DNA of 64,000 bases from Odontocerum albicorne. Its lineage: Eukaryota; Arthropoda; Insecta; Trichoptera; Odontoceridae. Below, piece by piece: positions 1-64,000 of this stretch. The DNA lies in contig OX463848.1 in assembly GCA_949825065.1 (NCBI GenBank), positions 38,196,663-38,260,662 on the forward strand, given 5' to 3'. How positions within the stretch are numbered: the first letter of the stretch is position 1; the number at the start of each line of letters is the position of its first letter. A program made the translations under genes and the position numbers. Below the pieces are notes generated by a model that was not told where the DNA came from, did not search any database, and worked only from the letters and a program-made list of their open reading frames with translations.

Positions 1-215
1 TACTTATCTGTTTTTTGAATTTTAAATTATCGTAATGTGTTTTTTCTACTTATCCCTTTTTAAATTTAAAATTCTCGTAATGTATTTTTTCTACTTGTCT
101 ATTTTTGAATTTTAAATTATCGTACTGTGTTTTTCAATTTATCGATTTAAAAAAATTTAAATGTTCGTAATGTAACGTTTTTTCTACTTATCTACTTTTT
201 AATTTTAATTGTATG
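1..215. repeat. Degenerate tandem repeat, about 46-bp unit
   Basis: Four to five diverged units of a T-rich sequence follow one another, each with a core like TTTTAAATTATCGTAATGTG followed by a T-run and CTACTTATC. Units start near 3, 49, 93, 137 and 187. The array is cut by the window edge, so its full length is unknown. No coding potential. Confidence 0.7.
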
Positions 216-309
216 TCTTGTATTACATCCCCCTTTCGTACACATTGGCTGGAATAAAGGCTTTGTTATAAAATATTCAAGTTATATCGTTGAAATGAGA
301 TGACAGTTT

Positions 310-745
310 TCTCATTAGCATCATCATCATTATCACACCATGCCCCTACTGGGGTAGGCAGGGAGAATAGATTTACTATTATAAATAATTTTATTTTATT
401 TTAATATTATTCATATAACATAGTCATGCCTCGTTTTTCTACGTCTCCACTTAATTCTCGTACCTTCTATGCTACTAAAATAGATTATTTTTCTATACCT
501 TTCATAATGTCTTCTTTCTAAGTGGCTGGACGAATTCATAGTTTATTTCTTTACCATTATCACTGCATCTTATTTCATTCATTATTTTTTAATCCAGTCC
601 TCATTTCCAATTCTGATATTCGCTGTTCTCCACACATTTTACGCAATACTCTCATTTCTACTACATTTATCTTACTTTTATCTCATTTATTCTTCGTCCA
701 AGTTTGTCTCGCATACCGTTATGTAACAACTAAGACTATTATAAA
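310..745 (-). pseudogene. Decayed LINE fragment (LINE-M-like)
   Basis: On the minus strand a stretch near 600-650 reads VEMRVLRKMCG, the sequence that follows the reverse-transcriptase core in insect LINEs of this type. The segment near 330-365 (CCTACTGGGGTAGGCAGG) matches the 3' end of other LINE-M copies in the window (for example near 49945). Reading frame is broken and the ORF on the plus strand is a shadow. Subfamily assignment is tentative. Confidence 0.45.
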
Positions 746-784
746 CAGCCACTTTGCTTCTTTGAAATGCTCTTGTCAATAAAT

Positions 785-2047
785 ACAATACATATTAGTA
801 AGGTTGAGAAACATCAGACAAAATCATTGGAGCACTGAAACATATTATATTGGAGCACTGAAACATAGTATATACTCGAACCGGACAGTATCAAATCTGC
901 TAAGATGATAGTCCACAACATTATTTAAGTACCAACTTTGATGTACATGTGAGGAGGTAATATTAAAAAAAGAACAAGTCCACCAAATCAGAATGTTGGG
1001 AAATCGTAAAAAAACCTGTTTGCATAAAAAATATATGACATAATAATTTATTGTAAAAATATCTGAAATCGCTCAAGGTGACTTGATTTGTAGTTTAAAA
1101 TCGAATCATAATAATTAAGATAGTTATTCTAGTTTAAAATATGGACATGATCCTTTTTGAGTGAACAACTCTACTTTAATCTTTTTTGATTAAACAGGTC
1201 TGGGACATGATGTTTTTTGTTCGATTTCAAAAATATTATACAGGTGTTGCAAAAAATAATTGGGTCGAGTAATTTATTTTAATTTTAATCAAATAAAATA
1301 CGTGAAGTATTACAAAATGAGAAGAAATATTACTTTAAAACTATACATATATGTAGGTAGATAAAGCTGTATAATATGACATTACACTGCACGTACGATT
1401 TAAAACTGACAGTTGCTGGTGAACTGGTATGAAGTTAGACACAATCGGAAAGCTATGATTGGTCGATTCGGGTATGATCTTTTTTGATTGGTTTGAAACC
1501 TGGACAAGATTCTTTTTGAAAAAAAAAACGATTTTTTTTATTATGATTTTAAAATGATTTATGTGCTTTTTTTCATTGAAATGAAAATTTTAAACGGCTC
1601 TGTACCATCGATAAGAAAAAATCTGCTTTATCAACTCATTTTTTGTATCAGACGGACATGATCTTGTTTTAATGTTACCTCCTCATGTGGGAAATGAGGA
1701 TGTATGAATATGGTGATAATGTATCACACAGTACAAAATGAAGGATTAGGGATGAATGCAAATATAAGGCTAACGTGTTGATTAAAATGAAGAAGATAAC
1801 TCTAAGATGGTTTGGTATACAGTCCAAATGTGAGTGAAAAGCGTGGTAGAAAAAGACCAAGGAAATATGGTTGAATCAGGCCAATAAGATTTCAAAAGAC
1901 AGAAAGGTAGAAAATCAGAGAAATCGTAGGAGTTATATGATGAGGTGTATTAATGTAGAAGAGGCGAAGTATGTGTGTCGAGATCGGAAAGTCTAGCTAT
2001 TTCTTGTCTGCCTAAACTGACAGGGAAATACCGTGATGTTATCTATG
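785..2047 (+). pseudogene. LINE-M copy, 3' part, split by Rep-N
   Basis: This is a decayed non-LTR retrotransposon. The left piece (785-950) matches the copies near 51800 and 48450, including the stretch ACTCGAACCGGA and the ACTTTGATGTA motif. The right piece (1685-2047) encodes, in a broken plus-strand frame, LRWFG, GRKRPRK and RCINVEEAKYVCRDRK, the C-terminal tail typical of this LINE family. A 734-bp element (Rep-N) sits between the two halves. The 3' end abuts the TA target of MAR-C. Reverse-transcriptase core motifs are missing, so it is inactive. Confidence 0.65.
951..1684. mobile_element. Rep-N, unclassified element with terminal inverted repeats
   Basis: The ends are inverted copies beginning GAGGAGGTAA and stay alignable for about 35 bp (left GAGGAGGTAATATTAAAA, right complement GAGGAGGTAACATTAAAA). 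They are flanked by ATGT on both sides (947-950 and 1685-1688), a likely target duplication. The element interrupts LINE-M, which resumes after it. The interior is AT-rich, has no ORF, and carries several variants of GGACATGATCTTTTTTGA (near 1142, 1203, 1468, 1502, 1653). I do not recognise the superfamily; it is probably a non-autonomous DNA transposon. Confidence 0.6.
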
Positions 2048-2049
2048 TA

Positions 2050-2973
2050 CGAGGGTTATCCAAGTAAGGTTACAACATTTATGTAGGATCGCAAAATACT
2101 TGTATTTATTTGAAATTCACCAGATTCTTTACAAATATATAAAACTATTTTTCAACGTAATTGCCATCGAGATCGAGATATTTCTGTAGTCGGGGCCCCA
2201 GCTTTTGTATGCAAGTGTCATAGACCTCCGCCGCCAGCTCTTTCAGCCACTTCTTCACAGCTTCCTCGACCTCCTGATCGTTGTAAAATTGTTGGGGTGT
2301 AGTGACACACCCACGTCTCATTCCCCGTCACGATAGAGTCCAGAAAAGCTTCTCCCTCCTGTGCAAAACGAGCCAAAAATTCATGCGCGGCGGTCACGCA
2401 ATTTTGACGGTGCTCCGGTGTGAGCATTCTGGACACCCATCTCGCACACAACTTCTTGTAACCAAGTTTTTCTAACATAATATCACCAAGTAGACTTGAA
2501 AAAATATCAGGAAAATCTTCGTGAAGGTCGTCAAGCGTCACACGGTGGTCATTTCGCACTTGTTGTTCGATTTTTTGCACAAGTTCGTCAGAAATCACTG
2601 CCTTGCCTCGTCGTGAATATCAGTACGGCCTTCTCTGAACAACCTAACCCACTTCGTGACATGTTGTTGACTCATCACATCACTACCATAAACTTCCACG
2701 AGCTACCGATGGATATTCGCGGCGGTATTGTTCTGCAAAGTCAAAAAACGGATGACCGGGCAGATCTCGCTCGGACGAGAGGTGGCGGGAGTGCGCGACG
2801 ACCTCTCCATCGAAACAAATCACTGTGACTGAACAAAATGGCCGACAAACACGCGGGACCAAACAAACTGACCGTTAAGATTCCCCCTACACGCCAGGTG
2901 CGCCAACTTTGAAACGAAAAAAATTCCCCCGGCCTCAGGAGCCCTCGTAATTTTAGTTTCTGGATGACCCTCG
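2050..2973 (-). mobile_element. MAR-C, internally deleted mariner element with CGAGGG ends
   Basis: The element is bounded by TA on both sides (2048-2049 and 2974-2975). Its ends are inverted: left CGAGGGTTATCCAAGTAAGG, right complement CGAGGGTCATCCAGAAACTA. The interior is visibly more GC-rich than the surroundings and carries a mariner transposase pseudogene on the minus strand. An additional CCCTCGTA lies just inside the right end (2942-2949), so the terminal motif is present twice there. Typical full-length mariners are about 1.3 kb; this one is about 0.92 kb because the middle of the gene is missing. Confidence 0.85.
2145..2810 (-). pseudogene. mariner transposase, internally deleted and frameshifted
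   Basis: A transposase of the DD34D mariner group, which would cut and paste DNA at TA sites. The start codon is at 2808-2810. Seen in order: IRFLTLQNNTAA, a helix-turn-helix region with LVEVYGSDVMSQQHVTKWV and EGRTDIHDEARQ, then in another frame VRNDHRVTLDDLHEDFPDI, LGYKKLCARWVSRMLTPEHR and FLDSIVTGNETWVCHYTP. The first catalytic Asp (TGDETW in the family) is Asn here. After CHYTP the sequence jumps to the C-terminal tail, ending with YLDLDGNYVEK and a stop at 2145. The rest of the catalytic core, with the second and third Asp, is deleted. There are in-frame stops and frame changes. It is dead. Confidence 0.85.
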
Positions 2974-2975
2974 TA

Positions 2976-3495
2976 TTATATTTGAAACATCAGTCAGTAA
3001 CTACACAAGCCGTCTATCAATTATAAAAAAAACGTATTGAAAACATAATGTGTAACATTATTAAGATATATTATAATCTAAAATGAAATTAAAAGTTGAT
3101 ATTGACTAACAAATCTTGTCGAAACAATAACCTACAAATGCGGAACAAGTAATATCAAGAACAAGGAAATCATCATGATCTGTTTGAACGTCAGCTGTTG
3201 AAGTGTTGTACTCAAAAGCAAGACAAACAGTGTTGTTTTTTTTAAGAATCCCAACAAATATTTTATCTTCGTATCATCAAAATCAAACAATACGGACCAC
3301 CTGAAGATGTTTGTCTTCAAGATAGAATACTAATGAGGATTTTAAATATACGGCGTAGTTTATCCAACGTTATCCAAAACTTACTTGTACCTAACAAGAT
3401 TACCTAATTCTTAAGTTGAATATGGTATTGTAATAAATAATTCTTCACTTATTCATTCAAATTTAAATTCAAAGGATTATAAATGGCAGTTTAGA
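2976..3495. other. No recognisable gene
   Basis: AT-rich spacer between MAR-C and SINE-J. The short minus-strand ORF at 3132-3320 has no recognisable motif and is probably chance. Confidence 0.5.
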
Positions 3496-3499
3496 GAGC

Positions 3500-3890
3500 A
3501 AGAGAAGAGATCGTCACATATGTTAGCAATCCTCCTGTCTGGGGGTTACCAGTTTGATTCCCGCTGGTACCCGATTTCTTTACATAAAAGGGATTCCAGT
3601 CTGGTTTTCAAACAAGGCCCCTTTAACACTTGCCACCCTGTGATGGATAGCGAGTGACCAGGACTTATATTTTATTTGATTATTCGACGTTTTAATACAT
3701 AATAAAATTATTTTTATAGCTAATGACAAAAAATAACCTAGCAAATTTTGCATAATTTTAATTTAAAATATGCATCTTTCACTGGACGCTTAGCGTCCAT
3801 CACCGTGGCTGGCGGAAATTTTTAGCACAGTAAGGCAAGTGTTAACACCTTTATAAATCGTTGGAAGAAATTTTTACGTAGCAATTTCTG
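3500..3890 (+). mobile_element. SINE-J copy split by MITE-T
   Basis: The tRNA-like head has a degenerate B box (GTTTGATTCCCGCTGG near 3550) and is followed by the SINE-J body (GGATTCCAGTCTGGTTTT near 3590). The body stops at 3622, where a TTAA-flanked MITE is inserted, and resumes at about 3846 with CGTTGGAAGAAATTTTTACG, matching the family tail TGGTTGGAAGAGATTGCCAC. It is a pseudogene-like retrocopy with no coding role. Confidence 0.65.
3627..3841 (-). mobile_element. MITE-T copy 1, piggyBac-like, TTAA target sites
   Basis: The element is flanked by TTAA at 3623-3626 and 3842-3845. Its ends are inverted (CACTTGCC at both ends) and it contains the near-palindrome GGACGCTTAGCGTCC. It is about 215 bp with no ORF. 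Two further copies (18049-18264 and 43524-43708) share ends and interior. TTAA duplications are the hallmark of piggyBac-type insertion; the source transposase is not in the window. Confidence 0.8.
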
Positions 3891-4067
3891 TTTGTTTTTG
3901 TTTTTTATTTTTATTCTTGTGATTGTGTGCGGTATATTGTGGGATGAATATTTTTGGTCTTTCTGGAGTGATGATGTGTGAAGAGTATAATTTCGCATGA
4001 TGTTTCCAGTTGTAATTGAGTGTCACTGTTTGTCAGGTTGATGAGAACGTGCAACGGGGTTTTGTTT

Positions 4068-4290
4068 TTGTGTAATCAAAAATCGGAAAGAAGTATCGAT
4101 TTATTTTTTCATGCTAAATATCCTCAGTGAGATACAGGCAAAAGCCTAGTTTACCGGGAATACGACAAATGAAAGGCAACAAACCCAGATCCATTAAAAT
4201 TGATGTCCAAATTAAATTACCTGTTGTTTTTTCACGAATTATGTATATTTCTTGTCATGTGTAATAATAAATAAAATAAATAAATAATAA
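4068..4290 (+). repeat. Rep-H copy 1
   Basis: Interspersed repeat shared with 12545-12770 (minus) and 44241-44444 (plus). Common blocks are ATCAAAAATCGGAAAGAAG, TCCTCAGTGAGATACAGGCA and AATTACCTGTTGTTTTTTC, ending in AAATAAATAAAT. An A-rich 3' end fits a short retroelement or LINE tail, but I do not recognise the class. Confidence 0.65.
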
Positions 4291-4389
4291 ATTGACCTGA
4301 CATGTTGTATAATGTATACAGCCAAAATGTAACACAAAATAATATAACCGTTGGAAAAACTTGATCAAACCATGTTTTCTTTGTTCTTC

Positions 4390-4610
4390 CTCAAACACGC
4401 TTTCTACTGTATAAGGAGATTATGATTGAATCAAGGTATGATATTATGAAAGAAGGAAATGGAAAAAGGTAGAGAAATCGTAGGCGTTGTATGAGATAAG
4501 GTGTATGGATGTAGAAGAGGTGAAATATGTGTGTCGTGATAGGAAATTCAGGCGTTCTCTCCCCTCTGCCTACCCCGACGTGGAGACGACGTGGTGGTAT
4601 GTATGCGCAT
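4390..4610 (+). pseudogene. LINE-M 3' end fragment
   Basis: The plus strand encodes IRCMDVEEVKYVCRDRKFRRSLPSAYPD (motifs RCMDVEE and KYVCRDRK), the conserved C-terminus of the LINE-M reverse-transcriptase polyprotein. It is followed by the characteristic CCTACCCCGACG and GTGGTATGTATG end. Only the last about 70 codons remain, so it is an old 5'-truncated copy. Confidence 0.7.
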
Positions 4611-4719
4611 TGAAAAATCGTTTTTGTGCAATGGCAAAAATGTTTTTTGTGCAATGCGAAAATCAGGTATTGCTAAAAATCAACTTGCAACGTGCAACAA
4701 CAGGTTAACTTAATTGCAG

Positions 4720-5100
4720 CAGGTATACGCCGAGTTCAGTCTCCGCAGTGCACTGTGATTTATTTAATGGGGTAACTTATGCGTTTACCTGACACTGCAA
4801 TTATGTAAGGGAGATATTAAACACCTTTACCTAGGAAGAATGACAGTAATTACGCTTTGTACTTAATATTATGTTGGCGTTAAAACCCATCAAAAGTCTT
4901 ATTACAAAAATGATACGAGTACATTAACATTGTGGAAAGTGATTTATTTGTGGAAAGTGAAACTTGTTTGTTTCTTACTGCCTATTCTATAGAAATAATG
5001 CCTTGTTTATACGTGCAAGTACATGATCGAGTACTGGTGGTCTGTTTGGATGAAAAGTAAATATTCATTGTTACATACATACTCGTACGTGTATATCCAT
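4720..5100. other. No recognisable gene
   Basis: AT-rich spacer. It contains two TACGAGTA-type octamers (4914-4921 and 5080-5087). Confidence 0.5.
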
Positions 5101-5101
5101 A

Positions 5102-5250
5102 ACATCAAGCAATTTACTTGCTGGGGTAGGCTAAGAGGATAAAACGTCAAACTTTCTTATCACAAATATACTTCATCCGCATTCTCCGCATCCATATACG
5201 AGTATATTCTCCTACAGGTTTTTCTGTTTCTCTTCCCTCATTTCAAAATG
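5102..5250 (-). repeat. LINE-M 3' end fragment, minus strand
   Basis: The segment TTGCTGGGGTAGGCTAAGAG is the complement of the LINE-M terminal CCTACCCC block, and the following CATCCGCATTCTCC region lies where other copies encode CMDVEE. It contains an octamer TACGAGTA (5197-5204). Strongly diverged. Confidence 0.45.
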
Positions 5251-5820
5251 TCACTCGTTTGATATGTTATTGCTTATATATTTATTTTCATCAATCGTAC
5301 AATGCACCTTATAACAATAGTTAAAAAATACAAGAAGTTATGTTTCATTTGATACGTAGTAAAATAATACTAAAATTAAAAAAATAAATAATAAATAAAA
5401 ATTACAGTAAAATCAAATAACACAATTATACATAAGCAATCAAGTGTACAAGTCAAATTTATTTAAAAATATGAAAATAGTTATCGATATACTCGTATAT
5501 ACAGTTGATTATAAGATACGGGACTGCCTCGAGTTAGGCTGCCCGCACTTCTCCACACCGAGCGCCACTCATGACATTTTTACGGAAAGAAAAGTATAAT
5601 AGATTCAATATTACGTAAATTATACAATCAGCCTTATTTTATCTCTGCAGACTGTTAAATATATCGACAATCTTAACAAATTGATTTCCTAAAAGATGCA
5701 TTCTATATATTGGGGAATTTTAATGATAGTTATTAAAATTAATTATAATTAGAGGTACTTAATTTATTATGGTCGCATTATAAAATTCTTAAGAAATTTA
5801 CATACAAATAATTACGATAT
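5251..5820. other. No recognisable gene
   Basis: Very AT-rich. One octamer TACTCGTA lies at 5490-5497, and a short GC-richer patch lies near 5525-5575 with no identifiable origin. Confidence 0.5.
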
Positions 5821-5829
5821 TTATTTGAT

Positions 5830-6043
5830 GTGGTAGGTAGAGAGGGCAAAGCGTGAATTTTCCCATAACGACAAAAAAATCGCCTTCTTCACGTCCATAA
5901 ATCTTCTCATAAAATTCCTTCTATTTCTCTTCCTTTTTACGTTTTCGTCTTTTAAAATTTAATTCCCTATGCCCAACCACACACTTCTCGGGCTTCGTCT
6001 ACCACGACTCTCAGTACATTCACTCTCCCTTTTACACGCTATA
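5830..6043 (-). repeat. LINE-M fragment, minus strand
   Basis: The complement carries the GRGRPRK-type region (TTCTCGGGCTTCGTCTACCA) and the CTCTTCC/ACGTCC block found in the other LINE-M copies such as 49915-50160. Decayed, no frame. It is followed directly by MAR-A copy 1 at a TA. Confidence 0.45.
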
Positions 6044-6045
6044 TA

Positions 6046-6501
6046 TAGGGTGTTAACATAAGTTGTGTCCGTTTTTTTTCCAATTTAAAAATGAGCACCA
6101 AAAGTAATTCAAAAGAAAATTTTCTGCTCTACAAGATATTGTGTTTGCTTTTACGTTCCATATATTATTTTATTTGATTACAAGCCTTCAAAATGGAATA
6201 TCGAATAGACGAAAGTGACCATTTTCGACACCTCCTTCTGTTCGCGTTCAATCGAGGGAATAAAGCTGCCAAACTGCTCGCGATATTTGCGAAGTGTACG
6301 GTGAAGATGCTATGAATTAAAGGACAGTTTCAAAGACGGTAATTTCAACCTAAAAGACATGGAGCGTTCCGGACGACCAGTAAACTTCAATGAGGACCGC
6401 TTAAACCATAATATTCATGAAGATCCCCTTCAAGAATAATATGGTTTAAGCAGCCATTTTTAAATTGGAAAAAAACGGACACAATTTATGTAAACACCTA
6501 A
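6046..6501 (+). mobile_element. MAR-A copy 1, short internally deleted mariner
   Basis: Ends are inverted (left AGGGTGTTAACATAAGTTGT, right complement TTAGGTGTTTACATAAATTG) with TA on either side (6044-6045 and 6502-6503). A transposase start is visible at 6193 (MEYRIDESDHFRHLLLFAFNR), then stops and frame breaks; a later GAFRTTSKLQ-type frame corresponds to ERSGRPVNF. At about 456 bp it is a deletion derivative. Confidence 0.85.
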
Positions 6502-6737
6502 TAAATTAGCGTTTATACGTGTGCAGTTAAGTACTTGGCTGAGCCACTTAGTAATAAACTCAACAGGTTTAAATATCAGTCTCATTGTCTTGTAATCGTA
6601 GAATATCTTTTGTTTGTATTTAGTATAATCTGGTGGTTTTATTATATGAGGCAATCTCTTCTAACCAACGAAATATGTGCTAAAAAAGTCTTAAATTAAA
6701 GGAACTGGAACATAAAACAAATTGTATACCAACGTAC

Positions 6738-6939
6738 AGTACCCGAGGGTAAATAATACAAATCGTCTCTGTCATTCATACACGTGTTCCGTCACGATTT
6801 GTCAGTCTTTCTACCTAACAACCCTTTCTAAACACCGAACTGTTAGCGCAAAGAGCTGTTAGATAGAAAGACTGACAGATCGCGACGGAACACGTGTATG
6901 AATGACCGAGACTATATGTATTACTTACCGCCGTGTACT
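6738..6939. mobile_element. FB-E copy 1, hairpin MITE
   Basis: Two arms of about 85 bp are inverted copies of each other: left AGTACCCGAGGGTAAATAAT, right complement AGTACACGGCGGTAAGTAAT, and both share TCATTCATACACGTGTTCCG. The loop is about 35 bp. A relative at 19489-19718 has the same terminal block GGCGGTAAGTAATACA. No ORF. It is probably a non-autonomous DNA transposon; no clear target duplication is visible. Confidence 0.75.
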
Positions 6940-7074
6940 TATAATTCAATCATGCAACGTCCGGATTAGAACACAGTCGAATTATAATCTAAGCCATAAA
7001 AGTCGTCCATTGTTATTCTTGTAAGTATACTAATTGTCGTATATTTTCTTATTATTTCTTTATTCTCTACGTTT

Positions 7075-7300
7075 AATATGTAATTTTATTCATATATGAT
7101 ACTCTACTTTAAATTAAATTCTTATACTTAACTTTTAATGTATAATTTTCTTCTTAAACTTTACTTTTAATTTGTAAAATTACTCTTTTACTTTACTTTT
7201 AATTTGTATTTTATTTTTATATTTTACTATTGAATTTTGTAATTTTATTCTTATACTCCTTTTAATTTCTAATTTTATTATTACGCTCTTCTTTAAATTT
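7075..7300. repeat. Degenerate AT-rich tandem repeat
   Basis: Loose repetition of TTTAATTTGTAATTTTATTCTTATACT-like blocks of about 40-45 bp, four to five times. No coding potential. Confidence 0.5.
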
Positions 7301-8560
7301 GAAAGTGTGTTATGGTCTTTTGCAACGAAAACACTTTTAGAATTTTTTAACTGTGTAATTTTATTTGTATAATCGTTGAATTACATTGAAGTATAATATT
7401 AACAGTATTATAGAAGTAATAATAACGATGATGTTAACATCGTAGTGGCTTTAAGAATATTGCTTGCTGCCTCAAATATGGCGTCCTATTTAAAGCAAAG
7501 ATAACCATACGCACGACCCCTTGATAGATTAAAAAGGAAGCCCTTAAGGTCAAATCGATATCAGGCGATTTATCTCGTTCGCAGTTTTCTTCCATTTAGT
7601 GATACCAAATCTTTATTGAATTTGAATAGATAACCACCAACAGATAATAAATTTAAACATAATACATTGAGTTAAGTTTGACATACACGTGATAACACTA
7701 ATATTTATAGGTTCTAGATAACATAGTACAGATATGGTTAACATCGATAAGCTTAACATTGGTTTGCATGATAACTTATAATATTTATTGGAAGTGGACA
7801 AGAGTATATGATAAGATTAGCATATTAACATTGGTAGGGATACATTACAAGTGTATTCTTATACTCTACTCTTAATTTGTATTTTGGTACCAACTTTTTG
7901 AAGTTTTTTTATCTGTTTGTATGTACGTACACCTATATAACTCCTGTCTGAAAGGTAAGAAGAAATTGCTATAGAGACAATAAAATAACCGATTATACCC
8001 CACGGAGGTAGTAAAAGTATACGCTGCCCATTTTAAACTCATTGTTTAAGGAAAACATTAAATTGATTTAAATGAATTTCGCAATAACGTGCCATTTAGA
8101 TACTAGCTGATTGCTGCTCTACCTGTTTTTGCACCTATAGTAGAAGATTAATTACCTTTGTATTATTTTGCATCTACTCTGTACATCCAGTACAGGAACG
8201 AAAATAGTTTATATCCATAGTAATTAACACGCGAATCTCTTGTGCACATTAATAAAGCCAACTTATGAAGTTAAATAAATCAATTTAAATAATAACAAAT
8301 AGACATGGTTTGTTTAATCTATCAGAAATGACTATGAATATTATTTATAATATAATTCTCTTAGAAAAATAATTTATGGGCACGATAGAGAAATGCTTGT
8401 CTTTATATGTCAGGAATATTAATTATACGCTCAAGCGCTACTGTACTGTACTGTCAGGCGTAATATATTCTTGTATACTTGAAATTTTCAATTAAATTGT
8501 GATTTATAAGTATTTTAGCTTATTAGGTATTCCTGTGAAAAAAAGTGAAAAAAACTATAT
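7301..8560. other. No recognisable gene or repeat
   Basis: AT-rich unique-looking sequence with short chance ORFs only. Confidence 0.5.
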
Positions 8561-8569
8561 ACCTCGGAA

Positions 8570-8838
8570 GTATCCTAGTAGAAGACCTCGACCCAGAAAC
8601 CTAAGTCAAGTGCAGAATTGAATCATCTCGTGCGGCTTTTAATAAAATGAGAAGCGTATTCTGCGATGATAATCCAAACTTGAAACTTCAACAACGATAC
8701 GTCAAATGCTACGTTTGGTCAGTGTTATTACATGTAGTGGAATCATGGACCCTCAAAATTGGTAGTATAAACCGACTGGAAGCATTCGAAATGTGGAACA
8801 AATCCCTTTTTGCAGAACCATTTGTATATACATGCTAA
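8570..8838 (+). pseudogene. LINE-O reverse transcriptase fragment
   Basis: The plus strand encodes MRSVFCDDNPNLKLQQRYV, KCYVWSVLLHVVESWTLKI and SINRLEAFEMWNKSLF. These are the conserved blocks after the YADD core in a widespread insect LINE family (family forms KMRSVFCDDNLNLKLR, KCYVWSVLLYGVESWTL and RLEAFEMW). Only about 60 intact codons remain with stops on both sides. It is a dead fragment. Confidence 0.75.
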
Positions 8839-8922
8839 AATTGTCCAAGCCAGCGATATCGTCTATTTCTTAAAAGTTCGCTAGACTTATTTTGCTATAG
8901 CCATAGGTTCATCTCTCTGGGT

Positions 8923-8964
8923 AGTTGTTATTTGTGTGACTCTTAAGTCACACAAATAACAACT
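8923..8964. repeat. Perfect 19-bp inverted repeat
   Basis: The arms AGTTGTTATTTGTGTGACT and its exact complement flank a 4-base loop CTTA. It could form a stable hairpin. There is no U-run or adjacent gene to suggest a terminator; it may be a MITE remnant or a palindromic duplication. Confidence 0.8.
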
Positions 8965-9640
8965 AACACAGGAGGAGATCTTCGAGTTCGGATAAGAGAT
9001 TGTCGAGACATATGGTTATGAGACAGTGCGATATGCCATTGACTTTTTTATATCAAATAAATCTACAGCGGAGAAGCTAAGAGCTCAGGATCTTGGCATA
9101 TTCAGCATTCCTATGACTGATGGCTGTCAAACTTAAGTCATTAAAACATCAATCAGCAATTTGTTAGTCGCATCATAATTTCTAAGAACTCTTTTGATAA
9201 AAGACTTCAGTTATCAGAAATTCAATACATACCCTGTCATATCAGTTGGAAATAAGATTGATCAAGTATCACGTAACTGCAACAATTACGTGTTGCCGAT
9301 CGCCAAATGGCGATTTTATGCTTTGCCGGGTATTGAACCAGTGTGTGTCTATATTTCAATTTTAATTTGACAGGTTCATCAATTGTTCATCTTAAAATTA
9401 AAAAAATATTAAGTTCATTCATTCGTGTGGTATCTTTCAATGTATTGGAAATTGGTGAAGCGGACATGCTACCAATCATGATCGGGATCAAGTATTGATT
9501 TCAACCCTTATAATCGAGCCTTTGGATTCAAAACCACTGAAGTGGAACTATCAGTTCGTCATCGTTCATTTTGAAAATAATACCGCACACAGAAAGACAA
9601 CAATATTTGGACACGAACCACAAACTATTATCAAAATAAC
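8965..9640. other. No recognisable gene
   Basis: Moderately AT-rich. Short ORF-like stretches (for example 9495-9764) end inside a SINE-J fragment and have no family motif. Confidence 0.45.
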
Positions 9641-9644
9641 TTTT

Positions 9645-9755
9645 AAACCGGATTGGAACCCTTATTTTTTATTTCAGTGGGATCCATCGGGAATTGAACC
9701 GGAAATCCCCGAGTGGAACAAAAAGCATTTAATCAACTTGGTCATGGAGGCGTTT
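9645..9755 (-). mobile_element. SINE-J head fragment, minus strand
   Basis: The complement of GGGAATTGAACCGGAAATCC is the degenerate B-box region of SINE-J, in the same arrangement as the copy at 25293-25500. Diverged; the tail is not visible. Confidence 0.45.
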
Positions 9756-9870
9756 TTTAAGTGAGACGAAATTTATTTATATTATTAAGGAACCAACAGT
9801 GTATTTTACGGTCAAATGCACATAAGATAAGTTAATACAAATACTTAAAATTACTAACAAAATTACAATA

Positions 9871-10095
9871 CTTAAACTTAAACTAACACTTAAACTAACA
9901 CGTAGATAAACTAACACTTAAACTAACACGTAGATAAACTAACACTTAAACTAACACGTAGATAAACTAACACTTAAACTAACACGTAGATAAACTAACA
10001 CTTAAACTATCACGTAGATAAACTAACACGTAGATAAACTAACACTTAAACTAACACGTAGATAAACTAACACTTAAACTAACATGTAGATAAAA
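9871..10095. repeat. 28-bp tandem array
   Basis: About seven and a half nearly identical units, each made of two halves: AAACTAACACTT and AAACTAACACGTAGAT. One unit has lost its first half. Homogeneity is high, so the array is young or gene-converted. No spacers of unique sequence are present, so it is not a CRISPR array. Confidence 0.9.
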
Positions 10096-10236
10096 TAAAA
10101 CAGTTGTAATAATTACGAAGTAATTGTTTAAAATTATTTATATTTCTGTGATTTATTTTGCTATCGTCATCACCATCATAATTGGAGTAAGCAGATAGAA
10201 CAGACTGCCACATCATATATCTTTTCGTTCCTACTA

Positions 10237-10786
10237 AAGGGTCTTTCAAATTGAGCGGTTTTTTAATTCTTGGATAAAACACAGATGGCATCGTGAACTT
10301 GCCTGGACCTTGTGACATTTGAGAAGCGTAATGTATGAAATTTATAAAAAGGGAGTCGTATACAATACAACAACGCGTTCAAACTGTTGAATTATTTTAT
10401 CTATTGTAATCTCCGGAAACGGTGATGTTAATTGGCCACCAAGACCATGTGATCTGACAGCGTCGAACTATTTTCTCTGAGGTTACGTGAAAAGGTCTAT
10501 AAGAATGACCCTTAATCAATTCCTGAGCTGAAGGGCGAAATTATTCGCGTTATTGGTGAGGTAGAACCGCAATTATGCTTAAATGTCATCGAAAATTTTG
10601 ACAAAAGAGCAGACATCTGTGCAGCTGCAAAAGGTGGACATTTGGCGGATATTGTTTTTTGTGTTTAAATGTCATGCATTATACTTCAATGAACAATAAA
10701 AAGATTTTAAATCAAAGCAAATAGGGTGTTTTATTCAAGAATTAAACAAAATTGAATTAAAAAACCACTCAATTTGAAAGATCCTT
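10237..10786 (+). mobile_element. MAR-B copy 1, internally deleted mariner-like MITE
   Basis: Ends are inverted (AAGGGTCTTTCAAATTGAG at left, AAGGATCTTTCAAATTGAG as right complement), with TA at 10235-10236; the right TA has mutated to AC. The plus strand carries a transposase start (SYTIQQRVQTVELFY near 10360) joined out of frame to the C-terminus (SIPELKGEIIRVIGE, NVIENFDKRADIC, GGHLADIVFCV). The catalytic middle is gone. Two other copies (29912, 36356) share exactly this architecture, so it spread as a MITE. Confidence 0.85.
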
Positions 10787-10939
10787 ACAAAAAAACATAT
10801 TTCTTAATCCCCATTTATTTTCAATGGACATATTTGCTCCCAAAGGGAATCATTATAAATTTTTATTAACATTGAAAAACTTCCTTTTTTTACTGACTGA
10901 TATTCACATGCAGAAATTATTTCTTTTATATTATTATTA

Positions 10940-11285
10940 ACAATAATCAAAGGGCAATTTGTATAGCGCCATTTAAAGAGCAAAATTTTCTCAAGTGTGC
11001 TCTAACTCGGGACTTGAACCCACTGTTATTGATACATAAAAATATACAATATAAATACTTATAAGTTGTATGTACCGATAAGAAGGTAGTGGCTGCGGCC
11101 ATTAGATAAGATACTTTTCCCCGTATCTGCATATTTTCAGAAAAAAAAAAACATCATTGGAAAGAAAACCGCAGGAAGACGAACTAAAAAGAAACTTTTG
11201 TAGATCTTCCGATATGTGGTAGAAACAAATTCGGCTTTAGATGTAGTGTCGTGTATGTATGTAGTGTTCATACATAATTAATTAG
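10940..11285 (+). repeat. Rep-L copy 1
   Basis: Shares blocks with 43835-44070, 45918-46200, 52630-52720 and 55485-56330: TAGCGCCATTT, GTGCTCTAACTCGGGAC, GGTAGTGGCTGCG, AGGAAGACGAACTA, AAAGAAACTTTTGTAGATC and GTATGTAGTGTTCATA. The class is unknown. The segment GGGACTTGAACCC on the complement resembles a pol III B box, so a tRNA-related SINE-like origin is possible. Confidence 0.65.
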
Positions 11286-12055
11286 CATTCCTTCTGCCAA
11301 ATTAACAAATGACTCCTAGTAATTATAGAGAAAAGATTTGCTTCTTTGTATTATATTATGATTTGCTTGCTGTATTATATTATTATTTATGTCAATTTTC
11401 AATCCTCATAAACGATGTTTTTATTAGTTTGAAGATCATTTAGAAGTTTATTTACATAAATTTTAGCGGCTACTTAAAACTCAAAGGTAAAAAATTCAAC
11501 GGTCTGGTTTATTAAAAAAATTCTCACGAAGTTAGTAATTTTCATGCTTTCTTGTTAAAAAAACTTGTTTATGTTAAATGGAAGCAGTTACATAAAAACA
11601 GCAAAGTATCTAACGCAAAATTACTTATGGCATTTATTACATGTTAATAAGGCGATAAAAGTTCAGTGGCGCAACGAAATATTGTTTTGAGATTAAAAAT
11701 AAATGGTTTTACAGCCTGACTACTTTAGTAGTCTAGATCAATGGTATCTAAAATTTTTTGATAGAAGAAATTTATAGTGCGAACCCCTGAATTTATATAG
11801 GGGTTCGCGTTATAATTTTTTACATGCACGTGTTTATGATCGTATAATTTAAAAATACAAATTAGTATTTGTTCACTTTAAATATTTAAAAAAAAATTTA
11901 CTGTCACTTGGCGTTCCCCCAAGTATCGACTCGCGTACCCCTTGGGGACAACACTGGTCTAGATTGTAGAACGCTTATTTTCCACCCGGTTATTTTGGGT
12001 TGAATATCCATCCTAATGGTACTAAAAAAATGGACAATTTTTTTGTCATATGTAG
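11286..12055. other. No recognisable gene
   Basis: AT-rich spacer without repeats I can match elsewhere in the window. Confidence 0.5.
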
Positions 12056-12064
12056 ATATGTAGA

Positions 12065-12412
12065 CCGTCTTTGGCATGCTTTAAGAAGTGACTGTCAGTA
12101 AAATAAAGTGTTTCATTCCTGATTTTTCTTTTCCTTTCCTCTCACCATCCCTTCCTTTCCTTTTGATTAATGATATCTCACTTTATATGAAAAATAATGT
12201 ACTGGTGCCCGTCTTTGTGGAGTTCATGGGCATGTGCTCACGTATATTTTTATGGATTTCGTGGGGATGGAGAGTCATTTGAATGATTTATGCGACCACA
12301 TAACTTGATTAATTTATTTTTTTCTGGTTGGTTGGAAGACATTGCCGCTTGGCAATAAGCCCGCAGATTGTATTTGCAATAAAATTGTTAAATAAATAAG
12401 TAAAAATAAATA
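12065..12412 (+). mobile_element. LINE-K copy 1, 3' untranslated tail
   Basis: Begins TTTGGCATGCTTTAAGAAG, the last codons of the LINE ORF, then a long UTR block with TTCATGGGCATGTGCTCACG and TGAATGATTTATGCGACCAC. It ends with GGTTGGTTGGAAGACATTGC, an imperfect hairpin and an AAATAAATAAGT tail. The same UTR recurs at 32015, 44655, 50205 and 55685. The ending is shared with SINE-J. Confidence 0.8.
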
Positions 12413-12544
12413 AATAAAATCTTTCAACATTGTTATTGTATATTTGACGTGAAAAAATTACAAAATGCTAAAATGGTTTTATTGTATGCAATTGAAATCT
12501 AATACGATGAAACTATACCATATAAAGGACTCGTATATAGACAC

Positions 12545-12772
12545 TATTTATTTTTTATTTATTTATGACAAGAAATTTTGTAAATATATAATTTGCGGAA
12601 AAAAACAATGGGTAATTTAATATGCACACGCATTTTTAATGGATCCGAGTTTGTTGTCTTTCATTTGTGATGTTCCGAGTAAACTAGGCTTTTGCCTGTA
12701 TCTCACTGAGGACATATGTTACAACGTGAAAAAAGAAATCGATATTTCTTACCGATTTTTAATTATACAATA
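12545..12772 (-). repeat. Rep-H copy 2, minus strand
   Basis: The complement matches Rep-H at 4068-4290: TGCCTGTATCTCACTGAGGA, AAAAAATCGAT and the ATTTATGACAAGAAAT block. Diverged by substitutions and small indels. Confidence 0.65.
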
Positions 12773-12985
12773 CCCAGTTACATCTTCTTACCAATTCGAT
12801 AAACAGTGACACTCAATCACATACATATTATGTATATATCACTCGAATCAAACCCCTCACACTTGATCATTCTAGACAGACACAAAAGTTCATCCCGTAA
12901 TGTGCCACACATAATCACCAAAAACACACCACATTCAAGAGCTTACACAAAATGTTGCAACAAGTCATTCCTCCTGCAAGCCCAA

Positions 12986-13168
12986 GACCTCCGTGGCCTG
13001 GTGGTAAGACACTTGTCTGCCGATCCGGAGGTGGCGGGTTCGATCCCCGCTGGAACCCAGATTTTTTTAAATAGGATTCCAGTCTGGTTAACACTTAGGG
13101 CCTATAAAAAAAATCTTTCTGGTTGGTTGGAAGATTGCCACATGGCAATAAACTCGCCAGGTAAAAAA
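12986..13168 (+). mobile_element. SINE-J, best-preserved copy
   Basis: The tRNA-like head starts GACCTCCGTGGCCTGGTGG with an A box (TGGCCTGGTGG, 12994-13004) and a B box (GGTTCGATCCC, 13037-13047), ending TGGAACCCAG. After a T-run comes the body (GGATTCCAGTCTGGTTAAC) and the tail TCTGGTTGGTTGGAAGATTG with the TTGCCA/TGGCAA hairpin. It is transcribed by pol III in family theory and moved by a LINE enzyme. The head cannot be a working tRNA: the acceptor stem has no 3' partner and the B box runs into the SINE body. Confidence 0.85.
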
Positions 13169-13339
13169 AAAAGTATTCAAACTCCTGTCACAACAACAAC
13201 CACTCTCCAATCGACTGCCTAAATGTGTTGCCCCATATATATTAAAGGTGCTAAGTGCTACACTGAGGCCAGAGTGCGTATCATCGCAGAGTGCGCAAAA
13301 TATACTTAAGGTGGAGTGAAGTTATGTTTTTTTTGTCTA

Positions 13340-13440
13340 GTTCTATGTAGCAAAACATGTTAGCAAAACATGTTAAGATCTGTTAAGATGTTAAGATGTT
13401 AAGACATGTTAAGATGTAGCAAAACATGTTAAGATCTTTC
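13340..13440. repeat. Short tandem duplication cluster
   Basis: Repeats of GCAAAACATGTTAAGAT and TGTTAAGA, looking like local slippage duplications. Confidence 0.7.
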
Positions 13441-13444
13441 GGAG

Positions 13445-14405
13445 TTTAAACTGTGTTTTTGTGACTCAAAGTACCAACGTTTCGAGAAAATTAGTGGTGG
13501 TTGATTGTTAGCATCGCTGACTTAAAATAAATTAAAAACCAACATGCCTTGAAGATGAGAGCTTTAACGGTTTAAAAACATGTGGACATAAAAACGATAT
13601 AAACTCTGATAATAACTACAAAAAGCCTACGAACTTAATTTATGGAAAATTATCATATAAAATAAAAAAAAATCGATAACAGCGGAACTTCAACATCCCT
13701 TCAATGTGTTTTTATTTAAAAGGTACCTACATTTTTTAAATCGAGGCAATTTTCTTTCACGTCAATATAAACTATTTTCCTTAAGAACTGATACACTCAA
13801 CCTAGCACTTCTTACAGTATAAGAAAGAGATTTTTTAGTGAGCATTTTCAGTCCAAATATGTGTTATAAAAATCTTACTTGAGACTTTTTTTATTTCTTC
13901 TACGGTGTCAAATCTTCTCCTCTTTCAGCCCCACAAATTTATTTGGGAAGCAAAAATATCGACACCTTGCGAGTATGGATGGTTACGTCTTTATTGCTCC
14001 GATTTATTTTTGTTCAAGAAGCGTTTGTACTACTCGTAAAACTTTCAAGACCCCGGGATTGTTATGCCACTTCATCGTCTTCATCGTCTTCATCGTTAAA
14101 TTTAACGAGTAAATGTCGCACCAATTTAAAACGGGTAATTAATTATAAATTTCCACTCAGTGTTGCAGGATATCGGCCATATCCTCAATAAGCTTGTTAT
14201 ATACAAGTATTATCCATCTTCAACACGGTTGATTAACAGAGTTTATTGATGGATTATTAAATTTAAAAAATCTTGTTATATCAACCGCATAATTTGTAGC
14301 TGAGACACTATTTTTTGTAGGTTTACTTATTTCTTTTAGTAAAGTTAAATAATATCAGTCCAAAACGATGGAAAAGAAATTGATACATGATTATTTTACT
14401 AAACG
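13445..14405. other. No recognisable gene
   Basis: AT-rich. Two overlapping plus-strand ORFs (13879-14191) include a TCG/TCA microsatellite (near 14070-14095) and have no family motif. Confidence 0.45.
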
Positions 14406-14411
14406 TTAGTA

Positions 14412-14580
14412 CAGGGTGCGTTTTATGTTCCAGATTGATTTTATTTGGCCACCATTTTGATTTGGCTGTTATTTGTCAGTTAATATTTGACAGTCATGGA
14501 GAGTGGTTGATAACAATTTATAATGGAGTATCTAGCTCCGCTACAACGTGTTGAAGTTATAAAAACATTTTATTTAATTA
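14412..14580 (+). mobile_element. 5' end of a fourth mariner-like element
   Basis: Starts at a TA (14410-14411) with CAGGGTGCGTTTTATGTTCC. At 14523 an ORF opens MEYLAPLQRVEVIKTFYL, closely like the N-terminus of Tc1/mariner-type transposases (pattern Y-x-x-x-Q-R-V-E-V-I-K-x-F-Y) and like the MAR-B start SYTIQQRVQ. The frame ends within about 30 codons and no 3' end is seen. It is a truncated copy. Confidence 0.5.
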
Positions 14581-14684
14581 ATTGTACAATTATGAATACT
14601 ATTTGTAATTTGTAAATGTTGTATAGTGGATAGTAAATAAATAAAAAAATAATATGACGAACATAAAATTTCTTTTTCTTTTCT

Positions 14685-14808
14685 ATTGTATTCACCACAA
14701 TTTTATTTGAGTTAGCTACCGGTTTCAAATACCTCTTTGACGAGGAAGACGGAGGTCTTTGATACTGGTAGTGAACTCGAATAAAACAGTGGTGAAATAA
14801 AAAAAGGC
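14685..14808. mobile_element. FB-I copy 1, short fold-back element
   Basis: Inverted arms: left GTATTCACCACAATTTTATT then AGCTACCGGTTTCAAA, right GATACTGGTAGTGAACTCGA then AAAACAGTGGTGAA. The loop holds GACGAGGAAGACGG. Related larger copies lie at 17838 and 41355. No ORF that could be a transposase. Confidence 0.7.
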
Positions 14809-15330
14809 CTAGCAAATTTGGTTAAACTTGCCTTAATAATTTTCTATTATTAGCTTGTCCTAAAACGATGACATGAAGCCTTGATACCAGTCGAGTTCAA
14901 TAAATAAAAGGCGAAAAACAGCGTTTCAAAGGTTTAATTTATAATAATAATGTTAAAAGATGATGTTATTATAATTTATTTTGTAAACAAATAAATTTAA
15001 AAAATTATGTCACCTTTCAAAACAGGTTCTGGTTTGATAAACCTTTGTTAAATAACAATACAAGAATTTGGGCATGACTTCTATGGCAAATATGTGATAT
15101 TGTTGTAAGAAAATGAATTATTTCATTGTTATTGTTAAACTAAAAGGTCAACATGGATAGTGTCAGAAAATTACAAATGTCTCATCAAACTTGAAGCTTA
15201 TAAAATTAAAAATAAATATCACTCCCATTGGTGTTGTCATAATTGATTTTAAATGAAAATTCACATACATTTGTTGACGTCATATTGTATTAAAGTTATT
15301 AACCTGATTTTCGTGTCAAAGACACTTGAC
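14809..15330. other. No recognisable gene
   Basis: AT-rich spacer. Confidence 0.5.
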
Positions 15331-15562
15331 TTCTTCCGTTCAGGATTCTACAATCTGGATAGCACTGGGCGTTCCACAAATCATGACCACTTTGTTGCAA
15401 GACACCGGGTACCTCGGTTACTGCAGCAGGTGTCGCATGGACAGCTCCTTGCTGCAGATATAGAGAGTCAATCCATTACGTATCATTCTTTATTGAAACA
15501 TGATGTTCTAGGTTCTCATAATTTCTGCACGCCATGTGTTAGGTTCTCCGTGGCAGTTTAGA
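15331..15562 (+). other. GC-richer stretch with unidentified ORF end
   Basis: Part of a plus-strand ORF (15253-15561, 102 codons); residues from about position 30 read NLDSTGRSTNHDHFV and RLLQQVSHGQLLAAD. Base composition is more balanced than the surroundings, so it may be a decayed exon or transposon fragment. I recognise no domain. It lies directly before a minus-strand SINE-J. Confidence 0.25.
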
Positions 15563-15574
15563 GCTAGGTGGCAA

Positions 15575-15757
15575 TTCTAAGCAAGTTGTATTATATTTAC
15601 TTTTTCAATACAACTTGCCGGGTTTACTTCCTATATGGTTATCCCTTCCATCTAATTATAAAGGTGCTAAAGAGGCTTTAAATGAAAACAATACTGGAAC
15701 CCACAATTAGGAAGTCAGGTGTCTTACCAACTAGATCACGGAGGTCAGAGCTTGAGA
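15575..15757 (-). mobile_element. SINE-J copy, minus strand
   Basis: On the complement: head with GACCTCCGTGATCTAGTTGG, degenerate B box, body near 15690 and tail near 15620-15645 (AACTTGCCGGGTTTAC complement). Diverged but full-length. Confidence 0.65.
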
Positions 15758-16230
15758 TTGTCTTCCTGACCGATTTAACTTGCAGTTTATTTTTCGTATC
15801 AATACTGTTTTCCTGTCACTTATTAGTCTACAATATTTTTGGAGTCCTCATTAGATGACTTGTGCCACTAAAGAATACTTAATAATTTTTGTTTTTTTTT
15901 TCACTGTATCTACTGTAGAAATTATATTTATTCTTCAAAACGGCTAGCTCTAAAAACTATGGAGTTATACTTATTTAAGGTTCTACATGCGAATATTGCA
16001 TGGTTGCTTGCGTCAGCTTCTTAAATTGGTTAAATAAAAACCAATTACTCGTATATTACATTCATAACAAAATAATAAGAATGAAAAGGGTTTTATAACA
16101 TATTGTTAAAAGTTATAGTGTTTGTTAAAACAAATTACAATGGTTTTATAACAATTGAGTGCATTCAGTACAGCACAATCTGATGGTTTACGAGTATTAT
16201 GCCTTATTGCTGTTGGTTTATTTTCCCCTA
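15758..16230. other. No recognisable gene
   Basis: AT-rich spacer with two octamers (16046-16053 and 16189-16196) only 143 bp apart. Confidence 0.5.
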
Positions 16231-16234
16231 TCAA

Positions 16235-16365
16235 CTAACATAGAACTGTATCAAAAGGCCTGAAATCAGACAAAAAACTTCGTTATGGGTTCCATCGGGT
16301 ATTAAACCAGAAACTCCTGGTATGAAAGGATAGTAATCTTGCAACTAAGCTACGGATTATTGTTT
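16235..16365 (-). mobile_element. SINE-J head fragment, minus strand
   Basis: GGGTTCCATCGGGTATTAAA and GCAACTAAGCTACGGA are the complement of a decayed tRNA-like head. The body (AAGGCCTGAAATCAGAC) precedes it; the tail is poorly preserved. Confidence 0.5.
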
Positions 16366-16489
16366 TGTTTTAAGAAGTGTTTTTTTATTTATGTAATGTT
16401 TTATAACCTTCATAAAATTATTATATATTAGTTATGTAGGGTTTGATTAAAAATACGTGTTTATAGTATTCAAACTGTCCTAAGTTTTG

Positions 16490-16625
16490 TAATTTATTAA
16501 ATTGAACTTTTTTCCACTTTAGACTTCTATTTTATGTGGAAAACAGTGTTTTATTAAACAAATTATAATACAATATCTATAAACGTCTGCATTGTTAACG
16601 CCTTAACTATAAATAATACATTCTA
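16490..16625. repeat. FB-G half copy
   Basis: The string AACAGTGTTTTATTAAACAA, followed by CATTGTTAACGCCTTAACTA, matches the right arm and flank of FB-G at 20640-20705 (AACGTTAATGCCTTAACTAT). Only one arm is present. Confidence 0.5.
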
Positions 16626-16629
16626 TATT

Positions 16630-17170
16630 TATTTTATATTCAGGATTATCAACAATCTTTTGATTCTTCTGAAAGAAGGGAGGACTTCATAATAGGAGAG
16701 TATGCATTATGAGACGTATAGACGTTTGAGAAACTAAAAATGTGTGTCAGAATATAATAAAGTGGAGATCTGTTTTATTTGCCTTTTCGATAAACTATCA
16801 TTCACAATCTAGTATTGTCGATGGAAGATACCAGTGCGTTTATTGGTTTTTTGTGTGCAAATTGTGGCACTTCAGTAATCACACAATCTTGACAAATTAA
16901 AATCAAAGTTCTGCGGGCAAAGATATCAAATTTCCATGGCGATCAGGTTTAATCTGCTGTACCCTACCTTAAAAAAGCCATTGCGTGATGGTATTGATGA
17001 TGATAATTTATAAACTCATTTGTTTTAATAATGCTTAATAAATAATGGAAGAAAATACATACAAAAATAGGCTTCTCGTTAAATAATTATAATTAAATGT
17101 CAAATTGACATATTTAAGGAAAGGATAAAATTATACGGACCAAAAAAGAAATATTAACTAACAAAAAAAG
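16630..17170. other. No recognisable gene
   Basis: AT-rich spacer downstream (on the minus strand) of the candidate exon. No splice acceptor or further exon could be recognised. Confidence 0.45.
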
Positions 17171-17174
17171 ACTA

Positions 17175-17360
17175 TTATGTGTATAAGATACTTCTCACAT
17201 GTGATGGTATTATGCCTTTTGTAACTTGAACAGTTGAATCTCTGCCACTACCGCGCTTGAAAGATCCAGATGAAGATATCTGATTGTCGGCAGTATCCAG
17301 CTGGTCTTCTGCCAAGTCCATCCATCTCTCTGAAGAGTTGCCCGCATAAATACTGGTCAT
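17175..17360 (-). CDS. Candidate first coding exon of an unidentified host gene
   Basis: The minus-strand ORF starts MTSIYAGNSSERWMDLAEDQ and continues LDTADNQISSSGSFKRGSGR, then DSTVQVTKGIIPSH. The codons look balanced and GC content is clearly above the flanks, also for about 130 bp upstream (17361-17490). An in-frame TAG 33 bp upstream makes this ATG the first possible start. After codon PSH comes GTGAGAAGT, a plausible 5' splice site, so the true exon would end at about 17203 and the remaining residues would be intronic read-through. The composition (acidic helix-like start, then a Ser/Gly-rich basic stretch) matches no family I know. It could instead be a transposon fragment. Confidence 0.35.
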   Translation of the reverse strand: MTSIYAGNSSERWMDLAEDQLDTADNQISSSGSFKRGSGRDSTVQVTKGIIPSHVRSILYT

Positions 17361-17837
17361 GATTAAGAGCTGCTGTCGAAGGAACCTTGACTAACAACAG
17401 CGCTGGCGCAGAATGGCTGAGGCGATGCTCGATACGAGCTCTTTACAACTCTATCACGTCTGAGGAACTCTTGTTTTGAATAAATCATGAACAGCTTGGT
17501 CCGTTGCAGTCAGTCGTGGCGGTGTTATTGACTCAGTTGTACTGAATGATTGTTCTAAAAAATTATGGATGTGCCACTTGGAATCACTTTATATGCCGCC
17601 TTACAGAATTATATTGAGAAAGTTTTTGATAGTTTACCCAATATATTTATTTGGTTGGATTTAGTGTGCAGAAAATAATATTTCCGTTTAATATAACACT
17701 TAAGTTGTTTCTTTTTAGAGAGAAATGTTATGTTTAAAACTAAAATCTAATTACTTGAATCTTAGAAAAAAAGTTTGTTTCATTTTGTGATGCCATGTTT
17801 ATAAATTTTTAATAAAATAAATATAAAACAATTTTTT

Positions 17838-18531
17838 AAATTTTGTATTCATCACTGTTTAATTTGAGTTCACTACCGGTTTCAAAGATCTCCGTCTTCC
17901 TCGTCAGGTGAAAATAAACTTATAACATCTAAAGTTTTTTTTTCTAATTGTAATAGGTACAGAAAACGGGAAGTGGAGTAGTGGCCAATAAGAGAGGAGA
18001 GTTGGTAGATGACAAAAATAATGGCCTTTGAACGGGAAACATATTTAACACTTGCTTTACTGTGCTAAAAAAAATCGCAAGCCACGGTGCTAGACGCTAA
18101 GCGTCCAGTGAAAAATGTATGTTTTAAATTAAAATTATGCAAAGTCTGCTAGATATTATTTTTGTAATAAGCTATGAAAACCATTTTATTATGTATTAAA
18201 ACGTCGAATAATCAAATAAAATATAAGTCCTGGTCACTCGCTATCCATCACAGGGTGGCAAGTGTTAACAGAAGACTGTTATTGAAATTAACTTCAAGTT
18301 ATTTTCAATAATAACCCTCTGCTTAATATGTTTTCCGTTTAAAAGTCATCCTTTTGACGCCTACCTATTCTCCTGCCCTTGTTAGCCACTTTTTCCCTTT
18401 CCCTCTCTTGTACCTATTACGATTAGAAATAATATATTTAAGATATAATTAAGTTTATCTTCATCTGACGAGGAAGACGGATGTCTTTGAAACCGGTAGT
18501 GAACTCAAGCAAAACAGTAGTGAATACAAAA
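17838..18531. mobile_element. FB-I copy 2, long-armed fold-back element, split by MITE-T
   Basis: The arms are inverted over about 200 bp: left GTATTCATCACTGTTTAATT then CACTACCGGTTTCAAAG; right CTTTGAAACCGGTAGTG then AAAACAGTAGTGAATAC. The similarity continues inwards (GTAATAGGTACAGAAAACGG versus the complement of the block near 18415). MITE-T copy 2 sits close to the centre of the hairpin. Without it the element is about 475 bp. No ORF. Confidence 0.75.
18049..18264 (+). mobile_element. MITE-T copy 2, inside FB-I
   Basis: TTAA at 18045-18048 and 18265-18268; ends CACTTGC and GGCAAGTG; contains AGACGCTAAGCGTCCA. Nearly the same length (216 bp) as copy 1 at 3627 and closely alignable on the opposite strand. 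It inserted after the fold-back element formed. Confidence 0.85.
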
Positions 18532-18539
18532 TAAAACAA

Positions 18540-19480
18540 ATAGGGGTTGATTTATTGCATTATATTTTTTTTAATCTAATTATTCTTTAATCTAATATTG
18601 ACAAAATAATTGAACCATCATATAGTTGGGTTTTTATTTGTTGTTTAACCAATTTAATTTTCATATAATTTAAACTTTTCAATGAACCTTTTTGCCATTT
18701 TTCATGTCTTACCACTTTTTCCCCATCTTGCCAATGTTTAAGATATGGGAGAATTTTAATTTCCATTTAAATCTTGTCAACAACACCAGGTCTTTGTCAT
18801 GTCAGCCCAGAAAATTACAACTATGATGTCATTGGGACCTCACTTCTACAGATCCTGGTCAGAGCAGATGACAGGCAAAGTGGCTAAACCACCAGGTGCA
18901 ATATTGATAGAATGTCACCACCCATACATAGTGGTGGGACAGTGCCAACCCTCCATCTGAGGAGATTCTCTTTTGATCTATTTATGTGTAAGCGTTTAAC
19001 AGATATCCATACGACCCACGGTAGGTGGTATTCTTTCGGTAGGCTCCAACTGCTATATCAAAGTCCTCAAGCTTTTAGTTCTAATCTCCAGAAATCAACA
19101 CGCTCACATTTCGGAATGCTTTCGAAGGGGTGCTTGAATGGAATGCTTTCGAAGGGGGGGTCTCAAAGCTCTTGTTTGGACTCAGAATTCACTTTGTTGG
19201 TGTTTGGTTACACAAAAGGTGTTTGAGATTACTATATTGTTTTTGGTTTTAGCGTTGACATGTAATATTGCAGCGGATGTCAGGTCCAGATATCCCAGCA
19301 AGTATGTAAACTTTTAAGCGACATGCTTCGTTAAACGGAATATTCATTTGCTTTGCATGGGTAGATATAAACTTATACAAAATAGTTAAATCACGTTTCT
19401 TGATACAGGTAAACCGAGCGCGGATAAATCTACGGAATTCATAACGATATTTTTTAGAATCTTTATATTTTATATGGAGT
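18540..19480. other. Spacer with an unidentified GC-richer patch
   Basis: 18540-18780 is AT-rich. 18790-19230 is more balanced and holds a plus-strand ORF (18912-19226) with a local duplication of GGAATGCTTTCGAAGGGG (near 19115 and 19140). No domain recognised; it could be a retroelement remnant. Confidence 0.35.
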
Positions 19481-19488
19481 CACATACA

Positions 19489-19718
19489 AGTACCTGGCGG
19501 TAAGTAATACACATCGAGCTTAAGAAAGAGACTGTCGGTCATAATCGGCTAACTTCGGTTTCTGTCGCACAACTACACCCTGAAGCTTGACGACTGATAA
19601 ATCGCGACGGAACACGTGCATGAATGACAGAGACGGCGCTCTACGAAGCCGAAGTTAGCCGATTATGGCAGACAGTCTCTTTCTTAAGTCCGATGTGTAT
19701 TACTTACCGCCGTATACT
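19489..19718. mobile_element. FB-E copy 2, hairpin MITE
   Basis: Arms of about 70 bp are inverted: left TGGCGGTAAGTAATACACAT then CTTAAGAAAGAGACTGTC; the right complement carries CGGCGGTAAGTAATACACAT and the same run. The interior again contains CGCGACGGAACACGTG, as in the copy at 6738. No ORF. Confidence 0.8.
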
Positions 19719-19749
19719 GCACTTGATTTATGTTTCGTGATATCAACAT

Positions 19750-20400
19750 ACATGAATACAAATCATCACGCCGTTGCCCTTGCGGGATAGACAGAGATAA
19801 CAGATCTCCAAACTTTTCTATCCTAACATACATCTTTCACGTCCTCCACATTCATACATCTCGTCATGCACAATATTATACTATTCATACTTCTTTTTAA
19901 CCATCTTTCAAAATCTGGTCCAGTCACGTTTTCCTCGATCTACCTTTTCCAAACACACCTTGCACTTTTGATTTGTATACTCGTTTAGTCACTCTTTCAT
20001 TTTCCATTCTCTCCACATGTTCAAACCATCTTAAAACTTCTTTCTTCATCTTACTTAAAACATCCATTAATCCATACACTAATTTCAGATGTCTTCTTGA
20101 TTTCCTCTTTTTTCAAACATTGATACTCTACAAATGTTCCTTAGTTCACGCATTTCCATAGCATTCGTCTTAATCTTATCCTTCTGCTTAGTCCAAGATT
20201 CCCTTCCAAACATCAAGGTGGGTACTAACATGCATAGTAATTTTGGCTAATTTTGATATTTCGTGTTTATTGTGTATAACATTTAGTGCTCCGTTTACCT
20301 TATTTCCTGTCGATAATTTTCTTTCAATATCTCTTTCAACTCGACTATCATACATCAACATACTACCTAGATAACAAAACTCATTAATCTGTTACAATTT
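19750..20400 (-). pseudogene. LINE-M fragment, minus strand
   Basis: The complement contains the LINE-M end (ATCACGCCGTTGCCCTTGCG region), the RNRR-like block, a GRG/KRPR region near 19930-19960, the LRWFEHVERMENE-like stretch near 20000-20040 and earlier RT tail blocks up to 20400. Many stops; inactive. One near-octamer (TACTCGTT) lies at 19978. Confidence 0.6.
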
Positions 20401-20424
20401 TGTTATTATATTGTAGGTCTAAAA

Positions 20425-20708
20425 TGATACTGTAATTTATTTTTATCAAACACTGTTTATTCCACTTTTTTGTGACGGAATAACCCTACCGGTTTCAAGG
20501 CTTTCACCTCATCTTTAGGGGAGCGCAAACAATACTTCAGGGGAGCGCAAACAAGTCTTGTTTGCGCTCCCCTGAAGATGAGGTGAAAGCCTTGAAACCG
20601 GTAGGGTTATACCGTTACAAAAAAGTGGAATAAACAGTGTTTGATAAAAATAAATTACAATCTCTTTAAACCTCCACAACGTTAATGCCTTAACTATAAA
20701 CAACATAA
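20425..20708. mobile_element. FB-G copy 1, fold-back element
   Basis: The arms are near-perfect inverted repeats of about 110 bp: left AAACACTGTTTATTCCACTT then CCTACCGGTTTCAAGG; right CCTTGAAACCGGTAGGG then AAGTGGAATAAACAGTGTTT. The loop contains repeated GGGGAGCGCAAACAA blocks in both orientations. It continues to the right through AACGTTAATGCCTTAACTAT. No transposase. Confidence 0.8.
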
Positions 20709-21280
20709 AATGATACTGTTTATTTTTTTTCCAAGAAAATACGAAAAATTAATATTTCTTGAACGTTATTCGAGTATATTAATAATAATATAAAGATAAA
20801 TTTTCATAGAATAAATAAAACTGAGAAATAAAATAAAACGTATTATGTTAGAAATATTACAGTTTTCACTCTGCGGGAGTGTATTTGAATCCATTATCAT
20901 TGGTTGTCGATCAATGCACCGGATCAGTCTAAATCGCTAGAAGTCGTGTTGTTTAGTTATTTATGCGCATCTGCGTGTTAATGTATTGATAAGGATGCTG
21001 GATGCAGAGATGCAACATCCGAGATGGATCCAAGAACCAGACTAGCGGCGTCTGTCGGTCGTTTTGCATGCCCGCCCATACAAGTTGATCGAGCTGTACC
21101 GTGCTAGATCTAGCTAGGGCTGGAGATCGCAGACACGAGGAATGCAAAAACCGAAGGCTAGAAACCGTTTATATTTTGGATTTTTTATTTCAGAAAATAC
21201 AAACTAACAATGTGAACATGTAGGTGTGAGCCATGGTACGGGAAGACTAGAAAAAGTGGGATCGTTGTGCTCTAAGATTT
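20709..21280. other. Spacer with unidentified GC-richer patch
   Basis: 20709-20940 is AT-rich. 20950-21180 is more GC-rich and holds a 64-codon minus-strand ORF with no recognised motif. Nothing else seen. Confidence 0.35.
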
Positions 21281-21284
21281 TTTT

Positions 21285-21482
21285 AGCGCTGTTTGTAGTT
21301 GTAGGCTTGATTCATGCTGGAGACAATTTTTTTAAACTAATTTCAGTCTGGTTTTGACTTAAGACCTTTATACACACACAAACACTCTTCTGTATGGTTG
21401 GAAGAGATTGCCATGTGGCAATAAGTCCACCAGGTTGTACTGTATACAATGAAAGTGTAATACAATACAATGCAATAAGGTG
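21285..21482 (+). mobile_element. SINE-J copy with complete tail
   Basis: Degenerate head, body TTTCAGTCTGGTTTTGACTT, then the best family tail: TGGTTGGAAGAGATTGCCAT, TGGCAATAAGTCCACCAGG and GTACTGTATACAATGAAAG, ending TAATACAATACAAT. It faces another SINE-J on the minus strand about 100 bp away. Confidence 0.8.
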
Positions 21483-21587
21483 CAGTAGGTAGGTAAGCTT
21501 AAAATGACAAAACTGACATATCTTGTCCTTATACAAGAGTGAAAACCGTAAAAACCATTTAGGTAGGTATTTACTCATTAATGGGTA

Positions 21588-21785
21588 GCATTGTATTATA
21601 CTTTCATTGCAACTTGACGGGTAAATTGTTATATCGTATTTTCTTTCAACCATTTAGAAATATATTAAAAAATAACACAAGTGAAAACCAATCTAGAACT
21701 GTTTCAATAAAATTTGAACACCGACGACAATCGAGTCTTAAAGAGTAGGAAGATAGGCGTATTGCCAACCAGGCTAAGGAGGTAG
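21588..21785 (-). mobile_element. SINE-J copy, minus strand
   Basis: The complement shows the tail (ATTGTATTATACTTTCATTG, then AACTTGACGGG) followed by a diverged body and a head remnant (GCCAACCAGGCTAAGGAGGT). Tail-to-tail with the copy at 21285. Confidence 0.6.
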
Positions 21786-21809
21786 TATAAATAATATTAC
21801 TTTATGTTG

Positions 21810-22122
21810 TTTATAGTTATGTATTAACGACATTGTAATTTATTTTTATCAAACACTGTTTATTCCACTTTTTTGTAACGATCCGAACATCTGGTGAACA
21901 GTTATATCCCAAAAATCTCTCCGATCTTGGCCAAAATCGTCCCATTCCTCCCTCACCCCTCAGCCTCCAACCGTTGAAGCGTGTATATCGGTACCAGTTC
22001 GAACAGCATTTAGTCTTGTTTGTGCTACCCTGAAGATGAGGTGAAAGCCTTGAAACCGGTAGGGTTATACCGTTACAAAAAAGTGGAATAAACAGTGTTT
22101 GATAAAAATAAATAACAAATAT
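21810..22122. mobile_element. FB-G copy 2 with foreign insert in the left arm
   Basis: The left arm (AAACACTGTTTATTCCACTT) breaks off at about 21878 and the next about 80 bp (CGAACATCTGGTGAACAG to TCGTCCCATT) match an unrelated repeat at 52555-52625. The right arm resumes with CTGAAGATGAGGTGAAAGCC and is complete to about 22119. Confidence 0.7.
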
Positions 22123-22214
22123 TACCTTAAATTGATATAAAATTATACACTAAGTTGCTCTTTATTGCTTAAATACTTAGAGATGACTGAAAATGGATTA
22201 AATATATGAGTATA

Positions 22215-23640
22215 CTTTTGACTTTTTATTTAAAGTTTCTGTTTTATTGTTTAAAATAATTTAAACTGAACAAAATGAAATATATAGGTATCACTTAAAT
22301 TTTTTATGTCAAGTTACCGTTTTACTGCTTAAAATAATGGAATAAAATTAAAATTGAACATAATGAAATATGAATAACTATTTAATTTTTTTATGTAAAA
22401 TTGCTGTTTTATTGTTTAAAATAATGGAATATAATTCAAACTGAATGAAATGAAATACGTATAACACATACAACTTTATTGTCAAGGTGCTGTTTTATTG
22501 CTTAAAATAATGGAATATACTTTAAACTAAACCTAATGAAATATGAATCACACTTATGATGTTTTATGTCAAGTTGCTGTTTTATTGTTTAAAATAATGG
22601 AACATAATTTAAACTGAACGTAATGAAATAAAATTAAAACTGAACCTTATGAAATATGAATCACGATTCAATTGTTTATGTCAAATCGCTGTTTTATTGT
22701 TTAAAATAATGGAATCTAATTGAAACTGAATCAAATGCAATACGTATCACACATACGATTTTTTTGTCAAATTGCTGTTTTATTGTTTAAAATAATAGAA
22801 TATACTTGAAACTATGCCTAATGAAACATGAATCACACTTATGATTTTGATGTCAAGTTAACCGTTTTCTTGCTTAAAATAATGGAACATACTTTAAACT
22901 GAACCTAATGAAATATGAATCACGTTTTTAATTTTTTATGTCAAATTTCTGTTTCATTGTTTAAAATAATGGAATTTATTTGAAACTGAATCAAATGTAA
23001 TACGCAACATATAATAAATACGATTTTTTTTGTCAAGTTGCTTAAAATAATGGAATATACTTTAAACTAAACCTAATGAAATACGAGTATGTATCACACT
23101 TATGATGTTTTATGTCAAGTTGCTGTTTTATTGTTTGAAATAATGGAACATAATTTAAACTGAACGTAATGAAATATGAATCACGTTTTTGTTTTTTTTT
23201 AAGTCAAGTTGCTGTTTTACTGTTAAAATAATGGAATATAATTGAAACTGAATCAAATAAAATACGCAACATATAACACATACGATTTTTTTGTCAAGTT
23301 GCTTACAATAATGGAATATATTGTACTTTAAACTAAACCTAATGAAATATGAATCACACTTATGTTTTATGTCAAGTTGCTGTTTTATTCTTTAAAATAA
23401 AGGAACATAATTTAAACTGAACGTAATGAAATATGAATCACGTTTTTGTTTTTTTTTTATGTCAAGTTGCTGTTTTACTGTTTAAAATAATGAAACATAA
23501 TTTAAACTGAACCTAATGAAACATGAATCACGTTTTTTTTATTTTTTAAGTCAAGTTGCTGTTTTATTGCTTAAAGGTATAGATTATAATTGAAATTGAA
23601 CAAAATGAAAAATAAATCACGCTTTTGATTTCTTATGTAT
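22215..23640. repeat. Satellite array with three-unit higher-order structure
   Basis: About 16 units of roughly 80-110 bp, each with the core GCTGTTTTATTGTTTAAAATAA and TGGAATATA. Units differ in their second half and fall into three types: A (CTGAATCAAAT ... CACATACGATTTTTTTGTCA), B (AACCTAATGAAATATGAATC then CACTTATGATGTTTTATGTC) and C (GAACGTAATGAAATATGAAT then CACGTTTTT). From about 22425 the order is A-B-C repeated four times, then C-like and a decayed unit. In the last two rounds the B unit has lost the TGTTTTATTG part, so the three-unit block itself was duplicated. One B unit carries a 6-bp insertion at 23082-23089. Confidence 0.85.
23082..23089. other. TACGAGTA scar in a satellite unit
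   Basis: Sister units read GAAATATGAATCAC; this unit reads GAAATACGAGTATGTATCAC. Removing CGAGTA restores the unit length exactly (with one substitution). It fits a TA-CGAG-TA excision footprint. Confidence 0.75.
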
Positions 23641-23644
23641 TTAC

Positions 23645-24080
23645 CTCGAACCATTATCCACAATGCAATGCAAGTATTTTTGTACTAAGCTCACGATTGC
23701 CTATTATCATTTATTAGCCCTGATGATCAGCGATTGTGGGGTGCGATACATTATTGAGTTGTTTACTACTGTTTCGTAAAAAAAATAACTCAGGATATAG
23801 GCATGTAAAGATGTGCCTTAGGGAAACAAAGATACAAAGCACAAGAACTGATTGCGGAATTTAAAAAAATGTTTTATGGCTTGTAAAAGAAACAAGAATG
23901 GATGACATAGTAAAGAAAAAGATTCACAGCAGTTGATTAAGTGATAATGAAAGGAGAATGTGTTTTTTTTTAATTAGAAAAGAGTTTTGTGCTGATCAGA
24001 TACACCAATATAAAAGGTCCATAAAAATAAACTGATGACTAGAAAAATAAAAGTTTTTCTTCGCATTAAATGATTTAAAC
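23645..24080. other. No recognisable gene
   Basis: AT-rich spacer between the satellite and SINE-S. Confidence 0.5.
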
Positions 24081-24084
24081 GTTT

Positions 24085-24437
24085 CTCATGCTGTCGTCGT
24101 TGCAGGACCTCGTAGTCTAGGACCCCCTCGCCATTCCAACGTCAATGAAGTCAGAAAGCGATGTTGTGCCGTGGAGTTTTGTTTCTTTTTTTTATTCATA
24201 TAAGTGAGTGAGCCATTGAACACCAGCAAACTCACTGTATCCGATGGAACATCGAAGTGAGCACACCAACTACAGTTTTTTTTTAAATAACAGATATGAC
24301 CGAAGTCATAGGTATCTTCTTACCCCCCGAATCTAGGTGGATAAAATGCTTGTATCATTCGAGGGGAGTAGCACAGCGCAGAGTTCGAACCGGAAACCTT
24401 GTTCACGGTAATCCAGTGGGTTACCACGCAGCCATGC
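24085..24437 (-). mobile_element. SINE-S copy 1, minus strand
   Basis: On the complement a tRNA-like head lies near 24375-24430 with B-box relative GGTTCGAACTC (complement of GAGTTCGAACCGG). The body includes the ATGACCGAAGTCATAGGTAT block and the CGCCATTCCAACGTCAATGA block. Shared with copies at 25137, 61005 and 63065. It is non-coding and depends on a LINE for movement. Confidence 0.75.
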
Positions 24438-24639
24438 ACCTCAATATAAAAGGAATATTAAAAAGGAGCTAATAGAGAAATAAAAGCTCGGCTTAGCATG
24501 AAATGTCTTTAAATGTTTTTCAAATAATAAATAAAAAACAAACCAAATACTTAAAATATTTTTATGCCATAAAATTTAATTTAGTCAGATTATACGGTTA
24601 TCGTAAATGGAAAACCTGTGTTTTAGTTAAATCACTTAA

Positions 24640-25123
24640 TGTCTTAAAACATCCACAGATTTATCTCTTTAAATATAAATAATATCGATATAGTGAAAGG
24701 AGAGGGAACTAGTTGATACAACCATAATATTGAGCATTCCCCATACTGCATTTAAATTTTTTTTAAAACATCCACAGATGTATCTCTTTAAATAAAAATA
24801 ATATCAATCAAGTGAAAGGAGAGGGAAGTAGTTGATGCAACCATAATATTGAGCATTCCCCTATATTGCATTTAAAAAAATGTCTCAAAACATCCACAGT
24901 TTTATCTCCTTAAATATAAATAATATCGATATAGTGAAAGGAGAGAGAAGTAGTTGATGCAACCATAATACTGAGCATTCCCACATATTTCATTTAAAAA
25001 AAATGTCTTAAAACATCCACAGTTTTATCTCCTTAAATATAAATAATATCGATATCGTGAAATGAGAGGGAAGTGGTTGATGCAACCGTAATATTGAGCA
25101 TTCCCCCATATTGCATTTAAAAA
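24640..25123. repeat. Tandem array, four units of about 120 bp
   Basis: Each unit contains AACATCCACAGATTTATCTC, TAATATCGATATAGTGAAAG, GAGAGGGAAGTAGTTGATGC and ATATTGAGCATTCCCC. Unit starts are near 24648, 24767, 24889 and 25011. Similarity is high (few substitutions per unit), so the array is recent. It ends where SINE-S copy 2 begins. Confidence 0.9.
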
Positions 25124-25136
25124 AAATATTTATAGA

Positions 25137-25292
25137 ACAGATATGACCGAAGTCATAGGTATTCTTATGTCAACGAACACTAGGCGGAAAATGCAGCTGT
25201 GTCGTTCGAGCAGAGTAGCACAGCGCGGGGTTAGAACCTACGACCTTCAGCACGGAAGTCCAGTGCATTACCGCTCGACCATGCCTCTCTCG
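25137..25292 (-). mobile_element. SINE-S copy 2, 5' head only, minus strand
   Basis: Complement of GGGGTTAGAACCTACGACCT and GGAAGTCCAGTGCATTACCG is the tRNA-like head (A-box relative: ATGGTCGAGCGGTAATGCAC). It matches 24310-24430 and 61260-61400. Immediately followed by SINE-J on the same strand. Confidence 0.75.
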
Positions 25293-25500
25293 ATTGTATT
25301 ACATTTTAGTTGTATACAGAACAACCTTGCGGGCTTACTGCCCTGTATCAATATCTTCCAACCAACCAGAAAGATGTTAAAGAGGTCTTAAATAAAACTC
25401 AGACTGGAATCCTTCTAAAAAAAGGGTTCCAACGGGAATCGTACCCGTAACCTACGGGCTGAGAGACAAGCGTTTTACCAACTAGACCACGATGGTTACC
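25293..25500 (-). mobile_element. SINE-J copy, full length, minus strand
   Basis: On the complement: head ending GGTTACGGGTACGATTCCCG, body GGATTCCAGTCTGAGTTT, tail TCTGGTTGGTTGGAAGATAT then GGCAGTAAGCCCGCAAGG, ending in a pyrimidine/A-rich stretch. One of the better-preserved copies. Confidence 0.8.
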
Positions 25501-25845
25501 CATAATGCATTTGTATAAAATCATATTTTGTTTTAAAAGAACTACAATAAAATAATGTTTTTAGGCTTACGCGGCTCTTCGTATAATTTGGAAAAGGTTT
25601 TCCGGAGAGTTTTACCCTGTGTTTTGGTATTAGAAAACTGGCGAATTTGACTAAGAACAAACCCTGAAAATTATAACTGAAACATTTTTGAAATGTTGGC
25701 ATAATGAGTTAAACCACGCGGTAAAACATTCCGAAGAATCTTATCTAACTGATACAATAAAAAAACTATAAATTTTTAATATCCATAATAAATAAATTTA
25801 ATATCCATAGTAAATAAATTAATAAATTTTAATAAATAAATTAAT
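25501..25845. other. No recognisable gene
   Basis: AT-rich, with duplicated AATATCCATAGTAAATAAATT-like stretches near 25780-25830. Confidence 0.5.
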
Positions 25846-25848
25846 TAA

Positions 25849-26216
25849 ATCACCTGTGTGCGACCTATCCTCACATATGGCATCGAAGCGAGGGCGGACA
25901 CTGTCAGGACAAAAAGTAAGCTAAGGACAACGTATATGAGAACTCTGCGCACTATTGCTGGAAAGACTTTGCGTGATCGTGTAAGGAACACCACAATCCG
26001 AGAGGTCTGTGAGGTCCAAGATGTGGTCAGATGGGGACGACAGCGTCGATGATACTGGTACCAACATGTACAGAGAATGAATTCCACAAGAATTCCATAC
26101 ATAGCTCTGCATGGGGTGCCGGATGGACGGCGTCCGCCAGGGAGACCCCCGAAACGATGGAGAGATAGCTGGAGCTCAGCATCACAGGACAATCCTGCAG
26201 TAATAGACTCTTGAGA
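25849..26216 (+). pseudogene. LINE-P (RTE-like) reverse transcriptase C-terminus
   Basis: The plus strand reads CVRPILTYGIEARADT, RTIAGKTLRDRVRNTTIREV, CEVQDVVRWGRQRR, a stop, then YWYQHVQRMNSTRIPY and VPDGRRPPGRPPKRWRDSWS. These are the ordered C-terminal blocks of a common insect LINE, probably RTE-like. It lacks the YADD core and has at least one in-frame stop. GC content is above the flanks. It ends with a GAAGAAGAAGAAGAA tail, as in RTE-type 3' ends. Confidence 0.85.
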
Positions 26217-26229
26217 GTCTACAGAAAGT

Positions 26230-26925
26230 TTAGGAAGAAGAAGAAGAATAAATTTTTAATATCCATATTTTTAATACGCTCAAGTACATCGCGCCATTTT
26301 TGTCATCCTTTGTAATTAATTGTATGTATTTCATAGTAAATTGATTTTGAATTTTTTCCGTATTTTTAGGATTCCCTAAAATTTTGTTAATTTTTATTAA
26401 CTGTCAACTTTAAAAGACATCGTTTGGTTATTATAACATATAGCGGTATCGCTTTAGGCGAAATCGTTAGAGAATATGCTGCGATTCGCAATAGCTAACT
26501 AGACCACATCAAAGGTGTAATTCCCCAGATCAATTACTATAATTTACCACTCGAATCACTGTAATTGCTAAATCGAGTCGTTGAATGTTATAAACGTTGA
26601 ATTTAGTTGAAGTCTTCACCTTAGAATGGCCGAGACTTATACAGTCAATTAGAGAAGAAAATAAATTGCTCAGAAGTAAAACATTTTTTTGTCGCCTTTC
26701 ATCTTTTGAAAGAAATTCAGACCACAACGTGGAAAATATTTAATGAGTTGTTATATGGTATAATATACTTGGGAAAAAACTACAGAAATACATTTTTTAA
26801 AGAAATTTAGCTAACAAGGGAAGAATATTAGAAAACTTTACTTGCATGCATTCCAATACAAAACAGGTTTGAAAGACAAATGTGAAATGACTTTCATACT
26901 CGTAGTTTGCTGGTACACAAAAGCT
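26230..26925. other. No recognisable gene
   Basis: AT-rich spacer; one octamer TACTCGTA at 26897-26904 just before the LINE-O fragment. Confidence 0.5.
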
Positions 26926-26929
26926 CAAA

Positions 26930-27428
26930 GAAAAATATGGAAGAGCTGAACTATCATCATCAAGACGAAAATACATCTATTTAAATCTCTCGTCTTTGCA
27001 ATATTCCTGTATGACGCGGAGAGTTTGGACTCTGAGAGCAAGCGAGAAACATAGAATAGATGCATTTGAAATGTGGTGCTGGAGAAGGTTATTACGAATT
27101 CCATGGACAGCAAGACGAACTAACGCCTAAATACTCGAAGAACTGAGAAACACCGACAGATTGTCGACAGCATGCCTTCGACGAGTTCCCCAATTATTTG
27201 GGTATATTGCTTGTGGCCAAGGAGACAGTTTGGAGTGGTTTGTGATTACTGGAGACGTAGAAGAACGACGCACAAGAGGAAAAATCCCAATGCGTTCGAC
27301 TGATCAAGTAAAAAACACAACTGGGCAACCCTTAATAATTATCCTGCGAGTCGCGCAGCGCAGGAATGGATTGAGAGGTGTCGTCAGAGGTCATCATGAG
27401 AGTTACGATGCTCAATCATGAGCTACAC
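26930..27428 (+). pseudogene. LINE-O fragment, C-terminal region
   Basis: Across three frames the plus strand reads FKSLVFAIFLYDAES, RIDAFEMWCWRRLLRIPWTA, RRTNA, LEELRNTDRLSTACLRRVP, FGYIACGQGDSLEWFVITGD, RTRGKIPMRSTDQVKN and VRGHHESYDAQS. These are the consecutive conserved blocks of an insect LINE C-terminus (family forms RRLLRIPWTARRTNA, RQGDSLE, GRSPMRWTDQ). Frameshifts and a stop after RRTNA show decay. Confidence 0.85.
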
Positions 27429-27454
27429 GACAGGATGGTGGTATATAAAACTTG

Positions 27455-27560
27455 AATAGTTTAAAGAAACCACCTTTATCAGACCAGCTTTTCTTTACGG
27501 ATCGGATTGCTGGAACACATACTATATATCTCTTATAAGAAGGGAGTGCATACTGCAGAA
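27455..27560 (+). pseudogene. Small LINE reverse-transcriptase fragment
   Basis: The plus strand reads FIRPAFLYGSDCWNTYY, the RPA-x-LYGS-x-CW block downstream of the catalytic core in several LINE clades. About 20 codons only; it follows the LINE-O fragment and may be of a different family. Confidence 0.55.
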
Positions 27561-29780
27561 ATATAATTATTGCTTCTATAGTCTGCGGGAGCCACGCTCA
27601 TAGATACATTTAAAAGTTCACATATTCGGAGGAACTTCAATGTTACTGTCATTGAGGAGAAAATAAAACAAATATTGATATAATGGCATGGGTACATGAT
27701 GACAATACTTGAAAGCCATATTTTTAGGCAGCTTATTAACATGAACCTCCTTTAACCATAAAATCGACGAAGACGTCTTAAAAATATATGAATGCCACAA
27801 AGATTAATAACGCTTTAAGTCAATAAACTTAAAAGAAACATTCCAAAAATAAAGGACAACGTCAATTTGAGGACGAGAAGAAGATTTGAGATAAGACTAG
27901 AAAGCAAAAATATTCAAATACCAAAGAGGGGTAGATTTGATAATATCTTGCTAGATTGCAATTCTGGTGTCGATAGTTCGATATCTAGCAAGTTGTTTTC
28001 CATCTTAATTTATTTAAGTATTGTAAATAAAGAGAATACGCGACAGTGGTATGAATTTCTTAATGGTGCTGCATAAGTCGTTTAGTTTGAATAAATGTCT
28101 GTTTGTGCTTCATTTACTTTATTTTCTGTTTCAACTCGCATTTCAATATCTCGTTCCACCTTTCCGTCGTCTGATAATAAATACACTATGATATACTTTC
28201 CACATGGTAAACTTTTTAATTTGTTTTATATACTATATTTTAGTTCACTATGTTTATTTTCATTTTTAATTAATCGTGTTGGATTAAAAGCGCTATGGAT
28301 ATTTTTATTTTTGATGTATTTGTGCCACATATAGTAAAATATATGTTTTCTATTTGTATATACATAAATGGTTTTCCGTTTTGATTTTGTGTTCAAGTTT
28401 TGATGTTTTACCCTTTTGTAGTTTTTTTTTTCTTTTTTTGTTATTTGATATGTTTTGATGTTTGTTTGATTGCTATTTAATTTGATTTTTTTGTGTATAT
28501 TTTCGAATATATGAACAAAAATTTTATCAAAAAATTTCATTTAGTCGGATCTTGATTCTCATAATACAACCCCTATTTACAAATGAGCTCATCCTGTTTT
28601 TCATCGTATTAGTGACTGATTTAATGATTGCAATATTGGATGCCGACATGTATATACCATAAATTTTTCGTATATTTTTTGTATGGGTCAAACCTCACAC
28701 CGCGATCTCGAGTGCGGTTAGATTTTTTCTTTCTGTTAGCCAGTTTTCAAGAGAGCACGCACACTAACAACCCCCCCCACCCCGCAGTCTATGGTGCAAA
28801 ATTTAATATTCACTTCCCACAAAAATCAAACAAGTAAGAAATTCGAAACTTTATTCGGCTTTTTAATGTCTTTTGTTATTCTGAATGCGTTGTTTTTATC
28901 TGTTAATAAAAGAAGAACGAACGAACGAAAAAGAGTTATATTAATGTTGCAAGTAAGAATAACGTGTGATTTAAATAAATAAATAAATATAGGTTTATTG
29001 ATAGCAACCTAGTATGTTCATAATACATTTAAATATACTTCAAGAATACATAAATTATAGAGAATACATTAAAGACAGAAGCTATCAAAAGATCTGGGCT
29101 CATCTAATAACATCCCCCTGACCAAGATATACCCCACCAATATAGAGCGAGCACAGCCACGAGGACAACAGATGTTTTTCAGCCCACACCCACATGTAGA
29201 ATAAGGAGAGAAAATAAATAGATAGCAGAAAAATAAACAAATCCACAAATACCGCCTCAGATCAATTCAAACAAACAAATAAAGGTTCCCTGACAGCAAC
29301 ACAATGTGTACATAGAGTATAAGGGAAACCCCGCTTTCACGTGCCCGGAATTCACGTTTTCCCGCTATTTGTGTTCAATTTTTACAATCCCGTTTTCCCA
29401 ATTCCCATTTCATGGATTAACTTTTCAACTGTCGTGTCAGCATAGCTTTGTTGGAAGTTTTGGCAAAGCCACGAAAGCTTTATGAATTATATTGTAATTT
29501 TTAAAATTTGTTAGTTAGCAAAATGACGATGTATACAATTCATATTCTTATAATTCGCATGTTGCACTTAACTAATTTATATCTGGAGACGATGCAAATG
29601 CAAGTGTTCATTTTTTATCATATCAATCGATGGAAATACGAGTACATTATTATGTTAACATATGTCTGTCTTTCTAGCACATTGAAATATACGTCATCGT
29701 ATTTTACCTTTTGAAACTTGGGAGTGAATCCTGTGCATTAGCATATTAAACATTGTACTAGATATTGATTGGTTATGTAA
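27561..29780. other. No recognisable gene
   Basis: Long AT-rich stretch. T-rich minus/plus chance ORFs occur at 28095-28540. Related short motifs (TTTATTGATAGCAACCTAGT near 28993 and CCTGACAGCAACACAATGTG near 29288) suggest a decayed duplicate. One octamer lies at 29637-29644. No exon or RNA gene seen. Confidence 0.45.
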
Positions 29781-29787
29781 AAATATG

Positions 29788-29881
29788 CCAGCCATCACAC
29801 CCCTCTCATTAAAATATGCCAGCCATCACACTCCTCTCATTAAAATATGCCAGCCATCACACCCCTCTCATTAAAATATTT
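29788..29881. repeat. 31-bp triplication
   Basis: Three almost identical copies of AAAATATGCCAGCCATCACA followed by CCCCTCTCATT. One base differs in the middle copy. Recent local duplication. Confidence 0.9.
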
Positions 29882-29911
29882 TTGCATGCTTTAGATTTAA
29901 TATTTGTAATA

Positions 29912-30476
29912 AAGGGTCTTTCAAATCTTTCAAATTTAGCGTTTTTTTTTATTCTTGGATAAAATACAGATGGTGTCGTGAATTTGCCTGAGTCTTGTAA
30001 AATTTGAGAAGTGTAAGGTATGATATTTATAAAAATGAAGTCGTATACAATACAACAACGCGTTCAAATTGTTGAATTATCTTATGTATTGTAATCTCCG
30101 GAAACGATGATGTTAATTGGCCACCAAGATCATGTAATCTGACACTGTTGGACTATTTTCTCTGGCGTTATGTGAAAAACCAGGTCTATAAGAATGACCC
30201 CCAATCAATTCCTGAGCTGAAGGACGAAATTATTCGCATTATTGGTGAGTTAGAACCGCAATTATGCCAAAATGTCATCGAAAATGTTGACAAAAGAGTG
30301 GACATCTGTGGAGCTGCAAGAGGTGAACATTTGGCGAATATTGTTTTTTGTGTTTAAATGTTATACACTATACTTCAATGAGCATGATGACGTTTTTGAA
30401 ATCAAAGCAAATTGTGTGTTTTATTCAAGAATTAAAAAAATTTGAATAAAAAAACCGCTCAATTCGAAAGACCCTT
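29912..30476 (+). mobile_element. MAR-B copy 2
   Basis: TA at 29910-29911 and 30477-30478; ends AAGGGTCTTTCAAAT and complement of ATTCGAAAGACCCTT. A plus-strand ORF (30148-30357) encodes the transposase C-terminus: MDYFLWRYVKNQVYKNDPQS, IPELKDEIIRIIGELEPQ, ARGEHLANIVFCV. Upstream, out of frame, lies the N-terminal start SYTIQQRVQIVELSYVL. The deletion point is the same as in copies 1 and 3. LDYFLW holds the last acidic residue of the DDE core; the other two are absent. Confidence 0.9.
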
Positions 30477-30609
30477 TATATAATTTATTTTTGCTTTATT
30501 AGCAAGTAAATGGTGTGTTTTATTATTTTTTGTCAAAATGAACATGTTATAATAATGAAAAAAAAATAATGTACTGTTTGTCGTTGAAAACTGTATTTTT
30601 TTAAGAGTA

Positions 30610-31035
30610 TTTTATGTTGCTTCTTAAAGCATGCCAAAGACGAAGCGAGCCTAATATCGGTTAGTAACTGGTTCCAGTCTCACTGCATGGATAACATAGT
30701 AAAGGCCGATGTGTAAAAAGAAGAGCGGTGAACTAAGAAAGCTAATAAACAATTCCTGTTTAAGCGTATCGTAAGTCCATGATCGAAAAGACACTGAATA
30801 TTTTCCGACAAATGAGAGGGGCGGCGGGACAGTTAAGGATATTATACAATAGATACAGTATAATAATCTGAAAAGTTCATTAAGTAACAATAATAGCACG
30901 CTCTAGAAGTGTGCGAGTGTTGTTGTATTTTAATGTGTGCTAATATTGCAACACGTGCAATTACGACAAACAAGTTCAGGGGTTTTAAACTCGAATATTT
31001 GATTAATGGGGCTGAAGACGACATTTTGCCCCGGT
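30610..31035 (-). pseudogene. LINE-K fragment, C-terminal region, minus strand
   Basis: The complement ends with the CTTTGGCATGCTTTAAGAAG block that closes the LINE-K ORF at 12065 and 55690. Upstream, broken frames hold SSAPLIKYSSLKPL, SHTSRACYYCYL and ENIQCLFDHGLTIR, in the position occupied in Jockey/CR1-type LINEs by the segment after the RT core. Decayed; the 3' UTR is missing. Confidence 0.5.
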
Positions 31036-31039
31036 CATG

Positions 31040-31545
31040 CTTTTCAATATGTCTAAATCACCAATTCGTATAATTTTAAGGGTGTCATACGAATAAATTG
31101 ATTGAGTCGCCATTTGTCAGTTTTTCTTCGTAGATCGACTCAATGATAAGTAAGCAAATATTTTTAATTGCAGTCAAGTATTCAATGACGATATGGTAAA
31201 TATGAAATGCTTTTTTAAAAAAAAATAAAGAAATCCTGGTAATTAAAATGTTCGTTTAGAATACATTCAAAAACTTACAATACACTTCAACCGGTTTAGA
31301 TCTTTAATGTGATACGATGAGGTAACATGCTACTCGTATGCAACCTCCTTTTCTTCATTAGTAAATAGACAAGTTTTATCCTTATCATACCAATATATAT
31401 TATAATAAACTCCTGAAGTTTATTTCGCCCATGAAATCGAATATACTCGTACGTTGGATTCCATACCAATAGTCATTACATTTCACATAAGATATGGAAG
31501 ATATAAGAAATTAACAATAAAACTGATGTCATCTTGAACATGTCT
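31040..31545. other. No recognisable gene
   Basis: AT-rich spacer with two TACTCGTA octamers (31331-31338 and 31444-31451). Confidence 0.5.
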
Positions 31546-31547
31546 AA

Positions 31548-31730
31548 AAAACGGCCTCCATGGCAAACTTGGTACGACGCCGGTATTCTACCACGAGGGT
31601 TATGGGTATGATATCTCTTCGAACTCAATTTTTTTATAAAATGGTTTTAAATCTTGTTTTCACTTAAAGTCTCTTAAGCACGTTTCTGATTGGTCAGAAG
31701 AGATTATGGTATTATTGTACTGTATAACAC
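31548..31730 (+). mobile_element. SINE-J copy, left member of an inverted pair
   Basis: Head CGGCCTCCATGGCAAACTTG with remnant box TGGGTATGAT, body AAATCTTGTTTTCACTTAAAG and tail TCTGATTGGTCAGAAGAGAT. It ends against a SINE-J in opposite orientation. Confidence 0.65.
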
Positions 31731-31923
31731 TTTCACTGTATACAGTACAACCTGGCTGACTTATTGCTATTTAGCAACCTCTTCCAAGCAACCAGAAATA
31801 TGTTCAAGAGGCCTTAAAAGAGACTGGAATCCTTTTTTTTAAATCTGGGTTGTAGTGGGATTTGAACCCGCGATCTCCGGGTTTGGAGACAGGCTTCTTA
31901 CCAACTAAACCACGGAGGTCGTC
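31731..31923 (-). mobile_element. SINE-J copy, right member of an inverted pair
   Basis: On the complement: head ACCTCCGTGGTTTAGTTGGT, B box GGTTCAAATCC, body GGATTCCAGTCTC, tail TCTGGTTGCTTGGAAGAGGT then GCTAAATAGCAATAAGTCAG and GTACTGTATACAGTGAAAG. Well preserved. Confidence 0.8.
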
Positions 31924-32014
31924 GAGATTACTATATGTTTATAAACCACTCAGGTAGTAATGTATATGGTATAAAAAAAGTAGTTATTTATTAACTATTC
32001 ATTGAATCTGACTG

Positions 32015-32290
32015 GCTTACTGCCAGGTGGCAATCTCTTCCAACTAACCATACAAAAGGGGTTAAAAAAGGAAGTTATAAGGCTGCAAAAACATTCAAAT
32101 TACCACCCATCTCCTAGAAATTCATGAAAATATATGTTACATGAGCATACACTCATAAATCCCTCAAAGACGAACAATCACCCAACTATTATTTTTCATA
32201 TAAAGTGAAATATCATCAATCAAAGGAAAATTAAGGGATGGTAGAAGGGAAAGAAAAATTAGGAAGGAAACACGTTATATTACTGACTAG
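32015..32290 (-). mobile_element. LINE-K 3' UTR, minus strand
   Basis: Complement matches 12065-12412 and 55685-56045: CTTACTGCCAGGTGGCAATC, CACTCATAAATCCCTCAAAG, ATCATCAATCAAAGGAAAAT and the CACGTTATATTACTGACTAG block. 5'-truncated copy. Confidence 0.75.
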
Positions 32291-32792
32291 AAATTAAGAG
32301 TAAGTAATATATGAAACATCTAGAAGTATCAGAGAGATATGGGAATTCGGAATAACAGATATGTAAGACAAGAGAGTGAGGTCAAAATTTACAAAACATT
32401 TGTGAAAGCAATCATGACGTAACATACAACAAAAACAAAAAGTACTCGTATACTCAGAATAAGCTAAATGAAAACCCTTCGATTCATAGCAAGTAAAACG
32501 CTTAGATATTAAATTGGAACGTTTCGTACCAGGAAAATATATGAAGTGGAAGATATTATGAGATGGGGTAAAAATTTCGAAAGAAATTGTTGAGGCCATA
32601 TGGAAACAATTGATACGACAAGAGTTCCAAAGACGAAAATGTATTGAATACTCGCTGTCAGTGGTCTCCAAAGAAGAGCTCCAAAAATATAGATAAATGG
32701 AAATCACTATTGCAAGAGAATCAATTCTGATGATGGATCGGGCACATACGAGTATGTTACTTTTTTTTTTCCTGCCAGGCATGGAGTATATA
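32291..32792 (+). pseudogene. LINE-P-like fragment, plus strand
   Basis: Broken frames read SEVKIYKTFVKAIMT, KTKSTRILRIS, MKTLRFIASKTLRY, EVEDIMRWGKNFERNC and METIDTTRVPKTK. Their order parallels LINE-P at 25849 (TYGIEARADTVRTKSKLR, RTLRTIAGKTLRD, VQDVVRWGRQRR). A large minus-strand ORF over 32294-33112 is the antisense shadow of this fragment. Two TACGAGTA-type octamers lie inside. Confidence 0.65.
32443..32450. other. TACTCGTA scar in LINE-P-like coding sequence
   Basis: The frame reads KTKS-TR-ILRIS. Deleting the six bases CTCGTA gives KTKS-ILRIS, which aligns with KTKS/RTKS-xLR in the LINE family and in the copy at 25911. So the octamer is again a 6-bp gain at TA. Confidence 0.6.
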
Positions 32793-33122
32793 GAAGGTAT
32801 GCACCTGTAGGCCAGACTGTTTTTGACATTTGTATTTTTGTTTAAAACGTAATAATAAGAAAATAGTTGATTACTCACGGTTTTAGACACCTTGTAATGT
32901 TTTATGTTTCTGTTTGATACATTTAAGTGAATTTTTACTGTCTCGAAATTAAATTCAGGGTTGTCACCATACCGAAAGATGTAAACTATATAACGCATAA
33001 ATGTTAAAGAAATACGTGTTAATGCTGCATTAACAAATTTTATAAATGCTGATAGCAAAAAAAAACACAATTTTAAATAAAGTTTTACGACACACAAGAT
33101 AAATGGCGCCACTTTTCCTATT
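32793..33122. other. No recognisable gene
   Basis: AT-rich; covered only by the antisense chance ORF noted above. Confidence 0.5.
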
Positions 33123-33124
33123 GA

Positions 33125-33273
33125 AACTTAGTTCAAAAACAGTTCCAGTTTTGTTTTAAACTTAAGACATCTTAAACATACTCATATTTTTGATTGATCA
33201 GAAAAGATTGCCACATGAAAATAGGACCGCCAAATCGTACCGTATACAATAAAAGCGTAATACAATACAATTA
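33125..33273 (+). mobile_element. SINE-J body and tail, cut by MAR-A
   Basis: Body AGTTCCAGTTTTGTTTTAAA, tail TTGATCAGAAAAGATTGCCA then CGTACCGTATACAATAAAAG and CGTAATACAATACAA. MAR-A copy 2 starts at the TA just after the tail. Head missing. Confidence 0.7.
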
Positions 33274-33275
33274 TA

Positions 33276-34074
33276 TTGGGTGTTAACATAAGTTTTGTCC
33301 GTTTTTTTCCAAATTAAAAATGAGCACCAAAAGTAAAACAAAATGGTAAAGGTTATACGTCATTTGAAAGAAAATTTTCTGCTCTACAAGATATTGTGTT
33401 TGCTTTTACGTTACATATATTATTTTATTTGATAACAAGCCTTCAAAATGGAATGTCAAGTAGACGAAAGTGAGCATTTTCGACACCTCCTTCTGTTCGC
33501 GTTCAATCGAAGGAATAAAGCTGCCAAAGCCGCTCGCGATATTTGCGAAGTGTACGGTGAAGATGCTATGAATAAAAGGACAGCTTGTCGGTGGTTTTTG
33601 CGTTTCACAACGATAATTTCGACCTGAAATACATGGAGCGTTCCGGACGACCAGTGGACTTCGATGAGGACCGCTTAAACCATATTATTCATGAAGATCC
33701 CCTTCAAACCACCGTATAATTGGCTGAGCAGATGAATTGTAGTCACATGACTGTATACCGCCATCTTAAATCAATGAGAAAAGTCCAGAAGTTCGGCGCT
33801 TGGGTCCCACGTGTTTTGAATGAAAACAACAAAAATCAACGTTCGACAATTGAACGCTAACAGAAGGAATTGTCAAAAATGCTAGCTTTCGTCTACTTGA
33901 CATTCCATTTTGACGGCTTGTAATCAAATAAAATAATATATGTAACGTAAAAGCAAACATCTTGTAGAGCAGAAAATTTTCTTTCGAATGACGATAACCT
34001 TTACCATTTTGTCTTACTTTTGGTGCTCATTTTTAATTTGAAAAAAAACGGACACAACTCATGTTAACACCTAA
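33276..34074 (+). mobile_element. MAR-A copy 2 with about 195-bp terminal inverted repeats
   Basis: TA at 33274-33275 and 34075-34076. The left about 195 bp (33276-33475) recur inverted at the right end (about 33880-34074), including ATGAGCACCAAAAGTAAAAC, GAAAATTTTCTGCTCTACAA and even the transposase start region AAATGGAATGTCAAGTAGAC. The normal mariner has terminal repeats of about 30 bp, so the right end here has been replaced by a copy of the left end. The unique middle carries most of the N-terminal half of the transposase. Confidence 0.85.
33448..33860 (+). pseudogene. MAR-A transposase, N-terminal part
   Basis: Reads MECQVDESEHFRHLLLFAFN, RRNKAAKAARDICEVYGED, AMNKRTACRWFLRF, a frame break, then YMERSGRPVDFDEDRLNHII, a stop, LAEQMNCSHMTVYRHLKSMR and KVQKFGAWVPRVLNENNKNQ. 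This is the DNA-binding half of a mariner transposase (about 125 of an expected 345 residues). It stops where the inverted right end begins. The catalytic domain is absent. Confidence 0.85.
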
Positions 34075-34224
34075 TACAATGAAGCCCTTACACACAAAGT
34101 TTTTAGATGATCTCGTTGAAAATACTTTTTATGTGATTTAAATTATATTTTTTATGAATACAAATATGTTATAGTAATAAAAATTGCGAAAAAAAATATG
34201 GAAATATGAATACATTATAATACT

Positions 34225-34318
34225 CGTATCTTTCTCATTGGTTGGAAGACATTGCCACGTAACAATAAGCCATCCAGGTTGTACTGTACAAACGAAAGTA
34301 TAATAGTACGCAATAAAT
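34225..34318 (+). mobile_element. SINE-J tail fragment
   Basis: TTGGTTGGAAGACATTGCCA, CAATAAGCCATCCAGGTTG and GTACTGTACAAACGAAAGTA. An octamer (34221-34228) lies at its left edge. Confidence 0.65.
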
Positions 34319-34830
34319 TCAAGTGCATCTTTGTTTATTATAGAGTTAAAAGGCTCTTAAAAACAGTCGGACTTTGTAATTAAATGTATTTTTCATTTTA
34401 GTGAAACACTACAACAATTAGTAAAATTTCACAGCATTACAGTGCTTATTACACTAATAGTATTATTTGTGAATGTGAGCTCTTCTCAAAACAATACAAT
34501 TCCAACAATTAAAAATCCAATGACTTGTTCGGCCCGTTAGCTTGGGCAATATACATGGTAATTCCATTTTTTTCAGATGAGTTCATTAGATAGTGGAGAG
34601 ATAAATAATGACACAACACTTTAAAATTATCTTTTTATCTCATAAAATAAGTTGAACGATGATCTAATTAGGCACTAAGTAAGTAACAGTGGCGTAGAAA
34701 TATTTTTTAAGCATAATAATGTTTTAAAATTTTTTTACATTTCAAATATCAACAAAGACTCTTGTGTGAATTAACTTCATAGCTTAATAGATAGCATACA
34801 AATGTCAAATAGGAATGTATCATATGCACA
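34319..34830. other. No recognisable gene
   Basis: AT-rich spacer. Confidence 0.5.
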
Positions 34831-34834
34831 TATT

Positions 34835-34960
34835 TGTACGCTGATGATATGGTAGAATAATCGAACACTCAGGATAGATTACAGAGTTTGATAAGTAAAT
34901 TGGGTGTGAGATGGGAAAATAAAGATCTGACAACGAATCATGCGAAATCCATAAGGCATT
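34835..34960 (+). pseudogene. LINE-M reverse-transcriptase core fragment (YADD)
   Basis: The plus strand reads YADDMVE, a stop, then DRLQSLISKLGVRWENKDLT. YADD is the catalytic metal-binding box of reverse transcriptase; the following helix matches the copy near 54020 (LISKLCERCEERDLRMNV). Only about 40 codons remain before the sequence runs into Rep-L. Confidence 0.75.
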
Positions 34961-35145
34961 GTCCTGATAAGTCCTCCCAAAAACATTATCTCCAAGCACT
35001 TCTTAAAGATGCACACGCCACCCATATCTCTAACACTTGGAAGCAGATAGTTTCACTCTATGGGATCATCAACAATAAAAGCTATATCACAATACCCTGT
35101 TGGATTGATTCGAAACTATCAATTTATTCGGTGTAGACCAATAAA
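34961..35145 (+). repeat. Rep-L distal part
   Basis: TCCCAAAAACATTATCTCCA, ACTTCTTAAAGATGCACACG and CCCATATCTCTAACACTTGG match 56174-56330 and 46684-46760. It ends GGATTGATTCGAAAC, as in 56320 (GGATCGATACGAAA). Confidence 0.6.
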
Positions 35146-35154
35146 TGGATTGTT

Positions 35155-35462
35155 TCGAATATATAAATACATACCATCACGCCGTTTCACTATCGGGTAG
35201 ACAGAGTACCAAATTTATCATAACATACATTTATCTTCTTTTACATTCATACACATTCTCATACAACTCCTACGATTTGTCTAACTTTTTTACATTTCCT
35301 TCTTTCAAAATATCATAATCTTGATCCAACAATAACTTCCTTGGTCTTTCTCTTTACACTTTCAACTAATATTTGAAGTATGTATTTGTTTTGTTAGTTT
35401 TTCTTTATTTTTCATTCTACATGTCCAAACCATCTCAGGTACTCTTGTTGATCATAATAGTT
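35155..35462 (-). repeat. LINE-M 3' end, minus strand
   Basis: Complement of CCATCACGCCGTTTCACTAT through the CTTTGGTCTTTCTC region and ACATGTCCAAACCATCTCAG. Same block order as 19750 and 49915. No frame. Confidence 0.6.
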
Positions 35463-35464
35463 TA

Positions 35465-36035
35465 ACAAAACTAGAAAAAAAAAACAACGATTTATATTTC
35501 CATTACCTTTATACGAGTATATAAAATATGTCACCGTTAAGAAATATATCACAGCGATATTCATTTTCTCAATTTAAAAAAAAATACGAAAGTTTATAAA
35601 TGTAACTGGTAACACTACAAATTTTATTTACAGCTATAAATAAATAAAAAAAAAACATGTTTAGGATTGAGTGCAGTTTCAATGGTCTTCTTATCATTGA
35701 TCGTAGATCATAACTCTTAAAACTATATCTCATGACAGCTGATCACTGTAAAAAAAAGTGGTTGACAATACAAGAAATGTCAGAAAGTCATTATAAATCA
35801 TGTTTTCTCCGCGTTTATACATCTAAGACATATTTTCTTTTATGATATTATTTCAAATACCAATTTTGATAAATATCTGTCGAGTTGTTTATGGAAATAT
35901 GGTGGATATGTAATAGTTTAGTGTATAACCTGAAAAAAATGTGATTTAAGAAATAAATTGTACGAGTATATATTTGATATAAAACGACGTTTCATCTCAA
36001 ATGTTTTTCCGTGTTGTATTTCAAAAATGTCGACA
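35465..36035. other. No recognisable gene
   Basis: AT-rich; two octamers (35512-35519, 35961-35968). Confidence 0.5.
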
Positions 36036-36315
36036 TGTTCATCAGGAAGTTCTTAGAAAAAAAAGCTTTGTTATAGTGTTACTGTAATATGTCAAAAGCG
36101 TTATTTATGATAGATAATGTTTTGTATTAGAGACTCGTATATGTTTATGTGAATAGAAATATCTGAAAAAAATGAGAAATTCTTAGGAAAAAACCTTATC
36201 ACACTGTTTTTATAATATATCAAACATTTGTTTGGATAATGTGTTATATATATGTGAATAGATATGTCAAAAAAAAAAATAGAAATTCTTAGAAAAAAAC
36301 TTACCATACTGTTAC

Positions 36316-36323
36316 TACGAGTA
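36316..36323. other. TACGAGTA scar in a tandem unit
   Basis: The unit at 37114 reads GTTACTATAATATG; this unit reads GTTACTACGAGTATAATATG. The flanks match perfectly and the only difference is the 6-bp gain at TA. This is the cleanest footprint in the window. Confidence 0.9.
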
Positions 36324-36355
36324 TAATATGTCAAAAGCGTTATTTGGATAATATA

Positions 36356-36916
36356 AAGGGTCTTTCAAATTGAGCGTTTTTTTTATTCTTAGATAAAACA
36401 CAGATGGCGTTGCGAACTTGCCTGGGTCTTGTGACATTTGAGAAGTGTATTGTATGACATTTATAAAAATGGAGTCGTATACAATATACGAGTAACAACG
36501 CGTTCAAATTGTTGAATTATTTTATGTATTGTAATCTCAGGAAACGGTGATGTTAATTGGCCACCAAGATCATGTAATCTGATACCGTTGGACTATTTTC
36601 TCTGACGTTACGTAAAAAACCAGGTCTATAAGAATGACCCCCAATCAATTCCTGAACTGAAGGACGAAATTATTCGCGTTATTGGTGAGTTAGAACCGCA
36701 ATTATGCCAAAATCTCATTGAAAATTTTGACAAAGGAGTGGACATCTGTAGAGCTGCAAGAAGGGGACATTTGGTGGATATGGTTTTTTGTGTTTAAATG
36801 TCATACATTATACTTCAATAACCAATAAAAAGTTTTTTGAATCAAAGAAAATTGTGTGTTTTATTCAAGAGTTAAAAAAATAGAATTAAAGAAACCGCAC
36901 AATTTGAAAGACCCTT
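36356..36916 (+). mobile_element. MAR-B copy 3
   Basis: TA at 36354-36355 and 36917-36918; ends AAGGGTCTTTCAAATTGAGC and complement of CACAATTTGAAAGACCCTT. Contains the same N-terminal start (SYTIY..., broken by the octamer at 36487) and C-terminus (SIPELKDEIIRVIGELEPQL, NLIENFDKGVDIC). Same internal deletion as copies 1 and 2. Confidence 0.9.
36487..36494. other. TACGAGTA scar inside MAR-B copy 3
   Basis: Copies 1 and 2 read TATACAATACAACAACGCG; copy 3 reads TATACAATATACGAGTAACA. The net gain is 6 bp plus one C-to-T change. The event postdates the spread of this MITE. Confidence 0.75.
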
Positions 36917-37194
36917 TATTAGATGTGTATGTGAATAGAAATATCAGAACAAAATGAGAAATTCTTAGAAAAAATACCTCATCATAATGTTACTATAACA
37001 TAATATGTCAAAAACGTGTTTGGATAATATATTAGATACATGTGGATAATATATTAGATATATCAGAAAAAAAACGAAATTCTAAGAAAATAAAACCTTA
37101 TCATATCGTTACTATAATATGTAAAAAAACATTATTTGGATAATATATTAGATATTTGTGTATAAAAATATCAGAAAACATGAGAACTGGAAAG

Positions 37195-38042
37195 CATGGT
37201 GATGTGAAAGGAAAAGTAAATACGATTTATGGGTGAACAGTGCAAGATTTGAGTAAGTTATTGAATTATTGGGTAGTATTTTCTCAGATGATGGAAGAGT
37301 TAGGAAATATATTAAACGGGGTGTAGCTATGTCAGTTATACACTAAATTATATATGCTCAAACATATCAAAGTATCAAAACTTGCTAATATGATATCCTA
37401 TAACAATATTTTGGTATAAACTTTGATGTATGAAAGTGAAACGTACATACGAGTAAATGTAGAAAAATACTGAAACGACGTAAAAAATGCGTGAACTGAG
37501 AAGAACAAATGGGGTGATAATGCATGACCGAATACAGATTGAAGTGATAAGGAATGAATGTGAACTTTAGGCTGATGCGTTGAGCAAAATGAAAAATAAT
37601 ATTTTGAGATAGTAAAACTGAGAGGAACTCAATAAATTATGTAGAAATGCGTGTAATGAGATGAATATATAGACTGGCAATGTTTGACAGAAAACGAAAT
37701 GTTGTAATAAGGGATAAATAGAAATTTAAGACTGATGCGCTAAGTAAGATGGGAAGACCACCCTGAGATGGTTTGGGCACGCGGAACGAATGAACGAAGA
37801 AGGACTAGTAAAAAAATTACAGTGCAAGTCTAAGTGGAAGAGGTGGTAGAGGAAAACCAAAGAAAATGTGGTTGGGTCAAGTGTGTGATATTTTGAATAA
37901 GGAAATGGAAAATTTTAGATACATCGTTAGAGTTGCCTGAAGGAGTGTATGGATAAGATGTGAAGAATGTGTGTTGGGGAAGGAAAATATAGATATATGT
38001 TGTCTATGCCTACTCCGACAGGGACATGCCGTGATTTCATAT
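37195..38042 (+). pseudogene. LINE-M copies, two overlapping 3' portions
   Basis: Plus strand: a block matching LGSIFSDDGRVRKYIKRGVA near 37265-37330, ACTTTGATGTATGAAAGTGA, a first GECELADALSKMKN-like block near 37550 and a second (RLMR*VRWEDHPEMVWAR) near 37730, then KKLQCKSKWKRW, ENVVGSS and the CCTACTCCGACAGGGACATG end. Numerous stops. The doubled middle suggests either two nested copies or a duplication. Confidence 0.6.
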
Positions 38043-38096
38043 AAGTTTGTATGTTTTTTTTAAAGTGAATAAGTCTTTTTACGGTATCATTTATAT

Positions 38097-38618
38097 CAGT
38101 GCTCCGCAACCAGTGTGCCGTGGCACACTGGTGTGCCGTGAGCCGGATACAGGTGTGCCGCGGTCAAATTCAATGTATTTGACATTTTACAATTTTTCAT
38201 TATGTATTTCATACACAATGACAAAATATTTTTCATAATATTGTCTATTTATCAAAATGTAGTATAGAATAATTATTATAACTAAATTATTTTTCAATGT
38301 TCCCCCAGCGCCTGGTGCCAACTGTTGAAAACTGCGTAGTGTGCTTTGTACACACCATGGCCGCACCAAATTAGTCATAGACAAAAAAAATGACCCTTAT
38401 GCGCGTCGCTGAAGACTCATGCGCATGCGTTATACTGCATTTGCGTAAAAATAAATATGTTATAGTGTTATATATGTATACTTTTCAAATAAAAAACAAA
38501 AAATTATTGTAAAATTTGTGTATCAATTTAATACCTATATATTTAAGCTTTTGGTGTGCCGCGGAATTCTAGGAAGAATTTTGGTGTGTCGTAGGTGAGA
38601 AAAGGTTGCGGAGCACTG
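38097..38618. mobile_element. hAT-type MITE with 8-bp target duplication
   Basis: Terminal inverted repeats of 15 bp, CAGTGCTCCGCAACC, are exact at both ends. ATTTATAT flanks both sides (38089-38096 and 38619-38626). 8-bp duplications and CAG-starting ends are diagnostic of hAT. Near both ends lie multiple GTGTGCCG(T/C)G motifs in opposing orientation, which could be transposase-binding subterminal repeats. 522 bp, no transposase. Confidence 0.95.
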
Positions 38619-38628
38619 ATTTATATGA

Positions 38629-38868
38629 TAGTTAAGGTATTAACATTGTGGAGAATTAAAGACATTGTAATTTATTTTATCAAACACTATTTATTTCACG
38701 TTTTTGTAACGGTATAACCCTACCGGTTTCAAGGCTATTACCTCATCATTGTGCTCCTCTGATGATGAGGTGAAAGCCTTGAAACTGGTAGTGTTATACC
38801 GTTACAAAAAAGTGGAGTAAATAGTGTTTGATAAAACCAATTACAATGCCTTTTTAAGGTTTATCTTT
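38629..38868. mobile_element. FB-G copy 3
   Basis: Inverted arms: left AGGTATTAACATTGTGGAG, CAAACACTATTTATTTCACG, CCCTACCGGTTTCAAGGC; right GTGAAAGCCTTGAAACTGG, AAGTGGAGTAAATAGTGTTT. Loop TGTGCTCCTCTGATGATGAG. Compact copy without inserts, about 11 bp after the hAT MITE. Confidence 0.8.
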
Positions 38869-38869
38869 T

Positions 38870-39362
38870 TAAGTAAATGCTTCTTTATTGTAGAGTAAAG
38901 TAAAAAGTACCAATTACAAGGATAGTTAAAAGCCTAAGGCGGAAAGTTTGGTCACTATTTGAAATTTGAAAAAAAAAACGAAGAAAAGCGTCTTGTCACT
39001 AGACTACAGGAAAAAAATGTCCGAATCCTTTGAGCAAACTTATTGATAAGATCAGGAATCTGGAACGTGCGGTTTCGGAAACGTATCCCAGTCTTCGTAA
39101 ATGTTAAGACTTTCTTCAGTCTATTTTACCACTTCGAATTATATTGAAATTTGGTTTTATTTGAGATTAATTTATAAAAATATAAATGAATAAATAATTC
39201 TTATAGGATGGTAAGAGAAAAAAAGGTTTTTTTTAAATTTCAAGTCTTGTGAGATGCAGATTTCGGATTACGCAAATTTACATTCAAGATTTTTTTTAAC
39301 TTGATATAAAATATTGAAAAAAAATTGAAAATTAAAATACATATAGGCTAAAAATGTCATTA
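38870..39362. other. No recognisable gene
   Basis: A-rich spacer. Confidence 0.5.
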
Positions 39363-39364
39363 AA

Positions 39365-39560
39365 AAATGAAACCCATTAAAACAACCTCATTAGGACACT
39401 AAATACCTCATTAGGACACTAATAACCTCACAAGCAACTGAAAAAAAAACATTATAACAATCTCATTAGGAGACATAAAACCTTATTGGTAAGTGAAACC
39501 CATTAGTACAACCTCACTAAGGTACTAAAACACTCATTGAGAAATAATAATCAACCCCTC
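39365..39560. repeat. Short degenerate direct repeats
   Basis: CCTCATTAGGACACTAAATA occurs with variants five to six times, interleaved with GAAACCCATTA blocks. Local duplication array. Confidence 0.65.
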
Positions 39561-40060
39561 AATGAAGGTACTGAAATTTTTATTTACGATCTGACTTTAG
39601 AAATTTACTTTTCTGGCAAGGAAAACTGAATAAAAAAATCGATTAAAAAAAGTAAAACTTTGTTTGCGCTTTGGATGATACCACCGCCGCGCCGTGTTCT
39701 GGTTTAAATTACGCTTATCTCACAGTCTGAGGTTACAGGTTTCACTCAAGTTTCATTAATTTTTTTTAAAAAAGAGCAAAATGTACTGTTCACTAAAGGT
39801 ATTTTTGATTGCCGCATGGTAATTAGCTCTCGAAGTAAAATAAAATATCACATTTTTTAACATAACATAACATCAATCCATATTTTAACATGATAGTCAC
39901 GATGCTCAAACAGGAGCTACATGATAAGATGATGTATTATTTCATTCTTTCATGTCATACAATACAAATTGGCGATCTTAATACCTTGTGACAGTTTCTT
40001 CCAACCAAATAGAAATATTGTCGTACAATGATGTGTTGTTATTTAACATATTTATTTTTT
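39561..40060. other. No recognisable gene
   Basis: AT-rich; a diverged echo of LINE-O (GATGCTCAAACAGGAGCTAC near 39902 resembles GATGCTCAATCATGAGCTAC at 27408). Confidence 0.45.
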
Positions 40061-40070
40061 ATTTAACATA

Positions 40071-40425
40071 TGATGTGGTGCTACAGACGAATGACCAGGG
40101 TCCATTGGTCAGATCACATCCGAAACGACGAGGTATTGAGCGGGGCTGGAGAAACAAGTCAACTCCTAAATAGAGTTGTCCAACAACGATCCAGTTGGAT
40201 ATACCATAACATCAGGCACCCATCCTTACCATCGTCGAGGGAATAATTGAGGGCAATAACCATAGAGGCCGCCCTAGATATATAGCTACATGGACCGGGT
40301 GATCCGGGATGTGCGCTGTGGCAGCTACCAGGAGATGAAGAGACTGGCGGATGACAGAGATGAGTGGAGAGATCGAGTGCTTGGTGCAGACCAATCCTAG
40401 GATTGTAGCCCAGAAGAAAAAAAAT
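40071..40425 (+). pseudogene. LINE-Q C-terminal fragment
   Basis: The plus strand reads RRMTRVHWSDHIRNDEVLSG, AGETSQLLNRVVQQRSSWI, a frame shift, NNHRGRPRYI, then YMDRVIRDVRCGSYQEMKRL and ADDRDEWRDRVLGADQS. The order HWSDHIRN-EVL, GRPR, ADDRDEWR is typical of the C-terminal tail of another insect LINE. One or two frame breaks; otherwise nearly readable, so relatively young. Confidence 0.85.
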
Positions 40426-40464
40426 AAACTTTAAGGTAAAGGCTGGTACAATATTTGAAAAAAA

Positions 40465-40540
40465 ATATTGCCAACAGGAACCTAACACACAACCCACAGT
40501 TTGCAAGAGTCATTCCAACTATGCCACGGAGACTTTTACA
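40465..40540 (-). mobile_element. SINE-J head, minus strand
   Basis: Complement of CAACAGGAACCTAACACACA and ATTCCAACTATGCCACGGAG is a decayed tRNA-like head with the GGTTCC/CCGTGG features. Confidence 0.5.
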
Positions 40541-41340
40541 TATGATATTAAAAAAATACATTTAATTATTTGCTTACTTGAAGAAAAAAGGTTCCCTAAA
40601 CCTGATTAGTATTATTTAGACAATTAATCTTAATTCTCAGAAAAAAAACTATTTAATATTAACCATGAAATATACGGAAATATATTTTGTTGATAAGCAA
40701 TTTCATTTCAGCTTTTTTTTTCAAATAGCAGAAAAACTATTTTGAGGAAGAAATATATATTCAAAAAGCTCATAAATTAAGATGTGTGGTTATATTTCAT
40801 GAATTATAATTATTTCAGGTTTGTTTTCCTGTTCATTTCCAGGACTTCTAATAATAAACATATTATAATGATTGCTAAAAAAATATTTAAAAACCCTCAT
40901 TAAAATTTAGATACTTCGCGAAAAGACGGTTCAACTTTGTATTTAAGAGGATGTTGAACTAAGCAATTAAATAATATACTTATATTGGCTTTAAATCGAT
41001 TAAAATTCTCGTACCTAAGGATTCCAAACAGGTTTCACTTTCATAACTATTTCATATTAATTTATTGTTATACTTTTGTTGCCAAATAATGCCAACGTAA
41101 GTGAATTATTAATGCATACTATTTCGTCATTTTCTTTTAGGAAAGACAAAAATTAAAAACAACAGATGATTTACAATAAATTACTTATTATATTAATACC
41201 CCACCTATCTCGTCCTACTATCCCGAGGCTTTGTTTAGACTCTCATAATTCAGCTTGAAGAGATCCTCAGGATATAGGGTAGAAACATGTGAAGCGGGGA
41301 TTAATGTATTTAATGAAATAACATTAATTTCTCGAATCTT
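40541..41340. other. No recognisable gene
   Basis: AT-rich spacer. Confidence 0.5.
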
Positions 41341-41354
41341 AAAAAAGACTTTTG

Positions 41355-41580
41355 TTTCATTTTGTGGTGTCACGTTTATAATTTTTTTTTAAATAAAACA
41401 CTTATTTTTTAAAATTTGTATTCATCACTGTTTTATTTATGGTCACTACCGGTTTCAATTCATCAGGTGCAGATGAAGTTTATCTTCACCTGACAAGGAA
41501 TACAAAAGTTTTTAAAATCGGTAATGAACTCAAATAAAACACTTGTGAATAAATAATAAAAAATAAGTACTCATTTCTTT
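41355..41580. mobile_element. FB-I copy 3
   Basis: Left arm GTATTCATCACTGTTTTATT then TCACTACCGGTTTCAA; loop GAAGTTTATCTTCACCTGAC; right arm AAATCGGTAATGAACTCAAA then TAAAACACTTGTGAA. Similar flanks to FB-I copy 2. Confidence 0.75.
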
Positions 41581-41823
41581 TATTAAAAAGTTATTTATTG
41601 TCAAATATTCAAGTGTGGAGTAACGCAAAGTTAAAGTCTTTGATAAAATATATCACTGCCAGTTTAAAATAAAATTTCGAAGTTGTCACTACGCCGAGTT
41701 GGTCTAAATGATGATTGACGTTTCAAAGTTGTTACAGATGCAGTTGCGATGTCAGAAAAAAACAAAATGGTAAAATGTTCAATTAGTGAAAAAATCTTGA
41801 AACATAATTTATAATATTGGGTG

Positions 41824-42273
41824 TTAACATAAGTTGTGTCTGGTTTTTTTCAAATTTAATTCAACGTTCGACAATTGATTTTTGTTGTTTTCACTCAAAA
41901 CATGTGGAATCCAAGCGCCGAACTTCTGGTCTTTTCCCATTGATTTAAGATGGCGATATACGAGTACAGTCATGTAACTACAATTAATCTGCTCAGCCAA
42001 TTCTACGGTGGCTTGAAAGGAATCTTCATGAATAATATAGTTTAAGCGATCCTCATTGAAGTCCACTGGTCGTCCGGAACGCTCCATGACTTTCAGGTCG
42101 AAATTAGCGTCTTTAACACGCAAAAACCATCGACGAGCTGTCCTTTCATTCACAGAATCTTCACCGTACACTTCGCAAAGATCGCGAGCGGCTTTGGCAG
42201 CTTTATTCCTTCGATTGAACGCGAACAGAAGGAGGTGTCGAAAATTCTCACTTTCGTCTACTTGACATTCCAT
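41824..42273 (-). pseudogene. MAR-A transposase N-terminal half, open frame
   Basis: An intact 149-codon frame: MECQVDESENFRHLLLFAFN, RRNKAAKAARDLCEVYGEDS, VNERTARRWFLRV, MERSGRPVDFNEDRLNYII, LAEQINCSYMTVLVYRHLKS and DQKFGAWIPHVLSENNKNQL. It contains two helix-turn-helix regions, as expected for terminal-repeat binding. The catalytic domain (about 200 residues with three Asp) is deleted; the last about 14 residues are read through the terminal repeat. TV-LV-YRHL has two added residues caused by the TACGAGTA scar. If expressed it could bind ends but not cut. Confidence 0.9.
41959..41966. other. TACGAGTA scar in MAR-A copy 3 coding frame
   Basis: MAR-A copy 2 reads ATGACTGTATACCGC (MTVYR). Copy 3 (minus strand) reads ATGACTGTACTCGTATATCG (MTVLVY). 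The 6-bp gain keeps the frame and adds Leu-Val. Confidence 0.9.
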
Positions 42274-42449
42274 TTTGAAGGCTTGTAATCAAATAAAATA
42301 ATATATGTAACGTAAAAGCAAACACAATATCTTGTAGAGCAGAAAATTTTCTTTCGAATGACGTATAACATTTACCATTTCGTTTTACTTTTGGTGCTCA
42401 TTTTTATATTTGAAAAAATCGGACACAACTTATGTTAACACCTAATACA

Positions 42450-43515
42450 GCATTGTTTTGGAAAAAAAATATTACCTTTAAATTATTTGTTTTTTTTTTC
42501 ATGATAGATAGTTCATAAGGACATCTAAATACTTAAGATTGAATAACGTTCCAGAGTTTATTAAATATTGAATTACAAATAGACTTTCCACTAGACCACC
42601 GGCAATTGTTGACTTTGATATTTTGTTAGATATCAATATTATGACGATAACATAATAACGTTGGAGTAAAAGGCAAATTGGAACTAGTTTATAAAATATT
42701 TAAACAGTTTTATAAATTTTGCCTTAAACGTTACAGTGTGAGAAAGAAATCCCTGACGATGGACTTAGAAATCGGTTACTGAAGGTAAGCGAAGTAACGC
42801 GTTAAAAAATCAGCTTAAGAACTGGAATCCAAGCAGACCAGCAAACTAAGAATGCAGCAAATCTATCCTTGGAAACCGTAATTGATCAGTCCGTAGTAAT
42901 TAAGTCATTAATTAAATATCTTAGTAATTAATCAGTCCCAAGATGTATCGATTTAAGGCTATATAAAATTCCCTTAGTTAAATTATTATCTAGAGTTCCA
43001 TTGGAATGCCATAAAATGAAATCTACAGGATTGTAAAGGTAAGATTCAGTAAATAAATCAATTGAAAAATAAATGCTTTCTTATAAAAAAATAATGGGAC
43101 AATGCGAATACATTGTACGTGCCTGCTACACAAATCACAAATTTACTTTCTAGAGTTAAATTAATTTATTTTGTATAAAATGTCAGTTGCAATATTCTGG
43201 GTATTTCACGTTTTTAGCATTATTTCTTCTGATTATGGAAATTGGAGCATGACAACACTCGGAGCCGATAGCACCGTATGCGACAAAAAAGTGTAAATAC
43301 AACAACTGAAACGGAATCCGAAACGATTTTTCAGTCTCGCCAATTTACTAACTGAATGGGTACATCAAGTGATATTGTTTAATTTTTTTTCCACAAATTT
43401 AGTATTTTTTAACTGTTAAATATTTAACTAAATTCAGTTGTTACATTTTTCATCTACTTATATATCAGGACTTAAAACTAATTAATCTTTCAACTAATAT
43501 ATAATATATATCATC
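42450..43515. other. No recognisable gene
   Basis: AT-rich, with a small local duplication around TAATTAATCAGTCC (42880-42940). No repeat family matched. Confidence 0.5.
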
Positions 43516-43523
43516 AGCTTTAA

Positions 43524-43708
43524 CACTTGCCTTACTGTGCTAAACAATTCCGCCAGCCACTGTGCTGGACGCTCAGCATCCAGTGAAAAATGTATGTTTT
43601 AAATTAAAATGATGCAAAATCTGCTAGGTTATCTTTTGTAATTAGCTATAAAATTATTTTATTATGGAAGTCCTGGTCACTCACTATCCATCATAGGGTG
43701 GGCAAATG
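43524..43708 (+). mobile_element. MITE-T copy 3
   Basis: TTAA at 43520-43523 and 43709-43712; CACTTGCCTTACTGTGCTAA start, GGACGCTCAGCATCC interior. About 30 bp shorter than copies 1 and 2 because of an internal deletion near 43660. Confidence 0.85.
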
Positions 43709-43834
43709 TTAAACTAATTTTATAATAAGTCCAAAGTGACGTGACTTGTAAAGAAGAATAAAGGAAAATAAATATATAGGTATATATAATAAGAATTTAT
43801 TTAAAAAATAAATAACATGATAATAAGGATAATC

Positions 43835-44070
43835 TATATAGTGCCGTTTTGAGAGTGAAATTTCCAAAATGTCAATCCAACTCGGATACCTTATTGACAG
43901 ATTAAAAATATTAGAAAAACATGAGTTGAGTGTTATAAAAGAAAGTTGGTGCCTGAGGCTAATAATGTGGGGCTGGCCGCCAAATATGCATATGAAAATT
44001 TACCTTCGAAAAACGAACTAAGAAAAAAACCTTAGAATATTTCCGATATGTGATTCACATTAGTGTCCTT
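43835..44070 (+). repeat. Rep-L copy 2
   Basis: TATAGTGCCGTTTTGAGAG, ACTCGGATACCTTATTGACA and CCTTCGAAAAACGAACTAAG with CTTAGAATATTTCCGATATG correspond to Rep-L at 10960-11220. Diverged. Confidence 0.55.
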
Positions 44071-44204
44071 AACATATCACAGTAAAAATATCAACATCTT
44101 AAAAAATAAAAAAAATTAAAATACACACATCTTTAAAAAAAGGAGATTGAAAATATTCAAGTATGGTTAAGATGGGGAAGTAGGTAAAATAATAAAAAAA
44201 AATT

Positions 44205-44652
44205 GTAATTTATTTAGCCAAACATTGTTTATTCCACTTTATATAATTATATATAATCAAAAATCGGAAAGAAGTACCGATTTTTTTTTCATGCTATATG
44301 TCCTCAGTGAGATACAGGCAAAATCCTAGTTTGCTGGGGACACGACAACCAGATTCATTAAAATTGTGTATTCAAATTAAATTACCTGTTGTTTTTTCGC
44401 TAATTATGTATATTTCTTATCGTGTGTAAAATAAATAAATAAATATAACCTTACCGGTTTCAAGGTTTTCACCTCACCATCAGTGGAGCACAGGCTAGTA
44501 TTGTTTAAGCTCCCCTGATGATTAATTAGGTGAAAACCTTGGTACTGGTAGGGTCATACCATTATTACACATAAAGTGGAATAAACAGCATTTGACTAAA
44601 CAAATAACAAAGTATTTAAGCCTCCACAGTGATAATGCCCTAATTTTATTTA
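44205..44652. mobile_element. FB-G copy 4 interrupted by Rep-H
   Basis: Left arm AATTGTAATTTATTTAGCC, then CATTGTTTATTCCACTTT breaks at 44240 and resumes at about 44445 with ACCTTACCGGTTTCAAGG. Right arm AACCTTGGTACTGGTAGG, AAAGTGGAATAAACAGCATT. Flank AAGCCTCCACAGTGATAATG matches the other copies. Confidence 0.75.
44241..44444 (+). repeat. Rep-H copy 3, nested in FB-G
   Basis: ATCAAAAATCGGAAAGAAGT, CCTCAGTGAGATACAGGCAA and AATTACCTGTTGTTTTTTCG, ending AAATAAATAAATAAAT. The abrupt borders against FB-G define Rep-H as a true insertion, about 204 bp long, with an A-rich end: retroposon-like. Confidence 0.8.
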
Positions 44653-44654
44653 GG

Positions 44655-44965
44655 TATTTATTTAACAATTTTATTGCAAATACAATCTTACGGGTTTATT
44701 GCCAGGCGGCAATCTTTTCCAACCAACCAGACAAAAGTAAATGAAGCAAGTTACATGGTCGCATAAATCATTCAAATGACTATCCATCCTCACGAAATCC
44801 ATAAACACATACGTGAGCATATGCCCACAAAGACGGACAATCACTCGAACATTAGTTTTCATATAATAAGAAGGGATGGTGGAGAGGAAAGGAAAAGAAA
44901 AATCGGGAATGAAACACGTTATTTTACTGACTATAAATTAAGAGTTTTTTCAGACGCATCTTAAC
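44655..44965 (-). mobile_element. LINE-K 3' UTR, minus strand
   Basis: Complement of GGGTTTATTGCCAGGCGGCA (tail hairpin), CATCCTCACGAAATCCATAA, CGTGAGCATATGCCCACAAA and the CACGTTATTTTACTGACTAT block. Good match to 55685-56045. Confidence 0.85.
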
Positions 44966-45039
44966 GCATGCCAACTATAGATAATATATTAAAAACAATT
45001 AATTAAATATACTACTATCAACATTTCAAGACTTGACTA

Positions 45040-45330
45040 GGAAAAAAATATACACTACCCTCCTAATTCAACTGTTCTCAAAACTGAGAAGACATTTCTC
45101 TTCAGTCTTGGTGATATGTCAAATTTTTAAGTCAACTTTCATCCAACCATACATGTACGAGTATGTCAATTTTTATCCATCCATTTTTCTTTCCATCAGT
45201 CTTTTTTATCACATGTTCTACGCACATTTGTTTTGTTAGTCTTTCTTAATTAATTCGTTATACATGCCCAAACCATCTAAGAGTGCTCTTCTTCATCTTA
45301 CTCAAAACGTCAGCCTCAAATTTGACTACT
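45040..45330 (-). repeat. LINE-M fragment, minus strand
   Basis: Complement includes ATACATGCCCAAACCATCTA (LRWFGHV region) and TCTTCATCTTACTCAAAACG, as in 35380-35450 and 20010-20050. Octamer at 45156-45163. Confidence 0.5.
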
Positions 45331-45912
45331 ATCAAAAATTATTAATGATAATTTATTGAACAGCTTAAGAAATAACAACGGATTTAAACAAGTGGGGCCG
45401 TAAAACAATGAAAAAATGAGCTCCCTTTATTTTACTACAACAATGCTGGTACCAATTTTTTTTATGGACATCACCTTAGCTGATTTGGATTCTTGCCGGT
45501 TTGAGTAGATTAAAATTTATCGATATCCATAAAGATCTTGTAGTAAGCTTCTGTGCTGATGTCGTTCCACTCCCGGAAATCGCTTCCTGCCTATTTAGTC
45601 ACAATGTCCATCAGTCATTTCCTGTTCTGATCAGTGATCGGACTTTCAAGCCTCATTTTTTTTACTTTCTTATATAATATATCTAATAGTCTTGAATGGA
45701 TATATAACTGAATCAAGTCCATCGACTTCCTTTTACCGTGCTAATAATTCAAGGTTCTTGAAATATGGTATTTTACTCCGTATTAACCCTTTACACTCGG
45801 ATGCCGCTACAGTGACGTTATTAGAAATATTACTAGTTAATTTAGATGTCGCCAAATATCATAGATGTCAAGTTTTTTCATTTTTATTTTATTTAACGGG
45901 TAAGAAATTGTA
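45331..45912. other. No recognisable gene
   Basis: AT-rich spacer. Confidence 0.5.
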
Positions 45913-45917
45913 GTCAT

Positions 45918-46200
45918 ATGACAATTTAAATAGCACCATTATGAGAGCAAACTCTTCCCATGAGCGCTCTAACTCGGGATTCGAACCCCCTATTATTAAT
46001 ATAATAAAAAAATTATAAAAACTATGTACATAAGTTGCGTGTAAGATGGTGGCTGCGCCTATTACTATATATACGAAACTTCCCCGCATTTTCATATGTT
46101 CAGAAAAAAATATTTAGTATAAAACTGCAGATAACTTACAAAGGGAAGACGAACTACAAAGAAACGTTTGTAAATCTGTCATAGTAACGCATTCGGTTTT
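45918..46200 (+). repeat. Rep-L copy 3, proximal part
   Basis: TTTAAATAGCACCATTATGA, GAGCGCTCTAACTCGGGATT, AAGATGGTGGCTGCG, GGGAAGACGAACTACAAAG. Continues into the tandem array at 46195, and the distal part of Rep-L resumes at 46684-46760. Confidence 0.75.
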
Positions 46201-46676
46201 AGGTGACGTGTAGTATATGTGTGTAGTGTTCAAATATAAACATAATATTTAGGTGACGTGTAGAATATGTGTGTAGTGTTCATATATAATCATAATCTTT
46301 AGGTAACGTGTAGTGTTCATATATAATCATAATATTTAGGGGACGTATAGTGTATGTGTGTAGTGTTCACATATAATCATAATCTTTAGGTGATGTGTAG
46401 TATATGTGTGTAGTGTTCATATATAATCATAATCTTTAGGTGACGTGTAGTGTATGTGCGTAGTGTTCATATATATTCATAATCTTAAGATGACGTGTAG
46501 TATATGTGTGTAGTGTTCATATATAATCATAATCTTAAGGTGACGTGTAGTATATGTGTGTAGTGTTCATATATAATCATAATCTTCAGGTGACGTGTAG
46601 TGTGCATATTTAATCAAAATTTTAGGTGACGTGTAGTGTATCATACGCGTGTAGTGTTCATATATAATCATAGTCT
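46195..46676. repeat. Tandem array of about 55-bp units grown inside Rep-L
   Basis: Eight to nine units of TTAGGTGACGTGTAGTATAT then GTGTGTAGTGTTCATATATA and ATCATAATC. Other Rep-L copies (11240-11280, 56100-56130) have this sequence only once. Two units are shortened. Array expansion took place within this one copy. Confidence 0.9.
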
Positions 46677-46769
46677 TTGATAGATTCCAAGAAGGGTTGA
46701 TTTCAAGTGCTTCCTAAAGCTGCAAACGCTTCTTATTTATCTAATATTTGAGGCAGACAAATATTGAAC

Positions 46770-47760
46770 TAATTAGAAAATTAAATTGAAAAACGGACGT
46801 TAACCGAAAAAGTTGTTCTTGCCGGTGTGAATTTATTAAGTTTTATAGTTTTGCCTTGTTGTTTTATTCGATTGATACTAGTTTTTTTATTGTATAATGT
46901 AATACTGTTAACGTACAGATTAAATTGAAATTAAATTGAATTGAAAAAGTTGCGCACTTTAAAAATAAAACAATTTTTTTATATTTATTTTTTGTCGATA
47001 CTTGACAAAGTGTCAATAATGTTTTTCGTATTTCTCATCTGATTTCAAAGCTATAGAAAGTAAATTTTGCTTATACATAAATTTTCCTTCATAAATAGAT
47101 TTTATACTTTAAATTGTTTTGAGTAATTAGAAGATATTCTGAAAAATATTCTGAGTGCAAAGAGTTAACGGCATCTAGGCATTTTCCACATTTAAGAATG
47201 CGTATATGTTACAATATTTTAATCCAACAACTTCCTGCGCCAAAGGAAATTGTTGACGTTTGAAGTACTGACTAATAAAAATAGTCTGCTTTCAAATAGT
47301 TTAGACATTTTCTCATTACCTTAATTGTTGTTAAAGTAAATTATATAAAACAGTGAGAGTAAGTCGAGGAAATGTAATTGGGAGACATTGTTACAGCGGA
47401 TGGCTACGCCAAGTACAATATTGGAAGAAATGGAGCAGCAGGCAATAGAGTGAATGGTGAAATGTCATATCCATAAAATCCAACTACCTTTGAAAAAATA
47501 ATCTTAATGATTACTTATTAAATAGCTTAACAAAAAAATGTGGGTTTACTATGATTTAAACGGATGAAAATTTGGGTCTTTATTTGAAAATTATGTACAA
47601 TACGGGTACGGAAGTGAAAGACGGACGTGGACGCAAAGAAGTAATAAATGAAAGATAAATGCAGACGAAATAAGAGCGTTGCGTAGAATCTGTGAAATAA
47701 CAACGGTCAGACGTAAAATAAATAAGTTTATTAGGAAACCATGCGGATTAAAATAAAATG
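46770..47760. other. No recognisable gene
   Basis: AT-rich spacer; no octamer or matched repeat. Confidence 0.5.
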
Positions 47761-47765
47761 CTTAA

Positions 47766-48266
47766 GGCCTCGGCCACACAGGAAGGAGCCTCGCTTGATG
47801 CTTAGAGCTATGTTGCGAGTTAGGCGACATATCCTAGCGAACCAAGGTACCGCATACTATCGCAGTAGCCACACTGCACGCTTCGCGCCACGTTCCATGA
47901 CGATTAATCATCGAGTGAATCTCCTAGCGAACAGAAGTGTTGGTTAATTTACAAGATGGCGGAAGTTTTAATGACAGCTGTGTATAAAATGGAGCCTTTG
48001 TGAAACCCATCCAGCAAATTAAAGAATAATGTACCTGTAATAAAATCACATTGGAATGAAGTTGCACAGAAAGTAAATAAAGATGGTAAGTTATAATGAA
48101 ATTGGTTAGTTTTGAGAGTGACATCGTGTGTTGACTCATCTGCTCCCAAATGTTAAATGAATTTGTGCGTAGCACTTTGGTGTAGCTAGGCATGAAGTCA
48201 CCTAGTATATGAGTCACGTAAAATCTAGCTTAGCACCTAACGAAGCATTTTGGTGTGGCCTCGGCC
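47766..48266. mobile_element. Harbinger-like MITE with TAA duplication
   Basis: Ends GGCCTCGGCCACAC and complement GGCCGAGGCCACAC, inverted with two mismatches. TAA lies on both sides (47763-47765 and 48267-48269). A 3-bp TWA duplication and GGCC-rich ends are characteristic of PIF/Harbinger elements. 501 bp, no transposase; the GC-rich left third contrasts with an AT-rich centre. Confidence 0.8.
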
Positions 48267-48339
48267 TAAGTGTTTATGATGAAGAAATTGGAGGATTTTG
48301 TTCTCTAAAATCTCTCTAATCCCTTCATTCGGTATTTTG

Positions 48340-48625
48340 TATATTGTCACTTGATTTATTCTTCTCAGTTTATTCGGCTGCTTTTAGTACTTTTTCATGT
48401 TTCACTCCCATACATCAAAGTTGAAACCGAAATAGTTTTGTGGGCTTATCATCTTAGCAGACTTTATAACTGTCCGATTCGAGTTAATATTTTTAATGCT
48501 CCATGTTAGTTCTCCTTAACATACAATGATCACATGTTTTCTGATTTTTTTAAATGTATTTTTGTTCTTCATGTATCAATATCAGCACCTTAACCCCATT
48601 ATGAACTTCTATTATTATCAATTGC
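48340..48625 (-). repeat. LINE-M fragment, minus strand
   Basis: Complement of TTCACTCCCATACATCAAAG, CTTATCATCTTAGCAGACTT and ACTGTCCGATTCGAGTTAAT, the same blocks as 51790-51890 and 840-945. No frame. Confidence 0.55.
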
Positions 48626-48939
48626 TGACATTGTTCGCGTCGAGTAAATGGCTTTTTGATGTGAAATCAGCGAAATTAAAACGGATCTCGCAATAATTGA
48701 ATTGTCAAGGTTTTTTTGTTGATCGCAAAGTAGATATAGTCGTTACTGTTATATATTGTGCTTGGTAACAATTATTATGATTCGGATAAATTACAGATTA
48801 CAGTTTTTTCAAGCATCAAAGAAATTGTAATTCTCACTAAAATTTTTGTTACCCGTTAAGATATTATTAGATGAATGGGCTTTCTCAAGTTTATGTTATT
48901 CATTTGAAACAAATGCGGTAGTAAAATCATTTTTTAAAA

Positions 48940-49215
48940 CAAGAAGTGGTTTACGAAGACCAAGGGAAGTATGATTGGATCAAGTAAATAATATTTTGAT
49001 TATTTTAAACGTAGAAAGGAGTTGCATGTGAAGGTTTATATATATATATATATATATATTGTGTTAATGCCTGCATTCGTCCGTATTGGACTGTACTCAT
49101 TTGAATATCTTTTCAAGATAATTATGAAAGGGAAACTAAAAATTATGAATGTTTCGAAATAGGAAAATCTGGCGCTCTGTTTCACTACCTACCCCGATAG
49201 GTAAATGACGTGATT
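48940..49215 (+). repeat. LINE-M fragment with TA microsatellite
   Basis: GGTTTACGAAGACCAAGGGA (GRPR region) and GTATGATTGGATCAAGTAAA, then a (TA)n run at 49037-49059, and the family end CTACCTACCCCGATAGG near 49184. Decayed. Confidence 0.5.
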
Positions 49216-49287
49216 ATATGAATATTATCATTAGTAAGAAGATTTTTAAATGTTATTTGAAAATTGTAACACATTACAGATGATCTG

Positions 49288-49497
49288 TGTGACCTAGTTG
49301 AGAATATGACTGTCTTCAAACTCAGAAGTTGCTCGTTTGATTCATATTGTTAACAAAAAAATCAAAACAGTGTTCGTCTATTTTTTTCATTAGACCTCTT
49401 CAACACTATTCTGGTCGGTCAGAAGAGATTGTTACATGGCAATAAATACACCAGATCGTATTATTTACAATAAAGCGTAATATAATACAACAGTAAG
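49288..49497 (+). mobile_element. SINE-J copy
   Basis: Head TGTGTGACCTAGTTGAGAAT with B-box relic TCGTTTGATTC, body near 49350, tail CTGGTCGGTCAGAAGAGATT, TGGCAATAAATACACCAGAT and CGTAATATAATACAA. Confidence 0.7.
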
Positions 49498-49499
49498 TA

Positions 49500-49910
49500 G
49501 CAAATTAGCTCGCTTCTCTCGCTTCAGTAGCTTTCGGGCATCCATTTGAGGTGGTTGCTTCGCCCGTTTTGTGAACGTCGGCCGATGTTTTTTTCATGTT
49601 TTCAGCAATAAAATTTCAATTATTATCACTTTTGACTTCAAATTTAATTAATTTAAGCGATTGGCTATGAATATTCTTATTTTTCCGATTTTAAATCGCT
49701 CATTTTTACATGTGTATTGAATACACAGCACCGGAACGCGCGGATCTTTTTAGCACAGGAAAGGAAAGGTTAAGAGAGCAGACTATCAAGTAGGACAAAT
49801 CGTTATAGCTCTAAAAATAATGCTGTGTCTAAGTAAACTCGTATTAATCATTAAAAAATGTTTTATTAAGAGATATTGTCATGTTGAGTTCAATGATGAA
49901 ACATAACCTA
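49500..49910. other. No recognisable gene
   Basis: AT-rich; a slightly GC-richer patch at 49505-49580 with no identified origin. Confidence 0.45.
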
Positions 49911-49914
49911 CATT

Positions 49915-50160
49915 TATAAATACCATCACGCTGTTTCCCTGCTGGGGTAGGCAAATAGGATAGAGAACCAGACTTTTTCGATACTAATATTTCAACTCTT
50001 TCACATCCATACATACACCTCCTACGATTTCTCTTAATTCTTACTTTTTCTTTCAAATAATTCATTTGATCTAACCATACGTTCTTCGGTCCTCTTCCAC
50101 CACGCCATCTATTCACATTCGCACTGTATTTCTAACTTTCTTAGTAATGGGAGTTAATTG
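49915..50160 (-). pseudogene. LINE-M C-terminus, open in part
   Basis: The minus strand reads WRGGRGPKNVWLDQMNYLKE, VRIKRNRRRCMYGCERVEI, SKKSGSLSYLPTPAGKQRDG: the GRGxPKxxWLDQ, RNRRxCM and YPTGKxRDG signatures of LINE-M. One of the best-preserved ends of this family here. Confidence 0.75.
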
Positions 50161-50204
50161 TTTGGGCATATCAATTATTTCCAGTTTATTTATTAAATGC
50201 TAAT

Positions 50205-50925
50205 TGTAAAAATAATCTGGTTTGTTTATTGCCAGGTGGCAATCTCTTCCAACCAAAAAGAGAAAAGTAAATAAAGGAATTTACATAGCCGTAAACAAAA
50301 TTCCAATGATTATTCATCTTTATGAAATTTATGAACATACACATAATAAAAGTAAAAGGAGATATCATCAATCAAAAAGAAAAGGAAGAGATGGTGAGAG
50401 GAACGAAAAAAGGAATGAAACACGTAATATTAATGACTAGAAATTACAAGGACGAAACGAGTCTAACATTGGTTTGTAACTGGTTTCATAGTCTCACTGG
50501 ATGGACAGTTAATGACGACGTAAAAAAACAAGACTGGTGAGCTGGTAAGTCCAATAAATTATCGAGAGACAATTAATTGGACTTCCCAGCTTGGGATTGG
50601 AATTCGAGTGCAGCGCAAGTTCATGATCAGAAAGATGCTGAAAAAATTCGACGAGATAAGAGAGGGCAACGGGACATTTAAGGATTTTAAACAATACAGA
50701 TAGTGTGAAAATTTTTCATCTATTTCTCACGTTCAACCAGTTCAGCGTCTTCAGGTATGAAGTGATATAATAAAACTTTCTCAGGTTAAAAATAAATCTT
50801 AGACAAACATTTTGAAGACGCTGTAGTTTGATCAGCGGTTCCTCCGTTATATCCAAATGACAGACGTCCGCATAGTTCAAAATTGGAAAGAGCGGAAAAT
50901 TGATTTTTTAGTAGGCCGGAATCTT
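50205..50925 (-). pseudogene. LINE-K fragment: RT C-terminus plus 3' UTR, minus strand
   Basis: The complement runs from LFPILNYADVCHLDITEEPL, LQRLQNVCLRFIFNLRKFYY, LKTLNWLNVRNR, a stop, LFKILKCPVALSYLVEFF to the end of the ORF at about 50455, then the LINE-K UTR and tail (complement of TTTATTGCCAGGTGGCAATC). The block order is that of the region after the RT core in Jockey/CR1-like LINEs. It links the LINE-K UTR to its coding part. Confidence 0.8.
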
Positions 50926-50929
50926 TACA

Positions 50930-51745
50930 ACACTTTAAGGGGATGAAGGCTGTAGGCTGTGCTAGAAGTTCCTATTTATTATTATTTTACTCGTATATAA
51001 TTATCCTTACCTTAGTATGTAATGGTGTTTAACCTGTATTTGTAAAATTTATATAAAATAAATAAATAAAATAAATAAATAAAATTAATAAAAATATTAA
51101 AATCAACTAAACACAAAGTTCTTCAATTTAATTATAACCTCCAATTAAGCTATGTATTAATTTATGAATAATTTTTGATGTTCTTATCGAACCCGCAACT
51201 TTTCAGATGCATCCTATTACTAAGCAACAGTGGTAACCAAAGTGATCATATTTGACAGCTAGTATCACAAAAATCAAAGTTAATATGGTCCACATTTTTT
51301 TCATTGGACAACAGAAGTAATATTTCGTTCCCGAAATGTATGACATAACGATGCTAGTTTAGAAAAAAAAAGCATTACGCAAACCCATGGCAACACTTCA
51401 TAGCTGACCGTCATGGTTAACGAGAGTTCAAGTCCACAGGTAACAGCTCCTGTTATAATCAATCATCATCATCATCAACATCGATTGTGACGCGAGCTCT
51501 ACGCTGCTTAACTATTGGGCAACTTTGGTCTTCATACCGAGACGCGTTGCATAGTAATTGATACGAGTTTTGCAGAAGGAAATTAACGTTAAAAATACAA
51601 ACACTAACGCGTTTATTTACTTATTACTTAGCGTTTCCGTTTGTCGTTTATTACTAATTCTTAACACTCTTTATCCCGATCTCTTGTTTTAAAGTGATAA
51701 AGTAGATTTTCGCTATTTGGCTAGTATTTTCTAAGACGATGAAAT
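50930..51745. other. No recognisable gene
   Basis: AT-rich, with an AAATAAATAAAT run near 51055-51090 and an octamer at 50988-50995. Confidence 0.5.
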
Positions 51746-51749
51746 AGTA

Positions 51750-52345
51750 AGGTGGTATTGAACGGCGTGTAGCAATAGGGAACAAAATCAATGGGGCACT
51801 ATATATACTCGAACCGGAAAGTTTCAAAATCTGCTGAGATAGTCCAATATAGTACTTCGGTGCCTACTTTGATGTGTGGGAATGAAACGTGGACGTGGAA
51901 AATATTGAGAGAAGCTGAATAAATACTGTACAAATGCGTGTATTGAGGAGAGTACATTTAGTGAAAGTGTATGAAGTAATTCGGAATAGGATGTATGTGA
52001 ACTTTAGGCTGATGTGTAAAGAAATATGAAAAAAAGCTCACTGAGATGATTTGGGCATGTGAAACGAACGAATGAAGAAACACTTACAAAATAGATGGAG
52101 ATAGCAAACTGCGCGGAAGGCGTGTGAGAGGAAGATAAAGGAAATTATAGTAGGATCTTGTGAAAGTGAATAATATTCTGAAAAAAAGGAAACGTTGAAA
52201 GTCAGAGAAGTCGTAGAATTTGTATTAAAAAAGTGTGTTGTCGGAGATGCTAAGCATGTGTGTCGAGATGAGAAAGTATGGTGATATGTCCTCTTTACCT
52301 ACCCCAATAGGGAAAATAAGCGTGATGGTATGTATGTGTAACTAG
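51750..52345 (+). pseudogene. LINE-M copy, long 3' portion
   Basis: Continuous match of the family from GAACGGCGTGTAGCAATAGG through ACTCGAACCGGAAAGTTTC, TTTGATGTGTGGGAATGAAA, CTGAGATGATTTGGGCATGT, GGCGTGTGAGAGGAAG, AAGCATGTGTGTCGAGATGA to CCTACCCCAATAGGG and GTGATGGTATGTATG. Useful as a reference for the other fragments. Stops throughout. Confidence 0.75.
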
Positions 52346-52554
52346 ATGTGCGTTGAATGCTGATACCTCTTCCAAAAATGAACATATTATTGGTATCAAG
52401 GAAATATTTTTACAAACATTTATTCTGAAATGGCTAATCATTGTCACCGTGAAAACCATACTTTTTCGATCGATGATGCCAAATTCTTACATATCAGTAG
52501 TAACGGAAATTAATTGGACATATTAAAGGCCCTAGAAATTTCTAAGTCAGTGTA

Positions 52555-52725
52555 TCGAGGCGAACATCTGGTAAACACATATATCCCAAAAATCTCTCCG
52601 CTGCTGGCCGAGATCGTCCCATAGAATAGGTAAGGTTAGGTTAGATTCAAATCCCGAGCTAGAACACCCTTGAGGAGTGTATGTGCTCTCAATGCTATAT
52701 AAACTGTCCTTTTATTATTCAATGT
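52555..52725 (-). repeat. Shared 70-bp repeat followed by Rep-L head
   Basis: 52555-52625 (CGAACATCTGGTAAACAC to GAGATCGTCCCATAG) matches the insert in FB-G at 21879. 52630-52720 is the complement of the Rep-L head (TTCAAATCCCGAGCTAGAAC). Confidence 0.5.
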
Positions 52726-53945
52726 AACAAATTGAAGGTTTAACAGAGGAAGAGCGAGTAGTGAGGAGTTTTTAGATGTGTCCATAGAGACACGCGAGAG
52801 AATAAATAATAATAAATATTGACTAATTTAAACCGCTAATAAGTAGAACTTACTTGCCATGTGCTCTCCCACTGTAACACGGGCTGTCCCTTCTAAATAA
52901 AGCCGCGAATATTGCCATCTTCAACATTTCCCCTAATCTTTTTAAATAAAGCATTATGAGCTTTCTTAGTAATGGAAGTTAGTTGTTTTGACCCAACTAA
53001 TACCTATTTACTTTATATTTTTGCTGCTCTATGTAATGTATCTTAAAGCTTTTTATGCAAATAGTATTGTTTCTTCTAATTGTACGTAATTTCTTATTTC
53101 AAGCTTTGTATGGGTTTAACCTGTATATGAAAGCTTTACGAAAAGAAATAATCGATGCAGCTGGAATTGTGTATGTGATAGTTTGGGATTTAAGTATTTG
53201 AATGGAGAGTCTGAATATTGCAGCAGAGTATTTAGGAAAAAATATGTTATATTTACAATTAAGAATTGAGACCACTTAATCACAACCCTTGCCTTATAAA
53301 TAAATTCTCTATGTCTATAAATTGAAGATGTTTTCGCACTATTATGAGTTTGTCCTCGACGATTCGTCTTTTTTATAAATAAATAAATAAATGTAAATTT
53401 TTATTTTGCATTGGGACTATTAACATTTTTTTAGTCATAACGGGAACAATATGTTTATGATAATAAAGATTAAAATAGAATATCTCCTAATGGATATAGA
53501 GAGGTATCGACTTATTTATGAGTAATGTAGTACAAAGCTTAAACTGTGATAGCAAATTTTAATGCTCAAGAAAACATTTACGCCAAATGTCAAGCATAGA
53601 CAATAAAATAATATTTTTTAAGTGGGACTCGAAGTCGTGACCTTCTTGTTTCAAGGAAGTTAGAGTTAAAACACTTTATACTTCATCTTTGGATCATAAT
53701 CAATGGAATGACATGACTATAATAAATACATCATTGGTGACTATTTGCTCCACTTATGGGCGGAAAAGGAAATGACATGTAAATTTCTTTATAGGTTAAA
53801 AGAGAAGTAAGTATCCATCGTTTCCTGAAGCCGTTATCAAGACTGACGGTCTTCCTATAGCCACCTTTTAACAGACTGACTTATATTGAAATTGAAAAAG
53901 AAAAAAAAAGTTTTCTTCATCGCTTAACCATTTTGTATAATATAA
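52726..53945. other. No recognisable gene
   Basis: AT-rich spacer with chance ORFs only. Confidence 0.5.
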
Positions 53946-53984
53946 TATATTAAAATACATGTTATAATTACAAAGATGTGTGCT

Positions 53985-54800
53985 GATACCGTACATGTTA
54001 GTGTTAACGGAGAATGAGGATGAATTACTGATAAGTAAATTGTGTGAGAGATGTGAAGAAAGAGATCTGAGAATGAACGTTCAAAATCGAAACTCGTGGT
54101 GATAGAAATGTGTCAAAGGAGTAATTAATTCAATATGTGGGTGAGTAATGAAAGAAAGAGGAAGATTAAAGAAGAATTCTGCTATTCCGGTAGTATTTTA
54201 TCAAATAATGAAAAGTTAAGAGGGATAATGAACGGTGTGTAAAGATAGGAAACAAAGCACTTAAACATTTATAAAAAATTGCCAATATTGCTATAGTTTG
54301 GAAATTCTAGGATGAGTCCTGTAACAGCTCACAAATTTACCCCAATATAACCTTGTAACGATGTTCAGTAATTTTAATTATTTTATCAACTTAATATAAG
54401 CCTTAATTCTAATAAATAGCAAGTTATTTAGGTAAATACATTACATAAGGTTGTATTGGGTCAAATTTGTGAGCTGTCACAGGACTCATCCTAGAATTTC
54501 CGAACTATAACAACACAGTGTTATACCAACTTTGGTGTATGGGAGAAAATGAAAAGAACCTAAAAAATGTGCATTTAGAAGAATATATAGGTGGGCGATA
54601 TTTAAAAGAATACTAAATAAAGTGATTAGATACGAATGTGAACTAAAGCCTGATGTGTTGAGTAAGATGCGTAAGAGAACTATAAGATAGTTTTGGCACG
54701 TGGAACAAGAGAAAGAAGAAAGACTTAGAAAACAAATATACAGTACAAATGTGAGTTGAAGGCGTGATAGAGGAAGACATAAAAAATAATTGTAATTATT
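53985..54800 (+). pseudogene. LINE-M copy split by MITE-F
   Basis: Starts just after the YADD box: VLTENEDELLISKLCERCEE then RDLRMNVQNR. Continues through the SILSNNEKLRGIMNGV-type block, is interrupted by MITE-F (54294-54507), resumes at ACCAACTTTGGTGTATGGGA and ends near the GRGR block at 54770. No functional frame. Confidence 0.7.
54294..54507. mobile_element. MITE-F copy 1
   Basis: TA at 54292-54293 and 54508-54509. Terminal inverted repeats of about 65 bp: TAGTTTGGAAATTCTAGGAT at left, TAGTTCGGAAATTCTAGGAT as right complement. The centre is alignable with the copy at 59341 in opposite orientation. Tc1/mariner-type target; no ORF. Confidence 0.9.
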
Positions 54801-55480
54801 TAAATGATCGGATTATATAGAAGGCCACTGTAGTTGACTTGAGATATGTTACAATATAGTCCGACATTATGGTTGTATTGAACAAAAGTATCTATTCGTT
54901 CGCCAAGTACCTGCGTGCGGTCCTATCAGCCAACGGAATCGCTCTTGTCTGAAGTACACATACGAGTATGTAGCCCTCCGGATATATTTTCATCTTAAAC
55001 TAATGTTGGCATTGCGTTTAACGTCACTCGTAAATAGTTTTAAACGGATACCAAAGGTTGTCTTTGGATGACAAACCTTTACGTATTATGCAAAGAATTG
55101 CCAAAGTTGCGTATGAATGATTCTGGTATAAATTCGTATTAATTAATTTACTTAAAAACAAATTAAAAAAGTTTTTTTAACCTTTAAGACCTAAATGAAT
55201 TCTAAGGTTTCAAAAAATTCTTGCTTGTATGCGTATTATTTATGATACATTAAAATTCAACATTATGTCGTATTAGTTTAGGTAGATGGCGCCCAAAACG
55301 TTTTAAGTCGATAAAACAGTATTCTACACTTCGTTAGTTATCATTGGAAACAGAAGTATACCAGAACATACCAGTATACCAAAAAGTTGCTTACACATTG
55401 CATATGAACTCTGTGTCCATTATAATGGACGACAGGTCTGAAGAGGTGAATACACTAAAAATATTTATAATAATAATAAA
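54801..55480. other. No recognisable gene
   Basis: AT-rich; octamer at 54961-54968. Confidence 0.5.
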
Positions 55481-55484
55481 ATGT

Positions 55485-56330
55485 AAACTTGATAGCTCTG
55501 TTTAGTGAGCTTACTCTCCTTATAGGTGCTCTAAATCAGGATTTAAATCTACTTTTACTGACAAATTAAAAATATTACAAAATAAATATATATAAGTGTA
55601 AGGATAGATACTATAACTTGCATCTGTATATGTTTAAGAAAACATATTTGGTAAGAAAACCGCTGAAAACTTATAAGCTTATTATCCTTGGCATGCTTTA
55701 AGAAGCGACTGAAAAAACTCTTAATTTCTAGTCAGTAAAATAACGTGTTTCATTCCTGATATTTCTTTTCCTTTCCTCTCCACCATCCTTTCCTTTCCTT
55801 TTGATTGATGATATCTCACTTTATATGAAAAATAATGCTCGGATGATTGTCCGTCTTTTTGAGGTTCGTGGGCATGTTCTCGCGTATATGTTTATGGATT
55901 TCGTGGGGATGGATAGTCATTTGAATGATTTATGCGACCACGTAATTTACTTCATTTACTTTTGTCTGGTTGGTTGGAAGAGATTGCCACCTGGCAATAA
56001 ACCCATCAGATTGTATGGCAATAAAAGTGTTAAATAAATAAATAAATAAGCTACAAAGAAACCTTTGTAGATCTTTCGATGTGTGATAGTAACACATTCA
56101 GCTTTATATGTAATGTTGTGTGTGTGTGTGTATATGGATTGTTTCTATAAAACGACAATTTTTCATAATACTTCCCAAAAAAGGTTGATTTACAAGTACG
56201 CCTTAAAGCTGCACGAGCTACCCATATCTCGAAAACTTCAAGTCCACGCCACAGGATCAACCACGGTATAAACTCTATTATAATACCTTCCCATATAATA
56301 CCTTCCCATATTGGATCGATACGAAAAAAA
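55485..56330 (+). repeat. Rep-L copy split by LINE-K
   Basis: Proximal part 55485-55684 (GCTCTAAATCAGGATTTAAA to AAAACCGCTGAAAACTTATA) and distal part 56046-56330 (CTACAAAGAAACCTTTGTAG, TTCAGCTTTATATGTAATGT, TGCACGAGCTACCCATATCT). The missing middle is occupied by LINE-K. Confidence 0.75.
55685..56045 (+). mobile_element. LINE-K 3' end, nested in Rep-L
   Basis: CTTGGCATGCTTTAAGAAGC, UTR blocks TTTGAGGTTCGTGGGCATGT and GATTTATGCGACCACGTAAT, tail CTGGTTGGTTGGAAGAGATT then CCACCTGGCAATAAACCCAT, ending AAATAAATAAATAAG. Best-preserved LINE-K tail; a recent 5'-truncated insertion. Confidence 0.9.
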
Positions 56331-56459
56331 AGGACTAAAGCGCAGTCCATCTTTTTCTCAAAAGTAATATTAATGAACCATTCAACATTAATAAAAACTC
56401 AACGTCGTAAAAAAAAAGGATTGTGTACTTGTCTTGTTTTAGTTGTGGGCACCTAACGT

Positions 56460-56960
56460 GAGTCTACATGAATAAATCAGGCCAATGACCCATGCATCGG
56501 AGATGAGATTTCTGTTGGAAGGTGTTTGAAAGTAAACAGCAGATAGAATAAGACATCAGGAAGAGCAACAAATTTTGTAGTTGGATTATTGACGTTAATA
56601 AGAACGTTATGCGATCGGTGATGCTGTATGGAGCAAAACGCTCTGAGTACACTAGAGCACATAACGTAAGTACCATACAGTAGATATGAAGATGATGAGG
56701 TGGTGGGTGTCACTCGTAGGTACAATGTATAAAACGAAGTCTTAAAGCAGCACCCATAAATGACAAACGAGTGAGACCAGATTGCGGTGGTACAAGCACA
56801 ACGCTACAATACCTGAAGAGTATATTGCGATCGTTGCTTAGATAGGCGGTTGACGGAAGAGGTTGTCCAAAGAAAATATGGATGGATGGAGTGTGGAGAA
56901 AGACGTCCGAGTGCTAGGAGTGACGTATATATCTATATCCCTTTATCGACGCCATTAAAG
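56460..56960 (+). pseudogene. LINE-V reverse-transcriptase C-terminal fragment
   Basis: In broken frames: VMRSVMLYGAKRSE, an MKMMRWWVSLVGT-like stretch near 56690, IKRSLKAAPINDKRVRPDCG, and GCPKKIWMDGVW. The order LYGAE-W, MKMLRW, API-DK-RE-RLRWYGH, GRPKKRWMD is that of a common LINE C-terminus. Several stops. Confidence 0.6.
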
Positions 56961-56964
56961 GAGG

Positions 56965-58695
56965 ATAATGACCTATAAATATTTTATATAACAAAAAGCT
57001 TGTTCTATTTTTATCGAATCTAAACTACACGTCATTGAAATCAATTCGAAGGAATCAAGGTCGAATATCTTCTACAGTGTTTTTGTCTCGAGTTTAATGC
57101 CATTTGTTGTTTTGAAATGTCATCGTTTCAATACGTTCGCTTTTAAAATCGTCACGCCATGTCATCATGTTTGCTTAACTATTTGTGGGAGTGATTTTTA
57201 TGATCCTTTACGTGTTCTCGACCGTAATGGAAACATTATTACCTGTCATCCTACACTCAATGGTTACCGTAACGAAAGCGCCAAAATGAATATCAATCGT
57301 ATAAAAAACGAAACTTGATGGAATGATAAAAATTTCGAAGATATCACGTATCAACATAATTAACATATTCGAGGATATTTTTATCTCAAATATCTTTAAC
57401 ATTGTCTATCTACTGTGGGATGAAGGCACCCTCAGGTGCCTTTTAAGTTTTTGAGTATTTTCATGGCCAACAGCTATCATGTTGATACCATTGGATGATA
57501 GTGTTTGTCCACCGTCAATCCCTTGCCCATAGAATATGACAAGAATAAAACCACTTTAATACCTTTACTATAAACAAAGTAATGTTTGTTATTGAGGAAA
57601 CCCAAATGTTCCATATTCTGACTCTTCTAGTTATGACAATGACATCTATCTCCATGACACGTTGCTCAACATTGAGTTTGGTTCTGCCTTGGGTAGCTTT
57701 ACATTTCGCATTCATCTTTGCATATATATTCAAAGCATTACTAAAAATTGAAAAGAGAGGTTTTGAAATATAGATACCATAAATAATTAGAGGTTCGCAT
57801 TTTTAAATGACAACTACTCGATTACTTTAACTTAATTAATTCATTGTTTTCATATTTTCCTATCTTATCAGCGATGCAGTCGGTTTGTCGGGTACATTTT
57901 AGTATTTATCTAACTGTTTCGGTTCCTTCAGATCAAGTCTTATTATCCTTCACAAAACCGTTCCACCTAGTTTATCTTAAGTTTACGACGACATAATTGT
58001 TCTCCCCGGTTTTGTAAGTTCTATGAGGAATTTCGTTTTCGGTATACTTAAAATATGTCCCAGTTATCCCTACTTTACCTTTATCAGAGTGGGGTTCCAT
58101 CTTGAAGATTCCATGTTTTCCATATAATTTTATCTACCAGTGATATCAATTATTAATCATTTTTTTTTCATTTGAACTCTACATGAAGTACCAATAACAT
58201 TTTACATTATAAATAAAAATTAAATGCAAAATTTTACTCAATCAAATAGTGACTTTTTAAAAAGATTACTTGGAAATCAGTGACCTGTTTCACTCTATTA
58301 AATAATTTTCGACAAACCTGTTTTCATCCTAATTAAGCAATTATGAACTGCCAAAGCAGCATGATAAAAAAAACAGATGTCGTTTAGTATTAAGTATCAC
58401 GATAAAAATATCATTGAATCCAAGTGTTTGTATAATTTGAATATAAAATGATTTAAATAACCTAATACTCGTACATACAAACTATCCCACTGTTTTGCTA
58501 CTGGACTGGACGGAGACAAAAAGTATTTTTTTACAATAGGTTATCCACCCAAACTAGGATGATTTGTGCAACCAAATTAAATACATTATGCAAGTATATG
58601 GTATGATTCAATATAATAAAACCAATTTCAAAAAAATACAACTCTAGATAATTCAAAGTTTCAAATAATTAAGCTCCAAAAATTTAACAATAGAC
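56965..58695. other. No recognisable gene
   Basis: AT-rich to moderate. A 73-codon plus ORF (57097-57318) and a 72-codon minus ORF (57515-57733) show no known motif. Octamer at 58466-58473. Confidence 0.4.
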
Positions 58696-58719
58696 CTTTA
58701 AATGGAAAAGTTCATCGAA

Positions 58720-59220
58720 GAAACGCAACATCATTGGACGCAGTAAAGATATGGTTTTAGTAAATCAAATCTGTCTTGGAAAGGACAACCGAAAAATACA
58801 TGTTCTATAGTTCCATCATCCACTCCACACTCGTAGCTGAGATTCTCTACAATACTTATTCTGTCAAGATAACTAGCCACCACGCAGTGGACCGTCCACA
58901 AACGACAAATGACAGATACTTCCATCTTATTAATTCTTATATGTTAGTATTAAACCATGGTTTCAAAGGGATATATTGTTGGATTGATTTACATCTAAAA
59001 CCCTTATTTATACCAGTTATATCCCAATCCAACGCCCATCTGTGCCAAGTATCATGGTTAATTTTATTCTAAGATCAGTTAGTTACTGATAGAGAAAACT
59101 CAGATAGAGAACAACCGGTAGAACATGCTTCCTTTGCCAAGGAATCAACACATTCATTACCAGTGATACTAATATGTGAAGGAATCCAAGCTAGAGAAAC
59201 ATATATATTTTTTGACATCA
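58720..59220 (-). pseudogene. LINE-W, RNase H and C-terminal zinc-finger-like end, minus strand
   Basis: On the complement: VSLAWIPSHISITGNECVDS then LAKEACSTG (59215 downward), the WIPSHxGIxGNExADxLAK signature of the RNase H domain found in Jockey/I/R1-type LINEs. After a gap and frame shift, ICRLWTVHCVVASYLDRISI and CGVDDGTIEHVFFGCPFQ, matching the CGxxxxTxEHxxxxCP end. In RNase H the catalytic Asp near the end of this motif is present (CVDSLAKE). Frameshifts make it non-functional. Confidence 0.8.
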
Positions 59221-59340
59221 ATTTAATGCACACTCAAAATATTTACTTAAAAGTTTTTTCCGTTTTCTCTTAAGATTTTTAAATAGAAAAATATACAAGC
59301 ATTGAATGGTCTCAAAATTGTATCGATTATTTAAACACTA

Positions 59341-59555
59341 TAGTTCGGAAATTCTAGGACGAGTCCTGTGAGAGCTCACAAATTTTCCCCAATACAACCT
59401 TATATAATGTATTTACCTAAATAACTTGCTATTTAATAGAATTGAGGCTTATATTAAAGTTGATAAAATAATTAAAATTACTGAACATAGTTATAAGGTT
59501 GTATTGGGGCAAATTTGTGAGCTGTCACAGGACTCATCCTAGAATTTCCGAACTA
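59341..59555. mobile_element. MITE-F copy 2
   Basis: TA at 59339-59340 and 59556-59557. TAGTTCGGAAATTCTAGGAC at left, complement of CCTAGAATTTCCGAACTA at right. Centre in opposite orientation relative to the copy at 54294. Few differences between the copies, so activity was recent. Confidence 0.9.
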
Positions 59556-59559
59556 TAAT

Positions 59560-60380
59560 TATAAATAAGGTCTTTCTAAAAAAAATATTGATTATATTTA
59601 TTAATAAAAGTTTTTTGAAAACCCTGCCTGCCGTAATGTGAGACTTAAATCTAATTTATGAGAGATAATTGAAAATTTTCTCTTTAATTTTTTTCATTTG
59701 TTTTACGAGTTTAATATACCTCATTAGACATGGACAAACACACGATCGTTAGAGTTCCGTTTAAGGTATTAAAACAAAAAGTTTTCGGTTGCATCACATA
59801 AAACGAGAAATTACACAATGCGTTACTTAAGGGAATTGTTATGGTTAGCATTTGTACTACATAAAATATTAATTTAAATGGTATGATTTTATCTGCAGAT
59901 GAAATATGCGTTTTGTTCATTAACTAAATGAGATCTCCCACTGTGCGTCTAGAGTAGAGTTATAAATTATAGATATTTAAAAAAAATCATTTTAATTATA
60001 TTTGTTATTACAACTAATGAACTTTTAGACTAGATATAATCAAATTTGTTCGCTTAAGTTTAACGATTACTAGATTGTACGTTTTAGTATGACAGTTGAT
60101 TCACTGTACTTCACAAATTTGTGGTCTATCAAACATTTTCGTGAGACATGAAAATTATACTAAGTGATAAAAAATTTTTGTAGCTACAATTCATTTTATG
60201 TCATTTGTTTTTATTTTGTGTCAGAAGTGGTTGACCATTAAGTGTCTTGAAAGGCAATCGTTTTGCAAAGATAGTCGAGATAGGCAGAGCGCCAGATTTC
60301 TTATCTCGAAACACATCGACTAGTAAAATATACATAGTCAATAATTATTGAAGTGGAGCTTAGGGCTAGCGACAACTTTT
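59560..60380. other. No recognisable gene
   Basis: AT-rich spacer. Confidence 0.5.
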
Positions 60381-60384
60381 CTGG

Positions 60385-60548
60385 TGACTGCGAAGATCCG
60401 ATCCGGAAGTTGCGGGTTCGATCCCCTCTGGAACCCAGATTTTTTTAAATAGGATTCCAGTCTGGTTAACACTTAGGGCATATAAAAACATCTTTCTAGT
60501 TGGTTGGAAGAGATTGCCACATGGCAACAAAATCACCAGGTTAAAAAA
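60385..60548 (+). mobile_element. SINE-J copy
   Basis: Partial head (GATCCGGAAGTTGCGGGTTC, B box GGTTCGATCCC), body GGATTCCAGTCTGGTTAAC, tail TAGTTGGTTGGAAGAGATTG with hairpin TTGCCACATGGCAA. Nearly identical to the copy at 12986 from the B box onward, so both are young. Confidence 0.85.
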
Positions 60549-60549
60549 T

Positions 60550-61000
60550 ACCAATTCTTGATCCAAAAATACGGTCATATTAGCAATGCCACATCGAGTC
60601 CTGGTCCGTGGATACTCCACACTTTACCCTCTTTTACTAAATTTTGAGGTCTTTAAACAAATATTTATCACATAAATTCTTACCTTGACGAAGCACTTGA
60701 AACCATGGGTGTTTATCCTTGGCGAAACCTTCCCACAACTCGAAATCCACAACACAAGTCTTCATGTCTCTTTAATACAAATCCTTGTATCGTGGGTTCT
60801 ATGCAAAGTGGAATTTTTTAACGTTAGATATTTCACTATAGAGTATGTCCTTCAGTAACTGACCCGTTTGAAGTACAATAGATGTTCAAGCCAGCATAGT
60901 TTACTTTCTTCAAGGACTCTTACATGTGAAAGAAGTAAAATTAAATAGCCCTATATTCAGTCTTTATAGAATTTTGGATTTTTTTGTTAAACTGTTAAGG
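60550..61000. other. No recognisable gene
   Basis: AT-rich spacer. Confidence 0.5.
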
Positions 61001-61004
61001 AGTT

Positions 61005-61405
61005 GTATAAGGTGTCATCGTCGTCATTGCTGGACCTCGTGGTCGAGGATTCTCTCGCCATTCCAACGTCAATTCAATTGGAAAGCGAAGCTGTGCCGTG
61101 AAGTTTGTTTCATCGTTTTCCCCTTTCTCAGTGAGTAAGCCGTTGCACATCAGCAAACTCACCAGTCACACCACTGTGCTAGATCCGATGACACACCTGA
61201 AGTGAGACGATGAAAGCACACCGGCCTTTTTTTTTTTTCCTTTTTTTTTAAATAATTTTTATGACTGAAGTCATAGGTATCTTTATTCTCCCTAGACGGA
61301 AAAAATGTCTGTATCATTCGAGGGGAGTAGCACAATGCGGGGTTCGAACCGAAGACCTTACACACGGAAGTCCAGTGCGGTACTGCGCGGCCATGCACCG
61401 CACAT
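61005..61405 (-). mobile_element. SINE-S copy 3, full length, minus strand
   Basis: On the complement the head reads GCATGGCCGCGCAGTACCGC then ACTGGACTTCCGTGTGTAAG and B box GGTTCGAACCC. The body runs through AAAGATACCTATGACTTCAG and a pyrimidine tract to the block near 61020. Best copy for defining the family; about 400 bp. Confidence 0.85.
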
Positions 61406-61408
61406 ATA

Positions 61409-61492
61409 TAAGGTGTATGGATCTAGAAAAGGCGAAATATGTGTATCGCAATAGAAAAGTTGTCTTCCCCGACAAGAAAACGGCATAATTGT
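61409..61492 (+). repeat. LINE-M terminal fragment
   Basis: Encodes RCMDLEKAKYVYRNRK, the LINE-M CMDVEEAKYVCRDRK motif. About 28 codons. Confidence 0.6.
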
Positions 61493-61499
61493 AATTGTG

Positions 61500-61848
61500 A
61501 TCTGTTTTTTTTTTATTTGTTTTCTAATGCTCTACATATTCCGTGAATTTTTTGGCAACTTGCTAGGTTGTTTGAACTCCAGGCTTCGAGCCACTTTGTT
61601 AGTATATTGACTGTACTGCAAGTTATTTTTCTTCTCCTGTGACGTCGGACCTTAAGTCCGTTGTTGCTACTATTCTTTTCACGCTTAGGTGTGTTACCAC
61701 CTAGAGGAGGAATATCTTTGGGTATTATGTTGTCGTCCTTATGTGACGTCGCCCTCATAAAACAAAAATGTTGTGACCTTCTATGGCATTAAACACCCTA
61801 TTTGTATATTTATCAATTGTGTTACTGTGTCTCTCTTTCATTGTAATC
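61500..61848 (-). other. Unidentified minus-strand ORF
   Basis: An 81-codon frame (61513-61758) reads DDNIIPKDIPPLGGNTPKRE, KNSSNNGLKVRRHRRRKITC and STVNILTKWLEAWSSNNLAS. It has a basic patch and a helix-like end. Balanced composition; it may be part of a retroelement ORF or a host exon. No family recognised. Confidence 0.25.
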
Positions 61849-61849
61849 A

Positions 61850-61992
61850 GTATAACCTGGTGGGCGTATTGTCAATGTGACAAACTCCACCAACCAACCA
61901 AAAATATATTAAAGAGAACTTAACTGAATATCAGACTATATTTAAAAAAAAACTAAGACTGGCGTCTTACCAACAAGACCATGGAGGTTGTT
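61850..61992 (-). mobile_element. SINE-J copy, minus strand
   Basis: Complement of AACCTGGTGGGCGTATTGTC (tail hairpin), body near 61930, head remnant CTTACCAACAAGACCATGGA. Confidence 0.7.
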
Positions 61993-62031
61993 AATAAAAT
62001 GGTTAAATAAATAAATACTTATACTCTACAA

Positions 62032-62455
62032 CAGGAGTCGACAAACTACGGCCCGCGGGGCTAATCCAGTCCACCGCCTCTTTTTGTACGACCCGCGAGC
62101 TCAGAATGAATTTTATTATTTGAAATTTATAAGTAATATAGAACGGTTGACCACCGAGTTGACGATTTCTCACCTATGTGGTCTCTGCTGTGACACCATA
62201 CAGTTATAATTCGGTAGGGTTTTCAATGCCATGTATATCGCTGTTCTGTGACATTTTGCTCTCGTTTATTACTCGTGATTATTATATGGTATGAATATAT
62301 AAATCTATATTGTTCTAAAATAATATAGCCCGTGCATATCTATCACGATACTGTTAAAACAAGAAAAAAGCGGAAAATTGAAAACCACTTTTGGCTCACA
62401 AATCCTAAAATATTTATTATTTAGCGCTTTACAAAAAAATGTTGGGCGACGACTG
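62032..62455. mobile_element. Second hAT-type MITE with 8-bp duplication
   Basis: Left end CAGGAGTCGACAAACTACGG then CCCGCGGG; right complement CAGTCGTCGCCCAACA. Flanked by CTCTACAA (62024-62031) and CTCTATAA (62456-62463), an 8-bp duplication with one change. Ends resemble the CAGGGGTCGGCAAACTACGG class of hAT MITEs. 424 bp, no ORF. Confidence 0.9.
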
Positions 62456-62469
62456 CTCTATAATTTAAA

Positions 62470-63060
62470 AAATGTGTGATTTTAATTTCCCATCAAGAAT
62501 TTAAATGAATATAAAAAAAAGGTAATATATTATACGTAACTGAGTAAGTAATGTTATATATACAATGTATTTTGACAGTAATAATATAATAAGTAAATTG
62601 ACAAGCACACTTGGAATTTGTCATGTACATGCAACTATTTGTGTCTTGCGTGACATGCATAATATACTCGTAAGCAATAAAGTAGGGACTTCGGTCGCAG
62701 GGCCTTTTCAAGATTCTGCTCAACTTGACGTTAAATATATAAAAATGTATTTGGGAAGTGTTCCGTGGGAGATGCGATATCCTATCGGATAGGTATCAGA
62801 GGTACTAGAGTCTTGGTTTTCTTGATCAAACAACCATTCGGAGTTGCTGTTGTGTTATTCTTTGTCTTTTGTGTTAGGCCCGCACACGTAGTATGTCTTC
62901 ACCAATCAGGTCACAACGGTCAATATAAGGTTATATAGATCGTGCACGCCTCAAGAAAATACATACAGTGGAATGTTGTTCAAGTTGTGGTCTATAGTCT
63001 AGATCTCTCCATATTCCCAGAAATATCTTGGAGTTGACTCTACTAGGACCACTTGTGCAT
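62470..63060. other. No recognisable gene
   Basis: AT-rich spacer; octamer at 62665-62672. Confidence 0.5.
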
Positions 63061-63064
63061 ATCG

Positions 63065-63420
63065 TTGTTGCTAGATTTCGTAGTCAAGGATGTTTTCATC
63101 ATTCCAATGTAAATTCAGTTGAAAAGCGTAGTTCTGCCGTGGAGTTTTGATTTATTTCTTTCTTTCTTTCTCATATTTATGTGAGTGAGCTTACTGGATC
63201 CGATGGCACACCAAAGTGAGACAATCGGAGCATAGCGGCATACTTTTTTTAAAAGGATAAATAAATAAGACCGAAATCATTGATATTCTTATGTTCACCT
63301 AAATACAAGGTACAAATAATGTATTTCTCTTTCGACAAGAGTAGCACAGCACAGGGTTCGAACTGGCGACCTTCCACACGGAAGTCCAGTGCATTACCAC
63401 ATGCCCATGCACTTCAACTG
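63065..63420 (-). mobile_element. SINE-S copy 4, minus strand
   Basis: Complement head: ATGGGCATGTGGTAATGCAC, GGACTTCCGTGTGGAAGGTC, B box GTTCGAACCC. Body ATTATTTGTACC region and CATCATTCCAATGTAAATTC. Full-length but diverged. Confidence 0.75.
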
Positions 63421-63594
63421 CATATCATATGCAGTGCGGTTCAGTCTGCATCTGTGCTTATTCATACTGTACCACTATCTCCGAAATAGGGAAAAGTCAG
63501 GCAATTGTACCGTCGAATAGTCCACAAGATGTCTATTTTACATCATACTCTATTCAACGAAACTATAATTTATTAGCGATCGGCTTACTGTCGA

Positions 63595-63778
63595 TTTGCT
63601 TCAGAATTGTATTATGTTGTATTGTATAACAGTTTCGTTGTGTACAATACAATCTGGTAGGTTTACTACCATGTAGCAATCTTTTCCAAACAACTAAATC
63701 AGTCTTAATTTTTTTATTTGATAATGGATTTGGTTCCTATGGGGATCGAACCCGCAACCAATATTTCTACTTGGACGA
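63595..63778 (-). mobile_element. SINE-J copy, minus strand
   Basis: Complement of TTGTATTATGTTGTATTGTA, GTTTACTACCATGTAGCAAT and GGGATCGAACCCGCAACCA: tail, hairpin and B box. Body shortened. Confidence 0.7.
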
Positions 63779-64000
63779 AAGATATTTCTACATCGAAATA
63801 AACCTTCCAGGTTGTCTTGTATACTTCAAAAGTGTAGAACATTATAACCTTTAAGATGGTTTTGATACTATTCAAACACTCTTGAAGGGAATTGATGTCT
63901 CCCTACTGAATCCATTCGAGATAAATTAAGAAATCTATATACTAACGATTTTCTTTATTGATATTTATTTCAATTGTAAACAAAGAATTTTTGGTTGGTT
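63779..64000. other. No recognisable gene
   Basis: AT-rich end of window. Confidence 0.5.

Follow-up and report, generated by a model that had tools for sequence, protein, structure and literature searches.

A highly abundant CGAG-containing octamer in the genome of Odontocerum albicorne is likely an excision scar of TA-inserting transposons

Results

Octamers and a mariner-like remnant in the window

The window analysed here, i.e. the whole stretch of 64,000 nucleotides from Odontocerum albicorne, contains 26 exact copies of the octamer TACGAGTA/TACTCGTA and a TA-flanked mariner-like remnant:

2048..2975, minus strand, mariner-like remnant flanked by TA, both ends reading TACGAGGG, assigned from ends and motifs
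4914..4921, plus strand, exact octamer TACGAGTA, putative scar
5080..5087, minus strand, exact octamer, putative scar
5197..5204, plus strand, exact octamer, putative scar
5490..5497, minus strand, exact octamer, putative scar
14031..14038, minus strand, octamer absent from the first-pass annotation, flanks TTT/GTA
16046..16053, minus strand, exact octamer, putative scar
16189..16196, plus strand, exact octamer, putative scar
23082..23089, plus strand, putative scar in one unit of an 87/173-bp satellite, other units without the 6 bp
26897..26904, minus strand, exact octamer, putative scar
29637..29644, plus strand, exact octamer, putative scar
31331..31338, minus strand, exact octamer, putative scar
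31444..31451, minus strand, exact octamer, putative scar
32443..32450, minus strand, exact octamer, putative scar
32747..32754, plus strand, exact octamer, putative scar
34221..34228, minus strand, exact octamer, putative scar
35512..35519, plus strand, exact octamer, putative scar
35961..35968, plus strand, exact octamer, putative scar
36316..36323, plus strand, putative scar within a local repeat, 6 bp missing from the other copies
36487..36494, plus strand, putative scar within a repeat of 560 bp, 6 bp missing from both further copies
37448..37455, plus strand, exact octamer, putative scar
41959..41966, plus strand, putative scar within a mariner fragment, paralogs without the 6 bp
45156..45163, plus strand, exact octamer, putative scar
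50988..50995, minus strand, exact octamer, putative scar
54961..54968, plus strand, exact octamer, putative scar
58466..58473, minus strand, exact octamer, putative scar
62665..62672, minus strand, exact octamer, putative scar

All 25 positions given in the first-pass annotation of this DNA are exact; the 26th octamer, at 14031, may be due to chance because its flanks are not target-like. Three of the seven one-base variants reported there are as stated, while four were shifted or wrong, and the one placed at 14103 may be the 14031 site with two digits swapped. The same annotation held that no element is left in the window, which is contradicted by the remnant at 2048-2975, an element with CGAG ends of the kind that would leave octamer scars. 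We take it to be a mariner from its ends plus recognizable motifs, and its 126-residue open reading frame gave no match in Pfam.

Abundance of the octamer

Within the window, the 1,680 words of equal composition occur on average 1.89 times (s.d. 1.84), and none besides TACGAGTA reaches 26. The genome-wide count that had been proposed as a check on enrichment yielded 190,753 forward and 190,749 reverse occurrences, that is, 381,502 compared with 30,151 (15,081 + 15,070) for the reversed word, corresponding to an approximately 12-fold enrichment and a surplus of ∼350,000 octamers, or up to ∼20 for each exact resident mariner end. The equal strand counts are uninformative, since TACTCGTA is simply TACGAGTA seen from the other strand. 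A sample of 204 kb, made up of the window and 14 further 10-kb loci chosen by place, contains 70 octamers, with 5.0 expected from a second-order Markov model and 6.2 being the average for words of equal composition; the octamer is the most frequent of these 1,680 words and ranks fourth in excess among all octamers. The 14 loci taken without the window hold 44 octamers, a number exceeded by five other words of equal composition. One-base variants exhibit no clear excess, neither in the 204 kb (128 observed, 136 expected) nor in the whole genome (841,879 observed, ∼859,000 expected).

Repeat copies and target sites

When 81 octamers were compared with repeat copies, 16 had matches spanning the junction: seven of these (six independent) have copies lacking exactly 6 bp, in two, all copies carry the octamer or differ from it by one base, and seven are ambiguous. 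At five of the six independent sites at least one copy reads plain TA, and at the sixth only CA is found. In the window, the satellite site at 23082 is plain TA in five of the six printed unit copies and CA in the other; the site at 36316 is plain TA in the copy at 37055-37147, TG in that at 36046-36106, and occupied by five other bases in that at 36928-37031; the site at 36487 reads CA, not TA, in the copies at 10295-10449 and 29980-30134; and the site at 41959 is plain TA in all three paralogs listed. In the latter case the 6 bp lie inside an open reading frame (41824-42273, minus strand) that matches HTH_48 (Pfam), the frame being unbroken. The 6-bp net gain claimed for five places is found at these four, with CA paralogs at 36487, and a fifth was not found. 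Paralogs show both empty and scar states. A filled/scar pair at one locus was not found: the four duplicates on C43 all retain a nested mariner, and a DNA search with the C43 flank gave no informative filled/scar split.

The flanks of the octamer define a palindromic TA target, AYR-TA-YRT, and are near background beyond three bases: in 140 flanks, A has a frequency of 0.61 at position -3, T and C have 0.49 and 0.22 at -2, and A and G have 0.58 and 0.23 at -1, while A and T each have 0.33-0.37 at any TA. The excess is confined to the four-base form. In the 204 kb, neither the three-base (CGA) form TACGATA (29 observed, 30.4 expected) nor the five-base (CGAGG) form TACGAGGTA (0 observed, 0.9 expected) is in excess, and genome-wide TACGAGGTA (2,178 + 2,344) falls below its reversed control (3,548 + 3,670). 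The mixed-repair words TACGCGTA and TACTAGTA likewise show no excess in the 204 kb.

Resident mariners and other CGAG-bearing sequences

Mariner ends TACGAGGSNYATCCAGAAA occur 7,094 + 7,188 times in the genome and those of the TACGAGG...TAAG families 1,838 + 1,770 times (controls 0 in both cases), so that the two sets together comprise 17,890 exact CGAGG mariner ends. Scars are more numerous than resident elements, as had been claimed (381,502 octamers vs. 17,890 ends). Two transposase pieces match Transposase_1 (PF01359), and the elements combine a DD34D mariner transposase (by visual count in the frames read, 34 residues separate the last two D) with a length of ∼1.3 kb, a TA target and a CGAG end, as expected for irritans-type mariners. 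A two- or three-base footprint, published for mariners and hence likewise expected of an irritans parent, is not seen, the excess residing in the four-base form. The longest copy read has 1,304 bp, paired ends are mostly ∼890-1,000 bp apart, and the frames of the copies read are broken. A search for TA-flanked CGAG elements with a DD34E transposase had been recommended; CGAG-ended elements indeed exist, but those found are irritans-type mariners.

The mariner insertion target resembles that of the scars (A 0.64 at -3, T 0.60 at -2 and A 0.62 at -1 for mariners, in 99 of the first 100 ends, all within the first 4.5 Mb of C1), with C at -2 being more frequent at scars (0.22 vs. 0.09) and chi-square p values for the two targets of 0.03 (-3), 0.06 (-2) and 0.18 (-1). 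The mariner target plus 10% background fits poorly at -2 (p = 4e-5, the error of the mariner estimate being ignored). Pairwise comparison of four mariner copies gives differences of 2.3-3.5% in the aligned bases, hence ∼1.4% for each copy, and ∼11 of the 128 one-mismatch sites are scar-like, which yields a scar divergence of roughly 2% with a wide margin. Mariners and scars thus agree roughly in target and age. Dating the scars from raw one-mismatch counts was abandoned, since the Markov expectation varies by 17% from word to word and such counts bound the age only loosely. Another CGAGG mariner family looks older, its matches being 91-93% identical to the copy at L046.

Two further kinds of sequence came into view as candidates. 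The TACGAGGCCCAACAACGATT family (2,444 + 2,308 matches with ≤3 mismatches) has the look of a Minos-type end and turned out to be a SINE/LINE-like 3' end, conserved on one side only at all six loci examined. The other, a TACGAG palindrome of 50 bp at L018 5851, proved to be a lone hairpin and not an element; two of its seven genome matches (≤3 mismatches) are its own arms.

Discussion

The octamer amounts to a TA site into which a few bases of an element end and one further TA have been inserted, its target is palindromic, and elements with matching ends, the CGAGG mariners, reside in the genome. Together with the ∼12-fold enrichment and the repeat copies devoid of the 6 bp, this supports the conclusion that the octamers behave as excision footprints of a cut-and-paste element that targets TA and has CGAG ends, as the first-pass annotation had proposed. 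We favour, with somewhat better than even confidence, the explanation that they are scars of CGAG-ended, TA-inserting cut-and-paste transposons whose parents are the resident CGAGG irritans-type mariners; parentage by the latter appears likely. It is a tentative proposal, held at slightly less than even confidence, that these mariners, unlike those studied so far, are cut out at a distance of four bases from the end, and that a recent wave of excision left ∼350,000 frame-preserving 6-bp scars in one 1.29-Gb genome.

The element would start out between two TAs, as is seen directly for resident mariners. Its transposase would nick one strand right at the border of the element and the opposite strand four bases further in, and this four-base stagger would leave CGAG 3' overhangs on both flanks. 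The overhangs could pair at the outer C-G and the inner G-C with two mismatches between, and repair favouring one strand would, along this presumed path, result in TACGAGTA or TACTCGTA. With a net gain of 6 bp the reading frame is kept. Neutral germline excisions may each drift to fixation, and scars would therefore accumulate as a cumulative record while the parents stay fewer. We note that scars exceed resident ends by an order of magnitude, and that a low-copy parent could have escaped detection, both of which speak against mariner parentage, as do the imperfect agreement of the two targets, the lack of a filled/scar pair among the C43 duplicates and the older look of another CGAGG family.

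The main rival, which we regard as possible though rather doubtful, is that the scars derive from a CGAG-ended Minos-like element (DD34E, Tc1-type) that cuts at four bases and has since become rare or divergent or dropped out of the assembly. Minos ends begin with CGAG, the inverted repeat of the D. hydei element beginning with CGAGCCCCAACCACTATT, and its excision leaves the four-base CGAG footprint TACGAGTA/TACTCGTA, the very footprint seen here. The four-base form favours such a parent because mariners are reported to cut two or three bases inside the end, usually three (excerpts of PMC2642840 and PMC4027188). Moreover, the scar target is richer in C at -2 than that of the main mariner, and low-copy Tc1 families are present, one with just 29 exact ends. 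The searches for the element itself argue in the opposite direction. The terminal 20-mer of Minos has 26 genome matches with ≤3 mismatches compared with 25 for its reversed control; 17 of the 26 start with TACGAG, five of these 17 reproduce a SINE/LINE-like 3' end exactly and others are similar to it, and no partner end was found at the four inspected. A Minos transposase query gave at best 33% identity over 244 residues (118 scored of 31,498 candidates), and two segments of ∼140 residues with 42-43% identity (L041 and L044, copies on C43) belong to elements with CACT ends. Among 14 Tc1-type loci (eight from 150 scored HTH_Tnp_Tc3_2 matches out of 1,568 candidates, and six by place), ends were readable in 11, none of which starts with CGAG, and 284 kb contained no CGAG-ended non-mariner pair (≥13 of 20 end bases matching, within 4 kb). 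The specific attribution to Minos in the first-pass annotation is accordingly not borne out, neither a Minos-like inverted repeat nor a close transposase having been found. A further Minos transposase match, a 40% segment, lies at C45:20212953.

It is very improbable that the abundance of the octamer is due to chance, base composition or an amplified repeat, and for the sampled 204 kb this is refuted. Some octamers on C1 are regularly spaced (45, 50 and 470 bp), suggesting tandem arrays, and two of the 70 (L014 6025 and L016 3455) share one mariner family and look inherited within it, because a third sampled copy reads TACGAGTG at this place. However, 69 of the 70 contexts in the 204 kb are unique, so that one amplified repeat, named at the outset as an explanation that would undo the scar reading, does not account for the sample; the Markov and equal-composition controls lie far below the octamer count, and palindromic flanks and repeat copies without the 6 bp speak equally against it. 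That scars arise afresh in somatic cells through the programmed removal of mariner-like elements, which the germline would keep, would accommodate scars far outnumbering resident ends, yet it is scarcely credible given that thousands of CGAG-ended mariners are still in the assembly and that the words of the C1 array and those within a local duplication (L021 1303 and 1485), if scars, were copied along with their surroundings, for which germline inheritance is needed.

Cut-and-paste activity is normally judged from the copies that remain and not from exits. If the octamers are exit wounds of transposons of the Tc1/mariner kind, as is likely, they would represent an unusually complete record of past jumps. 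With a footprint word at twelve-fold excess, exits become countable and the target site measurable, it can be asked whether frame-preserving scars escape selection, and, if scars are neutral, dividing their number by the elapsed generations provides an estimate of the germline excision rate per genome. Should the parents be mariners, a four-base cut would be added to a family known for two or three; should the four-base mariner cut hold true, the genome would provide a ledger of germline excisions that directly documents their flux, the choice of target and the outcome of repair. The novelty lies in the scale of the scar load (∼350,000 excess words): at the level of titles and abstracts, and in a partial sample of papers containing TACGAGTA, we found no description of a comparable genome-wide load.

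Comparison with known systems

Minos of Drosophila hydei, a Tc1-type DD34E element, shares the CGAG ends and four-base footprint observed here; the searches of the O. albicorne genome revealed neither a Minos-like end nor a close transposase. The mariners Mos1 and Hsmar1 as well as Sleeping Beauty likewise leave terminal element bases between two TAs after end joining; according to excerpts of the respective reports, their overhangs have two or three bases, hence a gain of 4-5 bp, in contrast to four bases and 6 bp here (PMC2642840, PMC4027188, PMC3878927), and the footprint of Sleeping Beauty is given as C(A/T)GTA (PMC3878927, in part). The Macrosiphinimar irritans elements (DD34D; Apismar1.1 and Mpmar1.1) have, in the consulted portion of PMC5490172, ends reading CGAGGCGTGTCCAGAAAGTAAGTGTACT compared with CGAGGC(A/G)TATCCAGAAAGTAAGTGTACT here, a full length of ∼1.33 kb compared with 1,304 bp for our longest copy, and deleted forms of 923-1165 bp compared with paired ends mostly ∼890-1,000 bp apart. 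The term footprint is absent from the text of that paper, whereas the present genome combines broken-frame copies with ∼350,000 excess words (PMC5490172). A comparison of two rice species, as excerpted, offers a genome-wide view of excision products as is attempted here; in rice, however, excisions mostly resulted in deletions or filler DNA, with 8 of 94 being perfect, whereas in O. albicorne one fixed 6-bp product dominates (PMC4423477).

The octamer in the window and in the genome

The octamer TACGAGTA/TACTCGTA, one word on two strands (TA-CGAG-TA), occurs 26 times in the window; all 25 positions listed in the first-pass annotation are correct, and one further copy (14031) was overlooked there. 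Words of equal composition occur on average 1.89 times each in the window, and no other attains 26. In a 204 kb sample, comprising the window and 14 loci of 10 kb chosen by place from the same genome, 70 octamers were seen versus 5.0 expected, and the word exhibits the greatest excess among TA-NNNN-TA words and ranks 4th by excess among all octamers. The 14 loci without the window contain 44 octamers (0 to 9 per 10-kb locus), and five other words of equal composition are more frequent there. Genome-wide (1.287 Gb, chromosome-size contigs), 190,753 + 190,749 octamers face only 15,081 + 15,070 copies of the reversed word, a control of matched composition, and it is because of this gap that we arrive at an excess of ~350,000 octamers (octamer minus reversed word; tandem-array copies included). 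With an overall density of 1 per 3.4 kb, the enrichment is confirmed and widened from one window to the whole genome.

A single amplified repeat, the alternative raised in the first-pass annotation, is ruled out as the source in the 204 kb sample by the unique contexts of 69 of the 70 octamers. Likewise, the octamer is not a piece of a longer conserved word: more than 3 bases out on either side, composition is near background. On contig C1 (24114-24699, 71937-72787 and 3146924-3148334), octamers are regularly spaced at 45, 50 and 470 bp, which suggests tandem arrays and, possibly, scars amplified together with a satellite. The window itself contains satellite-like arrays at 22256-23624, 46173-46678 and 9879-10098, with 87/173-bp, 50-bp and 28-bp units.

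Evidence for excision scars

The flanks read A-Y-R upstream and Y-R-T downstream, so that the empty site is a palindrome about TA. Target sites of Tc1/mariner elements are palindromic around TA. When the flanks of 81 octamers were joined and compared with roughly 287 kb of this genome, junction-spanning matches were obtained for 16, of which 7 (6 independent) have repeat copies without the six bases.

Octamers with copies lacking 6 bp (joined-flank search; L021 is another locus of this genome)
Window, 23082
Window, 36316
Window, 36487
Window, 41959
L021, 739
L021, 1303 and 1485

At 5 of the 6 independent sites at least one copy has a plain TA; at 36487 both other copies have CA, not TA. At two further fetched loci (L014 6025 and L016 3455) every copy has the octamer or a one-base variant; these 2 of the 70 sample octamers lie within copies of one mariner family and there appear to be inherited. 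Matches at the remaining 7 of the 16 are weak. The octamer at 41959 falls within a mariner fragment, in an ORF that stays open across it, and the paralogs of the fragment lack the octamer; the 6-bp gain preserves the reading frame.

Among the 3-, 4- and 5-base forms counted, the excess is confined to the 4-base form: in the 204 kb, neither TACGATA (29 versus 30.4 expected) nor TACGAGGTA (0 versus 0.9; genome-wide rarer than its control) is in excess, nor are the mixed repair products TACGCGTA (4 versus 3.1) and TACTAGTA (2 versus 4.7). Target, copies without the 6 bp and length thus lend good support to the excision scars proposed in the first-pass annotation, and the octamers are very probably scars of some Tc1/mariner-type element.

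Mechanistically, CGAG overhangs on both flanks would pair at the outer C-G and the inner G-C while the two middle bases mismatch, and correction of the mismatch toward one strand would yield the octamer observed; we infer that such pairing would help to explain the uniformity of the 4-base form. Neutral excisions would fix at their rate of origin. The mutation rate of a butterfly is about 3e-9 per generation; if this rate and a mean age of 1.5-2% apply, 350,000 scars correspond to roughly 0.05-0.07 fixed excisions per generation. Since a few thousand elements could supply this rate, the scar count is surprising yet not impossible.

Candidate parent elements

We lean slightly towards the CGAGG mariners (irritans-type mariner-like elements with CGAGG ends) as parents of the scars, a parentage that is likely but unproven. 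The main family end, TACGAGGSNYATCCAGAAA, has 7,094 + 7,188 exact genome matches (control 0), and facing ends are mostly ~890-1,000 bp apart, a few being separated by 1.17-1.30 kb; in additional families, whose ends read TACGAGG...TAAG (1,838 + 1,770), many facing ends have a spacing near 1.25-1.3 kb. Two broken copies contain pieces matching Transposase_1, and DD34D spacing was counted in the reading frames; the remnant at window 2048-2975 has no match in Pfam. A scan of 284 kb for TA-CGAG pairs within 4 kb (>=13/20 matching bases past the end) yielded 3 pairs, the sole CGAG-starting one being a mariner (locus L019); the window's own mariner pair, with ends less alike, falls under this threshold.

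For the mariners speak (i) their first four bases, CGAG as in the scar, (ii) a target similar to that of the scars (based on 99 of 100 mariner ends, those listed first, which all fall within the initial 4.5 Mb of C1), and (iii) a similar age, ~1.4% per copy (4 copies differ pairwise by 2.3-3.5% in substitutions) versus a scar decay of roughly 2%, with a margin over 1%, as flank scoring marks ~11 of the 128 one-mismatch sites as scar-like. Against them, however, the targets of scars and mariners differ (p 0.03, 0.06 and 0.18 at positions -3, -2 and -1); if a 10% background is modelled and the mariner estimate is treated as free of error, the difference at -2 becomes stronger. A further point against them is that no filled/scar pair at one locus was found, including among four copies of a roughly 28-kb unit on contig C43, and the nested mariner is kept in 4 of 4 copies. 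Each copy of this unit (6.57-6.66 Mb; L041, L043-L046) carries a CACT-ended Tc1, the nested CGAGG mariner and what looks like a gt-ag intron, about 84 bp long.

The same region harbors a piggyBac-type element (L046:3099-5710; C43:6602299-6604910) with a 4-bp target duplication (TTAA), which, judged by its intact 575-aa ORF (DDE_Tnp_1_7) and at least about 20 further near-identical copies on many chromosomes, is probably active now.

The Minos-type parent named in the first-pass annotation is not supported. Its end pattern has 26 genome matches versus 25 for the control; 17 of the 26 start with TACGAG, 5 of these being exact copies of a SINE/LINE-like end, and no partner end was found at the four fetched. 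With 118 of 31,498 candidates scored, the Minos transposase query gave at best 33% over 244 residues, and two segments at 42-43% belong to CACT-ended elements. The SINE/LINE-like repeat behind these copies, with terminus TCGACTACGAGGCCCAACAACGATT, was seen at L035-L040 (2,444 + 2,308 genome matches at <=3 mismatches).

Tc1-type elements starting with CGAG, also sought, number 0 among the 11 of 14 fetched loci with readable ends, which start with CACT (29 exact ends genome-wide) or variants of CAGTCTG. One Tc1-type transposase ORF (L048; C32:13925350-13926900) contains an in-frame coding tandem repeat of about a dozen RLQWAKQHQSWTNK units.

Comparison with known mariners

According to passages of PMC2642840 and PMC4027188, mariners cut 2-3 bases inside the element end, whereas the scar here has 4 bases, a difference that counts against mariner parentage. 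As far as the relevant part of PMC5490172 describes it, the Macrosiphinimar lineage of aphids is nearly the same as the main CGAGG mariner family.
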